Shown here: piece by piece, positions 1 to 50,256 of the stretch
How the letters are laid out: each line of letters starts with the position of its first letter
Position numbering within the stretch: the first letter of the stretch is position 1
Virus record (IMG/VR): IMGVR_UViG_3300032770_000029
Span: 1 to 50,256 of that record
From: a virus
Strand: one strand, 5' to 3'
Length of the DNA stretch: 50,256 bases
Notes under the pieces: model-generated
What the model saw: the letters and a program-made list of their open reading frames with translations, nothing else
Database searches by the model: none
What the model was told of the DNA's origin: nothing
Program-made: the position numbers and the translations under genes

Positions 1-1
1 C

Positions 2-169
2 AACATTAAACAAAACATTTTGTCTTCGCTTGGTCAGGACCCGCGCATCGAGTCTCTGCCATATTTGGCTGTCCAGGTGGACGGCGGGACCACGAGCATA
101 AACATGATGGTCAAACCAGCGACAATCGCGCAACCGATTCCGCTGCCGATCAACGTCAACACGGGGTAA
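2..169 (+). CDS. C-terminal end of a gp25/GPW-like baseplate wedge protein (partial)
   Basis: Only the last 55 codons are inside the window; the frame enters at base 2 and stops with TAA at 167-169. The visible part contains ILSSLGQDPRIESL followed by short beta-strand-like segments, which is how T4 gp25 / phage P2 W-type baseplate proteins end (a helix with a DPRI or EPRI core, then two strands). The position directly before a gpJ-like gene is the usual one for this family in contractile-tailed phages. The stop codon is followed at once by the GTG start of the next gene. The family call rests on this short tail and on context. Confidence 0.6.
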   Translation, partial: NIKQNILSSLGQDPRIESLPYLAVQVDGGTTSINMMVKPATIAQPIPLPINVNTG

Positions 170-3100
170 GTGATGAGTTTTCAACCGAGAGTGTTCCAAG
201 AGATTTTCGCTGGCATGGTCGGTCGGCTCACGTCTACGACTCCGCTCACTGACTTGAATATCGGCTCCGTGTTTACCACGATGCTCGAAGCGGCGGCTCA
301 AGAGGACGACGAACAGTATTTTTCGATGCTCGATATTATTCGGGCCTACTCGCTTGATACGACGACCGGCTCTGACCTCGATGCTCGCGCCACAGAGTAC
401 GGTCTCACTCGTCTCCCGGCCACGACTGCGTCTACGGTCGTAAATCTAGGCGATACCGCGATCACGAAGGTCTCGACCAACATGTACTCCGGTTTGCCTG
501 GCGCTGCGGCTGGGACGTTCTCTTTGAATGGCTCGGCTCTGACCGGCTTTCCATCGACCGGCTCTGTGATCGTCGGTCGCGGGACTCCTCGCGCCGAGAC
601 CGTGGCCTACACGAGCATCACGAACAATACGACCTACGTGGTCTTCAACCTCTCGACGGCTCTGGCATTCGATCACGGCACGGATGAGACGATCATCCTA
701 TCGCAAGGTGGAGCGCGGACTTTCAACATCGGCACCGTCGTCAAAGTCCCGGCGAATGATATCACCGCCGAGGTCGATTACACTCTCGATGCTTCGGCGA
801 CCATCCTTGACGGTGAATCCGAGGTGGACGATGTAGCTGTCACCGCTACAACGGCTGGCTCGCAAGCCAACGTGCCCATCGGCTCGATCATCGCGTTTGA
901 TTCTCCACCGTTTGCGACCGCCACAGTCACGAACCCGAACCGAGTCACGAACGGCTCTGACGAAGAGACAGACGACGCTCTACGCGACCGTATCAAGTCC
1001 ACCATTCAGTCACTCTCTCGCGGGACCGGCCAGTCGATCATCACGGGCATTACCGGCCTCGTGTCGAATGCCGACAACAAACGGGTCGTCTCTGCGGCTC
1101 TCATCGAACCGACAAGCCCGGCCAACGTGGTACAACTCTTCATCGACGACGGCACCGGCTTCATTCCTACGTTCAAAGATATCGGCGTCGAAGTCGTGAT
1201 CTCGAACGCTTCAGGCGGTCAGAAATTCCTTACCGCGAACAACGTGCCTATCGTCAAAGCCTTCGTCGAGACCCAGAACACTCAGCCCTACAATCTCGTA
1301 GGCGGTGAGACTCTATTCGTGTCGGTCGGCGGCGAAGTGGAGACTATCGACTTTGTGTCCACCGATTTCGCGGTGCCTGGTTCGGCCACGGCCCAAGAGG
1401 TCCTCACAAAGATCAATGCCGTCGCAAGCTCTTATGAAGCTCGCGCAACCAATGCCGGTATGAGCGTCAGGATTTTCGCCCGCGCCAATACGCATGAGAA
1501 TATCGAAGTGACGGGCGGTACGGCGAACGCAATTCTCAATTTCCCGACCGATGAGAAATTCACGGTCAAAGCGTATCGCACGACAAATAATGCCGTGAAG
1601 CTACTCTCGAAAGACGGCACGACTGCGACTCTCGAATCTGGCTCGACTGCGGCCTATGATTTTTCGGCAAAACGCAATCTCATCGTCGTCGTTGACGGCA
1701 TTGTGAGCGAGCCTGAGATGGTCTGGATTCAGCCGGGCGACTTTGTCACCCCTGGCACTGTGACCGCCGATCTCGCGGTCGCGATCATCAACCAAAGACT
1801 CGCGGGTGCTGCGGCTGAGATTTCATCCAATGATACGAAGGTCACACTTGTCTCGAACACGCAGTTGAGTGAGGCTTCTGCCATTCAGGTCGTCGAGCAT
1901 TTCACGAGCGCGAATCTCAATGCGACGACCGATGTGACAACAGCGATTAAAACCAGTCAGGCGCTCTTTGCGATCTCGACGGATTATTTGTATCTCGGCC
2001 ATTCATCGGTCCCATTCGAAAGCATTTATTTCCATCTCAGCACCTTGGCAATCGGCGCGGTGAATCCGGTCTATCAGTTTTGGAACGGTTCGAGTTGGGT
2101 GAATTTCGGCGTCTACGATGAGACCGCAGGGTTTACCGCCAGCGGTCACGTCCTTTTCAGGCTTCCGATTGACTGGACACAAAACACTGTCCTTGGTTCA
2201 TTGGCGTATTGGATTCGTATTCAGTGTACCGGCACTCCGAGCCAGATGCCGGTCGGCTACGCAAAGGTTTGCTCGGCGAATGAGATTTTCAACTTCCCTG
2301 AGACCGCAATCGTAGGCACGAACTCGGATTACACGCTAAACCGATTTCTGGGACAGATCGAGCTTGCGAGCCCGCTAGTCCCCGGCGAATCATTGAGCCT
2401 TGGTTCATTCTACACTCGCGCAATGGTCGCCAGCACCGCAGGCCCGTTTGGTTTGAACGGCGGCGAAACTCTCGACGTGCTGGTCGATGGCGTCTCGCAG
2501 ATCGTGACGTTCGTGTCGGGCGACTTCTCAAACCCTGGCGCGGCGCTGGCCTCTGAGGTCGTGGCGCGATTAAACAAATCACTCAACGGAGCGACAGCGA
2601 GCACGATCTCGGCTGGTACGGCGGTTCAGCTTCAGATCAACGGCATGAATGAAACGCTCCAGATCACGGGCGGTACTGCCAATAACTTCCTGCAATTCCC
2701 GACCGCGCTCCAGACGAGCTATGTCTCGCATGTCCCATATGTCCAATCGGTCGCGGGTCCTTTCGCGTTCGATGCTGGCGACAATGTGATCATCGTGATG
2801 GATGAGAATGCGGCAAACAACTTTACTACGCCATGCACGTTCCCGAGCACATTCACGAACGTCTCTGGTTCGAACTTTACCGATTCGACTCTCTACGGGA
2901 CCTTCCCGTTGGCGAATCAGGTGCAGAATTTCGACATTCTCCTCACGCAGACTTACTTCAAAGTGATTCAGGCTCTCCGCTATGAGTCCACGAACGCGGT
3001 CAAAGATTCAATCAACATAACCTATACGGGCGGCGGAACGGCTGGCTCTGAGGTCGTGACGGTCACTGGCGCGGATATTTCGGTGCAGATTCAAAGTGGT

Positions 3101-3931
3101 GTTTCGACCGCCAACCAAATCCGAACAGCGGTTCTCGCGAGCACTCCTGCGATGGCGCTCCTCTCAGCCGTCACTCTGGTCGGCTCAGGCTCCGCGACCC
3201 AGGTCACAAGTTCGGCGCTATTCTTGACCTTCGAGCGACTCCAGATCGCGAGCTACGCGGTTCCGAGCGGAACAATGACTCTCTCAGCCTCGCCGACGAT
3301 CACTCAGGTCACGGGCAACACTTACGAGATCGCACCGAGCACGGCGGCCCAGGTCGTCGCCTTCTGGTCTATTCTCAAGGTCGCTCTGATCACCACGAAT
3401 GCCGAGATACGCACTTGCAGCGGCGGTACAGCGGTTCAGATCGCCTCGCTCAATGCAGGCGAACAGGCGGCGGTGCAGGTGCCGGGTGGACCTGGAAACT
3501 CAAAGCTGCAATTCCCGATCACATTGGTCATTGGGGTGGACGGCTATCGCTACTTCACCGGCCTCGCGCAGCTTACGCAATGGACCGTCGATGGAAGGGT
3601 TTCTGACCCGACTGACTATCCGGGCATTCGCGCAGCGGGCGTGCAGGTCGAGGTGATCGAGCCTGTGACCGTGCCGATCAAAGTGGATTTGACGACGACT
3701 CTGGTTCAGGGCGTGACTCTCTCGTCTGTGCAAAACGATATCAAATCCGCCGTCTCTTCTTATGTGAACTCGCTGACGGTTGGCTCTGAGGTCGTGATCT
3801 CAAGCATCGTCGTTGCGGTGAAGGGTGTGACCGGCGTCTTCGACGTGCAGGTGAATACTCCGGCAACAAATATTCCGATTGCGTACAATCAGTTGGCGCG
3901 TGTCGCCGACACTGACATTATCGTGGGGTAA
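170..3931 (+). CDS. Baseplate J-like protein (Mu gp47/P2 J family) with a very large internal insertion
   Basis: 1253 residues against roughly 300-500 for ordinary gpJ proteins. Residues 1 to about 330 match the J family: an N-terminal helical stretch with GSDLDARATEYGLTRL, then GSQANVPIGSI and TNGSDEETDDALRDRI, the typical core. The last 110 residues (PTDYPGIRAAGVQVEV to the end) match the C-terminal part of the same family. Between them lie about 800 residues of beta-rich sequence with repeated modules near residues 373-459, 498-578, 757-845 and 1038-1120. These share a pattern of DG, then DF..PG, a helix, and VTGGTAN..L.FPT. GTG at 170 is used because it follows the previous stop directly; ATG at 173 is an alternative. 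Role by family: wedge component joining tube, sheath and fibres. Confidence 0.85.
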   Translation: MMSFQPRVFQEIFAGMVGRLTSTTPLTDLNIGSVFTTMLEAAAQEDDEQYFSMLDIIRAYSLDTTTGSDLDARATEYGLTRLPATTASTVVNLGDTAITKVSTNMYSGLPGAAAGTFSLNGSALTGFPSTGSVIVGRGTPRAETVAYTSITNNTTYVVFNLSTALAFDHGTDETIILSQGGARTFNIGTVVKVPANDITAEVDYTLDASATILDGESEVDDVAVTATTAGSQANVPIGSIIAFDSPPFATATVTNPNRVTNGSDEETDDALRDRIKSTIQSLSRGTGQSIITGITGLVSNADNKRVVSAALIEPTSPANVVQLFIDDGTGFIPTFKDIGVEVVISNASGGQKFLTANNVPIVKAFVETQNTQPYNLVGGETLFVSVGGEVETIDFVSTDFAVPGSATAQEVLTKINAVASSYEARATNAGMSVRIFARANTHENIEVTGGTANAILNFPTDEKFTVKAYRTTNNAVKLLSKDGTTATLESGSTAAYDFSAKRNLIVVVDGIVSEPEMVWIQPGDFVTPGTVTADLAVAIINQRLAGAAAEISSNDTKVTLVSNTQLSEASAIQVVEHFTSANLNATTDVTTAIKTSQALFAISTDYLYLGHSSVPFESIYFHLSTLAIGAVNPVYQFWNGSSWVNFGVYDETAGFTASGHVLFRLPIDWTQNTVLGSLAYWIRIQCTGTPSQMPVGYAKVCSANEIFNFPETAIVGTNSDYTLNRFLGQIELASPLVPGESLSLGSFYTRAMVASTAGPFGLNGGETLDVLVDGVSQIVTFVSGDFSNPGAALASEVVARLNKSLNGATASTISAGTAVQLQINGMNETLQITGGTANNFLQFPTALQTSYVSHVPYVQSVAGPFAFDAGDNVIIVMDENAANNFTTPCTFPSTFTNVSGSNFTDSTLYGTFPLANQVQNFDILLTQTYFKVIQALRYESTNAVKDSINITYTGGGTAGSEVVTVTGADISVQIQSGVSTANQIRTAVLASTPAMALLSAVTLVGSGSATQVTSSALFLTFERLQIASYAVPSGTMTLSASPTITQVTGNTYEIAPSTAAQVVAFWSILKVALITTNAEIRTCSGGTAVQIASLNAGEQAAVQVPGGPGNSKLQFPITLVIGVDGYRYFTGLAQLTQWTVDGRVSDPTDYPGIRAAGVQVEVIEPVTVPIKVDLTTTLVQGVTLSSVQNDIKSAVSSYVNSLTVGSEVVISSIVVAVKGVTGVFDVQVNTPATNIPIAYNQLARVADTDIIVG

Positions 3932-3934
3932 TGA

Positions 3935-5074
3935 GTGATCGTTCCGTCTAGTCCTAAACTCACAAAGATGCAGAGGTTCATGCCGGGCCTCTACAATGCT
4001 CAGAGCAACCCGATTGTTCGCGGTATGCTCTATGGGTTCGCAGGCGAAGACGACGAGATCGTGGCAATGGCGACAGCGGCGAAGGAGCAACTCTTCGTCG
4101 AGTTCGCGGCCCAGCAATATCTCGATGCTCTGGGTTCAAATGTTGGCGTATTCCGGCCCACCGGCTTCAATCTCTCCGACGACCAATATCGCGGGCTGAT
4201 TCCGACTCTCTCGTTTTATCCGAAGCAAATCAGACCGACCATTGTGGCAGTTCTCGACGTGTTTTTCGGTGTCGGGAATCCGCTCGTACAGGTCTACGAG
4301 ATGAGCCCGAACACGATCACGATTCAGATTCCGTCGTCAGTACCGGCACTCCGTCGGACTCTGAAGGGCGCTATTCATCTGAAGGCGTACACGGTGGATG
4401 TGCTGTCCATCGACAACGTCGGCAAAACGATGCACGTCACGGTCTATGGGAATGGCAGGAAGGTGCTCGCCGCCGACGAGCTTGCGGGCTGTCAGCTTGG
4501 ACAAGACATTCATGTCGCCAATATCCAGGGCAATGCTGCGGGCTACTCGAATATCGTGTTTCAGTTCGCAGCGGGTGACGATCTCTCACCATTTCAAACG
4601 GGTAAAAACGCCGTCATTATGAACCCGAACTATCTCGGGTCCTACATCTCTGACCCGACGGCGGCCTACTCGATCACGGCGAGTCGTGGCGTGCTTGGTC
4701 AGAATATCGTGGCCGGAAATATCGCGCCTACGCTCACAATGAGCGACTCGTCAAACGTCCTCGATCAAGAAGGATATCTCTGTTTCAATTATGGTTTCGA
4801 CAATCAGGAAGGTCCGGTCAGGTATTTTTCGCGGCCCAACAACCATACGTTGAAGTTGGACCCAGGCTACACTTTCTCGAAAAATCATTCGATAGGGGAG
4901 ATCGTGAACGTCGTCGCGGTCCCATATCAAGGTACAAAGATCGACGGGTCGGACTATCGGCCATATTTGGTCGGTGTGACGGCGGCACGGGTTTTGGCTC
5001 AGTCAATCGTTCAGTCAGTCGTTGCAGCGGGTATCGTGATCAACTGGGTTGTCGTTGAGCCACAGTGTTTATAG
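3935..5074 (+). CDS. Probable baseplate protein (tail protein I-like N-terminus)
   Basis: 379 residues, GTG start 3 bases after the gpJ stop, with GGGG about 8 bases upstream. The N-terminal 130 residues are helical and contain YLDALGSNVGVFRPTGF followed by DDQYRGLI. This resembles the P2 gpI / gp53-like baseplate proteins that normally follow gpJ. The rest is beta-rich and has no motif I recognise; it may contact fibres. Position in the baseplate-to-fibre order supports a structural role. The exact family is an inference from gene order and the DDxYRxLI-type segment. Confidence 0.55.
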   Translation: MIVPSSPKLTKMQRFMPGLYNAQSNPIVRGMLYGFAGEDDEIVAMATAAKEQLFVEFAAQQYLDALGSNVGVFRPTGFNLSDDQYRGLIPTLSFYPKQIRPTIVAVLDVFFGVGNPLVQVYEMSPNTITIQIPSSVPALRRTLKGAIHLKAYTVDVLSIDNVGKTMHVTVYGNGRKVLAADELAGCQLGQDIHVANIQGNAAGYSNIVFQFAAGDDLSPFQTGKNAVIMNPNYLGSYISDPTAAYSITASRGVLGQNIVAGNIAPTLTMSDSSNVLDQEGYLCFNYGFDNQEGPVRYFSRPNNHTLKLDPGYTFSKNHSIGEIVNVVAVPYQGTKIDGSDYRPYLVGVTAARVLAQSIVQSVVAAGIVINWVVVEPQCL

Positions 5075-5089
5075 TTAAGAGAGGTTGAG

Positions 5090-6718
5090 ATGCAGTTTTC
5101 ACAGAATTTTGTAGCCGACCAGCGGTGGGACTTACCTCAGTACGACAATATGATCGGGCTCATCGCGCAGGAGTTCGATTGGTACAACAAGTATTTCTTC
5201 TCACCGTCAAACACCATCGTCAAAGGCTGGAATATCATCAACAACGGCGGCCTATCCGCCGCTCTCGACCAGTCCGTCAACTCTGTCCTTTTCAACTCGC
5301 TTCGCACCGGCAACGAAGAGTTCATCGTCTATCGGACCAGTGACCCGGCGCTGACGATCACTCTCGCGGACAACTCGACAAACTACGTCGAGGTCCAAAT
5401 CGTTTCTTCAACCTGCGCTCCTGATACGGTCGCCATTTGGGACTCAACCGCAAATGGTGGGAATGGTCAGGAATTCACCCAGAATGTGAACACCGAGAAC
5501 CAGCAACAGCCGGTGCTCGTGTCCAACACCGTCGCATTCTCCGGCCTCTCCGATCACTTGCCACTCGCGAGAGTCGTGACCTCTGGCGGTGCCATCACAA
5601 GCATCGACAATACGCCGAAGAATTACCTCTATCATGTGTCGGGCGATTTCAACTTCGGCTCTCCGCGCTCGGACACGTCGATTGGTAATGCGAGCGATGC
5701 GTTCCAGGCCCTCGCGACCGCGATCAGGCTGACCAAGGGTACGACGAACTGGCCCGATCAGGAATGGGCGACGGTCGCCGCTCTCAAAGAATTTCAGAAC
5801 ATGTACTTTTATGGCGGCGGCTCTATCGCCTGGGACGGCACGAACCTCTCATGGTCGGCGGCCATCAATATCGACATTGCGAACCGCTCCGGCCCGTACA
5901 CGATCAATGCAAACTCGATAGCTCTGACCGAGGGTCAAGCCATCTACATCGTGATTCCATCCTCGCCTGGCACTGTGACGCCAGTCGTGGCGGCGATCTC
6001 TGCGGTCCCGATCAATCCGTCTTCGGGTGGATTCGCGCAGAATATCCAGGTGCTTTTCGTTCGCCGCAACAACACCATCTACGGTGAACTTGACCTGCCG
6101 GAATTGGAATCCGGTCAGTCGGCCATGATCGGTCAGAGGTTTACCGCTCCGGTCGCGGCCCGCTTGGGTCTCACATCTGACACAACCTACGAGCCCTACA
6201 CTTCGACCGACGTGATTTTGCCGACCGACGATTATCAGGCCGCGATCTCAAAGCTCGATGCTGCGATTGGCGCGATTGAGTCCTCGACGCCGGAAGAAGA
6301 AACCTTCCTCGTCAGCGGGTCGCCTCAAACGATTTTCACATGCTCTGTGATCACATTCTCGAACCTGAATACGGTTTGGGACATTGCCGTTTATCGAAAC
6401 GGCGTGAAGCAGATTCAGGATACGACCGACTCCGGCCTGGCCGACTATCAGAAAATCAGCACGACGCAAATTCAGTTCTCGTATGCCGTGCCGGTCAATG
6501 CTGAGGTCGTCGTTCGCCTGGAGCGCACGGGCGGTGGAGGCGGCGGAACTGATCTCACGAATATTTCTGTGGACCCGCAACCGTACTCGAACGGCGCTCA
6601 GTCGCTCGGCGAAGTGACGAAGGCGTGGTCCGCTCTATTCCTGAAGGACACGGGGTCCTCACAGGTTTACAAACTAACCATCGTGGGCGGGGTGCTTACG
6701 ATAACTCCGGTGCCGTAA
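5090..6718 (+). CDS. Tail/fibre-attachment structural protein
   Basis: 542 residues with a good ribosome binding site (AGAGGTTGAG). The N-terminus is aromatic-rich (QRWDLPQYDNMIGLIAQEFD); the middle is beta-rich. Residues near 430-490 carry a YRNGVKQ...DYQ...IQFSYAVPVNAEV module of the kind repeated in phage tail proteins (strand, NG turn, DY, strand). It ends with a Gly-rich linker and a short beta segment resembling fibre-tip modules. It sits between baseplate genes and fibres, so it probably joins them or is itself a short fibre. No enzymatic motif is seen. Confidence 0.5.
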   Translation: MQFSQNFVADQRWDLPQYDNMIGLIAQEFDWYNKYFFSPSNTIVKGWNIINNGGLSAALDQSVNSVLFNSLRTGNEEFIVYRTSDPALTITLADNSTNYVEVQIVSSTCAPDTVAIWDSTANGGNGQEFTQNVNTENQQQPVLVSNTVAFSGLSDHLPLARVVTSGGAITSIDNTPKNYLYHVSGDFNFGSPRSDTSIGNASDAFQALATAIRLTKGTTNWPDQEWATVAALKEFQNMYFYGGGSIAWDGTNLSWSAAINIDIANRSGPYTINANSIALTEGQAIYIVIPSSPGTVTPVVAAISAVPINPSSGGFAQNIQVLFVRRNNTIYGELDLPELESGQSAMIGQRFTAPVAARLGLTSDTTYEPYTSTDVILPTDDYQAAISKLDAAIGAIESSTPEEETFLVSGSPQTIFTCSVITFSNLNTVWDIAVYRNGVKQIQDTTDSGLADYQKISTTQIQFSYAVPVNAEVVVRLERTGGGGGGTDLTNISVDPQPYSNGAQSLGEVTKAWSALFLKDTGSSQVYKLTIVGGVLTITPVP

Positions 6719-6719
6719 T

Positions 6720-7271
6720 ATGCCGATTGTTGGCGTGCAAGCAAATTTCGTCGTCCTGGTCCCGAGCACTCCTTCGGGCATACCGAACAACTCGGTCTTC
6801 GTCGATTCGACGAATGGAAATGCTGCGACCTTCAAGGACAACACTGGCGCTACGACTGTAGTGACAAATCCTGCCGCGAGCTTCCTGTCAAAGCAGATGC
6901 AGGCGTATGGACCGATTCCTGTGAACTCGCCGGTCTCGAAACGCACTGACGGTTACATCGAGCTTGCCGATGCGAATGCTGTCGGCGGAATGGATTTGAT
7001 CGGATGGAACACCCAAGCGGCTATCGCGATGGGCGATCTCATCACGGTGATCTGCGTGGGACCGAATCTCGTCGGCGCGATTACGGGTCTCGGATTCGCG
7101 GTGGGCGATGAAGTTTACGTGAGCGAAACGGGCGGCTACACAAATGACCCGTCAACCCTGACAAATATGGACGCGATCATAAAGGTCGGCGTTGCCGATT
7201 GCGCGGCGGGTGTTGCCAGCGCGACTGCGACCGATCTTGTTTGCTTCCCAGACGTGGTGGCTTCGACATGA
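6720..7271 (+). CDS. Small structural protein, DUF2190-like fold
   Basis: 183 residues, ATG one base after the preceding TAA. The C-terminal half (MGDLITVICVGPNLVGAITG, then GFAVGDEVYVSETGGYT) reads like the beta-rich DUF2190 / capsid-decoration or fibre domain, where VGD.VYV marks a beta turn. The N-terminal third looks like a short fibre shaft. The next gene overlaps by ATGA, so translation is probably coupled. It belongs to the fibre block; whether it decorates a fibre or the capsid cannot be told from sequence. Confidence 0.45.
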   Translation: MPIVGVQANFVVLVPSTPSGIPNNSVFVDSTNGNAATFKDNTGATTVVTNPAASFLSKQMQAYGPIPVNSPVSKRTDGYIELADANAVGGMDLIGWNTQAAIAMGDLITVICVGPNLVGAITGLGFAVGDEVYVSETGGYTNDPSTLTNMDAIIKVGVADCAAGVASATATDLVCFPDVVAST

Positions 7272-7510
7272 GTAAAGAGAAAGCGATGCAGCAATTGATG
7301 GAGCAGATCGAATCACCCGGAGACGGAGTGTTCGCTATTTCGACAGTTCCAAAGAAAAACTCTGCGACGTTGGACCAGTTGGTGCAGGCGTCGGCAGGTA
7401 CACACACCAAGATGATTCAGATTTTGAAAGCGATAGCCGAGAGTAGTGGGTTAGATTTAACGGTGAAAACCGTGCTCTTAATCAAACCTAAAAGGGGGAA
7501 TAAAAAATGA
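7268..7510 (+). CDS. Small hypothetical protein in the fibre block
   Basis: 80 residues from the ATG at 7268, which overlaps the upstream TGA (ATGA); the same frame stays open further upstream but that would overlap the previous gene without reason. Helical, charged, starting MSKEKAMQQLMEQIESPGDG and ending KPKRGNKK. The stop again overlaps the next start (ATGA at 7507-7510). The tight coupling on both sides suggests it is made together with the fibre proteins. A chaperone or small adaptor is possible, but no family is recognised. Confidence 0.55.
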   Translation: MSKEKAMQQLMEQIESPGDGVFAISTVPKKNSATLDQLVQASAGTHTKMIQILKAIAESSGLDLTVKTVLLIKPKRGNKK

Positions 7511-8544
7511 GCGCAGTGAATTTTCTCACGATTGTTTCCGGTAAGCGGTCACAATCGGTTTCGACAGGTCTCACTCCAGATTTTACCGGAGTCAGAATTG
7601 GTGCTGACACTCTTCCACTCGTGCAAGGTGGTTCAGGTGGTTCGGCCTATTTCGATTTCGGCTCAAGAAGTCTTCGGACCAGTTTTGTACCGGCAGCGGG
7701 CGGTGATCTCATCAACCTCACGTTCCTGAGCGGCAACTATGCGCCTCTCGTGTCGCCAGCACTATCGGGAAGCCCGACGGCGCCGACACAAACGTCGAGC
7801 GACAACTCGACAAAGATTGCGACCACGGCATTCGTGCAAACCGCCGTCGCAGCGATTCCGCAGATTTATTCATGGCAAAACGCCGCCATTGACTATGTCT
7901 CGGCAGACCCCGGCTCTCCTTCGACGGGAGATCGCTATGTGGTCGCGCCGACCGGCACTGGAGCTTTCGCGGGCCAAGACAACAACATCGCGCAGTGGAA
8001 CGGTTCGGCTTGGGTTTTCACGACCCCGACGAACGGTACGATCATCGACGTATTGTCTTACAGCGCGGGTATCTACTTCTTCAACGGCTCAGTGTGGTCG
8101 CAGAAGAATTTCGCGTCTTACACCGCCTCGAAGGGTGTTCGTATCGTGGCAAACGATATCGAGCGCGACGATGCGATTACCTTCACGAATGACAACGCTT
8201 CGCCGATCACCGTCGGTCAAGTGGTCTACGTGAAGTCTAACGGTCACGTCGATCTCGCGAATGCCACGGGCAGCACCGTTGCGGATGCGCAGATCGGTCT
8301 CGTCGAAGACGCGAGCATCGCTAGTTCGAGTTCTGGCCGCGTGGATGTGCGCAATGGTTTTATCCTCACCGGGTTGAGCAGTTTGACTCCCGGCGCGGAC
8401 TATTACCTGGATAACTCGACGGCAGGCTCCTTCAAGCTGTTCGGTTCGATCACCTTTGCGACTGGAGATTCCGTTATTCGGGTTGGGAAGGCTTTGAGCG
8501 CCTCGTCGCTCTTATTCGACCCTGAATTCCAGTACATTTATTAA
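7507..8544 (+). CDS. Tail fibre protein with collar motif and DUF2793-like domain
   Basis: 345 residues. Residues about 80-115 contain SPALSGSPTAPTQTSSDNST and IATTAFVQTAV, the motif found at the trimeric collar of many phage tail fibres. Residues about 120-210 (GDRYVVAPTGTGAFAGQDNN, AQWNGSAWVFTTP, FFNGSVW) match the DUF2793 pattern common in fibre proteins. The rest is beta-rich with VGQVVYVKSNG resembling DUF2190. Start ATG overlaps the previous stop. Likely a receptor-binding or accessory fibre. Confidence 0.75.
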   Translation: MSAVNFLTIVSGKRSQSVSTGLTPDFTGVRIGADTLPLVQGGSGGSAYFDFGSRSLRTSFVPAAGGDLINLTFLSGNYAPLVSPALSGSPTAPTQTSSDNSTKIATTAFVQTAVAAIPQIYSWQNAAIDYVSADPGSPSTGDRYVVAPTGTGAFAGQDNNIAQWNGSAWVFTTPTNGTIIDVLSYSAGIYFFNGSVWSQKNFASYTASKGVRIVANDIERDDAITFTNDNASPITVGQVVYVKSNGHVDLANATGSTVADAQIGLVEDASIASSSSGRVDVRNGFILTGLSSLTPGADYYLDNSTAGSFKLFGSITFATGDSVIRVGKALSASSLLFDPEFQYIY

Positions 8545-8563
8545 TCGACGAGGAGCGTAGAAC

Positions 8564-8863
8564 GTGAGTTTGAATTACTTGCTCGTCGATTCAACGACGG
8601 GAAGAAAGCAAAGAGGGTCTGCGGTCGGCGGTGGGGGAGCATCCCACGTCGATCAAGACTACGATGTGGCGGGGAGCCAATCGGCCTTCGTCACGTCCAA
8701 TGCTTTCACGGTCAGTACGCTCATTGATGTTTATAGAAATGGACAGTTGATGAGAGAGGGGTCCTCGCAGGATTACCAAAGGAATGCGGGGACCTCGACC
8801 ATCACGTTTAACTATACTGTCGATAACAATGCGTGGGTCCGAATAAGAATCTGGAACTACTGA
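8564..8863 (+). CDS. Small fibre/tail protein with a YRNG module
   Basis: 99 residues, GTG start at 8564 with AGGAG at 8551-8555. The N-terminus is a Gly/Ser-rich segment; residues about 35-95 form one module with DVYRNGQLMREGSSQDYQRN and then ITFNYTVDNNAWVRIRI. The same strand-NG-DY-strand pattern occurs near the C-terminus of the 5090-6718 protein. It probably caps or connects a fibre. No catalytic residues are evident. Confidence 0.5.
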   Translation: MSLNYLLVDSTTGRKQRGSAVGGGGASHVDQDYDVAGSQSAFVTSNAFTVSTLIDVYRNGQLMREGSSQDYQRNAGTSTITFNYTVDNNAWVRIRIWNY

Positions 8864-8881
8864 GTTTGAGAAGAGGTTAGA

Positions 8882-11800
8882 ATGTCCGGCAAAAGTGAAA
8901 TTCAGACAGATCAGGTCGTAACCAACAATGCGCTCCCGATCATTCGGAAAGCGGCGGCGTCCGATCTCGATAGCGTCTTCTCGGCGCTGGATACGAATGC
9001 TGGAAGCCCTCTAAGGCTTTTCGCTTCGAACCCCTCTGATTCAAAACTCAATATCGCGGCTCAGGAGATTCAAAAGGCCGATGGAACTGGTCTGAGTGTT
9101 CCTCCTTTGAGTTCAACCATCGCAAGCATTGTCGCCACAACCATCGACTTCCAATCTCTTTCGACGACCGGCGCGACAGTGACGATCTCATGGCCGACGG
9201 TCGTGAGCGGTCAGTATTACCGAGTCGGTTTCACTCTGATCGCGGGTGGAACGATTCAGGCTTTATTCAGCGCAGGCGCGGTCTCTCTCGGTGCGGTCGC
9301 CAACCCCGGCACTCTCTTCGTCAATGGCGGCATTCCGATTGGCTGGGTCGATCTCCAGGCGACCAGCACGACGCAGTTTAAAACTGCTGGCTCTTCGACT
9401 TCGATCATCGAGAACTCTGTCTCCGGTACTTCGACCATCCACACGTTCGGCTCTGGCGGTTCGGGTGGTTCAGGTTCGGGTTCTGGAATCGGCGACGATC
9501 TCGACGTAATGACATTCCGTGCATCCTTCAATGACAATTTCACCGAGGGCACGACGTCTTCCGCTTGCGGAGTCAATGGCTCTGCGGGCTTCACGAACGC
9601 GACTTACTCTCCGGCCAATCTGCTCTGGGCACTCCTCTACGACGCAAGCAAAACGATTGCGGCTGGTTCGACGACGACCAACATTCTTATGAGTTCCGCA
9701 CCGAGCTTCACAGTCGCAGTCGGCGACGTGGTCGTGATCGGCGGCGTTGTAAAGAAAATCACAACGGTCACTTCGCAGGCCAACTACACGACCGAAGCAT
9801 TCTCTTCGGCTCCGAGCCTGGGAACTCAGGTCACGGTTTCGCAAGCGGTTCACACCGTCGATATCTACAACTACACCGGAACCGGCGCTTCACTCGCATC
9901 GGCATTCTCCGCGATCTCACCGAATACGTTCCAAGAGATCATGGTGGATTACAAAGACAACGCCACTTTGAACTCAAGTCTTTGGACACCGAACGTCGCT
10001 CCATTTGTGGCGTTCTCCGCATCGACCGACAACTCAAACTGGTCAAGCCAACAGGTCCGCGCCACAAACGAAACCGATACGGCTGGCTCGACGGTATGCC
10101 CGACGGCTGGTACGTCGCTCTACATTCGGTTCTACTCGGCAGCGATCTCGGGCTCCGGTACGGTCAACATCCTCAACTATCGCGCTCTCATGCAGAAGGC
10201 GGCTTATCCGGCCTCTTCTCTGGTTGGAAATCAGGCGTTTGGATTGACGAATGTCGTCGGTCTCCAAAACAACGTCACCTTCTCATTGGTCGGCGGTAAA
10301 ACCGTTGCGACCTTCCCGTGGAGCTATCCGGTCGGAGTCAACTCAGGCTCGGCTCAGGGCGCTCTCGACGTCACCATGAACGGTCAGCGTTTCCCGAGAA
10401 GTCCGGTGACTGGCGCGACACTGTCGAGCGGTTACTACACCGAATACTCGGCCAACGCGATCATGTTCGACACGAATTACAGCGGTGTCGCAATCGAGAT
10501 GCAGGTGTTTCAGCCGGTCGTTTTCGTTGACACCAATACGGTCAACACGACGGGAATTGCGAACCTTCAGGAGATTCAGTCTCAGGGTTTCCAGTCGTTC
10601 GTGAATACGCAAAGTGCTCTGCTCGCGCCGACTACGACGACCGGGACTCCGGTGTCTGGGACGTTCTACTCTTCGATCACCAATCGCGCTTCGCTGACCG
10701 ATCTCTCACAGGATTTACGTCCGCGCATGGGTGTTGAGAGAATCATCACTCAAGAGGTTTATCTCATCCAGAATGAATTCGGCTCTGGCGGCGGTAACGT
10801 CTACGGCGTGGTGAATGACACTTTCGGAAGAATCCGCTGTGTTGGCGGATGGGTCTCCATAGATCAAGCGGCTGGCGGTCAGTTTATCGACGAGACTGGC
10901 GTCTTCCCGAACGGCTACATGGAGATCACCTTTTATGGCACGGGACTCAACCTGCTGACATTCTACGATGGTTCAACTCGCAACATCACAGCTTCGGTCG
11001 ATGGCGGCGCTTTCGGCGCGAACCTTCTTTCGAGCAACGCTTCAAACGTGATGGCCGCGAAGCAGTGGACTCAAAATGGCGTCATTCATGTGGTTGGCGG
11101 CCTCACTCAAGGCATCCACACTGTCACTCTGAAAAACGGCAACGGAACCGCGCCGGACATGATCATCTCCGGTATCGAGATTCTCAATGAGTCTTCCAAT
11201 GTGTATGTCCAGCCCGGTGTCAGCTACAACGCCGGTAAGAAAGTCGTCACCTCTGCTCAGGTATCATTCGCCTACGGTGCTCCGGCATCCGGCTCAAATG
11301 GTGGACGAGTTCTCATTTATCAAAACTCTGACGGCTCGATTGGTGAAGCGTTCCAGGCAGTCGGTTCGACTCTGACCTTTGGGTCGGTCAATCACTCGGC
11401 TGAAGAAGTGGCAAGAGTCTATCACTGGCGCGAATTCGGTGCCGGACGTTCGGACGACTTCTCAAGCCTTGGTGCTGGAAGCGCGAGCAAGGGTTTCACG
11501 CTCGACGATGGCACGACAACACTCGTCGCTCTCAATGCGATTGTTGACCCGAACGTCGGGTCAAATACGCTCGCGGTCACATCGGGTACGACAAACTACA
11601 TGGAAATCGCCTTCGTAGGAACTGGCCTGGATATCGAATTCCAGATCGCCGCCGCGACCAATACTCGGTCGGTGAATTTTCAGGTGGACAACGGTGCGAC
11701 CTTCGGAAGTATTTCGATTGCGAACACTTCGGTTCTGGCTCCGACGATTTATCAGATTGTCTCTGGATTGCCTTACGGAACTCACAAGGTCCGCATCTGG

Positions 11801-12892
11801 AATACTCAATCTGCCGCGAACTCAATCGGTATCAACCGATTCATCGTTTACCAGCCGAAGAAACCGTCGCTTCCCACGGGCGCGATTGAGCTTGGCGATT
11901 ACAATGTGCTCGCGAACTACGTCGCCAATGCGACAGCGGGCAACCAGACAATCGCATCTGGCGTGGTTCGCAAATATGCCATGCGCGATGTGATCTACAG
12001 AGGCACGACCGGATGGACGATAAACCAAAACTTATCCGAGACGACGCCTTACCAGCTTGTGGCGAATGCCTCTTCGAGCAATGCTTTCGACTACACATTC
12101 TTCGGTACTGGCACCGAGATTCGCTTCTCCGGCAACGGTGTGGCGGTCACTTGGCAGGGCACGTTGACGGATTCTGCGAACCCTGGCGGCACTTCCAACT
12201 TCCTTGCTGCGGGAGCGACGACCTCGTTCTACGGAGCGAACGTCGCATCGTTCACGAATACGACGGCAACCCTGGTCCTCAACACCACTTCGACTGCGAA
12301 CTGCGGTCTTGTGATCTCCGGCCTGGCGCTTGGATGGCACACGATCAGCTTCCGGTTTATCTCCGGCTCTGGAGGGCTAAACATCAACGCATTCGACACG
12401 ATCACACCGATTCACTCGTACAAGTCGAACTCCTATGCGGATATTCAAAATACTTTGACCGTGGGTTCGAACTCTCTGAGCGACAATCGTAAGATCACTC
12501 CGATTGCCGGTTTGCCGTCAGCTAAGGGGTGGGCTCAGACGACGGGTATCAGTTCAGGTCCGACGACGACCTCTACGGTCTTTGTGCCATGCCCTGATAT
12601 GTCCTGCACCGTCAAGACTTCTGGCGGCCCGCTCTATATTTCCTACGCCATCACTTTCCAAAACAACACGTCGGGCGGTCTGACAGATTTCGCCATCTAT
12701 GTAGACGGCGTATCAATTGGCACTTCCAAAAACGTCCAGGCGTACACGGGCGGTGCCACGATGAGTGTCGCCGATCAAGCAATAGTCCCAGTGTCAGCGG
12801 GCTCTCATAAGGTTGATGTTTACTGGCTTGTTGGAAGCGGAACGGCGACAGCGATTTCTCTGAATAGAAATTTGACCGTAAGAGAACTGTGA
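8882..12892 (+). CDS. Large tail fibre/adhesin with tandem beta-sandwich modules
   Basis: 1336 residues, ATG preceded by AGAAGAGG. The N-terminal 550 residues are unique, with a Gly/Ser linker near residue 195. The C-terminal part of about 780 residues is paralogous to the protein at 13686-16406: both contain QGFQ.F.NTQS, a TDLSQDL.PRMG.ER segment, VNDTFG, and at least three modules with F.GTGL...DG...GL..G.H.V. These look like galactose- or carbohydrate-binding beta-sandwiches, but the family is inferred from pattern only. Each paralogue ends in a fourth module (YVDGV...GSHKVDVYW). Likely a receptor-binding protein at the tail tip. Confidence 0.7.
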   Translation: MSGKSEIQTDQVVTNNALPIIRKAAASDLDSVFSALDTNAGSPLRLFASNPSDSKLNIAAQEIQKADGTGLSVPPLSSTIASIVATTIDFQSLSTTGATVTISWPTVVSGQYYRVGFTLIAGGTIQALFSAGAVSLGAVANPGTLFVNGGIPIGWVDLQATSTTQFKTAGSSTSIIENSVSGTSTIHTFGSGGSGGSGSGSGIGDDLDVMTFRASFNDNFTEGTTSSACGVNGSAGFTNATYSPANLLWALLYDASKTIAAGSTTTNILMSSAPSFTVAVGDVVVIGGVVKKITTVTSQANYTTEAFSSAPSLGTQVTVSQAVHTVDIYNYTGTGASLASAFSAISPNTFQEIMVDYKDNATLNSSLWTPNVAPFVAFSASTDNSNWSSQQVRATNETDTAGSTVCPTAGTSLYIRFYSAAISGSGTVNILNYRALMQKAAYPASSLVGNQAFGLTNVVGLQNNVTFSLVGGKTVATFPWSYPVGVNSGSAQGALDVTMNGQRFPRSPVTGATLSSGYYTEYSANAIMFDTNYSGVAIEMQVFQPVVFVDTNTVNTTGIANLQEIQSQGFQSFVNTQSALLAPTTTTGTPVSGTFYSSITNRASLTDLSQDLRPRMGVERIITQEVYLIQNEFGSGGGNVYGVVNDTFGRIRCVGGWVSIDQAAGGQFIDETGVFPNGYMEITFYGTGLNLLTFYDGSTRNITASVDGGAFGANLLSSNASNVMAAKQWTQNGVIHVVGGLTQGIHTVTLKNGNGTAPDMIISGIEILNESSNVYVQPGVSYNAGKKVVTSAQVSFAYGAPASGSNGGRVLIYQNSDGSIGEAFQAVGSTLTFGSVNHSAEEVARVYHWREFGAGRSDDFSSLGAGSASKGFTLDDGTTTLVALNAIVDPNVGSNTLAVTSGTTNYMEIAFVGTGLDIEFQIAAATNTRSVNFQVDNGATFGSISIANTSVLAPTIYQIVSGLPYGTHKVRIWNTQSAANSIGINRFIVYQPKKPSLPTGAIELGDYNVLANYVANATAGNQTIASGVVRKYAMRDVIYRGTTGWTINQNLSETTPYQLVANASSSNAFDYTFFGTGTEIRFSGNGVAVTWQGTLTDSANPGGTSNFLAAGATTSFYGANVASFTNTTATLVLNTTSTANCGLVISGLALGWHTISFRFISGSGGLNINAFDTITPIHSYKSNSYADIQNTLTVGSNSLSDNRKITPIAGLPSAKGWAQTTGISSGPTTTSTVFVPCPDMSCTVKTSGGPLYISYAITFQNNTSGGLTDFAIYVDGVSIGTSKNVQAYTGGATMSVADQAIVPVSAGSHKVDVYWLVGSGTATAISLNRNLTVREL

Positions 12893-12900
12893 GGATTTGA

Positions 12901-13662
12901 ATGCCTAATATTTTTGGTGTCCATGCGAAAATAGCTTCATCTGATTGGATTAATGCCGGTCAGGTGATCATCCACGCGACGAGCGAATATATTTTCACCA
13001 TCACTTCTGCCTCAGTGGTGCTCGGAGATACCTACTCGAACAATGGGCAGACCTTCTATGTGAACACGGCCTCTGGTACTGTCACGTCCCTCGCGACAAA
13101 TGGAACCGGAAACCCAACCGCATCGGGCACACTTGTAAGGACTTCGGGGACAGGTCCATTGACGCTCACCTTCAGTGCCGTAACTACGAGTCTGGTTTCT
13201 TACGGCACAATGACCTTCAATGAAAACACTTGTAGGTATCGTAGAATCGGAGACAGTGCAGAGTTTCAAATGATTTTGAACACCGCTACTGCGGGCACCG
13301 CCACGAATGGCAACGGTCAGTACATCTATACTCTGCCTTCAGGACTTTTGATTGACGTATCGAAAGCACCGGCAGCACAGGGAATCACCGGAGGCAACGC
13401 CCAACCAACCCAAGTGAATGCGTCGGTCGGACATGGAACCAATATGTCTGGCGGCACCACAATGGTCGAGGGGTTTATCGGTGTTTACAACGCTACGGGA
13501 GTTTCATTTTATCAGAACGATCAGTTGGCCGGTAGCGGGTCTGGGCAAGGTCCGAACGGTTCTGGCAGACAACCATTAACGTCGATCTCGTGTCTCGTGT
13601 TAAATTTTACTGTTCCTATTCTTGGGTGGACTTCTGCCGATATCGTTCCGGTAAGCCCGTAA
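12901..13662 (+). CDS. Tail fibre head protein with C1q-like/tailspike tip domain
   Basis: 253 residues, ATG 8 bases after a GAGG. Residues about 40-95 (LGDTYSNNGQTFYVNTASGT, PTASGTLVRTSGTGP) match a short shaft module common in phage fibres. Residues about 118 to the end start CRYRRIGDSAEFQM and continue with a TLPSG..IDVSK segment, the usual beta-jelly-roll tip domain. It lies between two paralogous large fibres and is probably another adhesin of the same complex. Confidence 0.6.
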   Translation: MPNIFGVHAKIASSDWINAGQVIIHATSEYIFTITSASVVLGDTYSNNGQTFYVNTASGTVTSLATNGTGNPTASGTLVRTSGTGPLTLTFSAVTTSLVSYGTMTFNENTCRYRRIGDSAEFQMILNTATAGTATNGNGQYIYTLPSGLLIDVSKAPAAQGITGGNAQPTQVNASVGHGTNMSGGTTMVEGFIGVYNATGVSFYQNDQLAGSGSGQGPNGSGRQPLTSISCLVLNFTVPILGWTSADIVPVSP

Positions 13663-13685
13663 TTTTATAGAGAGAGGTTTAGAGA

Positions 13686-16406
13686 ATGTCATTACAGCAA
13701 GCATTGAATGGTAAAGGGAACGTCAAAAAGACGACGATCAACGACATTCCTTACGGGCCACAACAGCCGGTGATCTCCAGCTACTACGGAGTCTCGACGC
13801 TGAACCAAACCCAGATCAATCTCTCTTTCAGTGTGAGTCAGAGTTTGACCGATCAGTTTTTCTTGTTCATCGACGGAAAAAAGCTGACCCTCGGCTCATC
13901 GAACGATTATGTGTTCGCTCCATCTGCCATCGACGCAAATGGGTATTGCTCGGTGATCACTCTCAACTCGGCGATTCCTGCGAACCTCAACATCCAGGCA
14001 TACAAGCTCGGTTTAAAACCTGAGATCGAGTTCGTGATGGACTCGCGCTTCACGGCTCTTTACGAGGCCGAAGGTCAAGGCTTCCAGGGCTTCATCAACA
14101 CGCAATCCAATCTGATCACAGCGACCACCACGACTGGGAGTCCGGCAGCGGGCACGTTTTACTCGTCGATCTCCGGTCGTGCGAGCATCACGGATTTGTC
14201 TCAAGACCTGAAACCTCGGATGGGCATTGAGCGAAGACCGATACAGGATTTATACCCGATCACAGGTGAAATCGGCCCGAATGGTGAGACGATTTTCGGC
14301 GTCCTCAATGATACCTTCGGTCAGGTACGGCTCGGCGGTTCGGATTGGCAACCATTTGGACAGGCTGGCGCCAGTCCCAACGGCGTCGGCGTTTTCAGCA
14401 ACGTGGTTGGAGACTTCGCAGAGTTCACATTCTACGGCACTGGCCTCAACCTACTTCTCTATCTCACAAACTCCGCTCGCACTTTCACCGTGACTGTCGA
14501 TGGCGTCTCCACAACCTCGGTGAGTCCATCGACTACGAGCACGAGCACGTTGCTTAACGGAAGAAATTTCAACCAAAATATCGTCACCAATATCGTGCGA
14601 GGTCTGACTCTCGGTGTTCATACCGTGAAAGTTGCCCTGTCGGTCGGGTCGGATATCGACTTCACTGCATGGGAGAGCATCAATGAATCGGCGAACGTGA
14701 CAATACCGACAGGTGTCGCATATCTCGCCGGTAAAAAAATCGCCAGTTCCGCTCCGACCACAACTGCCTATGGAAGCGCCGTCACCGGCACTCGCGGCGG
14801 TCGCGTTCTGACCTATCTCTCCAGCGGCGGTGTTGTTTCTCAGGCGTTTACGGCGGTTGGAACTCAACTCAACTATCCATCTGCCGATCACACGAATGAA
14901 GAGATCGCGAGGGTCTATAGCTTCAGGGAATTTGGCTCCGGTCAGTCAACGGATTTCAGCCGCATCAATTCCAGTTCCGCTCAAAACGCAGCTTTCATTC
15001 TCGAAGACGGGTCAACGATTCTCGTCGGTCAGAATCAGCTTTTCAACTCCAACACCAAGAGCGGCGCAGAGGGTCTCTATCAGAATACGACCAACGATTA
15101 CACGACATTCACATTCGTAGGGACAGGACTTGACCTCGTGAATGGTGGTAACGGCACGGGCACAGTCGATTTTGTTTACTCGATTTTTGTCGATGGAACT
15201 TCGATTGCAACCGGACTGACAGGCGCGGCTCTTACAAGTGCCTCTGTACTGAAAATCGTCTCCGGTCTGCCTTACGGAAGCCACACGGTCAAACTCCTCT
15301 GTACTTCCGCAGGCACATTCGGTTGGCATTTGGTTAAGGCGATAGTTTATCAGCCGAAGACTCCAAGCCTTCCGACGGGAGCTATTCAGCTTTCGACATA
15401 CAACGTGCTCGCGAACTACGTCGCGAACTCCACTCAAAGTGCTCTCAATATCGCGCAAGGGGTTTTGAGAAAAGCGACCATGAGAGAATGCAATCTCACT
15501 GGTACGTGGGCATTTTCAAGCGGCGGTGTCGTCGTCCCGAATAGCATTATGGGCTGGGAGCTTTCGAGCCCGGCGAGCGCAAGCTCGATCACTTTCCAAT
15601 TCTTCGGGACCGGATTTGAATACCGCGCATGGAACAACACGGCGGCAACGACATACACCATGAGCATCGACGGTCAGGTGAACACGCAGGTCGCGAACAA
15701 TTCGCCGACTGGCGGCGCTGGATGGCCTTCGGCTTTGACCACGAGTTTTTACGGCACGAGCTTCACCTACGCCAACACGACCGGCGTCGTCACCTTGGCG
15801 GCGGCATCTGGAACCTCTGGTTGCGGTATCTCGATCAACGGTTTGAACCTCGGATGGCATACCATCACGATCAACTGGACGAGCGGCACTGGCTCGATCA
15901 ACCCGGAAGCGTTCGATATCATCACGCCGATTCATTCGTACAAATCGAATCTGTACGGAGACCTCCAAAACACTCTCCCTGTCGGTTCGACAAGTCTGAG
16001 TGACGACCGGGTCTTCACACCGATTGCCGGACTCTCGACAGTTAAAGGATGGGCTCAGGCGATTGGCGCGAGTAACGGTCCAGCGATGAGTTCTACTTCA
16101 CCCGTCCCAGTGCCGGATTTGTCCTGCACGATTAAGACGTCGGGTGGTCGATTGAGAATGTCTTTGTTCACCGCTCTGACTTCCAGTAGCGGTAACACAA
16201 TGACCCTGGCATTCTATGTGGATGGCGTTCAGGCTGGGGTCGGAGTTGTCGCTGCCGCGATTAGTGGGAACAATATTTCGGTTTCCAATACTCAGTCGAT
16301 AGCGGTCGCGCCCGGATTTCACAAGATTGATGTTTATGCCTCAGTCACAGCGGCAACGTGGACGTTTGTTGGGACCTCTAGATCACTTTTGGTTGAAGAA
16401 ATTTAA
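13686..16406 (+). CDS. Second large tail fibre/adhesin, paralogue of 8882-12892
   Basis: 906 residues, ATG with AGAGAGG upstream. After a unique N-terminus of about 120 residues it follows the 8882-12892 protein nearly segment by segment: GFQGFINTQSNL, ASITDLSQDLKPRMGIER, then F.GTGL modules, then GAIQL.TYNVLANYVANST and the terminal YVDGVQAG...FHKIDVY module. The strongest matches are the linker stretches between modules; the module surfaces differ. That fits duplication followed by divergence in binding. Receptor or host-surface binding is inferred. Confidence 0.7.
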   Translation: MSLQQALNGKGNVKKTTINDIPYGPQQPVISSYYGVSTLNQTQINLSFSVSQSLTDQFFLFIDGKKLTLGSSNDYVFAPSAIDANGYCSVITLNSAIPANLNIQAYKLGLKPEIEFVMDSRFTALYEAEGQGFQGFINTQSNLITATTTTGSPAAGTFYSSISGRASITDLSQDLKPRMGIERRPIQDLYPITGEIGPNGETIFGVLNDTFGQVRLGGSDWQPFGQAGASPNGVGVFSNVVGDFAEFTFYGTGLNLLLYLTNSARTFTVTVDGVSTTSVSPSTTSTSTLLNGRNFNQNIVTNIVRGLTLGVHTVKVALSVGSDIDFTAWESINESANVTIPTGVAYLAGKKIASSAPTTTAYGSAVTGTRGGRVLTYLSSGGVVSQAFTAVGTQLNYPSADHTNEEIARVYSFREFGSGQSTDFSRINSSSAQNAAFILEDGSTILVGQNQLFNSNTKSGAEGLYQNTTNDYTTFTFVGTGLDLVNGGNGTGTVDFVYSIFVDGTSIATGLTGAALTSASVLKIVSGLPYGSHTVKLLCTSAGTFGWHLVKAIVYQPKTPSLPTGAIQLSTYNVLANYVANSTQSALNIAQGVLRKATMRECNLTGTWAFSSGGVVVPNSIMGWELSSPASASSITFQFFGTGFEYRAWNNTAATTYTMSIDGQVNTQVANNSPTGGAGWPSALTTSFYGTSFTYANTTGVVTLAAASGTSGCGISINGLNLGWHTITINWTSGTGSINPEAFDIITPIHSYKSNLYGDLQNTLPVGSTSLSDDRVFTPIAGLSTVKGWAQAIGASNGPAMSSTSPVPVPDLSCTIKTSGGRLRMSLFTALTSSSGNTMTLAFYVDGVQAGVGVVAAAISGNNISVSNTQSIAVAPGFHKIDVYASVTAATWTFVGTSRSLLVEEI

Positions 16407-16417
16407 AGGAGAAAAAA

Positions 16418-16978
16418 ATGACATTCGATATCATACTGGCGATTTTGGGTTTCGGAGTTGATGCCACGGCGGGCGGGGTGATCGACATTTGGATGAAGGC
16501 GAACGCCGGTCCATACTACTGCGGACTTTCGATTTCCGACGGCACCTCGACCGGAGTCACCGCTCACTTCACTCAAGACCCAGGCGCAGATGTTGCGGCG
16601 GCGATTCAGTCCTACTGGGCGGCTCTGACAGACGAGTCTCTTGAGGCCACGACATTTGCGTCAAACAATTCTCTCAAGGTGATCAAAGAGAAGGTCGCAG
16701 CGGCTCGCGCATTCGGCACCGACCTCGGAGATCACTTCGCGGCTGAAAACCTTGCGCTCGGCATTGATCAAGACGACATGGTGGATTCGGTTTTGACCCT
16801 GGTCTCTCCGATTCTCACCGCCCTTCAGTCGGGTTCGCTGACAGCGGCGATCTCGCGGGCGAAGGCGATTCCGTCCGGCTCGTTTGATGCGAAATATGTG
16901 ACCGGCGCTCGTTTGCTCTCGTATGTGAACAAGATTGAATCGTATTTGGGAATCAGTCTCTCAACTCAATGGTGGTAA
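16418..16978 (+). CDS. Hypothetical protein of the fibre block
   Basis: 186 residues with a strong ribosome binding site (AAAGGAG). The N-terminal 60 residues look beta-rich with aromatic residues (GPYYCGLSISDG), followed by a long helical C-terminal half (VIKEKVAAARAFGTDLGDHF to the end). No family is recognised. Position after the fibres and before another beta-rich protein would suit a fibre-assembly chaperone or a minor tail protein; this is only context. Confidence 0.5.
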   Translation: MTFDIILAILGFGVDATAGGVIDIWMKANAGPYYCGLSISDGTSTGVTAHFTQDPGADVAAAIQSYWAALTDESLEATTFASNNSLKVIKEKVAAARAFGTDLGDHFAAENLALGIDQDDMVDSVLTLVSPILTALQSGSLTAAISRAKAIPSGSFDAKYVTGARLLSYVNKIESYLGISLSTQWW

Positions 16979-16979
16979 T

Positions 16980-17705
16980 ATGCCTCAGACAAATCTAGGA
17001 GTAATCAGCCCGGTTCTCGGTTCTTCGACCGGGAGCGATTTCACTACGACCTCTGCGACGGCGGTTCCAGTCGCCAGCGCCGCAGCAACGGCGACCATCA
17101 CGATTGCTTCTCCAGCAGTGGTGTCAATGACCGTGGCGGCGTCGCATACGATCTACAACAACATGCCGATTCACTTTACCACCACGGGAACTCTGCCCAC
17201 CGGCATCGTCGCCAACACGGTTTATTACGTCCAGAATGTCTCCGGCTCTACTGGCGCGGTCAATTTCAACATCGCATCTACGCCGAACGGTTCATCCATC
17301 AATACCTCGGGCACTCAGAGCGGTGTTCAAAGCTGTTTTCTGCACACTCTCTCTGCGGTCCTCAACACGGTTTACGGAAGACCGGCGACGGTTCTTTGTC
17401 AGGCCGATGGGACTGCGAATGCTGGCAGGTTCAACCAGACCACCTCGAACGAAGCCGCAGAGTACACCATCTATGTTTACAGAAATGGCGTTCAAATCGC
17501 CCAGTTGGAACAATTCGTTGTCGCCAGCGGTGGTGTGAATACTGGATTCGCACTGAGCGCGGCTCCAAGTTCGATTTTCTATGTGGATGTTGATATTGTT
17601 GGTGTGCCGGGGACCTACGTCTACTCCATTTATGTAGCCAACACGCCGACAGCCGGGACCATTATCGCGAACTATATGCAGATGATGGCCTACGAAATGG
17701 TGTAA
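16980..17705 (+). CDS. Beta-rich tail/fibre protein
   Basis: 241 residues from the ATG at 16980, one base after the preceding TAA; the frame is open upstream only through an overlap. The first half is Thr/Ala/Ser/Val-rich and fibre-like (FTTTGTLPTGIVANTVYYVQ). The second half carries another YRNG element (YTIYVYRNGVQIAQLEQFVV) in a beta-sandwich context, as in the proteins at 5090-6718 and 8564-8863. Probably a fibre tip or tail decoration protein. Confidence 0.5.
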   Translation: MPQTNLGVISPVLGSSTGSDFTTTSATAVPVASAAATATITIASPAVVSMTVAASHTIYNNMPIHFTTTGTLPTGIVANTVYYVQNVSGSTGAVNFNIASTPNGSSINTSGTQSGVQSCFLHTLSAVLNTVYGRPATVLCQADGTANAGRFNQTTSNEAAEYTIYVYRNGVQIAQLEQFVVASGGVNTGFALSAAPSSIFYVDVDIVGVPGTYVYSIYVANTPTAGTIIANYMQMMAYEMV

Positions 17706-17714
17706 GGTGGACAG

Positions 17715-18251
17715 ATGGCGCACGCGCCGGACGACAGTGCTGGCCTTTACTTCATTCTTCTTACGACGGTGCTCTCATTTCTGACGGGCATCGTGATCTT
17801 TTTCGTTCGCAGATACATCACAACAAATGACGAGCATCACAAGGGGGTTGAGAAAACCCTCGGTGAACTGAAGGACGATCTCGACGACCACAAAAAGAAA
17901 ATGAACGACGGCATTTTACAAATGGGCAAGCACGTCGTCGAGATGAAGTCCTCGGCGGCTGGCATCCGTGAAGACGCGGCGAAATTTCAATCCGACATGA
18001 ACTCCGAACTCTTAAAGGTGCAGCGAGCCACGAATGACGTCGTCTCTGACATGAGCACGATCAAAAAAGACGTCAAAGAGATTCACGGCGTCGTCGAGGC
18101 TCATCAAAAGAGCCTCTCGCTCGGCGCCCAGGCGATGGTCAAACTCCGGCAGGAGTTCGCCGACATAAAGACCAAGGTCACTCAGATCGCGCCTGACGTG
18201 GCGCTATATGGCCAAGAGAAGAAGAAAAAGGACCCTTCCGACAAAGCATGA
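17715..18251 (+). CDS. Single-pass membrane protein with long coiled coil
   Basis: 178 residues, AAGGTGG before the ATG. One transmembrane segment at about residues 11-32 (LYFILLTTVLSFLTGIVIFF) is followed by RR and then a long charged helical region (residues 40-170) with heptad-like spacing. The positive residues after the segment predict the coiled coil on the cytoplasmic side, which argues against a classical inner-membrane spanin. It lies at the junction of structural and membrane-protein genes. A holin-associated or membrane-anchoring role is possible; no family is recognised. Confidence 0.55.
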   Translation: MAHAPDDSAGLYFILLTTVLSFLTGIVIFFVRRYITTNDEHHKGVEKTLGELKDDLDDHKKKMNDGILQMGKHVVEMKSSAAGIREDAAKFQSDMNSELLKVQRATNDVVSDMSTIKKDVKEIHGVVEAHQKSLSLGAQAMVKLRQEFADIKTKVTQIAPDVALYGQEKKKKDPSDKA

Positions 18252-18275
18252 GTCAAACCAAACAAGGAGAATAGC

Positions 18276-18869
18276 ATGAAACGGATTTTGAACTGGTTCC
18301 CAGCCATCGCGCTGATTTTGATGTTCGCGGGCTACGCGCTCGCTCAAGCACCGGCAGCATCGCCGAGCCCAGCGGCTTCAGCGGTCGCAGCACCGGCAGC
18401 GGCGGCACCCGTCGTGGCGGCACCACCTCTCGATCTCGGTTCGTTCTTGTCTCAGGTACTCTCAGCGGTCCAAGGATTCGGGGGACTGAGTTGGATGGCG
18501 AAGGTCGCCGCAATTCTGGCACTCCTGATCGCCAGCATGAGAGTGACGGTGATCAACAATTATACCTGGGCGAAATTGCCGAGTTCGCTGAAGCCTCTCG
18601 TCGCTCCAATTCTCGCGCTCATCGCAGGTCTCGTTACCGTTCAACCCTTCTCGTGGGCTGGCGTGCTCGCATGGGTTATGGCGGGCGGTGGTGCGCTTAT
18701 CATAGATCAGGTGCTCGACGGCATTAAGTCTGAGCCTGGACTGAACCCGCTGTTCGTCTCGGTGATCAACTTCTTCGAGTCGCTGCCTGTGATCGGGTCC
18801 GGCGTACTAACGCAACCAGTCGTCGCGGCCCAGGCGGTTTCGAGTGGACAACCGCCCAAGGCCAGCTAA
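18276..18869 (+). CDS. Exported membrane protein, holin-like
   Basis: 197 residues, AAGGAGAATAGC before the ATG. Residues 1-23 form a signal peptide or membrane helix ending ALA-QA. A low-complexity Ala/Pro linker follows (residues 24-50). Two or three hydrophobic segments then occur near residues 70-90, 108-125 and 128-148, with a soluble tail. Size and hydrophobic segments are compatible with a holin, and the neighbours (membrane coiled coil, lipoprotein) fit a lysis region. No endolysin is visible nearby, so the role stays uncertain. Confidence 0.5.
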   Translation: MKRILNWFPAIALILMFAGYALAQAPAASPSPAASAVAAPAAAAPVVAAPPLDLGSFLSQVLSAVQGFGGLSWMAKVAAILALLIASMRVTVINNYTWAKLPSSLKPLVAPILALIAGLVTVQPFSWAGVLAWVMAGGGALIIDQVLDGIKSEPGLNPLFVSVINFFESLPVIGSGVLTQPVVAAQAVSSGQPPKAS

Positions 18870-18917
18870 CAATGGAGATAGCTTTTTCGCTGCTTTGTTG
18901 CCATTTTTATTCTCCAG

Positions 18918-18941
18918 CAAGGGCGGGTAAAACCGCCCTTG
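18918..18941 (+). terminator. Strong stem-loop, possible terminator without U-tract
   Basis: Nine-base-pair stem CAAGGGCGG / CCGCCCTTG with loop GTAAAA. It lies in the 90-base gap between 18869 and 18960, so it could end the structural transcript. No T-run follows on either strand (TAACTTCC on the plus side), so intrinsic termination is not assured. A role in RNA stability or processing is as likely. Confidence 0.4.
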
Positions 18942-18959
18942 TAACTTCCTGGCGGGCTC

Positions 18960-19322
18960 ATGGCTGATTCCCCCCTTCCCGCACCCACGAACAGGCTCAC
19001 GAACCTCACCAACATCGTCCTGGACGGTTTAATCAAGGGCCTGGGAGCTAATGCGATCATCGCTTCGGCGACGACGGCGGAACCCTGGCTGAACCTGCCG
19101 GTCATTCACTGGTTTTTTACGACCGTGATAAACGCTGCGGCGGGCGGTGCCGACACGGTGATCAAAGAAAACGTGGATGTAATCGAAATCCGGTTTCAAA
19201 ACTCCGCAAACCTGGGAGCCTACAATGCGATCATTGGTCAGCTTCAAACGAATCCTAAAGACGCTCAAGAACTCGCTGCCGCTAAAGCCGCTATTGACGC
19301 CTTGGTGAACAGAAACAAATGA
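18960..19322 (+). CDS. Hypothetical protein with one hydrophobic segment
   Basis: 120 residues. Contains a moderately hydrophobic stretch near residues 43-65 (LNLPVIHWFFTTVINAAAGG) and a C-terminal Ala-rich helix (DAQELAAAKAAIDALVNRNK). No strong Shine-Dalgarno is seen before the ATG, and a stable hairpin lies just upstream. Context between two exported or membrane proteins suggests an envelope-related role. No family is recognised. Confidence 0.5.
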   Translation: MADSPLPAPTNRLTNLTNIVLDGLIKGLGANAIIASATTAEPWLNLPVIHWFFTTVINAAAGGADTVIKENVDVIEIRFQNSANLGAYNAIIGQLQTNPKDAQELAAAKAAIDALVNRNK

Positions 19323-19367
19323 AACCAAATCTGCTACTGAAGGCAGCGGCCTATCTGAAAGGACGAT

Positions 19368-19724
19368 ATGAGAATCCTTCTCGTACTTCTCGCAATCGCA
19401 ACAAGTAGCTGCGCTCACCTGACCCGCTACGACGTCGAGGCGTGCGCGGACCTGGGACCTGACGGCGCTCACTGCGCTCATACGCTCACGCCCACCACGC
19501 GAGACATACCGAAGGCCCAATGGGACGCGACACGGGTCGGATGGTTTTGCGAGGACTCGGCGGATTTCAATAATGACCAGTCGGAATTAGATCAGGCGTG
19601 CGTGTGGATTTCATGCACCGAGGCCGAGCAAGCGGCCCTCACCTCGATCAAGCTGAAGCTCAAGGACCTCACAAGACGCGCAGTAGCCGCAAGAAAGAAG
19701 TACGGCAACCGTTTTGACCAATAG
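19368..19724 (+). CDS. Small lipoprotein-like protein, possible outer-membrane spanin
   Basis: 118 residues with AAAGGA upstream. The N-terminus MRILLVLLAIATSSCAHL looks like a signal-peptidase II leader with the modified Cys at residue 15; the -3 position is Thr, not the usual Leu. The mature part has five further Cys and a charged helical C-terminus. Phage lipoproteins in a late region are often o-spanins, but this one is larger than most and no matching i-spanin is clear. The last 56 bases overlap a gene on the other strand. Confidence 0.5.
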   Translation: MRILLVLLAIATSSCAHLTRYDVEACADLGPDGAHCAHTLTPTTRDIPKAQWDATRVGWFCEDSADFNNDQSELDQACVWISCTEAEQAALTSIKLKLKDLTRRAVAARKKYGNRFDQ

Positions 19725-19857
19725 TCGCGGTTGATTTGCAGTTCGGACAGGTGAAATAGAGAAGCTCCGTCTCACCGTCCATCGAGTGTCTGATAACTTT
19801 CAAAGCGTTTCTCGTCGTGATCGGTTTCCCGCAGCACGTACACTTTTTGATCGTCAT
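19669..19857 (-). CDS. Zinc-ribbon mini-protein with C-terminal FxxxLRxL motif
   Basis: 62 residues. Two CxxC pairs (CTCC near residue 6 and CPNC near residue 37) suggest a zinc ribbon; a further Cys is at CRTS. It ends SFLRLLRVL, the same F-x-x-x-L-[K/R]-x-[I/L] ending found in several leftward genes. The ATG follows directly on the TAA of the upstream gene, which supports co-translation. Its 3' end overlaps the rightward lipoprotein gene antisense by 56 bases. Function unknown. Confidence 0.55.
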   Translation of the reverse strand: MTIKKCTCCGKPITTRNALKVIRHSMDGETELLYFTCPNCKSTATIGQNGCRTSFLRLLRVL

Positions 19858-20292
19858 TTATTCCTCTGTCAGAGTGAACGATTTCGCGCTCGTATTTCCG
19901 AAGGTGCCGTCCGAGTCGTAGTTGGCCGAGAATGTCGGCGGGCTCGTGGACAGATCGCCTGAGAAAATGTAGGTATCACCGCCAGAGAAGTCCGTGAAAT
20001 TCTGCGTCCACGCACCGGACGATTTCACATAAAAACTCATCGTCGCCGTGTGGTTTGCCAAATCGCCGACCGCAGTCACGAAGGCACCGCCAGGGACCAT
20101 GATTATCTGCACACTCGCGAGGCATCCTGCGGCGGCATCGCCGAAGTTGTTCGCGCCTGAGCACGGATTCGAGTCGCTCCACGAATAAGCCTGATAGGTC
20201 GTCGGGTCGGTGCTGTTCAGGCCATTGCTGCCGTCTTTGCCATTCTGGGCACAGGCGGTCAAAAAGACCGCGAGAAAAATCAGCCATTTCAT
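19858..20292 (-). CDS. Lipoprotein, unknown function
   Basis: 144 residues. MKWLIFLAVFLTACAQNG is a clear lipoprotein leader with lipobox LTAC (Cys 14). It is followed by GKDGSNGLNS, a short collagen-like Gly repeat, and then a beta-rich Ser/Thr/Asp domain. AGGAGATCACA precedes the ATG, and the start overlaps the upstream stop (ATGA). It is read leftward with early-type genes, so superinfection exclusion or surface modification is a reasonable idea, but unproven. Confidence 0.6.
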   Translation of the reverse strand: MKWLIFLAVFLTACAQNGKDGSNGLNSTDPTTYQAYSWSDSNPCSGANNFGDAAAGCLASVQIIMVPGGAFVTAVGDLANHTATMSFYVKSSGAWTQNFTDFSGGDTYIFSGDLSTSPPTFSANYDSDGTFGNTSAKSFTLTEE

Positions 20293-20705
20293 TGTGATCT
20301 CCTTTGTTTCGGTTCTACGTCCAAATGTGGCTCCGCTTCGGCCTGGATGAAGGCCAGCCGCGCCAAGAGCCGGGAATCGTTTTTAAGGCAGTGAATCAGG
20401 TGGTCTACGGCGTCGATCAGGGCGCCATTGGCTCGGATAAAGACCAGGCGGTCTTCGGTCAGCCCATCGGCGACGTCCTGGATGCGTCTGGAAGCCAGTT
20501 TTAACAGCGCCACAGCCTCGCTGTCGCATTCTACGCCGGAATCGGTGCAGTGACGGTCCCATTCGTCCTGGGTGAGATTAGAGGCCCAGCCAGCCAGGTG
20601 CGGGTCGTCGGCGACGAAGGCCCTAAAAGCCCGCAGGTCTCGCGGATTCAGCCCGGATTCCTGCATGTCCTGGACGACTATCTCGATCTCTTTGAATACG
20701 CCCAT
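20289..20705 (-). CDS. Hypothetical protein, first gene of a leftward operon
   Basis: 138 residues, helical and acidic, with no recognised domain. The ATG has AGGTGA 7 bases upstream and is the first start after the operator-promoter at 20716-20754, leaving a leader of about 13 bases. It overlaps the lipoprotein start by ATGA. Cys residues (HCTDSGVEC, HLIHCLK) are not arranged as a zinc site. Confidence 0.6.
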   Translation of the reverse strand: MGVFKEIEIVVQDMQESGLNPRDLRAFRAFVADDPHLAGWASNLTQDEWDRHCTDSGVECDSEAVALLKLASRRIQDVADGLTEDRLVFIRANGALIDAVDHLIHCLKNDSRLLARLAFIQAEAEPHLDVEPKQRRSQ

Positions 20706-20715
20706 AAATCACCTC

Positions 20716-20754
20716 ACTGATTACAGTGTACGACACTGTAAGACAGAAGTCAGA
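20716..20754 (-). promoter_or_regulatory. Leftward promoter with three 10-bp operator units (copy 1)
   Basis: On the minus strand: -35 CTGACT (20749-20754), 17-base spacer, -10 TACACT (20725-20730). Spacer and -10 are built from three consecutive 10-bp units, TGTCTTACAG, TGTCGTACAC and TGTAATCAGT, at 20716-20745. They also form the 17-bp palindrome ACAGTGT-ACG-ACACTGT (20723-20739 on plus). Drives 20289-20705 and the two genes after it. Confidence 0.75.
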
Positions 20755-20762
20755 TTTATCAG

Positions 20763-21056
20763 CTATTGTGGACCATACTGAGACCGGGCATGGGAGATAC
20801 AGCCTATGGCGATCAGGATATCGTCGATCAAAACGGTACGCTTCCAGTGCTCCGGGTCGATAGTGCCATTGGTCTTATGATTTTGAAGCTCGGTCAGCAT
20901 CCAGACTCGGATGGCTTCATTGAACTCTTGGTCTGACAGATGCTCGCGTGCCGCAACAAACTCTTTGATGAAATCTAGGTCTTCCTCGCTCAACTTTAGA
21001 AGTTTGTCTCTATAGCCATTACCGGCAAGCTCGCGTATTACCGACGAGCGTTTCAC
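20763..21056 (-). CDS. Hypothetical small protein
   Basis: 97 residues, GTG start. Helical and charged (KLLKLSEEDLDFIKEFVAAR), no recognised family. No Shine-Dalgarno is visible; the GTG lies 7 bases beyond a TACACT -10 box, so its mRNA could be leaderless. It is a single-gene unit between a degenerate operator-promoter and the next promoter. Confidence 0.55.
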   Translation of the reverse strand: MKRSSVIRELAGNGYRDKLLKLSEEDLDFIKEFVAAREHLSDQEFNEAIRVWMLTELQNHKTNGTIDPEHWKRTVLIDDILIAIGCISHARSQYGPQ

Positions 21057-21083
21057 TACGTCAGTGTACCACGTCTTATCGCG
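21054..21083 (-). promoter_or_regulatory. Degenerate copy of the leftward operator-promoter (copy 2)
   Basis: On the minus strand a TACACT -10 (21063-21068) sits in CGTGGTACAC followed by TGACGTAGTG, matching two of the three 10-bp units. The CTGAC element is 4 bases closer than in other copies, so the -35 spacing is poor. It precedes the GTG start at 21056. Probably a weaker or differently regulated version. Confidence 0.45.
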
Positions 21084-21097
21084 TCAGACGGTTGGTA

Positions 21098-21415
21098 TTA
21101 TTTACATTCTTTGAGATCGCTCAGAAACGTAGGCTTTCCGTGCATTTTGGGTTCGTCCATATGTGGATTCGCATCGCGTTCGGCGAAATGTAGGACCTGC
21201 TCGTCTATGTCGTACATCACTTTTTCGATCTCTGGAATCCGGTCAAAAGCGGCATCGCGCAAAACATCGAGAGCCTCTGCCAATCCGCCCTCACAGAGAA
21301 ATTCGACGGCGTGGGTGATCACCTCTGGGCGACCGCCAGTACGTCCGGCTTTTTCGAGTTTGAATGCGAGTCCGCGTCCGACACTCTTGGCTTCCTCGCG
21401 CAATTTCTTTGTCAC
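21098..21415 (-). CDS. Hypothetical protein with C-terminal FLSDLK motif
   Basis: 105 residues, GTG start with AGAGG 5 bases upstream. Helical throughout; ends TFLSDLKECK, one of the F-x-x-x-L-K endings shared by many genes here. It lies directly behind an intrinsic terminator (21427-21465), whose T-run ends just before its ribosome binding site, so expression needs read-through. No separate promoter is seen. Function unknown. Confidence 0.55.
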   Translation of the reverse strand: MTKKLREEAKSVGRGLAFKLEKAGRTGGRPEVITHAVEFLCEGGLAEALDVLRDAAFDRIPEIEKVMYDIDEQVLHFAERDANPHMDEPKMHGKPTFLSDLKECK

Positions 21416-21426
21416 ATTGACCTCTG

Positions 21427-21465
21427 AAAAAAATCAGGCCGGTGGGCGGTGAAACCCGACCGGCC
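21427..21465 (-). terminator. Intrinsic terminator/attenuator inside a leftward operon
   Basis: On the minus strand the arms GGCCGGT and ACCGGCC (21459-21465 and 21437-21443 on plus) enclose a 15-base loop, followed by TGATTTTTTTC (T-run at 21427-21433). It follows the stop at 21479 and ends a few bases before the ribosome binding site of 21098-21415. It therefore both ends the CobT operon and can limit the next gene. Confidence 0.75.
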
Positions 21466-21478
21466 CTGTCCACGTCTT

Positions 21479-21799
21479 TTACCGCTTTCGCGGTCGTCGG
21501 CTAAAACGCGACGTGGAGTTCTTGAATCTAATCCTCGGATTTATCTGCTTCTCGAATGCCGCAAAGTACGCCTCACGGTCCATACCTATCGACGCCGAAA
21601 AACATTCGTCTCTGAAATCGCAGATCGTACAATTCGAATCGTCCTGCTCCCAGAAACCAAAACACCCCTTCTTCCCATCGACCTCGCGGTCGTTGTAGTA
21701 AGCCCTCACAATCGCGGCTTCGAGATACTCGCGAGTCGCTTTCGGCGGGACGAATATCTCTTTGGCTTTGCAAAACTCGATCAGTCGCGAGAGCTTCAC
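21479..21799 (-). CDS. Hypothetical protein with SAP-like N-terminus and four-Cys cluster
   Basis: 106 residues. Residues 1-35 (LSRLIEFCKAKEIFVPPKAT then REYLEAAIVRAYYN) resemble a SAP-type helix-turn-helix DNA-binding motif. Residues about 46-68 hold C-x10-C-x2-C-x5-C, a likely metal site. The C-terminus is very basic (SRFSRRPRKR). A nucleic-acid-binding role fits. The start overlaps the upstream stop (ATGA), making it the third gene of the CobT-like operon. Confidence 0.55.
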   Translation of the reverse strand: MKLSRLIEFCKAKEIFVPPKATREYLEAAIVRAYYNDREVDGKKGCFGFWEQDDSNCTICDFRDECFSASIGMDREAYFAAFEKQINPRIRFKNSTSRFSRRPRKR

Positions 21800-22083
21800 A
21801 GGTTTTTCAACTCCTCTCGGAATGTGAGGTCCTTCCTCGTGACCTCACTCAGCAAGTTCGGGTGGACCTCGGTCTTGAAAAACTCCGCGAGCTTGTCCGG
21901 GTCCGCTGCCATGCTGAGATATCTCTGAGCGGCGTACTTCCGCGTGCGAAAATCGTTCTTGCCCTGATAGAGTTTCCCGTCCAACTCGAAGTAGACGCGC
22001 CAGTGATTTTCAAAAAGCCGCTCCACGAGGAGCGGCGTGATACCGAGTCGGAAGACCTTGCTATTCACGCGGCGGAATTTCAT
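21796..22083 (-). CDS. Hypothetical protein with C-terminal FREELKNL motif
   Basis: 95 residues, ATG overlapping the VWA gene stop (ATGA). Mixed alpha/beta with a short YFELDGKLYQGKNDF segment. It ends TFREELKNL, a member of the shared F-x-x-x-L-K-x-[I/L] set. Co-translation with the VWA protein suggests a common process. No family recognised. Confidence 0.55.
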   Translation of the reverse strand: MKFRRVNSKVFRLGITPLLVERLFENHWRVYFELDGKLYQGKNDFRTRKYAAQRYLSMAADPDKLAEFFKTEVHPNLLSEVTRKDLTFREELKNL

Positions 22084-23861
22084 TTGCCTGACTCCAGCAT
22101 TTTCGCGATCTTATTCATCGCCTGTTTTGGCAGGTCTTTCGCGTCCTTCAAAATCACATAGTCAGGATAAAATTCTTTGACGTAATCAGTCTCGATGCCG
22201 ATGCCAATGACCTCGATGCCAAACTTGGTGATCTCGGCGATTCGTGCGCGGAGATCGGCTTGCAGCAATCCGAAATCCGTGTCGCCGGTCGCGGGCTGAC
22301 CGTCACTCAATACGATTAGGATTTTTCGCTTCTGCTTTTGCATCGAGAGCCGTTTCGCGGCCCACGCCAGACACTCACCGTCCGGGTTTTGCGAGCCGTT
22401 TTTCAGATTCGAGATACCGATGAGAGAGTTGCTGTCGAATGATTTGAATACATGCAGGTCCAGACGCTCGCCACGACGACCGAATCGACCTGACGAGCCG
22501 ATAGACGCCGCAGCGGAGCGGACTCGGTGATCGGGCTCTGAGCAGAATCCAGTCATTTCAAATCGGATGCCGAGAGCTTGCAGCGCCTCGCCGATAGCGA
22601 TACCGGCCTGACGAGCGACCTCGGTTTTGCGACCTGCCATAGAGCCAGAGAGATCGGTGAGGACCTCGACGGCGACATTATTGGTCTCGGTCTTCGTGTA
22701 CTCTCTGAAAATCTCGCGATACGATTTATCTGCGGCGAGTTTTGAGAGCGAGCGAGGATTAATGTGACCTCGTTCCTGCTCGGCTTTCCATTTCGCATTC
22801 TCACGGACTTTCAGCACGCGCTCCAGATGATTTTTCACGCCAGCGACGAGAGGCATCGCCTCACGCTTCGAGCGAGCATACTCTTTTGCATTTCCTTTGC
22901 CTGAGTGATCTGTGACTTTGTCGAATCGAGTCGTGACGGGAATGACTTTCGCCTTCCCCTTGCCACGAATCTCGTAGCGCATTTTGGACGCCTCTTTGTG
23001 CTCCTCGATGGCCTTGTCAGTGAAAGCCTCTTCCATCACGCCCTCGACGTCGATGATAAATTCGTGGAGTTTCTCGGTGCCCTTTTCGCCCTTCTTGCCG
23101 GTCATTAGCTTCAGCGTGTCGCCGTCTTTGATATCGGACGGGTCGCCAGGCTCACCGCTCGGCTCTTCGCCGGGCTCGCCCTTTTCGATTTTCACTTTCA
23201 CTTTTTTCGGCTCGCCCTTGCCGTCACCTTTGCCGGGTTTACCCTCGGCTTTCTTTTCGAGGTCGTGCTTCCCGTCGCCGGACTTCTTGTACTCCTCGAC
23301 GATTTTGCGGACGATACGCTCGGTAATCTCGCGGACCTCAGTCGTGGACTTCACGTCTGGGAGCAATTTCATCTCGTCTTCGATCAGGTCCATGTATTTG
23401 CGGAAGTCGTCGTCGATGCGGTGAGGACGGCCCTCGGTGATATCGCGGACTGTGGTGAGCAGGCGAATCGGCCACGGGCGCTTCATCCAGTCGTCATTCA
23501 TTTTCGCACGGAGTTTGTCATTCAGCGGGACCAGATTGAGCGCGGTGCCCGGATACATTTTCGCCATTTCTTTCTCTTGGCGATAGTCCTCGATGTTTTG
23601 CACGAAGAGATTGTGATACTCGGAGATGCACTTTTGCAGTTGGTCCATCTCGGTGAAGAGACAGTGACCGACCTCGTGATCGAGAAAACCCTGATAGTCG
23701 CGGTACATCTCTTCGGTGAGGTCGTTGTAGACCGGCATGAAAATCGTCTTGCCGTCCGTGCAGGGAATGTTGCCTTCAAAAACGATATTCACGCCGTACT
23801 GTCGGGCCAAGATGCGAGCCAGCTTTTCGAGCGACGTCTCAAAAATATTTGTGGTTAGCAT
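22080..23861 (-). CDS. CobT-like VWA-domain protein with N-terminal HExxH
   Basis: 593 residues. The N-terminus has HEVGH (residues 62-66), a zinc-metallopeptidase-like motif. A Lys/Glu/Gly/Pro-rich linker spans about 193-260. The C-terminal von Willebrand A domain has the MIDAS motif DLSGSM (403-408) and a later VLSDGQPA. This is the architecture of CobT, the VWA partner of the AAA+ protein CobS in cobaltochelatase-type and MoxR-VWA complexes. The CobS-like gene lies next to it. CobT/CobS pairs occur in some large phages, where their substrate is unknown; remodelling of a protein complex is more likely than cobalt insertion. AAAGGTG precedes the ATG. Confidence 0.85.
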   Translation of the reverse strand: MLTTNIFETSLEKLARILARQYGVNIVFEGNIPCTDGKTIFMPVYNDLTEEMYRDYQGFLDHEVGHCLFTEMDQLQKCISEYHNLFVQNIEDYRQEKEMAKMYPGTALNLVPLNDKLRAKMNDDWMKRPWPIRLLTTVRDITEGRPHRIDDDFRKYMDLIEDEMKLLPDVKSTTEVREITERIVRKIVEEYKKSGDGKHDLEKKAEGKPGKGDGKGEPKKVKVKIEKGEPGEEPSGEPGDPSDIKDGDTLKLMTGKKGEKGTEKLHEFIIDVEGVMEEAFTDKAIEEHKEASKMRYEIRGKGKAKVIPVTTRFDKVTDHSGKGNAKEYARSKREAMPLVAGVKNHLERVLKVRENAKWKAEQERGHINPRSLSKLAADKSYREIFREYTKTETNNVAVEVLTDLSGSMAGRKTEVARQAGIAIGEALQALGIRFEMTGFCSEPDHRVRSAAASIGSSGRFGRRGERLDLHVFKSFDSNSLIGISNLKNGSQNPDGECLAWAAKRLSMQKQKRKILIVLSDGQPATGDTDFGLLQADLRARIAEITKFGIEVIGIGIETDYVKEFYPDYVILKDAKDLPKQAMNKIAKMLESGK

Positions 23862-23882
23862 ATATCACCTTTCACGTTTTAG

Positions 23883-23920
23883 CCTGATCTCAGTGTACGA
23901 CACTGTAGGACAGAAGTCAA
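23883..23920 (-). promoter_or_regulatory. Leftward promoter with operator units (copy 3)
   Basis: On the minus strand: TTGACT (23915-23920), 17-base spacer, TACACT (23892-23897). Units TGTCCTACAG, TGTCGTACAC and TGAGATCAGG span 23883-23912; the inner palindrome is CAGTGT-ACG-ACACTG. It is followed by a conserved leader (GCTAAAACG...AAAGGTG) and the CobT-like start at 23861. A stem-loop AAGGCG / CGCCTT (23919-23951) just upstream could end the CobS transcript. Confidence 0.8.
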
Positions 23921-23976
23921 GGCGGCAGAATCCGTACAGATTTGTCGCCTTGGACTCTATACCACGCGACGGACTC

Positions 23977-25059
23977 TCATTTCTGAGGCCCGCCGATCAT
24001 AATTCTCTGAATGAGACCCTTGATCACCTCGGCGTCTTCTTTCGAGACCTTCGAGAAAATCGTGGCTGAGGCAGCACGGAAAGGTGCATCGGCGTGCTCT
24101 TTATATCGAATCATCATTTCGGCCCAATCGAGCATCCGACGAGTCGAGAAGGTGCAGGACACTTCCTCGTTTTTGAAAGCATCTCTGATCATACCGGCGA
24201 CCCGGACGATCACGCCAGCGACCTTCGGAGTCATTCGCGGAATCGTATTGACCAGGATTTTCGCTTCCTCGTCTGCCGGGAGATAGTCTATATGGTACAC
24301 TCTCCAGCGGTCGAGAAAAGCCTCGTTCATAATGTTGGTGCCCTGATAGAGCGAGCGATAGGCCGACATGCAACCGACCGCATTCGCAGTCGCGAAGAGT
24401 CGGAAATTCTCGTGCGGTACGACTATCTCGTGGCCTTTTTCTTTGAGCATGAGCTTCCCGCCCGGCTCCAGCACGGCATTGAGGACCGAAAGAATCGCAG
24501 GCTCGGCGAAATCCAATTCATCGACGATAAGCCAATAGCCCTCACGCATCGCTTTCGGCAAAGTCCCATCGACCCACACGGTCTCACCGCCCTTGACGGT
24601 CCACATGCCGACGAAATCGCCGACCGTGGTCTGACCATTCATATTCACGCGGAGCACGCCCTGATTTGTGCGAGCGGCAACTTGCTCGATACGCGAGGTT
24701 TTGCCGGTGCCAGTGTGCCCGACGAGCATCACGCGGCGGTTTTCTTTGATATCGGTGCAGATATCCTCGTCAAATGTCGCAAAGACATAGCCCGGATTCA
24801 GCTTCGGTATGAATTCCATCGTCCCGGTGCGGACGGGCATTTCGGCATTTCGGATTTTTATAGTGTCAGACACGCTGTCCCCCTTGCGCTTCTTTTCAGT
24901 CTTCTCCGGTGCTACGACGTCGTCAATGTCCGCGCCGTACTTCTCCATATACGCTTCAAGCGCCTTCGTGCCGTCTTTAGCGAGATCGGCGTGCTCGCGC
25001 TCGATATGATCGACTATCTGAGTCGCGTGTTTATGTCCGCAAACTTTGCATGTCAACAT
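23977..25059 (-). CDS. CobS/MoxR-like AAA+ ATPase with N-terminal C2H2 zinc finger
   Basis: 360 residues. Residues 4-23 hold CKVCGHKH then a helix and HIEREH, a C2H2-type finger. Residues about 65 onward form a AAA+ module: Walker A GHTGTGKT (114-121), Walker B LIVDELD (about 177-183), sensor-like FRLFATANAVG. The order and the VDELDFAEP segment fit CobS/MoxR ATPases. It works by family with a VWA protein, here 22080-23861. It has its own promoter without the operator units, so the partners may be made at different levels. Confidence 0.85.
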   Translation of the reverse strand: MLTCKVCGHKHATQIVDHIEREHADLAKDGTKALEAYMEKYGADIDDVVAPEKTEKKRKGDSVSDTIKIRNAEMPVRTGTMEFIPKLNPGYVFATFDEDICTDIKENRRVMLVGHTGTGKTSRIEQVAARTNQGVLRVNMNGQTTVGDFVGMWTVKGGETVWVDGTLPKAMREGYWLIVDELDFAEPAILSVLNAVLEPGGKLMLKEKGHEIVVPHENFRLFATANAVGCMSAYRSLYQGTNIMNEAFLDRWRVYHIDYLPADEEAKILVNTIPRMTPKVAGVIVRVAGMIRDAFKNEEVSCTFSTRRMLDWAEMMIRYKEHADAPFRAASATIFSKVSKEDAEVIKGLIQRIMIGGPQK

Positions 25060-25090
25060 TTGAAACCACCTTTCGTTTTAGCCTGAGACC

Positions 25091-25119
25091 AGGATAGCCG
25101 AAAGGTGGTGCGATGTAAA
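25091..25119 (-). promoter_or_regulatory. Leftward sigma-70 promoter of the CobS-like gene, no operator units
   Basis: On the minus strand TTTACA (25114-25119), 17-base spacer, TATCCT (25091-25096). It is followed by the same leader as other units (22 bases at 25064-25085 identical to 33011-33032), containing AAAGGTGG. The TGT-N3-ACA repeats of the other leftward promoters are absent. Confidence 0.65.
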
Positions 25120-25137
25120 GCGAAATATTACGCCGTC

Positions 25138-25380
25138 CTACGCCGTCTTCCCGCCCAGATGGTCTGATTTGCGGCGGATATTGTGATGTTTCTCAAAAGA
25201 AGACAACCCATATTTCATCAATTGAGTGACGACCCAGGTCTTCGTGCAAGGCCAGTCCTCGCGCTTTTCAATCTCAGCGGCGACCTGCGTGATGTACTCA
25301 TCCCATTCGGGCTCTAACCGAATGGTGATCGTGTCCCTTTTGGGAACCTTTTTCTCGGTCGCTTTTTCGATCTTTTTCAT
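25138..25380 (-). CDS. Ribbon-helix-helix candidate regulator
   Basis: 80 residues from the ATG at 25380, chosen because TAGGGAG lies 8 bases upstream; the frame is open further but without a site. A basic arm is followed by RDTITIRLEPEWDEYITQVA, then a second helix ending VVTQLMKYGLSSF: strand-helix-helix, as in MetJ/Arc/CopG-type regulators. The C-terminus is basic. It overlaps the end of the deacetylase gene by 83 bases in another frame. RHH proteins typically bind tandem short repeats like those in the leftward promoters. The assignment is by pattern only. Confidence 0.5.
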   Translation of the reverse strand: MKKIEKATEKKVPKRDTITIRLEPEWDEYITQVAAEIEKREDWPCTKTWVVTQLMKYGLSSFEKHHNIRRKSDHLGGKTA

Positions 25381-26236
25381 TTGCGATCTCCCTATTTGTA
25401 AGATACGCGCAGACACACTCTGCCATCGTACTGTCGTGTATGTCTAGCACTTTTCGGAGCGGCTCTTGGTATCCGCCCGCTAAATTCCAAGCAACTGCTA
25501 TCTCCAGCCGCTTGCAAACCTCAAACACAATCCTGTCTCGCCGACGCATCTGCTCAGAAGTCAGCGTCCCGCCGAGCGGGTCATTGACATGCGGGTCCGC
25601 ACCGGCCTGATAGAGTAACACGTCACAATCCTGAAATCTCGACACGATTTTCGGAAATTCCTTGAGCCATTCCTCGGCGGTGGACTTGGTGATATTTTCG
25701 CCGCCGAATGTCCAGTGACGAACCGAGTCTTCGAGGCCGAGCTTTTTGATTATGTCCTCTTGACCATTACCGAAATGGGCATCGCAATCGAGTATTCCGA
25801 CCTTTTTCGCACCCTGGAGCCGGAGAGCCTGGACCGCGATCATAAGACCATTAAAAGTGCAGAAAGCGCCAGCGTGATTCCAGGTCGCGTGGTGGAAGCC
25901 GGACGTCGGGGACACCGCTACGCCGCCGTGCTTGAATACGTGGAGAGCGGCGCCAACCATCGAGCCAGTCGTGTATCTGACGGCCTTGGCGACCTCTGGA
26001 GAGCGATTCCCGAATCCATTGGCGGTTTCACACTTGAGGACCGCACGCACGAAGGCGGCGTCGTGGGCGAGCGCAATCTGGCTTGCCCTCAGCGGCACGA
26101 CATTGTGGAGCGAGATCGGAAACCCCTGGTCCAGCCAGGACCGGACCACATGGACCGGCTTTCCCGCGCTCGGCGAGAAAGACTGATTCTCGTGGACGGT
26201 CTGCTCTGGACTGTAAAATACTGGTATCGTTTTCAT
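25298..26236 (-). CDS. Histone deacetylase / acetylpolyamine amidohydrolase family protein
   Basis: 312 residues. The catalytic set of zinc deacetylases is present: GFHHA (His 115-116), zinc ligands in ILDCDAHFGNG (Asp 152, His 154) and GADPH (Asp 214), LGG after DP, and the active-site Tyr in AGGY (Tyr 256). One usual His is Phe (DAHFGNG instead of DxHHGNG). By family it removes acetyl groups from lysine side chains, polyamines or other acyl amides. The last 28 residues lie over the RHH gene and are charged, so they may be a tail. The start overlaps the upstream stop (ATGA). Confidence 0.85.
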   Translation of the reverse strand: MKTIPVFYSPEQTVHENQSFSPSAGKPVHVVRSWLDQGFPISLHNVVPLRASQIALAHDAAFVRAVLKCETANGFGNRSPEVAKAVRYTTGSMVGAALHVFKHGGVAVSPTSGFHHATWNHAGAFCTFNGLMIAVQALRLQGAKKVGILDCDAHFGNGQEDIIKKLGLEDSVRHWTFGGENITKSTAEEWLKEFPKIVSRFQDCDVLLYQAGADPHVNDPLGGTLTSEQMRRRDRIVFEVCKRLEIAVAWNLAGGYQEPLRKVLDIHDSTMAECVCAYLTNREIANEKDRKSDREKGSQKGHDHHSVRARMG

Positions 26237-27090
26237 AACCCCCTCAGCAATCCGCTGAACTCGCTGGGGTCCACAATGTCGGCGGATTTCGCCAACATCT
26301 CATTGAGGACAGCTTCGACAGCCTTCAGCTTGTGTTTGACCTCACTCGCCTTCGAGCGGAGATTTTTCTCGTGCAATCTGATTTTCGCGACCACGACCTG
26401 AGCATCCTCGCAGCGGCTTTCGATTTGCCTACGAGTCACCGGCACGCCTTTCGCGAATTTGTCTTCGACCTCTTTCACGATCTCGTCGATATCGCCGAAA
26501 ATCTTTGCAGACGTCGCGTCTTCGAGAGCGATGAGAGTTGCCGAGTCGTCGTAGATCGGGACCTCGTAGAAAATCGTTTTGCCTGGGAATTTGCCGAAGA
26601 GATCGCGCAGTTTTGGCAGACATTTGGCTTCCAGGTCATTATCGACAAAGTAGATTCCGCCGCCCGGTCGCATCGAGACCCCGCCGCGCTCCTCGACATA
26701 ATCGAGCACCACGCGCCGGAACTGGTCAGAGTTTAGCGTGTCCTTGGCGAGATCATACGCCTTTTTGATCGGCGTCACGTCCCAGCCTTCGGGTGATCGG
26801 TGCGACGCCGCGCCGGTCGTCTTATCGACCGTGATGATCGCCTCTTTGCGGACGGTATAGTCGGTGGACGTCGGATTCTCGATCAGGATTGCAAAACTCA
26901 CCGAGGCCGATGTGTCATTAAATCGACGGTACATTTTCTCTTCGCCCTTCACGTACTCGCGAATGGCCTTGAGCATCGCCGTGCGATAGTCGTTTCGCGG
27001 CACGAAGTCCTCGAAACCTGCGCTCGAAATCTCTTCGGTCGTCGTGTTGAAATCAGAGACCGACCAGTAAATCAGCGTGCCCTTTTTCAT
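26233..27090 (-). CDS. Hypothetical protein, coiled-coil C-terminus, FSGLLRGL ending
   Basis: 285 residues from the ATG at 27090, which overlaps the upstream TGA and has a GGGGGGACGA site; a start 4 codons earlier is possible. The N-terminal 190 residues are alpha/beta (TLIYWSVSDF, GGGIYFVDND, KTIFYEVPIYDD). Residues about 195-270 form a charged coiled coil. It ends EFSGLLRGL, part of the shared C-terminal motif set. I do not recognise the family. It is coupled to the deacetylase gene. Confidence 0.6.
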   Translation of the reverse strand: MKKGTLIYWSVSDFNTTTEEISSAGFEDFVPRNDYRTAMLKAIREYVKGEEKMYRRFNDTSASVSFAILIENPTSTDYTVRKEAIITVDKTTGAASHRSPEGWDVTPIKKAYDLAKDTLNSDQFRRVVLDYVEERGGVSMRPGGGIYFVDNDLEAKCLPKLRDLFGKFPGKTIFYEVPIYDDSATLIALEDATSAKIFGDIDEIVKEVEDKFAKGVPVTRRQIESRCEDAQVVVAKIRLHEKNLRSKASEVKHKLKAVEAVLNEMLAKSADIVDPSEFSGLLRGL

Positions 27091-27275
27091 TCGTCCCCCC
27101 ATTGGCCATTCTGAATGGCCCGTATGTCTGAGTCGATTTCGCCGGTCGCATGGAAGACCTCGGCGTGCAAAGCGTTTGAATCGAGAGAGCTAAGAATCCG
27201 TGTCGCCTGTGCGAGCAGGGACTTGGCCTTTTTCAGCCGTTTGATCTGTGCGGACTTTTGCTTACTGGTTTTCAT
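27087..27275 (-). CDS. Small basic helical protein
   Basis: 62 residues: a Lys-rich N-terminus (MKTSKQKSAQIKRLKKAKSL) and an amphipathic helix. It overlaps the previous gene by 14 bases and the next by ATGA. It is probably co-translated. No family recognised; nucleic-acid or protein binding is possible from charge alone. Confidence 0.5.
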   Translation of the reverse strand: MKTSKQKSAQIKRLKKAKSLLAQATRILSSLDSNALHAEVFHATGEIDSDIRAIQNGQWGDE

Positions 27276-27438
27276 CGACCGCTCCCGGTGCAGGATGAAA
27301 CCACGCTTTCGCGCCGTCCTTCGTCTCGACAGGAATCGAGGGAGCCTTGATGGGCTCGACCACGACCTGCACGTTTGTCGGCGGCGGCACGATTGCCGGA
27401 TTCGCGACCAGATTGAGTAGGTAGAATGCTAAATTCAT
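27262..27438 (-). CDS. 58-residue hypothetical protein, first gene of the deacetylase operon
   Basis: ATG at 27438 with AGGTGA 5 bases upstream, right behind the operator-promoter at 27447-27484. A short hydrophobic N-terminus (MNLAFYLLNLVANPAIV) is followed by PPP and a mixed segment ending PGAVDENQ. The N-terminal stretch could associate with a membrane. Its 3' end overlaps the next gene by 14 bases. Support comes from the start signals and position. Confidence 0.55.
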   Translation of the reverse strand: MNLAFYLLNLVANPAIVPPPTNVQVVVEPIKAPSIPVETKDGAKAWFHPAPGAVDENQ

Positions 27439-27446
27439 GTCTCACC

Positions 27447-27484
27447 TCTGATTACAGTGTACGACACTGTACGACAGTAGTCAA
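27447..27484 (-). promoter_or_regulatory. Leftward promoter with operator units (copy 5)
   Basis: On the minus strand: TTGACT (27479-27484), 17-base spacer, TACACT (27456-27461). Units TGTCGTACAG, TGTCGTACAC and TGTAATCAGA span 27447-27476, with the palindrome ACAGTGT-ACG-ACACTGT at 27454-27470. The -35 overlaps the stop codon of the upstream operon. Drives the deacetylase/RHH operon. Confidence 0.8.
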
Positions 27485-27828
27485 TCGTCGATCTTTTTGA
27501 GGTCTGAGACGAAACTAGACGGCGGTGGGTCGGGCTGATTGTGCGTTTTTGAGAATTCGGATTCGGTCAGCGGCGGCTCTATCTGGATATCTCTGAAATT
27601 GGCACCGCAGAGTATTGAATCAATACGCTTCTCGACCTGAGAAAGCGGCCCGATCATAAGTGCCAGTTTGAGATCGGTCCTCAGCCGGTCGCGCTCCATT
27701 CTCCTGATCGCCCGGACGGTCCCAGGCATGAGAAACGAAAGCAAATACGCTAAGAGAGGCCCTCGCGGGCTACGTTTGCCCACGAGAGCGTCAAAAGCCC
27801 TGGACTCGTCAGTCGCGGGCGTTTTCAT
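27481..27828 (-). CDS. Hypothetical protein with C-terminal FVSDLKKI motif
   Basis: 115 residues; last gene of the ligase operon. Residues about 24-36 are hydrophobic (GPLLAYLLSFLMPGTV) and a basic helix follows. A Pro-rich linker (DPPPSS) precedes the ending SFVSDLKKIDD, which puts the shared motif on a flexible tail. ATG directly follows the upstream TAA. Function unknown. Confidence 0.55.
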   Translation of the reverse strand: MKTPATDESRAFDALVGKRSPRGPLLAYLLSFLMPGTVRAIRRMERDRLRTDLKLALMIGPLSQVEKRIDSILCGANFRDIQIEPPLTESEFSKTHNQPDPPPSSFVSDLKKIDD

Positions 27829-28122
27829 TTAAACAATACCTTCCATTTGTGTTTTGCCGATGTAGCCGATGCCCGGTGTCCCGGCGTGCGGACCCGTCTG
27901 GCGAACGACCCAGCGACACGCGGTTTTGCGTGCCTCTGTGATACCGGCCTCAGCGTCAAGCTCGACGATGCGACCGAGTATGTAGTTGAACTCGAACCGC
28001 TCGTGCGGCCAGTTCATTCCTAAAATCTGCATCGAAGAGCGATAGCCGATATTGGCTCGTCTCGTGTGCAGGTACAACCGTAAGGCGATGGCTCGTGCCT
28101 CTCGCACTTGTGCTCTATTCAT
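27829..28122 (-). CDS. Hypothetical protein
   Basis: 97 residues from the ATG at 28122, preceded by AGGAG at 7 bases; an earlier in-frame start lacks a site. Basic and helical (MNRAQVREARAIALRLYLHT), with a Gly-rich end (TPGIGYIGKTQ). Cys and Trp in ACRWVVRQTG. No family recognised. Part of the ligase operon. Confidence 0.5.
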   Translation of the reverse strand: MNRAQVREARAIALRLYLHTRRANIGYRSSMQILGMNWPHERFEFNYILGRIVELDAEAGITEARKTACRWVVRQTGPHAGTPGIGYIGKTQMEGIV

Positions 28123-28135
28123 TGTCAACTCCTGG

Positions 28136-28513
28136 TTAAAAATCATCTACGTGAAACTCATCTCGAACGACTTTTGCGAGCGCCTGGTCGTAGTGGAACT
28201 CACGACCATTGAAGTAGCGGGGAATCAGTTTGATCACCTTCGGATTCATCCGACCGCCGTTTGGCATCCGCCAATGGGAGATCAGGATTTTATCGGGCGA
28301 CATGAATTTCGCAGCACTGCGGGCGCGATTGATGAATACCACAAACTCACCGACCGACATTTGATCGAGATTGATTTTCAGATTTTTCGCCTGCGCCGCG
28401 AGGCCGACGTGACCCGATCTCAGGTCGGCGTTGAAAACGATTTTCGCGAGCCGATTGTCGGTGCGGTCCCTCAGCCTCTCGACCGCTTGGGTGTAGACCT
28501 CTTCACTTTTCAT
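28136..28513 (-). CDS. Hypothetical protein
   Basis: 125 residues, ATG overlapping the end of the upstream gene by 11 bases. Helical N-terminus (EEVYTQAVERLRDRTDN), then mixed, with a basic segment HWRMPNGGRMNPKVIKL. It ends in acidic residues and Phe (DEFHVDDF). No domain recognised. Co-transcribed with ligase-operon genes. Confidence 0.5.
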   Translation of the reverse strand: MKSEEVYTQAVERLRDRTDNRLAKIVFNADLRSGHVGLAAQAKNLKINLDQMSVGEFVVFINRARSAAKFMSPDKILISHWRMPNGGRMNPKVIKLIPRYFNGREFHYDQALAKVVRDEFHVDDF

Positions 28514-28778
28514 GTAAGAACTTCTTTATGAACTCGCCGACCGATGCCGGATTTCCCAGGACAGCGACGACTTTGTTTGGGGTGTTGTACCTCTCTCGCG
28601 GAATCGAAAACTCCTGCACAAATGGTTTCGCGGCCTTTTTCTGAGGCGCTTTTTTGTTTTTGTACGTGTACCACGTATTGTGCGAGGTCTTTGTTTTTTC
28701 GAGAGCATCGCCGAGCTTCATGCCGCCCTTGATGAGCGTCTTGATCTCTTGGATTTTCTCCATCGTTCCTTCCTTCAT
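28503..28778 (-). CDS. Small helix-turn-helix-like protein
   Basis: 91 residues from the ATG at 28778 (AGGAGAAAAT upstream); a second ATG 5 codons later also has a site (AAGGAAGGA). Residues about 8-40 (IQEIKTLIKGGMKLGDALEK, TSHNTWYTYKNKK) resemble a small resolvase-type helix-turn-helix. A basic linker follows. It ends EFIKKFLHEK, a partial match to the shared C-terminal motif. DNA binding is likely but unproven. Confidence 0.5.
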   Translation of the reverse strand: MKEGTMEKIQEIKTLIKGGMKLGDALEKTKTSHNTWYTYKNKKAPQKKAAKPFVQEFSIPRERYNTPNKVVAVLGNPASVGEFIKKFLHEK

Positions 28779-28786
28779 ATTTTCTC

Positions 28787-29743
28787 CTATCCGTGTTTTA
28801 CGACTCTGGTTTTGATTTCGGCGACCGTGGGGTCGCCTTTTATATGCTCCTTGACCCATGTGTACCCCGGCACGTTGTAAGTGCCCTCTCGACATTTCCC
28901 GACGCGGGTGTAATCGACGACTCTGCGACCGAATGAATCGGTGATCGTGTCGGGGTAATAAAACGCCCGCCAATGTCCTCGCCAAAATCCGGTATAGTTG
29001 AACTCGACATTGGAGTCCTCACCGAGAGGCGTGTACTCGTACTCCTCTTTGTCTGCGATATGAATGACATTGTCGTATTTGGCGACGGTGTACTTCGTGA
29101 GAGAGGTCTCGTCCCGATAGGTCGCGGTCAGTCTCCGCTCGATGCCGATGCGTTTGACCGAGATCATGTTTGTGAATCGGTTGATCGAGAGGGTGTCGCT
29201 TGCGAGATTCGGGTCTGGATTTTTCAAATCAATGTCGAGAAAATCGAGTACCGGGAAGAATCTCTCTTCGCCTCTTTTCTGCGTCGGCTTCACGATCATC
29301 AAATCAAATACGCGGATTTTCTCTGGCGAAATCTCCCTGAGCAGATAGCCGATGCGTTTATAGATCAGCATATTATGATCGACGGCCTTCACTCCTGAGC
29401 CGCGACCGGCGTTTCGCACGATGGTCTGACAGTTCGTGAGCAGATAAAGCGACGTGGCGAATGGCAGAGAAAACTCCTCGACCTTTGAGGCGGCTTTGTG
29501 CTGTCGCTCGAACATCTCTGCTTCCTGCTCGCGAGAAGGAATTTTCACAATATGATCGACCTCAATACCGGCGTGCTGGATGCCCTCTTCGGTGCAGCGA
29601 GAATCGAAAACTATCGGATGAGCCTCGCGGAGCGCCTTGTAGAACTCGCGCTTCGGAAACGGAGCACCCTCGAAAGCATTCCACATGTCTCGCTTCGTGA
29701 TCTCTTTGAGTTGGTCGAAAAACGGGTGCTTGATCTTTTTCAC
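28787..29743 (-). CDS. Hypothetical phage protein with C-terminal HWR-type segment
   Basis: 318 residues. No catalytic motif is clear. The C-terminal 60 residues contain FWRGHWRAFYYPDTIT and later GYTWVKEHIKGD, which resembles a short domain seen at the end of some phage and plasmid proteins (RGHWR...W). An internal CRTEE-like Cys and a VDHIV segment do not make a convincing HNH. The start overlaps the ligase stop (ATGA), so the two are translationally coupled. Confidence 0.5.
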   Translation of the reverse strand: MKKIKHPFFDQLKEITKRDMWNAFEGAPFPKREFYKALREAHPIVFDSRCTEEGIQHAGIEVDHIVKIPSREQEAEMFERQHKAASKVEEFSLPFATSLYLLTNCQTIVRNAGRGSGVKAVDHNMLIYKRIGYLLREISPEKIRVFDLMIVKPTQKRGEERFFPVLDFLDIDLKNPDPNLASDTLSINRFTNMISVKRIGIERRLTATYRDETSLTKYTVAKYDNVIHIADKEEYEYTPLGEDSNVEFNYTGFWRGHWRAFYYPDTITDSFGRRVVDYTRVGKCREGTYNVPGYTWVKEHIKGDPTVAEIKTRVVKHG

Positions 29744-30723
29744 TCAGCATACTCCCGTTTGCGTCTCGATTTTGCCTGAGTCGCGATATCAGCGAGCAGT
29801 TTTTCGCTCGTGCAATCTGCGGATTCAATATCGTCTCTGAACCGATAGAACGTCGGGTGTCTGAGTCGGCCCACAGGATTCTTCGCGGACCTCTGAGACT
29901 TCTGGATTTCCTGCGCGTAGACGTCCACGACTTTGCCGATATAGGCGTGCGGTTTTGCCGACATTGCTGCGCGGACCTTATCATCAAAGCCCGATGCGAA
30001 ACCGATCTCGACTAGATCGGTGCCGACGAAGACTGAGAGAGCAATCGAGCCAACTCCAGAGGCGTACTTTCCTTTGCCGGGTTTGAAACCAGAGATTATG
30101 CACGAGACGTCGTAGGACTTTTTCATTTTCGCCCAACCGACTCCGTATGCCTGTCGGGTGTCCTTGACGATGATTCCCTCACCGCCAGCGGCGACGATTT
30201 CTTTGAACCGTTTTTCGAGACCTGATTTGAACTGCGGAATGCATTTGACATGGGCATTGCCCATGCGAGTGACGACGGTTTCTAGGATTTTTCTGCGCTC
30301 GGAGAGAGGTCGGGCGGTCACGTCCACGCCACGGAAATAGAGCACGTCAAACGCCCAAGCGGTGCATAGACCTATCTTATTCTGTTTCGCAATCGCCAAA
30401 GCGGGCGATGAGTTCATAATCGAGTTTGTAGAGAGAAAATCTGCGGACTGTATTTCACTGTCCAGCACTGTCCCCTCTAGTCCTTCATAATGTAGGCCAG
30501 TGATATGTGGCACGTTTTGGGTTTTGTCAACATGCTTCTCATCGGTTACGGAAACCCGGCGCGAGAGGAGCGCGTTTCCCTTCTGTCGCTCGTATGGGTC
30601 GCACCCGATGTAAAGCAGGTATCGCGACCCGTCGAGTTTCTCTTCGCCGATCAGGTACTCTTTTTCGAGGTCCTCTGGAAGTCCTGCCGTACACCGGCTC
30701 GGATGCAGCACTGGTATTTTCAT
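29740..30723 (-). CDS. ATP-dependent DNA ligase
   Basis: 327 residues. Motif I EEKLDGSR (the adenylated Lys at residue 29), motif III AFDVLYFRG, motif IV EGIIVKD and motif V WAKMK are all present, followed by an OB-fold region (ASGVGSIALSVFVG). It is a minimal two-domain ligase, similar in size to other short phage ligases. Joins nicks during replication and repair. It overlaps the WGR-protein gene by ATGA, suggesting the two act together. Confidence 0.9.
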   Translation of the reverse strand: MKIPVLHPSRCTAGLPEDLEKEYLIGEEKLDGSRYLLYIGCDPYERQKGNALLSRRVSVTDEKHVDKTQNVPHITGLHYEGLEGTVLDSEIQSADFLSTNSIMNSSPALAIAKQNKIGLCTAWAFDVLYFRGVDVTARPLSERRKILETVVTRMGNAHVKCIPQFKSGLEKRFKEIVAAGGEGIIVKDTRQAYGVGWAKMKKSYDVSCIISGFKPGKGKYASGVGSIALSVFVGTDLVEIGFASGFDDKVRAAMSAKPHAYIGKVVDVYAQEIQKSQRSAKNPVGRLRHPTFYRFRDDIESADCTSEKLLADIATQAKSRRKREYAE

Positions 30724-31016
30724 TTAATCTTCCTCAGTTCGGACATGAAGTTCGGAGCGACCTTTTCTGCGCGGCTCTTACGACGGGCTTCAGCCAAATC
30801 TCGGTCGGCCATTTCCAGACCGGGGTGACGCCGACCGACCTCGACATAGCCCTTGCCGAGTTTCTCTGCGATTTTGCCAGCTATCTCGTGACCATCGTAG
30901 GTCTTTGACTGCCCAGAGGTCCCGATGCGCCCCCACGACGCCTCGCCGGTCTCGGTGTCGATCTGCCAAAATTTGTTAGACGACTCGCTCGTAAATTCAA
31001 ATCTCCGCAGCGCCAT
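30720..31016 (-). CDS. WGR-domain protein with C-terminal FMSELRKI motif
   Basis: 98 residues. Residues 1-62 match the WGR domain: RRFEFTSESSNKFWQIDTET, then ASWGRIGTSGQSKT and an EIAGKIAEKLGKGY helix. WGR domains bind DNA ends and nicks in PARPs. Here the domain stands alone, directly before a ligase gene and overlapping it (ATGA), so a nick-sensing partner of the ligase is a natural guess. It ends NFMSELRKIK, the shared C-terminal motif. The ATG follows the previous stop by two bases. Confidence 0.8.
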   Translation of the reverse strand: MALRRFEFTSESSNKFWQIDTETGEASWGRIGTSGQSKTYDGHEIAGKIAEKLGKGYVEVGRRHPGLEMADRDLAEARRKSRAEKVAPNFMSELRKIK

Positions 31017-31018
31017 GA

Positions 31019-31663
31019 TTACTCTCCCTTCAGGATTGCATCAAGGTCGTCGGTCGCGGACTTTTTCGCACCCTTCTTCGCAGCTTTCGAGGCGAGCGCA
31101 GCTTTCGCGGCTTTCGCTTTGTCAGCGGCGGATTCCTTCTTCGCCGGTTTTGCCGATGCGGGTTTGACCTCGTCCAGCGCCTCGACGATGGGAGCGATAG
31201 TCGGCGACTCCGCGTCCAGTTCCGAGCGCACTTTTTCTTTGAACTCACTCGACGCACGGAACGTCAGAGATTTCGTTTCGGTCTTCGTGCAGACCGTCTC
31301 GAAGACGGCGGATGAGAGAGTCTTCTCAAGCTCATCAGCTTTGTAACCCGTGACGCATGAGAGGACCTGTTCGAGCGACACCTTTTTCGATTTGATTAAT
31401 TCGATGATCGCGTCATTGTCGTACTTGTTGGTGCTGCGGCCCATGTAAATGATCGAGCCGTAGGGCGTTTTGAAACCCTCACCCTCAGTGACCTCAAAGT
31501 CGTCGGTCGTCTTCAGATAGGTCTCGACCTTGCCCTTCACGGTTTTGAATTTCTCTTCGTAGGCATCGCAGAGTTGCTGAAATGTGAAACCGCGCAGACA
31601 GAGATCGTCCAACTCAGCCGGAAGCTCCGGTGCTGCCTTATCCTTTTTACCCTTGATTGCCAT
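31019..31663 (-). CDS. Hypothetical protein with histone H1-like Ala/Lys tail
   Basis: 214 residues from the ATG at 31663; this has AAAGGTGG in the conserved leader, while an upstream in-frame start would lie over the promoter. The N-terminal 140 residues are alpha/beta with EGFKTPYGSIIYMGR. Residues about 165-200 are an Ala/Lys/Ser-rich tail (KAKAAKAALASKAAKKGAKK) like histone H1 C-termini. It then ends DDLDAILKGE. DNA binding through the tail is likely. First gene of the ligase operon. Confidence 0.6.
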   Translation of the reverse strand: MAIKGKKDKAAPELPAELDDLCLRGFTFQQLCDAYEEKFKTVKGKVETYLKTTDDFEVTEGEGFKTPYGSIIYMGRSTNKYDNDAIIELIKSKKVSLEQVLSCVTGYKADELEKTLSSAVFETVCTKTETKSLTFRASSEFKEKVRSELDAESPTIAPIVEALDEVKPASAKPAKKESAADKAKAAKAALASKAAKKGAKKSATDDLDAILKGE

Positions 31664-31686
31664 AAATCCACCTTTCGTTTTAGCCG

Positions 31687-31724
31687 TTGTAAGCCAGTGT
31701 CGCACGCTGTACGACATTTGTCAA
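31687..31724 (-). promoter_or_regulatory. Leftward promoter with operator units (copy 6)
   Basis: On the minus strand: TTGACA (31719-31724), 17-base spacer, GACACT (31696-31701). Units TGTCGTACAG, CGTGCGACAC and TGGCTTACAA span 31687-31716; the palindrome has one mismatched arm. Downstream is the conserved leader with AAAGGTGG (31668-31685). Drives the eight-gene ligase operon (31663 to 27481). Confidence 0.75.
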
Positions 31725-32038
31725 ATTCGTCTCAAAGCCTCTAAAAATCCTGTCCCTGTCGTATGATAGACATACCGGATGTACCCGCGAGCCGCATCGT
31801 CGCGATCTGTAAACGTGTATGGGTCCGGCATCTCGCCCGGTGCGGTCTTCTGAATCCACGAGAAATTGCCGCTCAGATTCACATAGGCGAACCGATATAT
31901 GTAGACGCCGTGATAGTTGGTCTCAGAGGACCAGTAGGCGACGAGCCAGTGACCAGTCGTTACGCCGTCGTCACGCAGGATTGCGTAACACTCGGAGAAG
32001 TCGTTCATCCGCTCGTCGTCCTGGATGAGTTTAATCAT
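31721..32038 (-). CDS. Hypothetical protein with C-terminal FLEALRRI motif
   Basis: 105 residues from the ATG at 32038 (AAGAGG upstream), overlapping the preceding stop by 8 bases. Aromatic-rich beta segments (GHWLVAYWSSETNYHGVYIY) suggest a compact beta fold. It ends TGFLEALRRI, part of the shared C-terminal set. Last gene of a three-gene operon. Function unknown. Confidence 0.55.
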   Translation of the reverse strand: MIKLIQDDERMNDFSECYAILRDDGVTTGHWLVAYWSSETNYHGVYIYRFAYVNLSGNFSWIQKTAPGEMPDPYTFTDRDDAARGYIRYVYHTTGTGFLEALRRI

Positions 32039-32333
32039 TGGCCTCTTCCATCTGACGGTCCTTCCACGCATCGTAGGCGGCGTCAGCGCGAGCCTCACAC
32101 ATGTCCTGATAGGCTTCATAACCATTCTCGTCGGCGATCTCTTGAGCACGACTTTCCAGTCGGTCCATTTCGCCCTCAGCGAGTTGATCGGGCTTGACCT
32201 CGACGTCGCCATTGAAAATCGCGACCTCGTCGATGCAGCAATCCGCGCCGTCCGAATCGGAGCACGAGAAGTCGATGATCACCTCTAGGTCTTTTTCAAA
32301 ATTCACAGACTCGAAACTAAATGTCTTTTGCAT
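32031..32333 (-). CDS. Acidic hypothetical protein
   Basis: 100 residues from the ATG at 32333 with AGGGAG upstream. Strongly acidic (DFSCSDSDGADCCIDEVAIF, then an Asp/Glu-rich helix ending MEEAND). Three Cys are clustered, without a clear metal-site spacing. A terminator-like structure lies directly before its ribosome binding site. DNA mimicry is conceivable from the charge but nothing more supports it. Confidence 0.5.
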   Translation of the reverse strand: MQKTFSFESVNFEKDLEVIIDFSCSDSDGADCCIDEVAIFNGDVEVKPDQLAEGEMDRLESRAQEIADENGYEAYQDMCEARADAAYDAWKDRQMEEAND

Positions 32334-32345
32334 AAAATCTCCCTC

Positions 32346-32407
32346 AAAAATCCGCCCGCCTTCCACCTGTAACTCGGCTACTTCAGCGGGCGTCACGCAA
32401 AGCGTGA
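32346..32407 (-). terminator. Two stem-loops with T-run between operon genes; possible attenuator
   Basis: On the minus strand, TCACGC-TTT-GCGTGA comes first (32393-32407), then arms CGCCCGC and GCGGGCG (32386-32392 and 32353-32359) enclose a 26-base loop, followed by GATTTTTG (T-run at 32346-32350). The ribosome binding site of 32031-32333 starts a few bases later. The long loop makes simple termination less certain than regulated folding. Confidence 0.5.
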
Positions 32408-32409
32408 GG

Positions 32410-33006
32410 TTATATTTTTCTCAAAGCCTCAGAAAATGTAGCGGGCTCTCGCAGACCGTCACCGGCTTTGCCGTACACCCGGTCGAGAGCGCGATTCATC
32501 ACAGACGGCGGTGCCGGTTCCTGGTCAGAATCGTATTCCAGAGCGTCAGTCGCCTCAGAGCGCGGGACACCCTTTGTCTTCATGTCAGTGAAAATCTCAA
32601 TGAGACGGTTCCAATGCTCACGCGAGACGCGCTCGTCGCGAGGTTCAGTCGTCCGCACGCCCACACCGCCAGCGACCTCACCCGGACGCGGCTGGAGACA
32701 GGTATGCTTCACGCCAGCGTCATTATGTAATTGCCAGGCGCCAGCGACTTTGACCCAGTGAAAGCCGGTCTCGTGACAGTATTTGCAGGCGACAGACTTG
32801 CGAGCTTTTGCAGCGGGTTTGGGAGTCGGTGCCGGTGCCGGTTTAGCCGGACGCACTGGACGAGTCCCGAAGGATTCCAGGGCCATTTTCGCGAGGTCCT
32901 CTGCGGAGCACTCACCGTCAAAGCCCTCGTTAATATCATAGATACGCTCGACGCGCTCCTCGATCAGCTTCATCGCGATCAGGACTGCGGCTCGTACTGT
33001 AGACAT
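32410..33006 (-). CDS. Hypothetical protein with Pro/Ala linker, CxxC pair and FSEALRKI ending
   Basis: 198 residues. Residues about 1-48 are helical, followed by a linker rich in Ala, Pro and Lys (PAKPAPAPTPKPAAKARK). A CKYCHETGFHW segment and a later CLQP may bind zinc, somewhat like DnaJ-type CxxC knuckles. The end is ATFSEALRKI. First gene after the operator-promoter at 33029-33066, with AAAGGTGG in the conserved leader. No family recognised. Confidence 0.55.
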   Translation of the reverse strand: MSTVRAAVLIAMKLIEERVERIYDINEGFDGECSAEDLAKMALESFGTRPVRPAKPAPAPTPKPAAKARKSVACKYCHETGFHWVKVAGAWQLHNDAGVKHTCLQPRPGEVAGGVGVRTTEPRDERVSREHWNRLIEIFTDMKTKGVPRSEATDALEYDSDQEPAPPSVMNRALDRVYGKAGDGLREPATFSEALRKI

Positions 33007-33028
33007 TGGAAACCACCTTTCGTTTTAG

Positions 33029-33066
33029 CCTGACTACAGTGTACGACACCGTAGGACGAAAGGCAA
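33029..33066 (-). promoter_or_regulatory. Leftward promoter with operator units (copy 7)
   Basis: On the minus strand: TTGCCT (33061-33066), 17-base spacer, TACACT (33038-33043). Units CGTCCTACGG, TGTCGTACAC and TGTAGTCAGG span 33029-33058, and the palindrome has one mismatch (33036-33052). The conserved leader at 33011-33032 follows. Drives 33006 to 31721. Confidence 0.75.
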
Positions 33067-33074
33067 TCCGTGTA

Positions 33075-34133
33075 TTATTTATAGTGTATGCCGTGCTCGA
33101 AACGAGGCGTCTTTGCCGCCTTAAGGATTCTTCTGAGATCGTCAGATTGATACGGGTAGGAGCCAGCGTCCCGGCCATCGGGAAATCTGGCAACCTTGAC
33201 TCGAAAATAGACACGTAGGAGATCGACGGCCTTTTTGATCGAGCAGGACGCGCCATCGGCGAGTTCGTCCGTCCCTTTCCGGCGCTTGGCATCCGTCCAG
33301 GCGTCGTTATCGTAGGCGAGGATGATTTTCTTGGCGCGGGTCTCTTTCAGCCACTCCAGTTGTTCGGCATGGAGTTTCTTTCCGTTGGTTGCCATCGCGT
33401 GCTCTCCGACCTTGACCGCGTCGATAAACCCCTCGGTCAGCACCACCACATCATGTTTTTTCGCGATATCGTAGTTGAACAAAACTCCGCGAGCAGAAAC
33501 GCCCTTCGGGTTGAGAACCTTGCGCTCCTTCTTGGTGGTCTCCCAGGTTGCGCGAGCCTGCCAGTAAACAAGGCGGCCTTCCATGAACGTCGGCACGATC
33601 AGCCGGTCCTTCGTAAACCCGGCTTTTGAAATTCCCCACTCGTGATCGCGAGCGTATCGCCAGGGAATGTCGCGCTGTTTGAGATACGGATGCGGCCCTT
33701 CAATCGGCTCGTAGCCGTAGGGCATCTCGATCTCGTGGAGTTCCTCTTCGTCCTCTGAAAAGTCGTAGGTCTCCTCGTAGAGTTTGAGATTCAAATGCTC
33801 CATCGGGTCGAGAGCTTCACCTCTAAGAATTTTGAGAGCCTCTGGGAACTGCACGTTCGAGAGCTTCTCAACCAGCCGGGTCAGCGGCCCGGACCATTTG
33901 CAGCGGTAACAGTGAAACTTTCCGATCTCCAGGTTCACCCAGAGCTTCTTCGCCATGTCCGGCGTCGGCTCTCCGTGATCAACGCACGACGGGCAGTTGA
34001 TCGCCCACTCAACATGATCGCCGGAATCCATCTTTCTGAACTCCAGGTCTTTCTCTTCGAGGTAAGATGCGAAATCGAATCCAGGGTATCGAGCGTCGGC
34101 TTTCAAAAAATCAAACTTGATATCTTTACTCAT
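33075..34133 (-). CDS. DNA primase with zinc ribbon and TOPRIM domain
   Basis: 352 residues. Zinc ligands Cys 47 and 50 (CPSC) and Cys 75 and 78 (CYRC). A TOPRIM domain has the conserved Glu 234 (VVLTEGFIDAV) and the DxD pair Asp 275/277 (ILAYDND). This is the DnaG/T7-type primase arrangement without a helicase part; the helicase is a separate gene two genes upstream. Synthesises RNA primers for replication. The start overlaps the preceding gene by ATGA. Confidence 0.9.
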   Translation of the reverse strand: MSKDIKFDFLKADARYPGFDFASYLEEKDLEFRKMDSGDHVEWAINCPSCVDHGEPTPDMAKKLWVNLEIGKFHCYRCKWSGPLTRLVEKLSNVQFPEALKILRGEALDPMEHLNLKLYEETYDFSEDEEELHEIEMPYGYEPIEGPHPYLKQRDIPWRYARDHEWGISKAGFTKDRLIVPTFMEGRLVYWQARATWETTKKERKVLNPKGVSARGVLFNYDIAKKHDVVVLTEGFIDAVKVGEHAMATNGKKLHAEQLEWLKETRAKKIILAYDNDAWTDAKRRKGTDELADGASCSIKKAVDLLRVYFRVKVARFPDGRDAGSYPYQSDDLRRILKAAKTPRFEHGIHYK

Positions 34134-34471
34134 AGCTCATTCAGCGCCAGGTGAAAGTTTGTCGCCTCAACAGCTTCGGCCTTGGCTTCGGCTTCCGCGA
34201 ACACGGCCTCGTTAAAGACCACATTCTCTAGAGACGGAATGAAATGCTTGCCCGCGTATCCAAAACGATTTCCGACCTCGTTGTCAACGTAGATGGTTCG
34301 CACTTTCCGTGGAATCGGGTGCGACTTGCCATTTTCATATTTGGAATCGTCCCAGTGTATCTCGCGCACGATGTAATCCGTACCGACGTTGAGTCTGCGA
34401 ATGTGGCTCGTCGTCGGCCAGAAAATCACCCGGTCGCCGACCTCTAGGAGTCTTCTTTTTTGCGAATCCAC
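34130..34471 (-). CDS. Hypothetical protein with C-terminal FHLALNEL motif
   Basis: 113 residues, GTG start with GAGGAG 8 bases upstream; overlaps the helicase end by 28 bases. The N-terminus reads like a small beta barrel (LLEVGDRVIFWPTTSHIRRL, YIVREIHWDD), and an Ala/Glu-rich helix follows. It ends NFHLALNEL, a variant of the shared motif. Lying between helicase and primase, it may belong to the primosome. This is context only. Confidence 0.55.
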   Translation of the reverse strand: MDSQKRRLLEVGDRVIFWPTTSHIRRLNVGTDYIVREIHWDDSKYENGKSHPIPRKVRTIYVDNEVGNRFGYAGKHFIPSLENVVFNEAVFAEAEAKAEAVEATNFHLALNEL

Positions 34472-35811
34472 GAGGGTAACTCCTCACGTTCAATGTGACC
34501 CAGGCGCTTTGAGAAAAAGATCATCCGCTCGTAATCCTGAATCAGTCGCACGATTTTATCTGTGTCGGACGACCTATAGATATCAATGCAAAAGCGCATA
34601 TAACCCCAGCGACGCTCCATGAGAGTTTGGTTCAACGTCACCACGAGATCGGCGATGCGGACTTTCTCAAAACTCTCGGCGATATCACGCGCCCGCAGTG
34701 TGTAGCGTTTGTCGGGGTCTTTGTCAGGTCGTCGCGCTTGCGATGCCGTCCACAGGGCTACGTTGTGCATCATGGCGATTCGTTTCAGATCGCGGTACAC
34801 CATCGTCTGTTCCTGCCGGAAATTTTCAGCGCGTTCGTGATGCTTGAGCAGATCGGCGTAGTCGATCACGACGAGATCAGGCTTGCGACCGGCACGGGTC
34901 AACTCTTTAATTTTCGCCTCTATATCCATCGTCGAGTAGGTCCAATGCTGATTCATTGGAATCAGGTCGAGCCGGTCGGTGTACCTCTTCTGGAGCTTCA
35001 CGAGTCGGCGGCGTTGCTTAGTCGTGATCGCGTCGGACTCCAGCTTGTGGTACTCGATCTCTGAGAGACGGCTCTGATAGCGCAATATGGCCTGCTCTGT
35101 CGTGCCCTCAAGGACGAAGTGGGCAACCCGGCCTCGGAGCGTTTTCAGCGCAGCGGTGCCCATATGGATGAGTCCAATCGACTTGCCCTTCTTTGGCTCG
35201 GCCAGAATGATACCGAGTTCGCCCTTTTCCAAACCACCACGCAAAATCTCATCGAGCGGCCCGATCATCGTCGGTATGCGGTTTCCGGCAGCGGCTCCCG
35301 ACCGAACGTAGAGTTGACGAACGTCCTCAAAATCGTTGATCGAGATGCCAGCGTCCTCTTTGAATGAGATGCCGTAGAGATCGCCAATGCCGTTGAGCAC
35401 GTAGTCGTAGGCGTCTTGATGTTTCTTCGAGTTGTAGAGGGTCTGCGCGGACTGAAAGGTTTCGATGAACGCATTTTTCTTCGCGTACTCGGTCAGCTTG
35501 TCCTTGATGAAGTCCGAGGACTTGACGGTCGTATCGAAAATCCGTTTGCAAAAGTGTTTGAGCATCCGTCGGCGGTGCTTCTCTACGGTCTTGAGATGGT
35601 CCTCGATTTCGACGAATGTGGGCAGCGTATTGTCGCGCTCGACCCTCTGCTTGATTCGATCAAACAGATATTGGTGAGCGTCTGAATAGAGCCGCTCTTT
35701 TGGAATATGTTTGATCGCTTTCCATGCGACGTTTGCGTCCTGAAGCATGAGAGCGAGCATCTCTTGTTGGAATTCTGGGCCGAAGCTGAACTCTGCAAAT
35801 CCTTTAGCCAT
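34444..35811 (-). CDS. DnaB-type replicative helicase
   Basis: 455 residues from the ATG at 35811, preceded by GAGAGG. An N-terminal helical domain of about 150 residues precedes a RecA-fold with Walker A AEPKKGKS (204-211) and Walker B LVVIDYADLL (313-322), then ASQARRPDKD. This matches DnaB/T4 gp41-type hexameric helicases; the Walker A deviates from GxxxxGK[ST] in its first Gly (Ala here). Unwinds the fork and pairs with the primase at 33075-34133. Confidence 0.85.
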   Translation of the reverse strand: MAKGFAEFSFGPEFQQEMLALMLQDANVAWKAIKHIPKERLYSDAHQYLFDRIKQRVERDNTLPTFVEIEDHLKTVEKHRRRMLKHFCKRIFDTTVKSSDFIKDKLTEYAKKNAFIETFQSAQTLYNSKKHQDAYDYVLNGIGDLYGISFKEDAGISINDFEDVRQLYVRSGAAAGNRIPTMIGPLDEILRGGLEKGELGIILAEPKKGKSIGLIHMGTAALKTLRGRVAHFVLEGTTEQAILRYQSRLSEIEYHKLESDAITTKQRRRLVKLQKRYTDRLDLIPMNQHWTYSTMDIEAKIKELTRAGRKPDLVVIDYADLLKHHERAENFRQEQTMVYRDLKRIAMMHNVALWTASQARRPDKDPDKRYTLRARDIAESFEKVRIADLVVTLNQTLMERRWGYMRFCIDIYRSSDTDKIVRLIQDYERMIFFSKRLGHIEREELPSWIRKKEDS

Positions 35812-36328
35812 CGAGTGACAACCTCTCAATCTCAGCCATCTCGATATCCGATTCGACGGCGTCTAAGTATTGGTGATATCTCTCCTCACCTTTGGTTTTG
35901 ATCTCGTGATACGCCGGTCGCATCGTGCGCGATTTCTCGTAGGACTTATGCAGACACGCGATCACGAGATTTAAATCCAAGCCTCGCTGTTTGCAAAAGT
36001 CAATCGCTCCCTCAATGGCGGTGATCTGACCTGCGGTCTTCAGTTCGAGCGGCGGGAGATGGAAATAAAAATCGCGCCACTCATTCCACAGCTTCATAAA
36101 GTTCTTCATCGCCTCTTTGCGGGCGTCGAACTCCATCATGCGCTCGAATTTGCGTTGAGCGGCCTTGGACTCTTTTGGCTTATAGGTTTTGAGCGAGTCT
36201 TGGATTACTATTCGTTCTGCAAGCTCGGAGAATCGTCGAGCCACTTTGCGGCGAGCCGCCGCTGTGTCGAAATCCGATGGTGGTTCTTCTCGATGGACAG
36301 ATATCGTTGCAAAATGCGGTGCAAACAT
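35804..36328 (-). CDS. Hypothetical protein, possible helicase-associated factor
   Basis: 174 residues. AGAGGG precedes the ATG at 36328, so this start is favoured although it overlaps the sigma-like gene by 121 bases. Helical and charged (KFERMMEFDARKEAMKNFMK, then FCKQRGLDLNLVIACLHKSY). No AAA+ motif, so not a DnaC-like loader. The overlap with the DnaB-like start (8 bases) suggests a joint role, perhaps as loader or regulator. Confidence 0.5.
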   Translation of the reverse strand: MFAPHFATISVHREEPPSDFDTAAARRKVARRFSELAERIVIQDSLKTYKPKESKAAQRKFERMMEFDARKEAMKNFMKLWNEWRDFYFHLPPLELKTAGQITAIEGAIDFCKQRGLDLNLVIACLHKSYEKSRTMRPAYHEIKTKGEERYHQYLDAVESDIEMAEIERLSLDG

Positions 36329-36729
36329 TCCTTCACCCTCTTCCTGTGTGTCTTCAGTTTGAGGGCAATCTCGCGTTCAGAGTAGTCCTCTACAAATCGC
36401 ATGTAGAAAATCGCGTACTCTTCCGGCGAGAGCAGACCCCTCATGGTGAGGGAGAAATTCAAATCATCCTCTGTCGTGTACGTCTCTTCGGGGAGTTCAT
36501 AAATAAAATCTGGCTCCTTGGCCTTCGTCACGTCTATCAGGCGATTTTTCACGCACTCATAGACGAACGTGGTCAGTGAAGCCTTTTTATTTACGTTGTA
36601 CTCCCTGATTGCGAACGCGGCAGCGGCCTTAGCCTCGGACATTAAATCTTCAGCGGTGTGGATTTTCGACTTACTCGAAAATTTATTTACTAGCGTCCAC
36701 AATAGCGCATCGCTGAAAGAATCGTCCAA
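36208..36729 (-). CDS. Sigma-70-like (ECF-type) factor
   Basis: About 173 residues. Region-2-like helices (TAEDLMSEAKAAAAFAIREY, then KKASLTTFVYECVKNRLID) are followed by a region-4-like helix-turn-helix (SPEEYAIFYMRFVEDYSERE, IALKLKTHRKRVKECLHRI). TTG at 36729 is preferred because GAGGGGG lies 6 bases upstream; an ATG 7 codons earlier (36750) has none. By family it would redirect host RNA polymerase to phage promoters. A repeated 32-bp element elsewhere in the window is a possible target. Confidence 0.7.
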   Translation of the reverse strand: MDDSFSDALLWTLVNKFSSKSKIHTAEDLMSEAKAAAAFAIREYNVNKKASLTTFVYECVKNRLIDVTKAKEPDFIYELPEETYTTEDDLNFSLTMRGLLSPEEYAIFYMRFVEDYSEREIALKLKTHRKRVKECLHRILQRYLSIEKNHHRISTQRRLAAKWLDDSPSLQNE

Positions 36730-36818
36730 CGCTGTCCCCCTCAAGTCCATACAAAAGCTGAATACAAGCTGACTCAGTTTTTACGTGAAGGCCACTTTGT
36801 CGAATTTTCAGGATTCGA

Positions 36819-38186
36819 TCAAGAAAAAAGTGATGGCGCAGCGGGCTCAACGACCTGGACCCGGAAGGCAGACTCTTTGCGATAAGTCTGCAATCTCTCT
36901 GTACTGTGGGACTGGAGATGCTTCTGTCCTACAAAAAAGAAATCGTCGATTTCGGCCTTGTCTTTGCCGGGAGCCAGGCGTAATGCGCGGCCAACTCCTT
37001 GCGACGTTTGGATTTCCGTTTTCTCTCCGCGCCCGTTGATCAGATGGTCGATGGATGGAATGTCCTGACCTTCACCGAAAATCGAAGTGCCGATCATGCA
37101 GCGGAGTTTTTTATCGTTGAATCGCTTCTTGATCGCGTTGCGGTCTTCCATCGAATCGTCGCCGGAGACAAAGATCGCGCCAGGAATCCGAGATTCTAAA
37201 AGGCGCCCGTGGTCCTTGTGCCGGACCAGGATGAGCGTTTGCTTTTTCTGTTTGATCGACTTCTCGATAGCGCGGTTGACGATGATCTCGTTCATCGGCT
37301 CGTAGGTCTTCATAAATGCGTAGGCTTCTTTGTAGCTCATCGCCTTGCGCGGGAGTTTTAACTGCCACATCGTAATATATGGTCGGACCAGAAAACCCTC
37401 TTCGATCAACTCCGACGCGGTCTTCGTGAAAATGATATCGGCGAGAACTCCGTGCATCCGCATGTCAGTGCCATCGGTGCGAACGAACGTGCCGGTGAAG
37501 CCATAGCGATAGAACGCCTCGGTGCAGTGGAGATTCATGTCGATGTAAGAATCAGACGCCGAGTGATGGAACTCATCGACGATCAGCATTTTAAATCGCT
37601 TGAACAATGCCGGGTCTTTTCTCACGAGCGACTGGATATTGTCTATCACGATTGGCATGTTTGATTCGATATCGCGGCTGACCATCTTTTCGCCAAACCA
37701 CTTCTTGTAGTCGTCGTATGCCTGCTCACGCAGTCCAGTGTCGGGCGTGACGTAAAGGGCCTGGACTCCGCGAGCCGCGACGATCAACGCTGAGGTCAGA
37801 GTTTTACCGGCGCCCGTGCCCATGAGATAGACTCCGCGAAATCGGCGAAGCGAAACCTCGCGGGCGTCCTCTTGATAATAGCGCGGCGGTTTATCGAACG
37901 TCGGCGCGTAGGTCACATCGGGCGTCGGCTTCTCGCGCAGGTCTTTGAACGTGTACTTGACGCCCTCTTCACGACACCACTTGCAGACCATCTTTGTGAG
38001 TCCAGTCGGATAGGTGCCGTCCTTTTTCAGAAAGCGTTTGCGACCGTCCCAGTATGGATTATTTCGACGAGCGAAAAATGAGCCCTCAACCTCGTATGAG
38101 AGCACGTCGGACAATAGCTTGTGGAGTTTTGCGTTGCAGACGATCTGCGAATGCGTATTCGTGATCAGGATTTCAATCGAGAGCAT
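36819..38186 (-). CDS. UvsW-like SF2 DNA helicase
   Basis: 455 residues. Walker A MGTGAGKT (122-129), DEFH box (204-207), motif III GFTGT and motif VI QGVGRALR are present, preceded by an N-terminal DNA-binding-like domain with CKWC. This is the T4 UvsW / RecG-like branch-migration arrangement. Role by family: recombination-dependent replication and resolution of R-loops or branched DNA. It ends PAAPSLFS, vaguely like a sliding-clamp peptide. The ATG shares a base with the preceding TAA. Confidence 0.85.
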   Translation of the reverse strand: MLSIEILITNTHSQIVCNAKLHKLLSDVLSYEVEGSFFARRNNPYWDGRKRFLKKDGTYPTGLTKMVCKWCREEGVKYTFKDLREKPTPDVTYAPTFDKPPRYYQEDAREVSLRRFRGVYLMGTGAGKTLTSALIVAARGVQALYVTPDTGLREQAYDDYKKWFGEKMVSRDIESNMPIVIDNIQSLVRKDPALFKRFKMLIVDEFHHSASDSYIDMNLHCTEAFYRYGFTGTFVRTDGTDMRMHGVLADIIFTKTASELIEEGFLVRPYITMWQLKLPRKAMSYKEAYAFMKTYEPMNEIIVNRAIEKSIKQKKQTLILVRHKDHGRLLESRIPGAIFVSGDDSMEDRNAIKKRFNDKKLRCMIGTSIFGEGQDIPSIDHLINGRGEKTEIQTSQGVGRALRLAPGKDKAEIDDFFFVGQKHLQSHSTERLQTYRKESAFRVQVVEPAAPSLFS

Positions 38187-38593
38187 TAGTTTACAACCGG
38201 GTCAGTCGTTTCCTTTTCGATGATCGCCTTGACCTCGGCGTCAGTCGCGCCAACAGGAATTTTGTAATCCACGATGGACACTCCCTCGATTTTCAGTTCG
38301 TCGAGATCGCGCTTCAGCGAACCGATCAGTCGTTGGATTGTATCCATGCACGCGGCGGCGCACTCTTGTTGAGTTTGCGGGTCCTTGCTGCAACTCAGAT
38401 AGACAGTGTGAAGCCCGGAGAGTGAGCATCCAAGTCCGAGTCGGACGAGTTCGATCTCCTCGCTCGTCTCCATCATGCGGCTCTCTTTGATCAAATCCTG
38501 GATGGCAGACATGATACGAGTTGAAACCATTTCGACGGTCAGCTTTTCTCTCGGTTTAAATTCATCGACACTCACCACAAACTCCTCGGGCAT
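38186..38593 (-). CDS. Hypothetical protein
   Basis: 135 residues, helical, ending in a short strand and an acidic tail. Four Cys are spread through the middle (LGCSLSGL, LSCSKD, QECAAACMD) without a metal-site pattern. Overlaps the upstream zinc-ribbon gene by 22 bases. No family recognised; it belongs to the operon leading to the UvsW-like helicase. Confidence 0.5.
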   Translation of the reverse strand: MPEEFVVSVDEFKPREKLTVEMVSTRIMSAIQDLIKESRMMETSEEIELVRLGLGCSLSGLHTVYLSCSKDPQTQQECAAACMDTIQRLIGSLKRDLDELKIEGVSIVDYKIPVGATDAEVKAIIEKETTDPVVN

Positions 38594-38844
38594 TTTTCAG
38601 CCTCTAAACCAGTTTTGAGTACGAGATAACAACCGCAGACGCGGCAGGTCCCCCGATACTTCGCTATATGTGGACAGGTCTGACAAATCGCAATTCGCTT
38701 TTCAATCTTGTCCTTCGACGCAATCACCTGACCCGATTTCGCGGCGTGCGCGAGTACGTTGGTCATTGAGAGCGCGAAGTTTTGGATTTTCTGGCGAAGC
38801 GTCGGTTGCGCTGTCCCCGGTTTCCGACACTTGCTGCACGCCAT
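38572..38844 (-). CDS. Zinc-ribbon phage protein
   Basis: 90 residues from the ATG at 38844; upstream in-frame codons overlap a terminator and promoter, so they are excluded. CSKC near the N-terminus, then CQTCPHI...CRVCGCYL...KCPRSLW, the pattern of a small zinc-ribbon family widespread in phages (CxxCP, CxxCGC, KCP..W). No Shine-Dalgarno is evident and the -10 lies only 10 bases before the ATG. Function unknown in the family. Confidence 0.65.
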   Translation of the reverse strand: MACSKCRKPGTAQPTLRQKIQNFALSMTNVLAHAAKSGQVIASKDKIEKRIAICQTCPHIAKYRGTCRVCGCYLVLKTGLEAEKCPRSLW

Positions 38845-38854
38845 GTAGGTCAGC

Positions 38855-38905
38855 GTAGTACAACACCGGGTTTCGGCAAGCAAATATTTTATGTGATCGT
38901 CACAT
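38855..38905 (-). promoter_or_regulatory. Leftward promoter with upstream dyad ATGTGATCGTCACAT
   Basis: On the minus strand: TTGCTT (38878-38883), 17-base spacer, TACTAC (38855-38860), ATG at 38844. A dyad at 38891-38905 sits 8-22 bases upstream of the -35, a typical activator position. A near copy of the dyad is at 41601-41615. The spacing of the two arms is shorter than in a CRP site. Confidence 0.5.
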
Positions 38906-38923
38906 AGGTTTGACTGAGCGCAG

Positions 38924-38952
38924 AAAAAACCCCGCTGAGGAGTCCAGCGGGG
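38924..38952 (-). terminator. Intrinsic terminator of leftward transcription
   Basis: On the minus strand an 8-bp G/C-rich stem, CCCCGCTG / CAGCGGGG (38945-38952 and 38930-38937), with a 7-base loop, followed by TTTTTT (38924-38929). It would stop transcripts coming from 39360-39533 before the next leftward promoter. Confidence 0.85.
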
Positions 38953-38961
38953 TGAGAACAC

Positions 38962-39359
38962 GTTGGTCGAAAAGAACGAGCAGTCACTCGTGTAGGTATC
39001 TCTTCGACCTAGGACTGATCGGTTGTTCGACTTTCGGAAATGAGCGGGCGGTTAAAATTTAGCCAAAAGTCTGAGTATAGTTTCGCGCAAATAAAACAAC
39101 CCGCAATATGAGTCAACGGGAACACTCGTGATACAGAGCGCGTTCTAATTCTCTTGACACACACTTTTGATCTCTCTATGAGGGGGTAGGGGGTGCGGGC
39201 ATCGTAGATGCCTCGCGCACTGTACTCGTCGCCTATCGGCTCCTCGGCATTTCGCACTTCGCTATCGCTCGTGACTCAATGATGATTCTCTCGACTTCGA
39301 GACTTGTGATCGTAGATCACTTTGAAAACCTATCATCAAGGGAATCTCTAACATAGCTC
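38962..39359 (+). other. Non-coding dyad-rich region, possible origin or regulatory/ncRNA region
   Basis: About 400 bases without a convincing gene on either strand, at the switch from leftward to rightward transcription. It holds a near-consensus rightward promoter (39154-39182) and several inverted repeats: GGCATC-GTA-GATGCC (39198-39212), TCTCGA-CT-TCGAGA (39289-39302) and GTGATC-GTA-GATCAC (39306-39320). Two share the core ATCGTAGAT. A GGTTAAA-A-TTTAGCC dyad lies near 39051-39065. The layout would suit a replication origin or a regulatory RNA; I cannot decide which. Confidence 0.4.
39154..39182 (+). promoter_or_regulatory. Rightward sigma-70-like promoter in the non-coding region
   Basis: TTGACA (39154-39159), 17-base spacer, TATGAG (39177-39182). 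The -35 is perfect, the -10 moderate. Its transcript would run through the hairpins at 39198-39320 and reach a weak CATA/TATG stem with a T-rich run (39352-39371). It has no obvious coding target before 39567, which would make the first part untranslated or antisense to 39360-39533. Confidence 0.45.
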
Positions 39360-39533
39360 TTATGGTTTTTTCTTCTTCATGCCTCTCTCATCCTCGTCTC
39401 TGCTCCACCAACGCTTGCGACAGTACCCGCACGAGGGACATTTCATCCACTCCTGCTGTCTCGCCTTTTCGTCTGGATGGTCTAGTAAATAGCTCCCACA
39501 CCTCGGACATGAATAGCGCCCTTTTTCACTCAT
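39360..39533 (-). CDS. 57-residue double zinc-knuckle protein
   Basis: ATG at 39533 and TAA at 39360-39362. Contains CPRCG (residues 9-13) and CPSCGYCRKRWW (residues 32-43), two Cys pairs of a compact zinc ribbon, and a Lys-rich end (MKKKKP). GTGAGG lies just before the ATG. The regular Cys spacing and natural composition make it a real gene despite its size. It is divergent from 39567-39776 and probably transcribed towards the terminator at 38924-38952. Confidence 0.6.
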   Translation of the reverse strand: MSEKGRYSCPRCGSYLLDHPDEKARQQEWMKCPSCGYCRKRWWSRDEDERGMKKKKP

Positions 39534-39566
39534 GCCTCACTCACTCGGATTCTTCGATAAAGGTGT

Positions 39567-39776
39567 ATGGCAAATCCACTCGAAGTCGGAGCGAGAGTGA
39601 AAGTTTACGGCTTTGGTCTCGTTGATGAGTCCGAAAAGATCATGGGTCTCTTCTCAGGAGAGCGAGGACAGATCGAGAAAATCGAGGACCTCTATCTGGC
39701 CGACGTGCGAATGGAAGACGGCGAACTCGCTCGTGTGCATTTAATCCAATGTATGCCAATCGAAAATTTGACTTGA
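39567..39776 (+). CDS. Small beta-rich hypothetical protein
   Basis: 69 residues, AAAGGTG before the ATG. Sequence such as LEVGARVKVYGFGLVDESEK and DLYLADVRMEDGELARVHLI suggests an SH3-like or KOW-like small barrel. First gene of the rightward set, followed by a terminator at 39857-39890. Only 33 bases separate it from the divergent zinc protein, so its promoter may lie inside that gene or further upstream. Confidence 0.6.
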   Translation: MANPLEVGARVKVYGFGLVDESEKIMGLFSGERGQIEKIEDLYLADVRMEDGELARVHLIQCMPIENLT

Positions 39777-39856
39777 TCTCAGAGGGGGTTTCACTTATGT
39801 TGGCCAGGAATCCACGAAGCTGTCCCCAGATATCTTTCTGGATGAATTAGCGCCGG

Positions 39857-39890
39857 ACGCCCACCTTTAGCAAGTGGGCGTTCACTTTTT
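39857..39890 (+). terminator. Intrinsic terminator
   Basis: Stem ACGCCCAC / GTGGGCGT (39857-39864, 39874-39881) with a 9-base loop, then TTCACTTTTT. It follows the small gene at 39567-39776 and separates it from the next rightward unit. Confidence 0.85.
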
Positions 39891-39894
39891 GAGC

Positions 39895-39996
39895 TTGACC
39901 ATCCCTTGTTAACACTTGTAAACACCGCCAATCGTTTCGATAACCCGCCAAGTAGGACTTGCTATCGCGTGTGCAAGGCGCGAACCGAAAGGCGGG
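39895..39996 (+). promoter_or_regulatory. Possible rightward promoter and folded 5' leader
   Basis: TTGACC (39895-39900), 18-base spacer, TAAACA (39919-39924) is a weak sigma-70 match. The following leader can fold: CCCGCC (39944-39949) pairs with GGCGGG (39991-39996), enclosing CTTGC / GCAAG (39958-39962, 39973-39977). It lies before the GTG at 40016. A regulatory leader is possible; no known riboswitch class is recognised. Confidence 0.35.
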
Positions 39997-40015
39997 CACT
40001 TTATCTGGGGAACCC

Positions 40016-40327
40016 GTGAAGGACATAGAGAAGCAGGCGTTTGATCAGCTACGCGAACTCTTCAAAGAAGAAGTCGTCACTCACATTTCAATCCTTGAGG
40101 TCAATCGCGAGGTCAATCGTGGCATCTACGATACGACGATCAAAGCGAAAGTGGCGACCACGTTCTGTCCACCTCTCGACATTACGGTCAGACAGTCGAT
40201 CTCGCATTTCGATGCGGTTATGCACAAGCACGAGTCCAAAGCCGCTGCCGCATTTCAAAAGCAAAAGAAAAAACGCACCGCCGCAGGATTTCTTGACGCG
40301 CTAAAAGAAATACCGGACGATGAATGA
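40016..40327 (+). CDS. Hypothetical protein with C-terminal FLDALKEI motif
   Basis: 103 residues from the GTG at 40016 (GGGGA 4 bases upstream); the frame is open back to a TTG at 39959 inside the folded leader. An N-terminal helix (KDIEKQAFDQLRELFKEE) precedes strands. A Lys-rich stretch (KAAAAFQKQKKKRTA) leads to the ending GFLDALKEIPDDE. This is the only clear copy of the shared C-terminal motif at a protein end on the plus strand. Function unknown. Confidence 0.55.
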   Translation: MKDIEKQAFDQLRELFKEEVVTHISILEVNREVNRGIYDTTIKAKVATTFCPPLDITVRQSISHFDAVMHKHESKAAAAFQKQKKKRTAAGFLDALKEIPDDE

Positions 40328-40378
40328 CGTTGACAGACCATGTAGTACATGCGGAGATTCCGATAGAGGGGACATGCA

Positions 40379-40624
40379 ATGGCGCATCTCAAAGATATTT
40401 ACAAAATGGGTCACAAAACTGCGCGACGTCCTCACTGGCAAAGGGGTGCTTATGTGGAATTCATTAACGAAGAAGAAGTCTATCTCCACACCCCAATCAG
40501 TTCCCGACACCACGACCGAGCCGATCTCGACATGCCCGACTACGAGCCCTGCGACGCCGAGCGAACCCCCACCCTTACCGCAGGAGCCCGAACCGCCAAT
40601 ACCGACGTACTGGCCGAAGTCTGA
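40379..40624 (+). CDS. Small protein overlapping the next gene in another frame
   Basis: 81 residues, GAGGGG 8 bases before the ATG. The first 45 residues look natural (MAHLKDIYKMGHKTARRPHW, then AYVEFINEEEVYLHTP) and faintly resemble small phage proteins with an ARRP.W motif. The rest overlaps the Pro-rich linker of 40452-40958 in a different frame. Either two genes overlap by 173 bases, or a ribosomal shift joins the frames. Confidence 0.4.
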   Translation: MAHLKDIYKMGHKTARRPHWQRGAYVEFINEEEVYLHTPISSRHHDRADLDMPDYEPCDAERTPTLTAGARTANTDVLAEV

Positions 40625-40958
40625 GATTGATCAACTGAGTCAGCACGAATACCTCGCGATCTGCTCTGAAAACATCGCATTTCACGCGGCGGACGTTTGC
40701 ATCATGCTCCTCAAAATGAAAATCATCATGCGAACTCTCCAGGTCGAAGGCGTGATGAGCGAGCGGCAAGTGATGTTCGGGGAGACAATGGTGAATGAGT
40801 TTATCACGTCGGTCAAAAATACCGCACAGACTCCAGATCGTCTCGTCAACATCGACCAGATCATGGGTCGCCTGATCGCCTTCACGGTGAAGTCGGGAAT
40901 GACTCCGGGTGCGGTCGTCTCTTTTGAAAAACGCCAGCGGCACGAGCAACTCAATTGA
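40452..40958 (+). CDS. Hypothetical protein with Pro-rich linker and helical domain
   Basis: 168 residues from the ATG at 40452 (AGGGG 5 bases upstream); the frame also has an ATG at 40320 overlapping the previous stop, which would add 44 residues including CSTCGDSD. A Pro/Thr-rich stretch (residues about 15-55) precedes a helical domain (EIDQLSQHEYLAICSENIAF onward). No family recognised. The start choice is open between 40320 and 40452. Confidence 0.55.
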   Translation: MWNSLTKKKSISTPQSVPDTTTEPISTCPTTSPATPSEPPPLPQEPEPPIPTYWPKSEIDQLSQHEYLAICSENIAFHAADVCIMLLKMKIIMRTLQVEGVMSERQVMFGETMVNEFITSVKNTAQTPDRLVNIDQIMGRLIAFTVKSGMTPGAVVSFEKRQRHEQLN

Positions 40959-41131
40959 AACTGACTAGACGTAAACGCCAGGCGGCGAAAATCTCAGCAC
41001 TCCATCAACAACTGCACGAGCAGAAACGGCTTGAGAAGCGTCTGCTCGCCGAGCAACGCGATCTAGAAAAACAACTCCGTGACTTGCAGAACCCGGCCCG
41101 CGAGTTTAGAAAGGAACTGAGAAAACTATGA
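40955..41131 (+). CDS. 58-residue basic coiled-coil protein
   Basis: TTG start at 40955 overlapping the TGA of the previous gene (TTGA), stop overlapping the next ATG (ATGA). It is almost entirely helical with alternating Lys/Arg, Gln, Glu and Leu (LHQQLHEQKRLEKRLLAEQR). The double overlap is the main argument that it is real. It could be a small oligomerising or nucleic-acid-binding protein; nothing more can be said. Confidence 0.5.
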   Translation: MKLTRRKRQAAKISALHQQLHEQKRLEKRLLAEQRDLEKQLRDLQNPAREFRKELRKL

Positions 41132-41388
41132 GCGACATTGTGACAACCCAACAAATTCCGACGATGCTCTGGCAGAAAGCCAAAGTCCTCAAACTCAATG
41201 CGAGACTTCTGCTCGATGAGATTTATCCGCGCTCGGTATGGCCAGGTCCACCGAATTACGATTCGGGCGACACGGGCTCCATCTTGGTGAAGCAACTTTG
41301 GACCGCTCTCGAAGCGTTCGAAAAGGAATTGGTGAAACATGAGACCTCTCGACAAGGTGATAAAAGCGATCAAGCTCCTGCTCCCTGA
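41128..41388 (+). CDS. Hypothetical protein
   Basis: 86 residues. Helical N-terminus (MLWQKAKVLKLNARLLLDEI), a short loop with PGPPNYDSGDTGS, a second helix and a polar tail ending in QAPAP. The start overlaps the preceding stop (ATGA), and the end overlaps the next gene by 50 bases. No family recognised. Confidence 0.5.
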   Translation: MSDIVTTQQIPTMLWQKAKVLKLNARLLLDEIYPRSVWPGPPNYDSGDTGSILVKQLWTALEAFEKELVKHETSRQGDKSDQAPAP

Positions 41389-41599
41389 AGAGTTCGACGG
41401 CAAAGGTGATTTGGTTTATGAACTCGACTCCATCACTGAATCGGTGAATTTTTCGGCGCCAGAAAACCTCGGACGATGCTGGACGCGGCTGATCGAAGCC
41501 ATGAACGACCACCTCGGCGAGATCGACACGCCTTGGAAGCAGAAGGTCGCGGACGTATTGTCAACGAAAACCGATTACCGCACTGTGCTCGGCGAGTAA
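41339..41599 (+). CDS. Hypothetical protein
   Basis: 86 residues, acidic and helical, starting RPLDKVIKAIKLLLPEEFDG and containing GRCWTRLIEAMNDHLGEI. Overlaps the previous gene by 50 bases. It ends directly before the dyad at 41601-41615. No motif recognised. Confidence 0.5.
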   Translation: MRPLDKVIKAIKLLLPEEFDGKGDLVYELDSITESVNFSAPENLGRCWTRLIEAMNDHLGEIDTPWKQKVADVLSTKTDYRTVLGE

Positions 41600-41600
41600 T

Positions 41601-41615
41601 ATGTGATGATCACAT
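41601..41615. promoter_or_regulatory. Perfect dyad ATGTGATGATCACAT
   Basis: Two 7-base arms ATGTGAT / ATCACAT around one base, in the gap between a stop codon and the HNH gene. It nearly matches the dyad at 38891-38905, and both are followed by AGG. Placed 27 bases before a 32-bp repeat with a possible -10 box. A regulator-binding site is likely; a hairpin is less so because of the one-base centre. Confidence 0.5.
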
Positions 41616-41642
41616 AGGACGACGTAGCGAGTCGAAAAATAC

Positions 41643-41674
41643 TTAAGCCAAAAACCATCGACTGATCGTATTAC
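41643..41674 (+). repeat. 32-bp exact repeat before a start codon (copy A)
   Basis: Runs from TTAAGCC to CGTATTAC and is identical to 46248-46279. It ends 6 bases before the ATG of the HNH gene. TATTAC at its end could be a -10 box that places the transcription start at about the ATG. The -35 position for host sigma-70 does not match TTGACA. Probably a phage-specific promoter. Confidence 0.65.
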
Positions 41675-41680
41675 GTAAGT

Positions 41681-42109
41681 ATGAAGACCATCGAGATCAC
41701 CGAACGGCGGCTGCAACGATTTTATAGCCGTATAGAAAATAAAGACGGTCATTGGTTATGGACCGGCCCTGTCAGCAAGGCTGGCTATGGGCTATACTCT
41801 GGGTTCCTCGCACATCGCATGTCGTATCTAATCCACAAGGGCAAGTTGATACCAGGCTTGGTCATTGACCATAAGTGTCGTGTGAAAAACTGTGTGAACC
41901 CGGAACATTTGCGGCAGACGACGGTCGCAAAGAATAACGAAATTCATTTTAAGACTCATTGCAAGCGAGGCCATCGCCTCACGGTGCAAACAACGGTGCT
42001 GCGAAAGCAGGGTGGTCGTTCGTACCCACAGCGGCGTTGTCTTATTTGTTTGAGAATGTTGGTGCGAAAAAATGTCGCAGCGTTCAGGGAGCGTCAGCGA
42101 TGTGGGTAA
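41681..42109 (+). CDS. HNH homing-type endonuclease
   Basis: 142 residues. HNH core: VIDHKCRVKNCVNPEHLRQT (His 64, Asn 73, His 76) with a zinc site from Cys 94 and His 98 (HCKRGH) and Cys 120/123 (RRCLIC). An N-terminal W.W.G segment (GHWLWTGPVSKAGYGLY) is typical of phage HNH proteins. No Shine-Dalgarno is visible. It lies between replication genes behind one copy of the 32-bp repeat, as a free-standing mobile endonuclease gene would. Confidence 0.85.
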   Translation: MKTIEITERRLQRFYSRIENKDGHWLWTGPVSKAGYGLYSGFLAHRMSYLIHKGKLIPGLVIDHKCRVKNCVNPEHLRQTTVAKNNEIHFKTHCKRGHRLTVQTTVLRKQGGRSYPQRRCLICLRMLVRKNVAAFRERQRCG

Positions 42110-42702
42110 GTATCGTCGGCGCCACGGGCACCGGCAAACATGAGATCAAAGACCTTCTCGTTCGCGAGGACTTCGAATATCTAGAGATTAAAGAGCCAGC
42201 CGAGCCGCACGTCGATCTCTTTGAGCGGCAGTTCCAGTTCTTCATGCAGCGGGTCTCGGTGCATCTCCAGGCTCAAGAGGTAATGAACAAACAGGACGTC
42301 GTGACCATCGGCAGCGTGTGGGACTCGATTGACGTCCACTATTGGAACCTCGTAAAAAATAAACTCGTGCCGACCGACAAAATTGCGTTGCACGATTACG
42401 CAGACACGGTTCTACTTCCAAGGCTCAAGTCACCACACTCGGTCATTTACTGTTTCACGGAGCCAATGACCGCGTTCAATCGAATGCAGCTTCGCGGCGG
42501 TATGAAGGTGACTCCAGCGGAGTACAACGTACAGATCGCGCTCTATAAAGAGTTCGTAAATAAAATTAAGGTCCCACTGATCGAGGTCGATTTCGGCCAG
42601 CCGATGGACCGGATTCTCAGAGACTTTGAATTCAACCTCGCGTCACTCAGGACTACGGCGGTGACAGCACAGTCCCTCTGGGACAGGAGTTTTCTCAAAT
42701 GA
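42100..42702 (+). CDS. Deoxynucleoside/nucleotide kinase-like protein
   Basis: 200 residues from the ATG at 42100, overlapping the HNH stop by 10 bases; the frame is open upstream but only within the HNH gene. P-loop GATGTGKH (residues 7-14) has His where Thr/Ser is usual. An EPAEP motif, a FQFFMQR helix and a LID-like Arg-rich segment (RMQLRGGMK) follow, as in deoxynucleoside kinases. By family it would phosphorylate deoxynucleosides for phage DNA synthesis. The odd P-loop and the missing classical ERS/DRS motif make activity uncertain. Confidence 0.6.
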   Translation: MWVSIVGATGTGKHEIKDLLVREDFEYLEIKEPAEPHVDLFERQFQFFMQRVSVHLQAQEVMNKQDVVTIGSVWDSIDVHYWNLVKNKLVPTDKIALHDYADTVLLPRLKSPHSVIYCFTEPMTAFNRMQLRGGMKVTPAEYNVQIALYKEFVNKIKVPLIEVDFGQPMDRILRDFEFNLASLRTTAVTAQSLWDRSFLK

Positions 42703-42974
42703 GTTTCGACTGGAATAAAAAGCGAATCGTCCAGCAACTAACACCCAACCGGACTATCGTGAATCTGCAACTCTCTCCGAAAGAGGTCATTGCAGCGGGG
42801 GGTAATCGGATAGACCAGAATCAAGTGATCGCATCGCTTTGTGCGGCGGTCGCTGAACTCATGTCGATTCAAGAATCACAAGCCGCAAGAATAGAATCAC
42901 TACTACAAACCTCAAAGGGGACAGCAGATGCAGTCGGAGAGCCAGTGTCAGAAGAGCCAGGTGGAACTCAATGA
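42699..42974 (+). CDS. Hypothetical protein
   Basis: 91 residues, overlapping the kinase-like stop (ATGA). Sequence starts SFDWNKKRIVQQLTPNRTIV and continues with a helix (ELMSIQESQAARIESLLQTS) and an acidic tail. No family recognised. It overlaps the next small gene by 47 bases. Confidence 0.5.
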   Translation: MSFDWNKKRIVQQLTPNRTIVNLQLSPKEVIAAGGNRIDQNQVIASLCAAVAELMSIQESQAARIESLLQTSKGTADAVGEPVSEEPGGTQ

Positions 42975-43113
42975 ACCGATTCAACTTGAATTTGATTTCA
43001 CTGAAGCTGAGTCGAACCAACTAGCACTGGAGTTCGACTATGTTCCTACATCTCCATTCACACACAGAAGCGTCGATAGCGGACGGTCTGTTCAGCCCGA
43101 AAAAGTGGGTTGA
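42928..43113 (+). CDS. Small protein with two sliding-clamp-like peptides
   Basis: 61 residues, AAAGGGG 7 bases before the ATG. It contains QLEFDF and, 12 residues later, QLALEFDY, both close to the bacterial beta-clamp-binding consensus QL[S/D]LF. The gene overlaps the start of the DnaE gene by 74 bases. A role in tethering polymerase or other proteins to a clamp is a reasonable hypothesis. The clamp gene is not in this window. Confidence 0.45.
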   Translation: MQSESQCQKSQVELNEPIQLEFDFTEAESNQLALEFDYVPTSPFTHRSVDSGRSVQPEKVG

Positions 43114-46100
43114 CGCTCTCAAGACAAAAGGTTTCAAGGCTCATGCGATAACGGACCACGGGACGATGGCGTCTCTGCTTCCGTTTTACAAACTCGCGAA
43201 GGCTGAGGGAATCACGCCGATCATGGGCGCGGAGTTTTACTACATTGACGACCCTCTCGGTCGCGGTGCAGAGTTTCGCAAAGCCTCTCACCTGATCGTG
43301 CTCGCGAAAAATTACGATGGTTTTCAAAACATGCTTCGTTTATCGAAGCTCTCGTACACCGACGGATATTACTACAAGCCGCGCATCGGCCTCGAATGGC
43401 TGAAGAAATACAAAGAGGGCCTCGTGGTCCTCTCGGCCTGTCAGGGCGGTGTCCTCTCGAATGAAATCTGGCGGGAGATTCACGACCAGCCACACATGGG
43501 TCTCGAAAAACGCTTCCGGCAGTTCGTAGATATTTTCGGCAAAGATTTTTACGTCGAGTTCCAGGGTCACAACACGCAATCGCTCGACAAAGAATCGGGT
43601 AAGCTGTTCAACTCCCAAGAGCTAATCAATCGCGGTTTATACGAACTCAGAAAAGAAAAAGGCTTCCAGCCTATTGTGACGAACGACTGTCACTACATTC
43701 TCAAAGAGCACGCGCCAATCCAGAAGGTGATCAAGGATATCAGCTACGGGAAAGCCGACTCAGCCGAGTCCTCGACAGTCACACAGGACCACGGGTGCGA
43801 TTCGCTATGGCTGAAGACCGACCGACAGGTGTTCCAGGCGTTCAGAGAAAACCACGAGTATTTGCCGGTCAGCTTCCTTAAGACGGGTTTCCAAAACGTC
43901 ACTGAGGTTTTTGAGAAAACCAAAGACTTTGAACTCCCGAAGGACAAGCGATACCTGCCGAAGTACCGCAAAGGCACGGACTCAAAGAAAATGCTCAAGT
44001 CTCTCGTGATGCAGAAATTTAAAGAGTTCATTGCCGAGAAAAAGAATCTCCGCGCACCGAAGGCTGACTATCTCGCTCGCGTGAAAAAAGAGATGAACGT
44101 GATTCTAAAGTACGGTCTCGAAGATTACTTCCTGATCGTGTGGGACCTGATCGCCTACGCGGAGAAGCGAAAAATCTATTCTGGCCTCGGTCGCGGTTCG
44201 GCGGCGGGCTGTCTCGTCTCGTACCTGCTCGGCATCGTGAAAATCGACCCTCTCGAATACAATCTACTCTTCGAGCGGTTCTTGAATGAAAATCGCTGCG
44301 AGTCGGGCGAACTGCCGGATATCGACCTCGACTTCGAGTCGAACCATCGCGGAGAGATCAAGGAGTACATCTACGCGACCTACGGCAAAGAGCATGTTTG
44401 CGAGATCGGCACCTATGGTCGTATGATGCTCAAGACCGCGCTCATCGACTTCGCGAAAGCGACCGGCGCCGCCACACACTCTGAAATCCTCGCGATCACC
44501 ACGAAGCTCGAACTCGAAAAAGAGGACGTTCACGATCTCGACGCGGCAATGGAGTTCGACCCGAAGCTCGCATCGCTGATCAAATCGAATCCGAAGCTCG
44601 GCTTCATGGTAAAAGAGATCGAGGGCCAGATCAAAACTCAAGGTATGCACCCGGCTGGCCTTGTGATCTGCTCGGAGCCGGTTCACGAGATCACACCGCT
44701 CAAAACGCTGAAGGACAATAAAAACAAAACCACCGAACGGATTCTCGCGACTCAGTCCGAGGACAAGCATATTATCGCGCAGGGCTTGATGAAGGTGGAC
44801 GTGCTCGGACTCAAAGAGTACGACGTGATCAAATACGTTCTTGAAAATGCAGATACAAAACTCACCTACGACAACTATGTCCGTCGCATCCTCGCCAGAG
44901 AACGGAAGGAACCGGATATGAAAGTCTGGGAGATGTTTCAGCGGGGGAAGACAGAGGGGGTCTTCCAGTTCGCGTCAGACGGCATGAAGGAATTGCTGAT
45001 CACGATGAAGCCGACCGAGATCAACGATTTGATCGCGGCAAACGCGCTCTATCGACCGGGCTGTCTGGAGAATGGTTGGCATATTGATTACTGCAATAGA
45101 AAAAACGGCACGGAATCCGTCAAATACATTCACTCGGATGTGAAAAAAGAACTGGGGGAGACTTATGGAATCATCGTGTACCAAGAGCAGTTCATGGAAG
45201 TCATTCATCGACTGGGAGGAATTTCCCTCGTCGATTCGGACATTATACGCTCTGCCCTTGGGAAAAAAGATAAAGACAAACTCAAAAAGTTTAGAGAGCG
45301 ATTTGTCAAAGGTGCATCTAAACGCATCGACAAAGAAAAAGCCGAGGCTCTCTGGGACCAGATCGAAAAGGCCAGCGGTTACACCTTCAACAAGTCACAT
45401 TCCGCTGCATACAGTGTCCTCGCCTACATCTCTCAGTATTTGAAGGTCAACTATCCGGCGCACTTCTGGGCGGCGCAACTCCATTGGGACATAAACAAAA
45501 ATAAGACCGAGGACATGCTGATCGACCGACGGGCGGCGCAGGAGATGGGTGTCGTGTACCGGCTCCCTGATATCAACGATTCGAAGCTCGACTTCGTCGT
45601 GACCAAGAAGCAGGAGATCGTGTGGTCGATCTCGTCGGTCAAAGGCGTCGGCCCGAAAGCGGCGCAAGCGATTGTTGCGGGTCAGCCCTATGAGTCGTTT
45701 GAGGATTTCTACACACGGGTCAACAAATCGGTCGTGAAGTACAACGTGATCGAGAGCCTGATCTACGCGGGTGCGTTCGATATGATGGACGACCGGCGCT
45801 CGGCGATCAAACAACTTACCGAGTTCCGCAGGAAGAAATCAAAGAAGGTCGCGGCCTACGTCACCCCGACCGAAGAACAAATGATGATGAAGTTCAAGGA
45901 CGCGCTGGGCTTTTTCGAGCGAAAAATCAAGGACCTCAAGGGAACCTTTTCGTCTGACGTCATTACCGAATCAGATTTGCGGGAAGCCTACGACAAAGAC
46001 CCTGTGGCGGTCGGCGGCGTTATCACAGATGTTCGGGTGATCAAAACTAAAAAGGGTGAGCCGATGGCTTTTGTGACGCTTATGGACCTCGATGAAATGA

Positions 46101-46243
46101 TCGACGTCACGGTGTTCCCGAAGGACTTCGTGGTCTATCGCAAATTCCTGCGGGAGAACAAGGTCGTCGAGATTCGTGGCACCAAGAACGTCTACAAAGA
46201 GCGTCAAAACGGAATAATCGCAAATTCTTTCGAAGAGCGATAA
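43040..46243 (+). CDS. dnaE: DNA polymerase III alpha subunit (DnaE, family C)
   Basis: 1067 residues, somewhat shorter than E. coli alpha (1160). An N-terminal PHP domain (LHLHSHTEASIADGLF, AITDHGT, GAEFY, NDCHY) keeps its metal ligands, so it may be an active proofreading nuclease. The palm has PDIDLDFES (Asp near 428 and 430) and KVDVLGLKEYDVI (third Asp near 587). A helix-hairpin-helix region and a C-terminal OB fold (AVGGVITDVRVIKTKKGEPM) follow. EEQMMMKF lies where E. coli alpha has its internal clamp-binding motif. This is the replicative polymerase of the phage. GGAG lies 8 bases before the ATG. Confidence 0.95.
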   Translation: MFLHLHSHTEASIADGLFSPKKWVDALKTKGFKAHAITDHGTMASLLPFYKLAKAEGITPIMGAEFYYIDDPLGRGAEFRKASHLIVLAKNYDGFQNMLRLSKLSYTDGYYYKPRIGLEWLKKYKEGLVVLSACQGGVLSNEIWREIHDQPHMGLEKRFRQFVDIFGKDFYVEFQGHNTQSLDKESGKLFNSQELINRGLYELRKEKGFQPIVTNDCHYILKEHAPIQKVIKDISYGKADSAESSTVTQDHGCDSLWLKTDRQVFQAFRENHEYLPVSFLKTGFQNVTEVFEKTKDFELPKDKRYLPKYRKGTDSKKMLKSLVMQKFKEFIAEKKNLRAPKADYLARVKKEMNVILKYGLEDYFLIVWDLIAYAEKRKIYSGLGRGSAAGCLVSYLLGIVKIDPLEYNLLFERFLNENRCESGELPDIDLDFESNHRGEIKEYIYATYGKEHVCEIGTYGRMMLKTALIDFAKATGAATHSEILAITTKLELEKEDVHDLDAAMEFDPKLASLIKSNPKLGFMVKEIEGQIKTQGMHPAGLVICSEPVHEITPLKTLKDNKNKTTERILATQSEDKHIIAQGLMKVDVLGLKEYDVIKYVLENADTKLTYDNYVRRILARERKEPDMKVWEMFQRGKTEGVFQFASDGMKELLITMKPTEINDLIAANALYRPGCLENGWHIDYCNRKNGTESVKYIHSDVKKELGETYGIIVYQEQFMEVIHRLGGISLVDSDIIRSALGKKDKDKLKKFRERFVKGASKRIDKEKAEALWDQIEKASGYTFNKSHSAAYSVLAYISQYLKVNYPAHFWAAQLHWDINKNKTEDMLIDRRAAQEMGVVYRLPDINDSKLDFVVTKKQEIVWSISSVKGVGPKAAQAIVAGQPYESFEDFYTRVNKSVVKYNVIESLIYAGAFDMMDDRRSAIKQLTEFRRKKSKKVAAYVTPTEEQMMMKFKDALGFFERKIKDLKGTFSSDVITESDLREAYDKDPVAVGGVITDVRVIKTKKGEPMAFVTLMDLDEMIDVTVFPKDFVVYRKFLRENKVVEIRGTKNVYKERQNGIIANSFEER

Positions 46244-46247
46244 AAAT

Positions 46248-46279
46248 TTAAGCCAAAAACCATCGACTGATCGTATTAC
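46248..46279 (+). repeat. 32-bp exact repeat before a start codon (copy B)
   Basis: Identical to 41643-41674. It begins 4 bases after the DnaE stop and ends 4 bases before the ATG at 46284. No Shine-Dalgarno is visible between it and the ATG. A -10-like TATTAC (46274-46279) would place the transcript start at or near the start codon. Confidence 0.65.
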
Positions 46280-46283
46280 AAGA

Positions 46284-46739
46284 ATGATGGCACGAGACTT
46301 AAGATACGAACTCGAAGGTCTGATACCTGAAAAGGTTCAACTGAGGCTCCGCAAGGACCTCAAAATCAGCGAGGACATAGATACCGAGGTTGATCACGCG
46401 GCGGTCAATTTTGGTTATTTCGCAATCCTCTCTGAGAAAGCCGACACACGGTATCACAAGGTCAAATTCTCATTCGAGGCGTGGATAGCAGAGACCGAGG
46501 CGAAAGCGTTTCGGAAGCGCCAGGCGGCGGGAGAGAAGCCGTTCACGGCGGACCAGATGAAGGCCCATGTCCGCTCTGACCCAAAGTATCGTGGCTTTCA
46601 GATGAAGCTCATCGAACTCGACGAGCAGAAACGGATTTTGAAGGTGATCGCTAAAGCCTTCGAGTTGAAAAAGGATATGGTTCAAACCAAAGCCTCAAAC
46701 CGACGCTCGGAGATCAGGCCGACGTTACCGAGTAAATAG
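46284..46739 (+). CDS. Helical protein, possible UvsY-like recombination mediator
   Basis: 151 residues; ATG at 46284 or 46287. A helical N-terminus is followed by AVNFGYFAILSEKADTRYHK, a charged middle (WIAETEAKAFRKRQAAGEKP) and a C-terminal helix. The layout (Y...L...R..K.K, then KPFT...VKAH) recalls T4 UvsY, and gp32-like and RecA-like genes follow. The resemblance is by pattern and context, without a diagnostic motif. Confidence 0.45.
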   Translation: MMARDLRYELEGLIPEKVQLRLRKDLKISEDIDTEVDHAAVNFGYFAILSEKADTRYHKVKFSFEAWIAETEAKAFRKRQAAGEKPFTADQMKAHVRSDPKYRGFQMKLIELDEQKRILKVIAKAFELKKDMVQTKASNRRSEIRPTLPSK

Positions 46740-46742
46740 GAG

Positions 46743-47765
46743 ATGAAAATGCAAACTACGACCGAGACAACCAAAAAGACCAAGGGCAAACCGCCCAAGT
46801 TGAAAACGGCGGTGAAGAAGGCCGCCAAGAAGGTCGCCAAGGACACGAAGTCCAAAACGAAAACAAAAACGAAAACCGAAACCACCACCAAGGCACTCGC
46901 CATCGTCCCCCCAACTGTTCCCGTGACCGCTGCGGCTCGCAAGGAAGCTGAGAAGCGCATCGGTTCTGCCCGCGAGTGTCTGCTCCAGATGCACAAAAAT
47001 TGGTTTCTGTTCGCAAAGCATCTGAAGTCCATCCGCGACGAGAACGATGCTGAAAAATTCAAAGTCGAATCGTTCAACAAGCTCTGTCAGCGGGAGTTCC
47101 CAACCGTCGATCAGGCGGCGATCTCCAAAATGATCAACGTCGTCGAAAAAATGGGACCAGAGATCGAGCGCCGTATGAAGAGTCCGACCTATCTCGTGCC
47201 CTCAAGCGACGCTTGCTATTATCTGACCACATTGAAGCGTGTAAACCCGGACGGCACCGTTCACTATAAGGTCGCCGAATCAGAGTATGAGAAGCTCCAA
47301 AAGGAACTCCTCGACTCCGGCGCGGGCTCTCCTACGAAGTCCGAGCGCATGGGCTATGTCACTTTCAAAAAGCGCATCCAGGAGTTGATCGGCAAAGCCA
47401 AATCTAAACTCCGCGAAGAGATCAATGCCGAAACCGAAAAGTACGTCGAAGAAGAACAGCGCAAGCTCGATAAAGAGTTGCGCGACAATGGCATCCACGA
47501 TGAAGAGGAGATGCTGGACGAGGACGACTTCGAGTCGGAAGTCGAAGAGGTCGATTTCGAGGACGTAGACGAGGACGTGACTGAGCATGTTGCTGCGGCG
47601 TCTGTCGAGGCCCTCGCGATGCGGGTGGATTTTCTCATCGAGAATGTCCCGCCATTTGTAGAAGGTTTAAGTACGATTGACGGTAAGACGCGGGACCTCT
47701 TGAAGCGAATCAAGAAGCTCCAGACGATTCTCACCGAAACCATTGAAGCCCTCAGCGGCAATTAA
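46743..47765 (+). CDS. Hypothetical protein with Lys-rich N-terminus and acidic segment
   Basis: 340 residues. Residues 1-45 are a Lys/Thr repeat (KTKGKPPKLKTAVKKAAKKV), probably disordered and DNA-binding. A helical middle (about 60-150) follows. Residues about 225-285 form a charged coiled coil and an acidic run (DEEEMLDEDDFESEVEEVDF), then a final helix. No family recognised. It lies between the mediator-like gene and the SSB gene, so a replication or recombination role is likely. Confidence 0.5.
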   Translation: MKMQTTTETTKKTKGKPPKLKTAVKKAAKKVAKDTKSKTKTKTKTETTTKALAIVPPTVPVTAAARKEAEKRIGSARECLLQMHKNWFLFAKHLKSIRDENDAEKFKVESFNKLCQREFPTVDQAAISKMINVVEKMGPEIERRMKSPTYLVPSSDACYYLTTLKRVNPDGTVHYKVAESEYEKLQKELLDSGAGSPTKSERMGYVTFKKRIQELIGKAKSKLREEINAETEKYVEEEQRKLDKELRDNGIHDEEEMLDEDDFESEVEEVDFEDVDEDVTEHVAAASVEALAMRVDFLIENVPPFVEGLSTIDGKTRDLLKRIKKLQTILTETIEALSGN

Positions 47766-47776
47766 GGAAGGACCAC

Positions 47777-48975
47777 ATGGCCAAGAATAAAAAGCTACTC
47801 GCAAAGGTGCTGTCGGCGTCGAAGAAAGTCGTCGAAGAGCAGGAAGCGAACTCATCGAAGTTTGAGAAAATCGACTGGTTCATTCCGCAGGAAGGCAAAA
47901 CACGAATCCGTATTCTGCCGAACCCGAAGGACCCGGACACTCTTTTCTGGAAACAGGTCAACGTCCATTTCATGCCGGTGAAAAAGAAAGCCGGTGGAAC
48001 CGCTCGCATTCCGGTGCGCTGTTTGACGGATTTCGACGAGGTCTGTCCGCTGTGTCAGGCGTATGCGAAAATGATCAAGAGCAAGGACGAGGACGTTCAG
48101 AAGGACGCTCGCAATTTCAAAAGCGGCGTGAAGTATTTGATGAACGTGATCGTGTACGACGACGCCAAGGGCTCGGCATCGGTCAAACCATACGCTATGC
48201 AACCGTCAGTGTTCGCGGCTGTGTCCGAGATCATGCACGAGCAGGGTGACGAGGGCGCGATCTATGATCTCGACGAGGGTCGCGATCTGAAAATCATCCG
48301 CAAAACCAAAGGTGAGCGCACGGAATATCAGGTGCTCCCCGTGGCTTCAGACTCGGCGGTGCCGAACAAGCTGCGTCCGCTCCTCAAGAGTGCGATTGAT
48401 CTCGAAACTCTCTACACGGAGAGCGAAGAGAAACGTATGCGCGAGTACATCGAAGCTGTCGGTGTTGAACTGAGCGACGACGACGAGGACGAAGACGAGG
48501 ATATCAAGAAAAAGCCCGCGAAAAAGAAAAAGGGCAAGCCCGTCGAAGAGGACGAGGACGACGAAGTCGAAGACGACGACGATGCTGACGACGCCGACGA
48601 GGACGATGAAGAGGCCGACGAGTCTGACGACGACGAGGACGAAGACGAAGACTCTGACGACGATGAAGACGAGGACGCCGACGAAGACGAGGACGACGAT
48701 TCCGACGAGGACGAAGAAGACGACGAAGACGAGGACTCTGACGACGACGAGGATGAAGACGATGATTCCGACGAGGACGAAGAGGACGAGGACGACGAAG
48801 AAGACGAGGACGAAGAACCCAAGTCCAAATCCAAATCGGCTCGCGAGCGTGCAGCGGCGGCGAAAGCGAAGCTCAATAAAAAGGGCGCAGTAAAAAAAAA
48901 GCCGCTAAAAAAGACGAGTACGGAGACGAGCCGGACCCGGACCTAGAAAAAGAGTTTGAGGAGATGGGCATATGA
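47777..48975 (+). CDS. gp32-like single-strand DNA-binding protein, probable -1 frameshift at the C-terminus
   Basis: The unshifted product has 389 residues and ends at 48946. The N-terminal 220 residues match T4 gp32: KTRIRILPNPKDPDTLFWKQ, then zinc ligands His 64, Cys 82, Cys 90 and Cys 93 (VHFMP, RCLTDFDEVCPLC). Residues about 233-350 are an extremely long Asp/Glu run. After a basic segment the zero frame ends in SRTRT, while a -1 shift at A-AAA-AAG (48895-48901) gives KKDEYGDEPDPDLEKEFEEM and stops at 48975. That is a usual acidic SSB tail, and the stop overlaps the next start (ATGA). A homopolymer sequencing error would look the same. Confidence 0.85.
48895..48901 (+). promoter_or_regulatory. 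Slippery heptamer A-AAA-AAG with upstream SD-like AAGGG
   Basis: Within an A9 run in the zero frame GTA-AAA-AAA-AAG. AAGGG at 48881-48885 lies 9 bases upstream, close to the spacing of the internal Shine-Dalgarno that stimulates -1 shifting in E. coli dnaX. No strong downstream hairpin is seen. Confidence 0.55.
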
Positions 48976-49190
48976 AGTCTCCAGATCGAGTCAGCTATTC
49001 GTTCAATGTGAAAATTGGCCTGCCGAAGTTCTCTTCGGTGGGCTTCGACGTCGGCATGGAGTCAGACGTTCGAGAGGGTGAGACGACTGAAAAGGCGTTT
49101 CGGCGGGTCAAACGATTTGTTGAAGACCTCGCGGGGAAGGAAACCGATGAAATCCGAGCCAACTACAAAATCGACGAAGACGAAGAGTGA
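48972..49190 (+). CDS. Hypothetical protein
   Basis: 72 residues; ATG at 48972 overlaps the -1 frame stop of the SSB gene. Beta strands (SYSFNVKIGLPKFSSVGFDV) are followed by an acidic helix ending EDEE. GAGGAGATGGGC lies upstream. Overlaps the recombinase start by 44 bases. No family recognised; it may bind the recombinase or SSB. Confidence 0.5.
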   Translation: MKSPDRVSYSFNVKIGLPKFSSVGFDVGMESDVREGETTEKAFRRVKRFVEDLAGKETDEIRANYKIDEDEE

Positions 49191-50220
49191 AAAACGGATA
49201 ATCAAAATCCGTAAGAAAAAGCTGAAGCACACCTACGGCGACGACTTTTTCGGCGAGTTCGCTTCTGAGGCCAAGGAGTTTTTCAAAGACGAGGCGACGA
49301 TACCATCGGGTGAGGACGACCTGCTCATCGAAGTGAATGGCTGGATTCCGATGCCTGCTGAGATTTGTGCAATGATCGACGCGCCAGGTATTCCCTGCGG
49401 GCTGATCACGACAGCATTCGGTCCACCGGATTGCGGGAAGACGACGTTTGCCAATACGGTCCTGCTCAACGTGCAGAAAGAGGGCGGCGTCGCTGTCCTC
49501 GAAAAGACTGAGGACAAGTATTCCCTCAAACGTGCATCGGGCATGGGCATCGACGTGAAGAAAATGCTTATCCTGCGACCGAAGACCATCGAGCAGGTTG
49601 GCGACCATATGCAGACGCTCATCAACATGGTCAAAGCGAAGGGCTGGGAAGACCGCAAAATCGCGGTCGTCTGGGACTCTCTCGCGGCGACTCCGTGCGC
49701 GGCTGAGATGAACCCGAAGCGCAAGTCTGAGTTCTCGATGGATGCGGCGAAAGCAGTGCGCGGTATGCTGCGACGGGTGTCGGCTCTCATCAAGGAATCC
49801 AACATCGCGTTCGTGATCATCAATCAGGTGTACGACAATCTGAACTCGTTCGGAGAGAAAACCACACAATACGGCGGCAAGGGAGCGATCTATCATTCGG
49901 CTCTCATGCTCAAATTCGCTCAGAAGAATCGTATTCGTGCGGGCTCCAAGACCGAGGGAGACTTCTGCGGCATCAACGCGGTCGTCGAGGTAAAGAAGAA
50001 TCATTTGGGTCAGCCGTTTAAGACGGGCGAGTTCCGTATCGACTGGCGCGGTTTTATATTTGATCGAAAGGCGGAACTCGCACCGTCCTTTCTAAAAGAC
50101 TTATCTGACATAGAAGAGGACGACGAGGATGAATCAGCCGAACCCGTTGCAAAAGTACATACAGCAAAGAAAAAGCGACTTAAGAAAAAAGTACGAATCG
50201 CGGTATGCGAAACAGAATAG
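49147..50220 (+). CDS. RecA-family recombinase (UvsX-like)
   Basis: 357 residues from the ATG at 49147 (AAGGA 6 bases upstream). A basic N-terminus precedes Walker A GPPDCGKT (92-99), EKTED near residue 119, Walker B KIAVVWDSLAA (171-181), and VIINQVYDNL, the RecA motif leading into the DNA-binding loop. KNHLGQPFKTGEF resembles the C-terminal RecA segment. Near residue 310 there is SFLKDLSDIEED, similar to the C-terminal motif of other genes here. The last 31 residues overlap the next gene and are basic. Catalyses strand exchange, with SSB and a mediator as usual partners. Confidence 0.85.
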   Translation: MKSEPTTKSTKTKSEKRIIKIRKKKLKHTYGDDFFGEFASEAKEFFKDEATIPSGEDDLLIEVNGWIPMPAEICAMIDAPGIPCGLITTAFGPPDCGKTTFANTVLLNVQKEGGVAVLEKTEDKYSLKRASGMGIDVKKMLILRPKTIEQVGDHMQTLINMVKAKGWEDRKIAVVWDSLAATPCAAEMNPKRKSEFSMDAAKAVRGMLRRVSALIKESNIAFVIINQVYDNLNSFGEKTTQYGGKGAIYHSALMLKFAQKNRIRAGSKTEGDFCGINAVVEVKKNHLGQPFKTGEFRIDWRGFIFDRKAELAPSFLKDLSDIEEDDEDESAEPVAKVHTAKKKRLKKKVRIAVCETE

Positions 50221-50256
50221 CGAGTGGTCCGATTTCCAGGACCAGGCTTACGAGTT
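50129..50256 (+). CDS. Start of a further gene (partial)
   Basis: ATG at 50129 preceded by GAGGACGACGAGG; the frame stays open to the window end (42 codons). It starts MNQPNPLQKYIQQRKSDLRK and continues with KYESRYAKQNSEWSDFQDQA, a natural helical sequence. It overlaps the recombinase end by 92 bases. Another short frame (ATG at 50205) is less convincing. Function unknown. Confidence 0.5.
   Translation, partial: MNQPNPLQKYIQQRKSDLRKKYESRYAKQNSEWSDFQDQAYE

Follow-up and report, generated by a model that had tools for sequence, protein, structure and literature searches.

A shared peptide at the C-termini of unrelated proteins

Why should proteins that have nothing else in common end in nearly the same peptide? 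The question is raised by a 50,256-nt stretch of viral DNA (IMG/VR record IMGVR_UViG_3300032770_000029; hereafter the window), in which an earlier note had singled out ten such C-termini. Each of the ten peptides was found in frame, immediately 5′ of a stop codon and exactly where that note had placed it. On the minus strand they are SFLRLLRVL (19672-19698), which ends a 62-aa Zn-ribbon-like protein (19669-19857), TFLSDLKECK (21101-21130; 105-aa protein, 21098-21415), TFREELKNL (21799-21825; 95-aa protein, 21796-22083), EFSGLLRGL (26236-26262; DUF6744 protein, 26233-27090), SFVSDLKKIDD (27484-27516; 115-aa protein, 27481-27828), NFMSELRKIK (30723-30752; WGR-domain protein, 30720-31016), GFLEALRRI (31724-31750; 105-aa protein, 31721-32038), TFSEALRKI (32413-32439; 198-aa protein, 32410-33006) and NFHLALNEL (34133-34159; 113-aa protein, 34130-34471). 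The plus strand contributes GFLDALKEIPDDE (40286-40324), at the end of a 103-aa protein (40016-40327). The strict pattern F-x-x-x-L-[KR]-x-[IL] is matched by 8 of the 10; TFLSDLKECK, with C as the last position, and NFHLALNEL, with N where K or R is expected, fit it loosely. An eleventh peptide had been overlooked: the 58-aa protein encoded at 40955-41131 (plus strand) ends in REFRKELRKL, a strict match through EFRKELRKL (41102-41128).

Nine strict C-terminal matches occur among the 62 curated proteins of the window, compared with a mean of 0.022 after shuffling of the last 25 residues (20,000 trials; maximum reached, 2). Inside the window proteins the same motif was met only three times in 15,506 positions tested. 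The carriers are unrelated, as had been supposed, showing no detectable mutual similarity once the tag is removed, and family scans of 52 tagged proteins yielded WGR and DUF6744 as the only solid domains. The RecA/UvsX-like protein (49147-50220, plus strand) does contain SFLKDLSDIEED, 35 residues before its C-terminus, and the tag-like SFLKDLSDI (50086-50112) lies in its acidic tail, short of the very end. EFIKKFLHEK (28503-28778), regarded earlier as a looser copy, fails the motif model.

Presence and absence of the tag in related viruses

Relatives were gathered through the DnaE-type DNA polymerase of the window (43040-46243, plus strand), at 50-71% identity. The first DnaE profile search returned mainly unrelated DnaE phages, which served as controls, and one member of the clade. 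A genome-contig scan with DnaE gave no close relative (bacterial DnaE at no more than 37%, mainly from Patescibacteria, Saccharibacteria among them), and nothing turned up when viral contigs were scanned with one protein alone, either the helicase or the CobT-like protein.

The clade consists of uncultured viruses of bacteria; in each tagged virus about a dozen proteins that are otherwise unrelated share a nine-letter C-terminal peptide. Conservation of the tag in relatives was thereby borne out, the carriers again being numerous small proteins that are unrelated to one another and not part of the virion. Genome G016 was retrieved only once the motif model had been fixed, and the tag, predicted there beforehand, was found on 9 of 128 proteins (0.38 expected). 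A model untrained on the genomes concerned identified 2 tagged proteins of 9 in G002, 2 of 12 in G007 and 1 of 6 in G009. Orthologues carry the tag in a local dialect (4 of 4 in the WGR family): those of the WGR-domain protein retain it in G003, G015 and G016, those of the DUF6744 protein in G003 and G015, and the G003 orthologue of the 198-aa protein ends in SFSEALKAIGE. Genomes G005 and G010 are tag-free, and the orthologues of tagged proteins there, including the DUF6744 protein of G010, are also without the tag.

Among the control phages, 24 of 2971 proteins pass the model, and these come from a few families only. No multiplicity of tags was observed in Pseudomonas phage nickie (0/131), Stenotrophomonas phage ANB28 (2/75) or Lysinibacillus phage LysYB1 (0/28), nor in the sampled parts of T4 (153 proteins), where gp32 alone passes. 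A literature search found no earlier description of this tag.

The block of virion genes contains next to no tags (Fisher p = 3e-8). This distribution bears on the idea that the tag is a C-terminal counterpart of the T4 capsid-targeting sequence (CTS), directing its carriers into the prohead for injection with the DNA. The idea has a precedent, on which the earlier note had drawn, in the head-packaging peptide of T4 (PMC7697877 and reviews on the subject); many small unrelated non-virion carriers have the appearance of ejected internal proteins, tagged genes of G014 (35205-35381) and G001 (35945-36211) sit between terminase and portal, and one or two tagged proteins give weak baseplate-family matches. 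However, none of the scaffold, protease and capsid genes of the clade was seen with a tag, and the tag genes are located in replication operons. Moreover, the T4 sequence is N-terminal and cleaved, and packaging leaves the resemblance to the SSB tail described below without explanation. The T4 analogy thus gained no direct support, the nearest likeness found being to the tail of the gp32-type SSB that the phage itself encodes, and we consider a packaging role improbable.

The on/off pattern among genomes could also point to the partner of the tag. The small protein p91, encoded just upstream of dnaE (42699-42974, plus strand), occurs in seven genomes, all tagged (the window, G002, G003, G007, G014, G015 and G016), and is absent from the tag-less G005 and G010. 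It is, however, missing from the tagged G001 and G009, and its predicted fold, a hairpin and one long helix with no obvious groove (low confidence, pLDDT 73), has no structural relative that we could find. That the partner is p91, or some other phage protein that does not belong to the recombination set, seems quite unlikely. The comparison of gene-family presence and absence across genomes revealed no family exclusive to tagged ones. A partner supplied by the host, such as the bacterial clamp, RNA polymerase, a chaperone or a protease adaptor, would account for this as well as for the genome-wide on/off state and for dialects that track hosts. On the other hand, the bacterial clamp motif QL[SD]LF is not matched, there being no Q ahead of the hydrophobic pair, and the tails of SSB and p340 (see below) would need a separate reason. 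A host factor is a minority possibility that deserves to be kept in mind.

Genome-specific dialects of the tag

The tags of unrelated proteins within one phage are far more alike than tags across phages. The within- minus between-genome similarity amounts to 2.54 BLOSUM units (permutation sd 0.46, p = 0.0002, which is the floor of the test); at non-anchor positions alone the excess is 1.99, and for internal F...L..[IL] controls it is 0.00 ± 0.19. Identical codons among the window tags are not above chance (66 vs 76 expected), which rules out recent DNA copying as the source of the likeness. Such dialects are expected if the tags of each phage have co-evolved with one partner. The shared ending suggests a common, previously undescribed docking site inside the infected cell.

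These data also bear on the view that the peptides have no common function, being convergent helix ends or recent copies of one 3′ gene end. The motif is short and amphipathic helix ends are common, but a frequency far over that in shuffled sequences, the scarcity of matches in control phages, the prospective success in G016, dialects in excess of the composition control and the chance-level codon identity make this view hardly credible.

A degron or a MinD-type amphipathic membrane anchor would agree with a short, C-terminal peptide of amphipathic spacing. Nevertheless, mean tag net charge is below zero in four of five genomes (G003, -0.56; G014, -1.5; G015, -2.2; G001, -1.4) and slightly basic only in the window (+0.55), which is unsuitable for a lipid anchor; the net basic amphipathic helix of MinD type was not found, and dialects are unexpected for lipid binding. 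Strict F/L/I spacing followed by up to four extra polar residues is likewise unsuitable for a C-degron. Both roles are very doubtful.

The proposal that the tag serves docking or sorting and is recognized by one component fits well with what was observed and speaks well for a common partner: the tag is conserved, switched on or off genome-wide, kept on orthologues with a diverged linker and written in a genome-specific dialect. Its narrower parts are more conditional: the reader would be a phage protein, probably a single one in each phage, and the tag may fold as an amphipathic helix when bound.

Resemblance to SSB tails and the putative docking site

The window encodes a gp32-type SSB (47777-48946, plus strand; Pfam gp32, E = 6e-16; phrog_1192), the reading frame of which seems to be interrupted at an A9 run (48892-48900). 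The tail DLEKEFEEMGI (48940-48972, plus strand) lies in the other frame, whose stop overlaps the start of 48972-49190, and has homologues in the tag-like tails of the SSBs of relatives. In nearly all relatives the gp32-type SSB ends in a helix pattern similar to the tag, with hydrophobic residues at positions 1, 5 and 8 (17 complete SSB tails), and a model trained without SSB placed 11 of 17 SSBs among the best 1.3% of clade proteins that lack the tag. The same 1-5-8 spacing is present in the T4 gp32 C-terminus, DLDDLLNDL, and the T4 UvsX tail contains DLETDLEQL. The core protein p340 of the DnaE-SSB cluster (46743-47765, plus strand) ends, in many relatives, in a tag-like sequence (DNFLTSLEKL, DNFLDHLDEIGKED). 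The next protein of interest, p151 (46284-46739, plus strand), has a predicted fold like that of T4 UvsY, which accounts for the top 19 Foldseek matches (TM up to 0.61/0.72, E about 1.6e-3). In T4, the C-terminal domain of gp32 serves as a binding site for UvsX, UvsY, gp59 and Dda (PMC3016280, PMC11551737).

On this basis we hypothesize that the tag is a docking peptide for a replication-recombination hub of the phage and uses the site at which the SSB tail is read. This is the best explanation we can offer, held tentatively and at a little short of an even chance. The tag would be a short linear motif at the C-terminus, [STNDEG]-F-[LM]-x-[AED]-[LI]-[KRE]-x-[IL]-COOH, probably folding into an amphipathic helix of 8-9 residues with F, L and I/L on one face, an N-cap residue ahead and a flexible linker. 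By binding it, a single partner per phage could gather about a dozen unrelated accessory proteins at one place. The likeliest partner would be a part of the phage's own T4-type replication-recombination machinery that also reads the tails of p340 and the gp32-type SSB; candidates include p151, the UvsY-like mediator and possible hub, as well as DnaE and the UvsX/RecA-like recombinase. In that case each tag would stand in for an SSB tail, and small early or middle proteins (among them the WGR, DUF6744 and Zn-ribbon proteins) would be brought to ssDNA or to the focus of replication.

Several observations count against this SSB-linked hub. UvsY and UvsX candidates also occur in the tag-less G005. 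The SSB tails are led by L rather than F, carry a G-[VIM] extension and are off-dialect for their own genome (position 4 is A in the G003 tags and E in the G003 SSB), and G010 and G012 have an SSB tail and no tags. The p340 proteins score inconsistently (top 0.2% for 4 of 18, poor for the remainder), T4 gp32 reaches only the top 2%, and the window's own SSB tail scores poorly.

The sliding clamp was also considered as partner and rejected, as the sole unexplained mid-size core protein (G003, 53004-53834) resembles, by eye, a small terminase more than it does a clamp. The T4 gp33 tail scores far under the motif threshold, which counts against a clamp partner as well.

Significance and comparison with known systems

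The tag might represent a private protein-addressing code, in which a C-terminal peptide, in one co-evolving dialect per phage, sends unrelated accessory proteins to one phage-encoded site, be it a replication focus or some other compartment, and small genes for host takeover become members by acquiring it; we give this nearly, but not quite, equal chances of being right or wrong. Most small phage genes have no function assigned, and the tag could provide many with a first one, as it would label up to about 13-17% of contig proteins as acting at one place. It offers a handle, from sequence alone, for finding the receptor, its dialects would exemplify cleanly one receptor co-evolving with many unrelated ligands, and so short a peptide could be put to use in bacteria for orthogonal recruitment.

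Short peptides common to unrelated phage proteins are known from the T4 CTS, which, however, sits at the N-terminus and is cut off by the prohead protease, whereas the tags described here are all C-terminal and their carriers lie outside the virion block. Encapsulin cargo-loading peptides are also C-terminal, amphipathic and borne by unrelated cargo, but no encapsulin is present here and no virion link was seen. PCNA- and clamp-binding peptides (the PIP box, bacterial QLSLF and the tails of T4 gp33, gp55 and gp43) are similarly short, often C-terminal, and draw many proteins to one replication hub; unlike the PIP box and QLSLF, the tags lack a Q at the required place and a terminal aromatic pair. 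The T4 gp32 A-domain tail and E. coli SSB-Ct are short, acidic-hydrophobic C-terminal tails that meet many partners. The tags differ from these SSB tails in being F-led, with an acidity that may not be obligatory, and in their arrangement: in gp32 and SSB-Ct one tail serves many partners, while here many tail-like carriers presumably serve one.

Genome organization and relatives

The window corresponds to a linear virus record in IMG/VR and spans 50,256 bases in three parts: a virion block on the plus strand, extending to about 19.7 kb, a replication operon on the minus strand (19.7-39.5 kb) and, again on the plus strand, an operon at 40-50 kb that contains dnaE, UvsY-like, SSB and RecA genes. 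None of the phages in the GenBank collection showed DNA-level similarity to it. A DnaE profile search revealed one relative, G001 (50% identity), and a two-sequence DnaE profile recovered a clade of about 15 contigs (50-71% DnaE identity), clearly separate from other DnaE phages (37% or less). Three clade contigs reach 104-115 kb, so the window probably represents roughly half of a genome. Relatives were taken as whole metagenomic contigs, most of them incomplete, and their genes were called with a custom script; start-codon errors do not harm the tag counts described below, because C-termini depend on the stop codon only.

Several other genes were distinguished. A CobT/CobS-like VWA and MoxR ATPase pair (22080-25059) is conserved across the clade and also found in the distant phages nickie and CRP-810. 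The product of 25298-26236, conserved in the window, G003, G005, G010 and G015, reads like a histone-deacetylase-type amidohydrolase, which is unusual for a phage core. The RecA of G014 (L277:6927-8918) has an intein in its Walker A motif (GKKDC...VVHNC), and inteins probably also explain the excess length of DnaE in G007, G014 and G016 (1353-1425 aa), of G010 RecA and of an SbcC-like gene in G014.

A C-terminal tag shared by unrelated proteins

The ten C-terminal peptides named in the earlier note are all present, in frame, at a stop codon; the motif given for them, F-x-x-x-L-[KR]-x-[IL], fits eight strictly and two loosely. An eleventh tag, EFRKELRKL, had been overlooked; its gene (40955-41131) overlaps each of two neighbours by four bases. 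The proposed excess over shuffled C-termini holds, with strict C-terminal matches in 9 of 62 window proteins versus 0.022 expected; internal matches number 3 in 15,506 positions. With the tag removed, the carriers show no mutual similarity.

Conservation in relatives, also anticipated in that note, was borne out: the end pattern recurs on many proteins, unrelated to one another, in G003 (110 kb), G014 (60 kb), G015 (115 kb) and G001 (45 kb). A position-specific model (threshold at a 0.3% false rate) trained on these genomes and the window gave partly circular counts of 11/63 (window), 19/142 (G003), 11/81 (G014), 11/152 (G015) and 8/76 (G001), the last four including SSB. Outside the training set it identified 2/9 proteins in G002, 2/12 in G007 and 1/6 in G009, and none in G005 (0/118), G010 (0/46) and G012 (0/20), tag-less genomes being few and one of them near complete. 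Unrelated DnaE phages, serving as controls, yielded 24/2971, from a handful of families. Because of the circularity, greater importance is attached to an SSB-free model (see below) and to G016, a newly found 108-kb relative for which the model was frozen and the prediction recorded beforehand. In G016, 9/128 proteins were tagged versus 0.38 expected, SSB and p340 (encoded by the gene preceding SSB) being two of the nine; one more tag, NFMQQLRQI on the WGR orthologue, was recognized by eye.

Isolated tag-like tails occur in two families of unrelated DnaE phages (L145, L150, L151 and others): one, encoded near dnaE, ends SLFEIDLENL and the other NDLVSALKYI.

Genome-specific forms of the tag

Presence of the tag on orthologous families follows the genome. 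Tagged WGR proteins, barely alignable beyond the WGR domain, end NFMSELRKIK in the window, EFLKALKKL in G003 and MDILAELANI in G015, besides the G016 form. The DUF6744 family is tagged in the window, G003 and G015 and untagged in tag-less G010, while the family of G015 51223-51600 carries the tag in G001, G014, G015, G016 and G018 and lacks it in G005, G012, G013 and G017.

Tags on unrelated proteins are alike within one genome, forming dialects: F...L[KR].[IL] in the window, F..AL..L in G003, FM.EL..I in G016, [FIV][LM].EL..[LI] in G015 and FL.AL.EI in G001. Within-genome similarity exceeded between-genome similarity by 2.54 (sd 0.46 under permutation; p=0.0002, the lowest value the test can give); with the comparison confined to the five non-anchor positions, the excess was 1.99. 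For internal sequences of tag shape the difference was 0.00 +- 0.19, so composition is not the cause of the dialects. Recent copying of gene ends was ruled out as the source of this likeness, because codons at identical tag residues are identical at chance frequency. The dialects are most simply read as the result of selection exerted by a single partner in each phage, and, judging from these sequences, the tag is very probably a C-terminal docking motif for such a partner.

Tag carriers

Carriers mostly have 50-200 residues, with a hydrophilic stretch preceding the tag, and solid domains among 52 of them are limited to WGR and DUF6744. Where the virion block was clear (four genomes), 1/159 genes of that block were tagged versus 48/326 elsewhere (p=3e-8), and the single exception (19669-19857) is a member of the adjoining minus-strand operon. 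A function of the tag in head packaging is possible. In G003 (49958-52902), eight tagged small genes form an almost unbroken run, the tag being their only likeness.

The SSB tail and the putative partner

The clade SSB belongs to Pfam gp32, and its C-terminus reads D-[LF]-x-x-E-L-x-x-L-G-[VIM] in almost every relative. A model trained on non-SSB tags only placed 11 of 17 complete SSB tails within the best-scoring 1.3% of the clade's untagged proteins, and p340 is tagged at its C-terminus in several relatives. The window SSB seemingly misses its tail, its frame apparently being broken at an A9 run (48892-48900), through either an assembly error or a programmed frameshift. The other frame reads DPDLEKEFEEMGI, with a stop overlapping the next start; this restored tail is homologous to those of relatives and scores poorly in the tag model. 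Between SSB and RecA, seven clade members encode a coupled 72-aa protein (48972-49190 in the window).

Our best guess, offered tentatively, is that the partner would belong to the replication-recombination machinery and there read the SSB tail, as this could account for how the tag is shaped, where its carriers lie and the SSB and p340 tails. Against it, SSB tails depart from the local dialect and some phages retain the SSB tail without tags. The partner might instead be a host protein, which is possible, or p91, a small protein encoded by the gene preceding dnaE; this candidate occurs together with the tag in seven genomes, yet G001 and G009 lack it.

In the clade, p151 has the UvsY fold, and a RecA-like recombinase, an SbcD-like subunit and a resolvase of Holliday junctions are also encoded; by eye, the product of 36819-38186 resembles UvsW. 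In Pseudomonas phage nickie, gp100 (L289:7461-8741) has the same size as phrog_1069, whose profile has a p151-like domain at the C-terminus, and the disordered N-terminal half of gp100 includes three internal SSB-tail-like copies (ELEALLSGL, ELAALAEL and ELEALLAAV).

The C-terminal end of T4 gp32 is DLDDLLNDL, the SSBs of nickie and ANB28 have similar ends, and T4 UvsX carries DLETDLEQL near its end. In T4, UvsX, UvsY, gp59 and Dda dock on the C-terminal domain of gp32 (PMC3016280; PMC11551737), and the clade has the corresponding set, from p151 to the UvsW-like protein.
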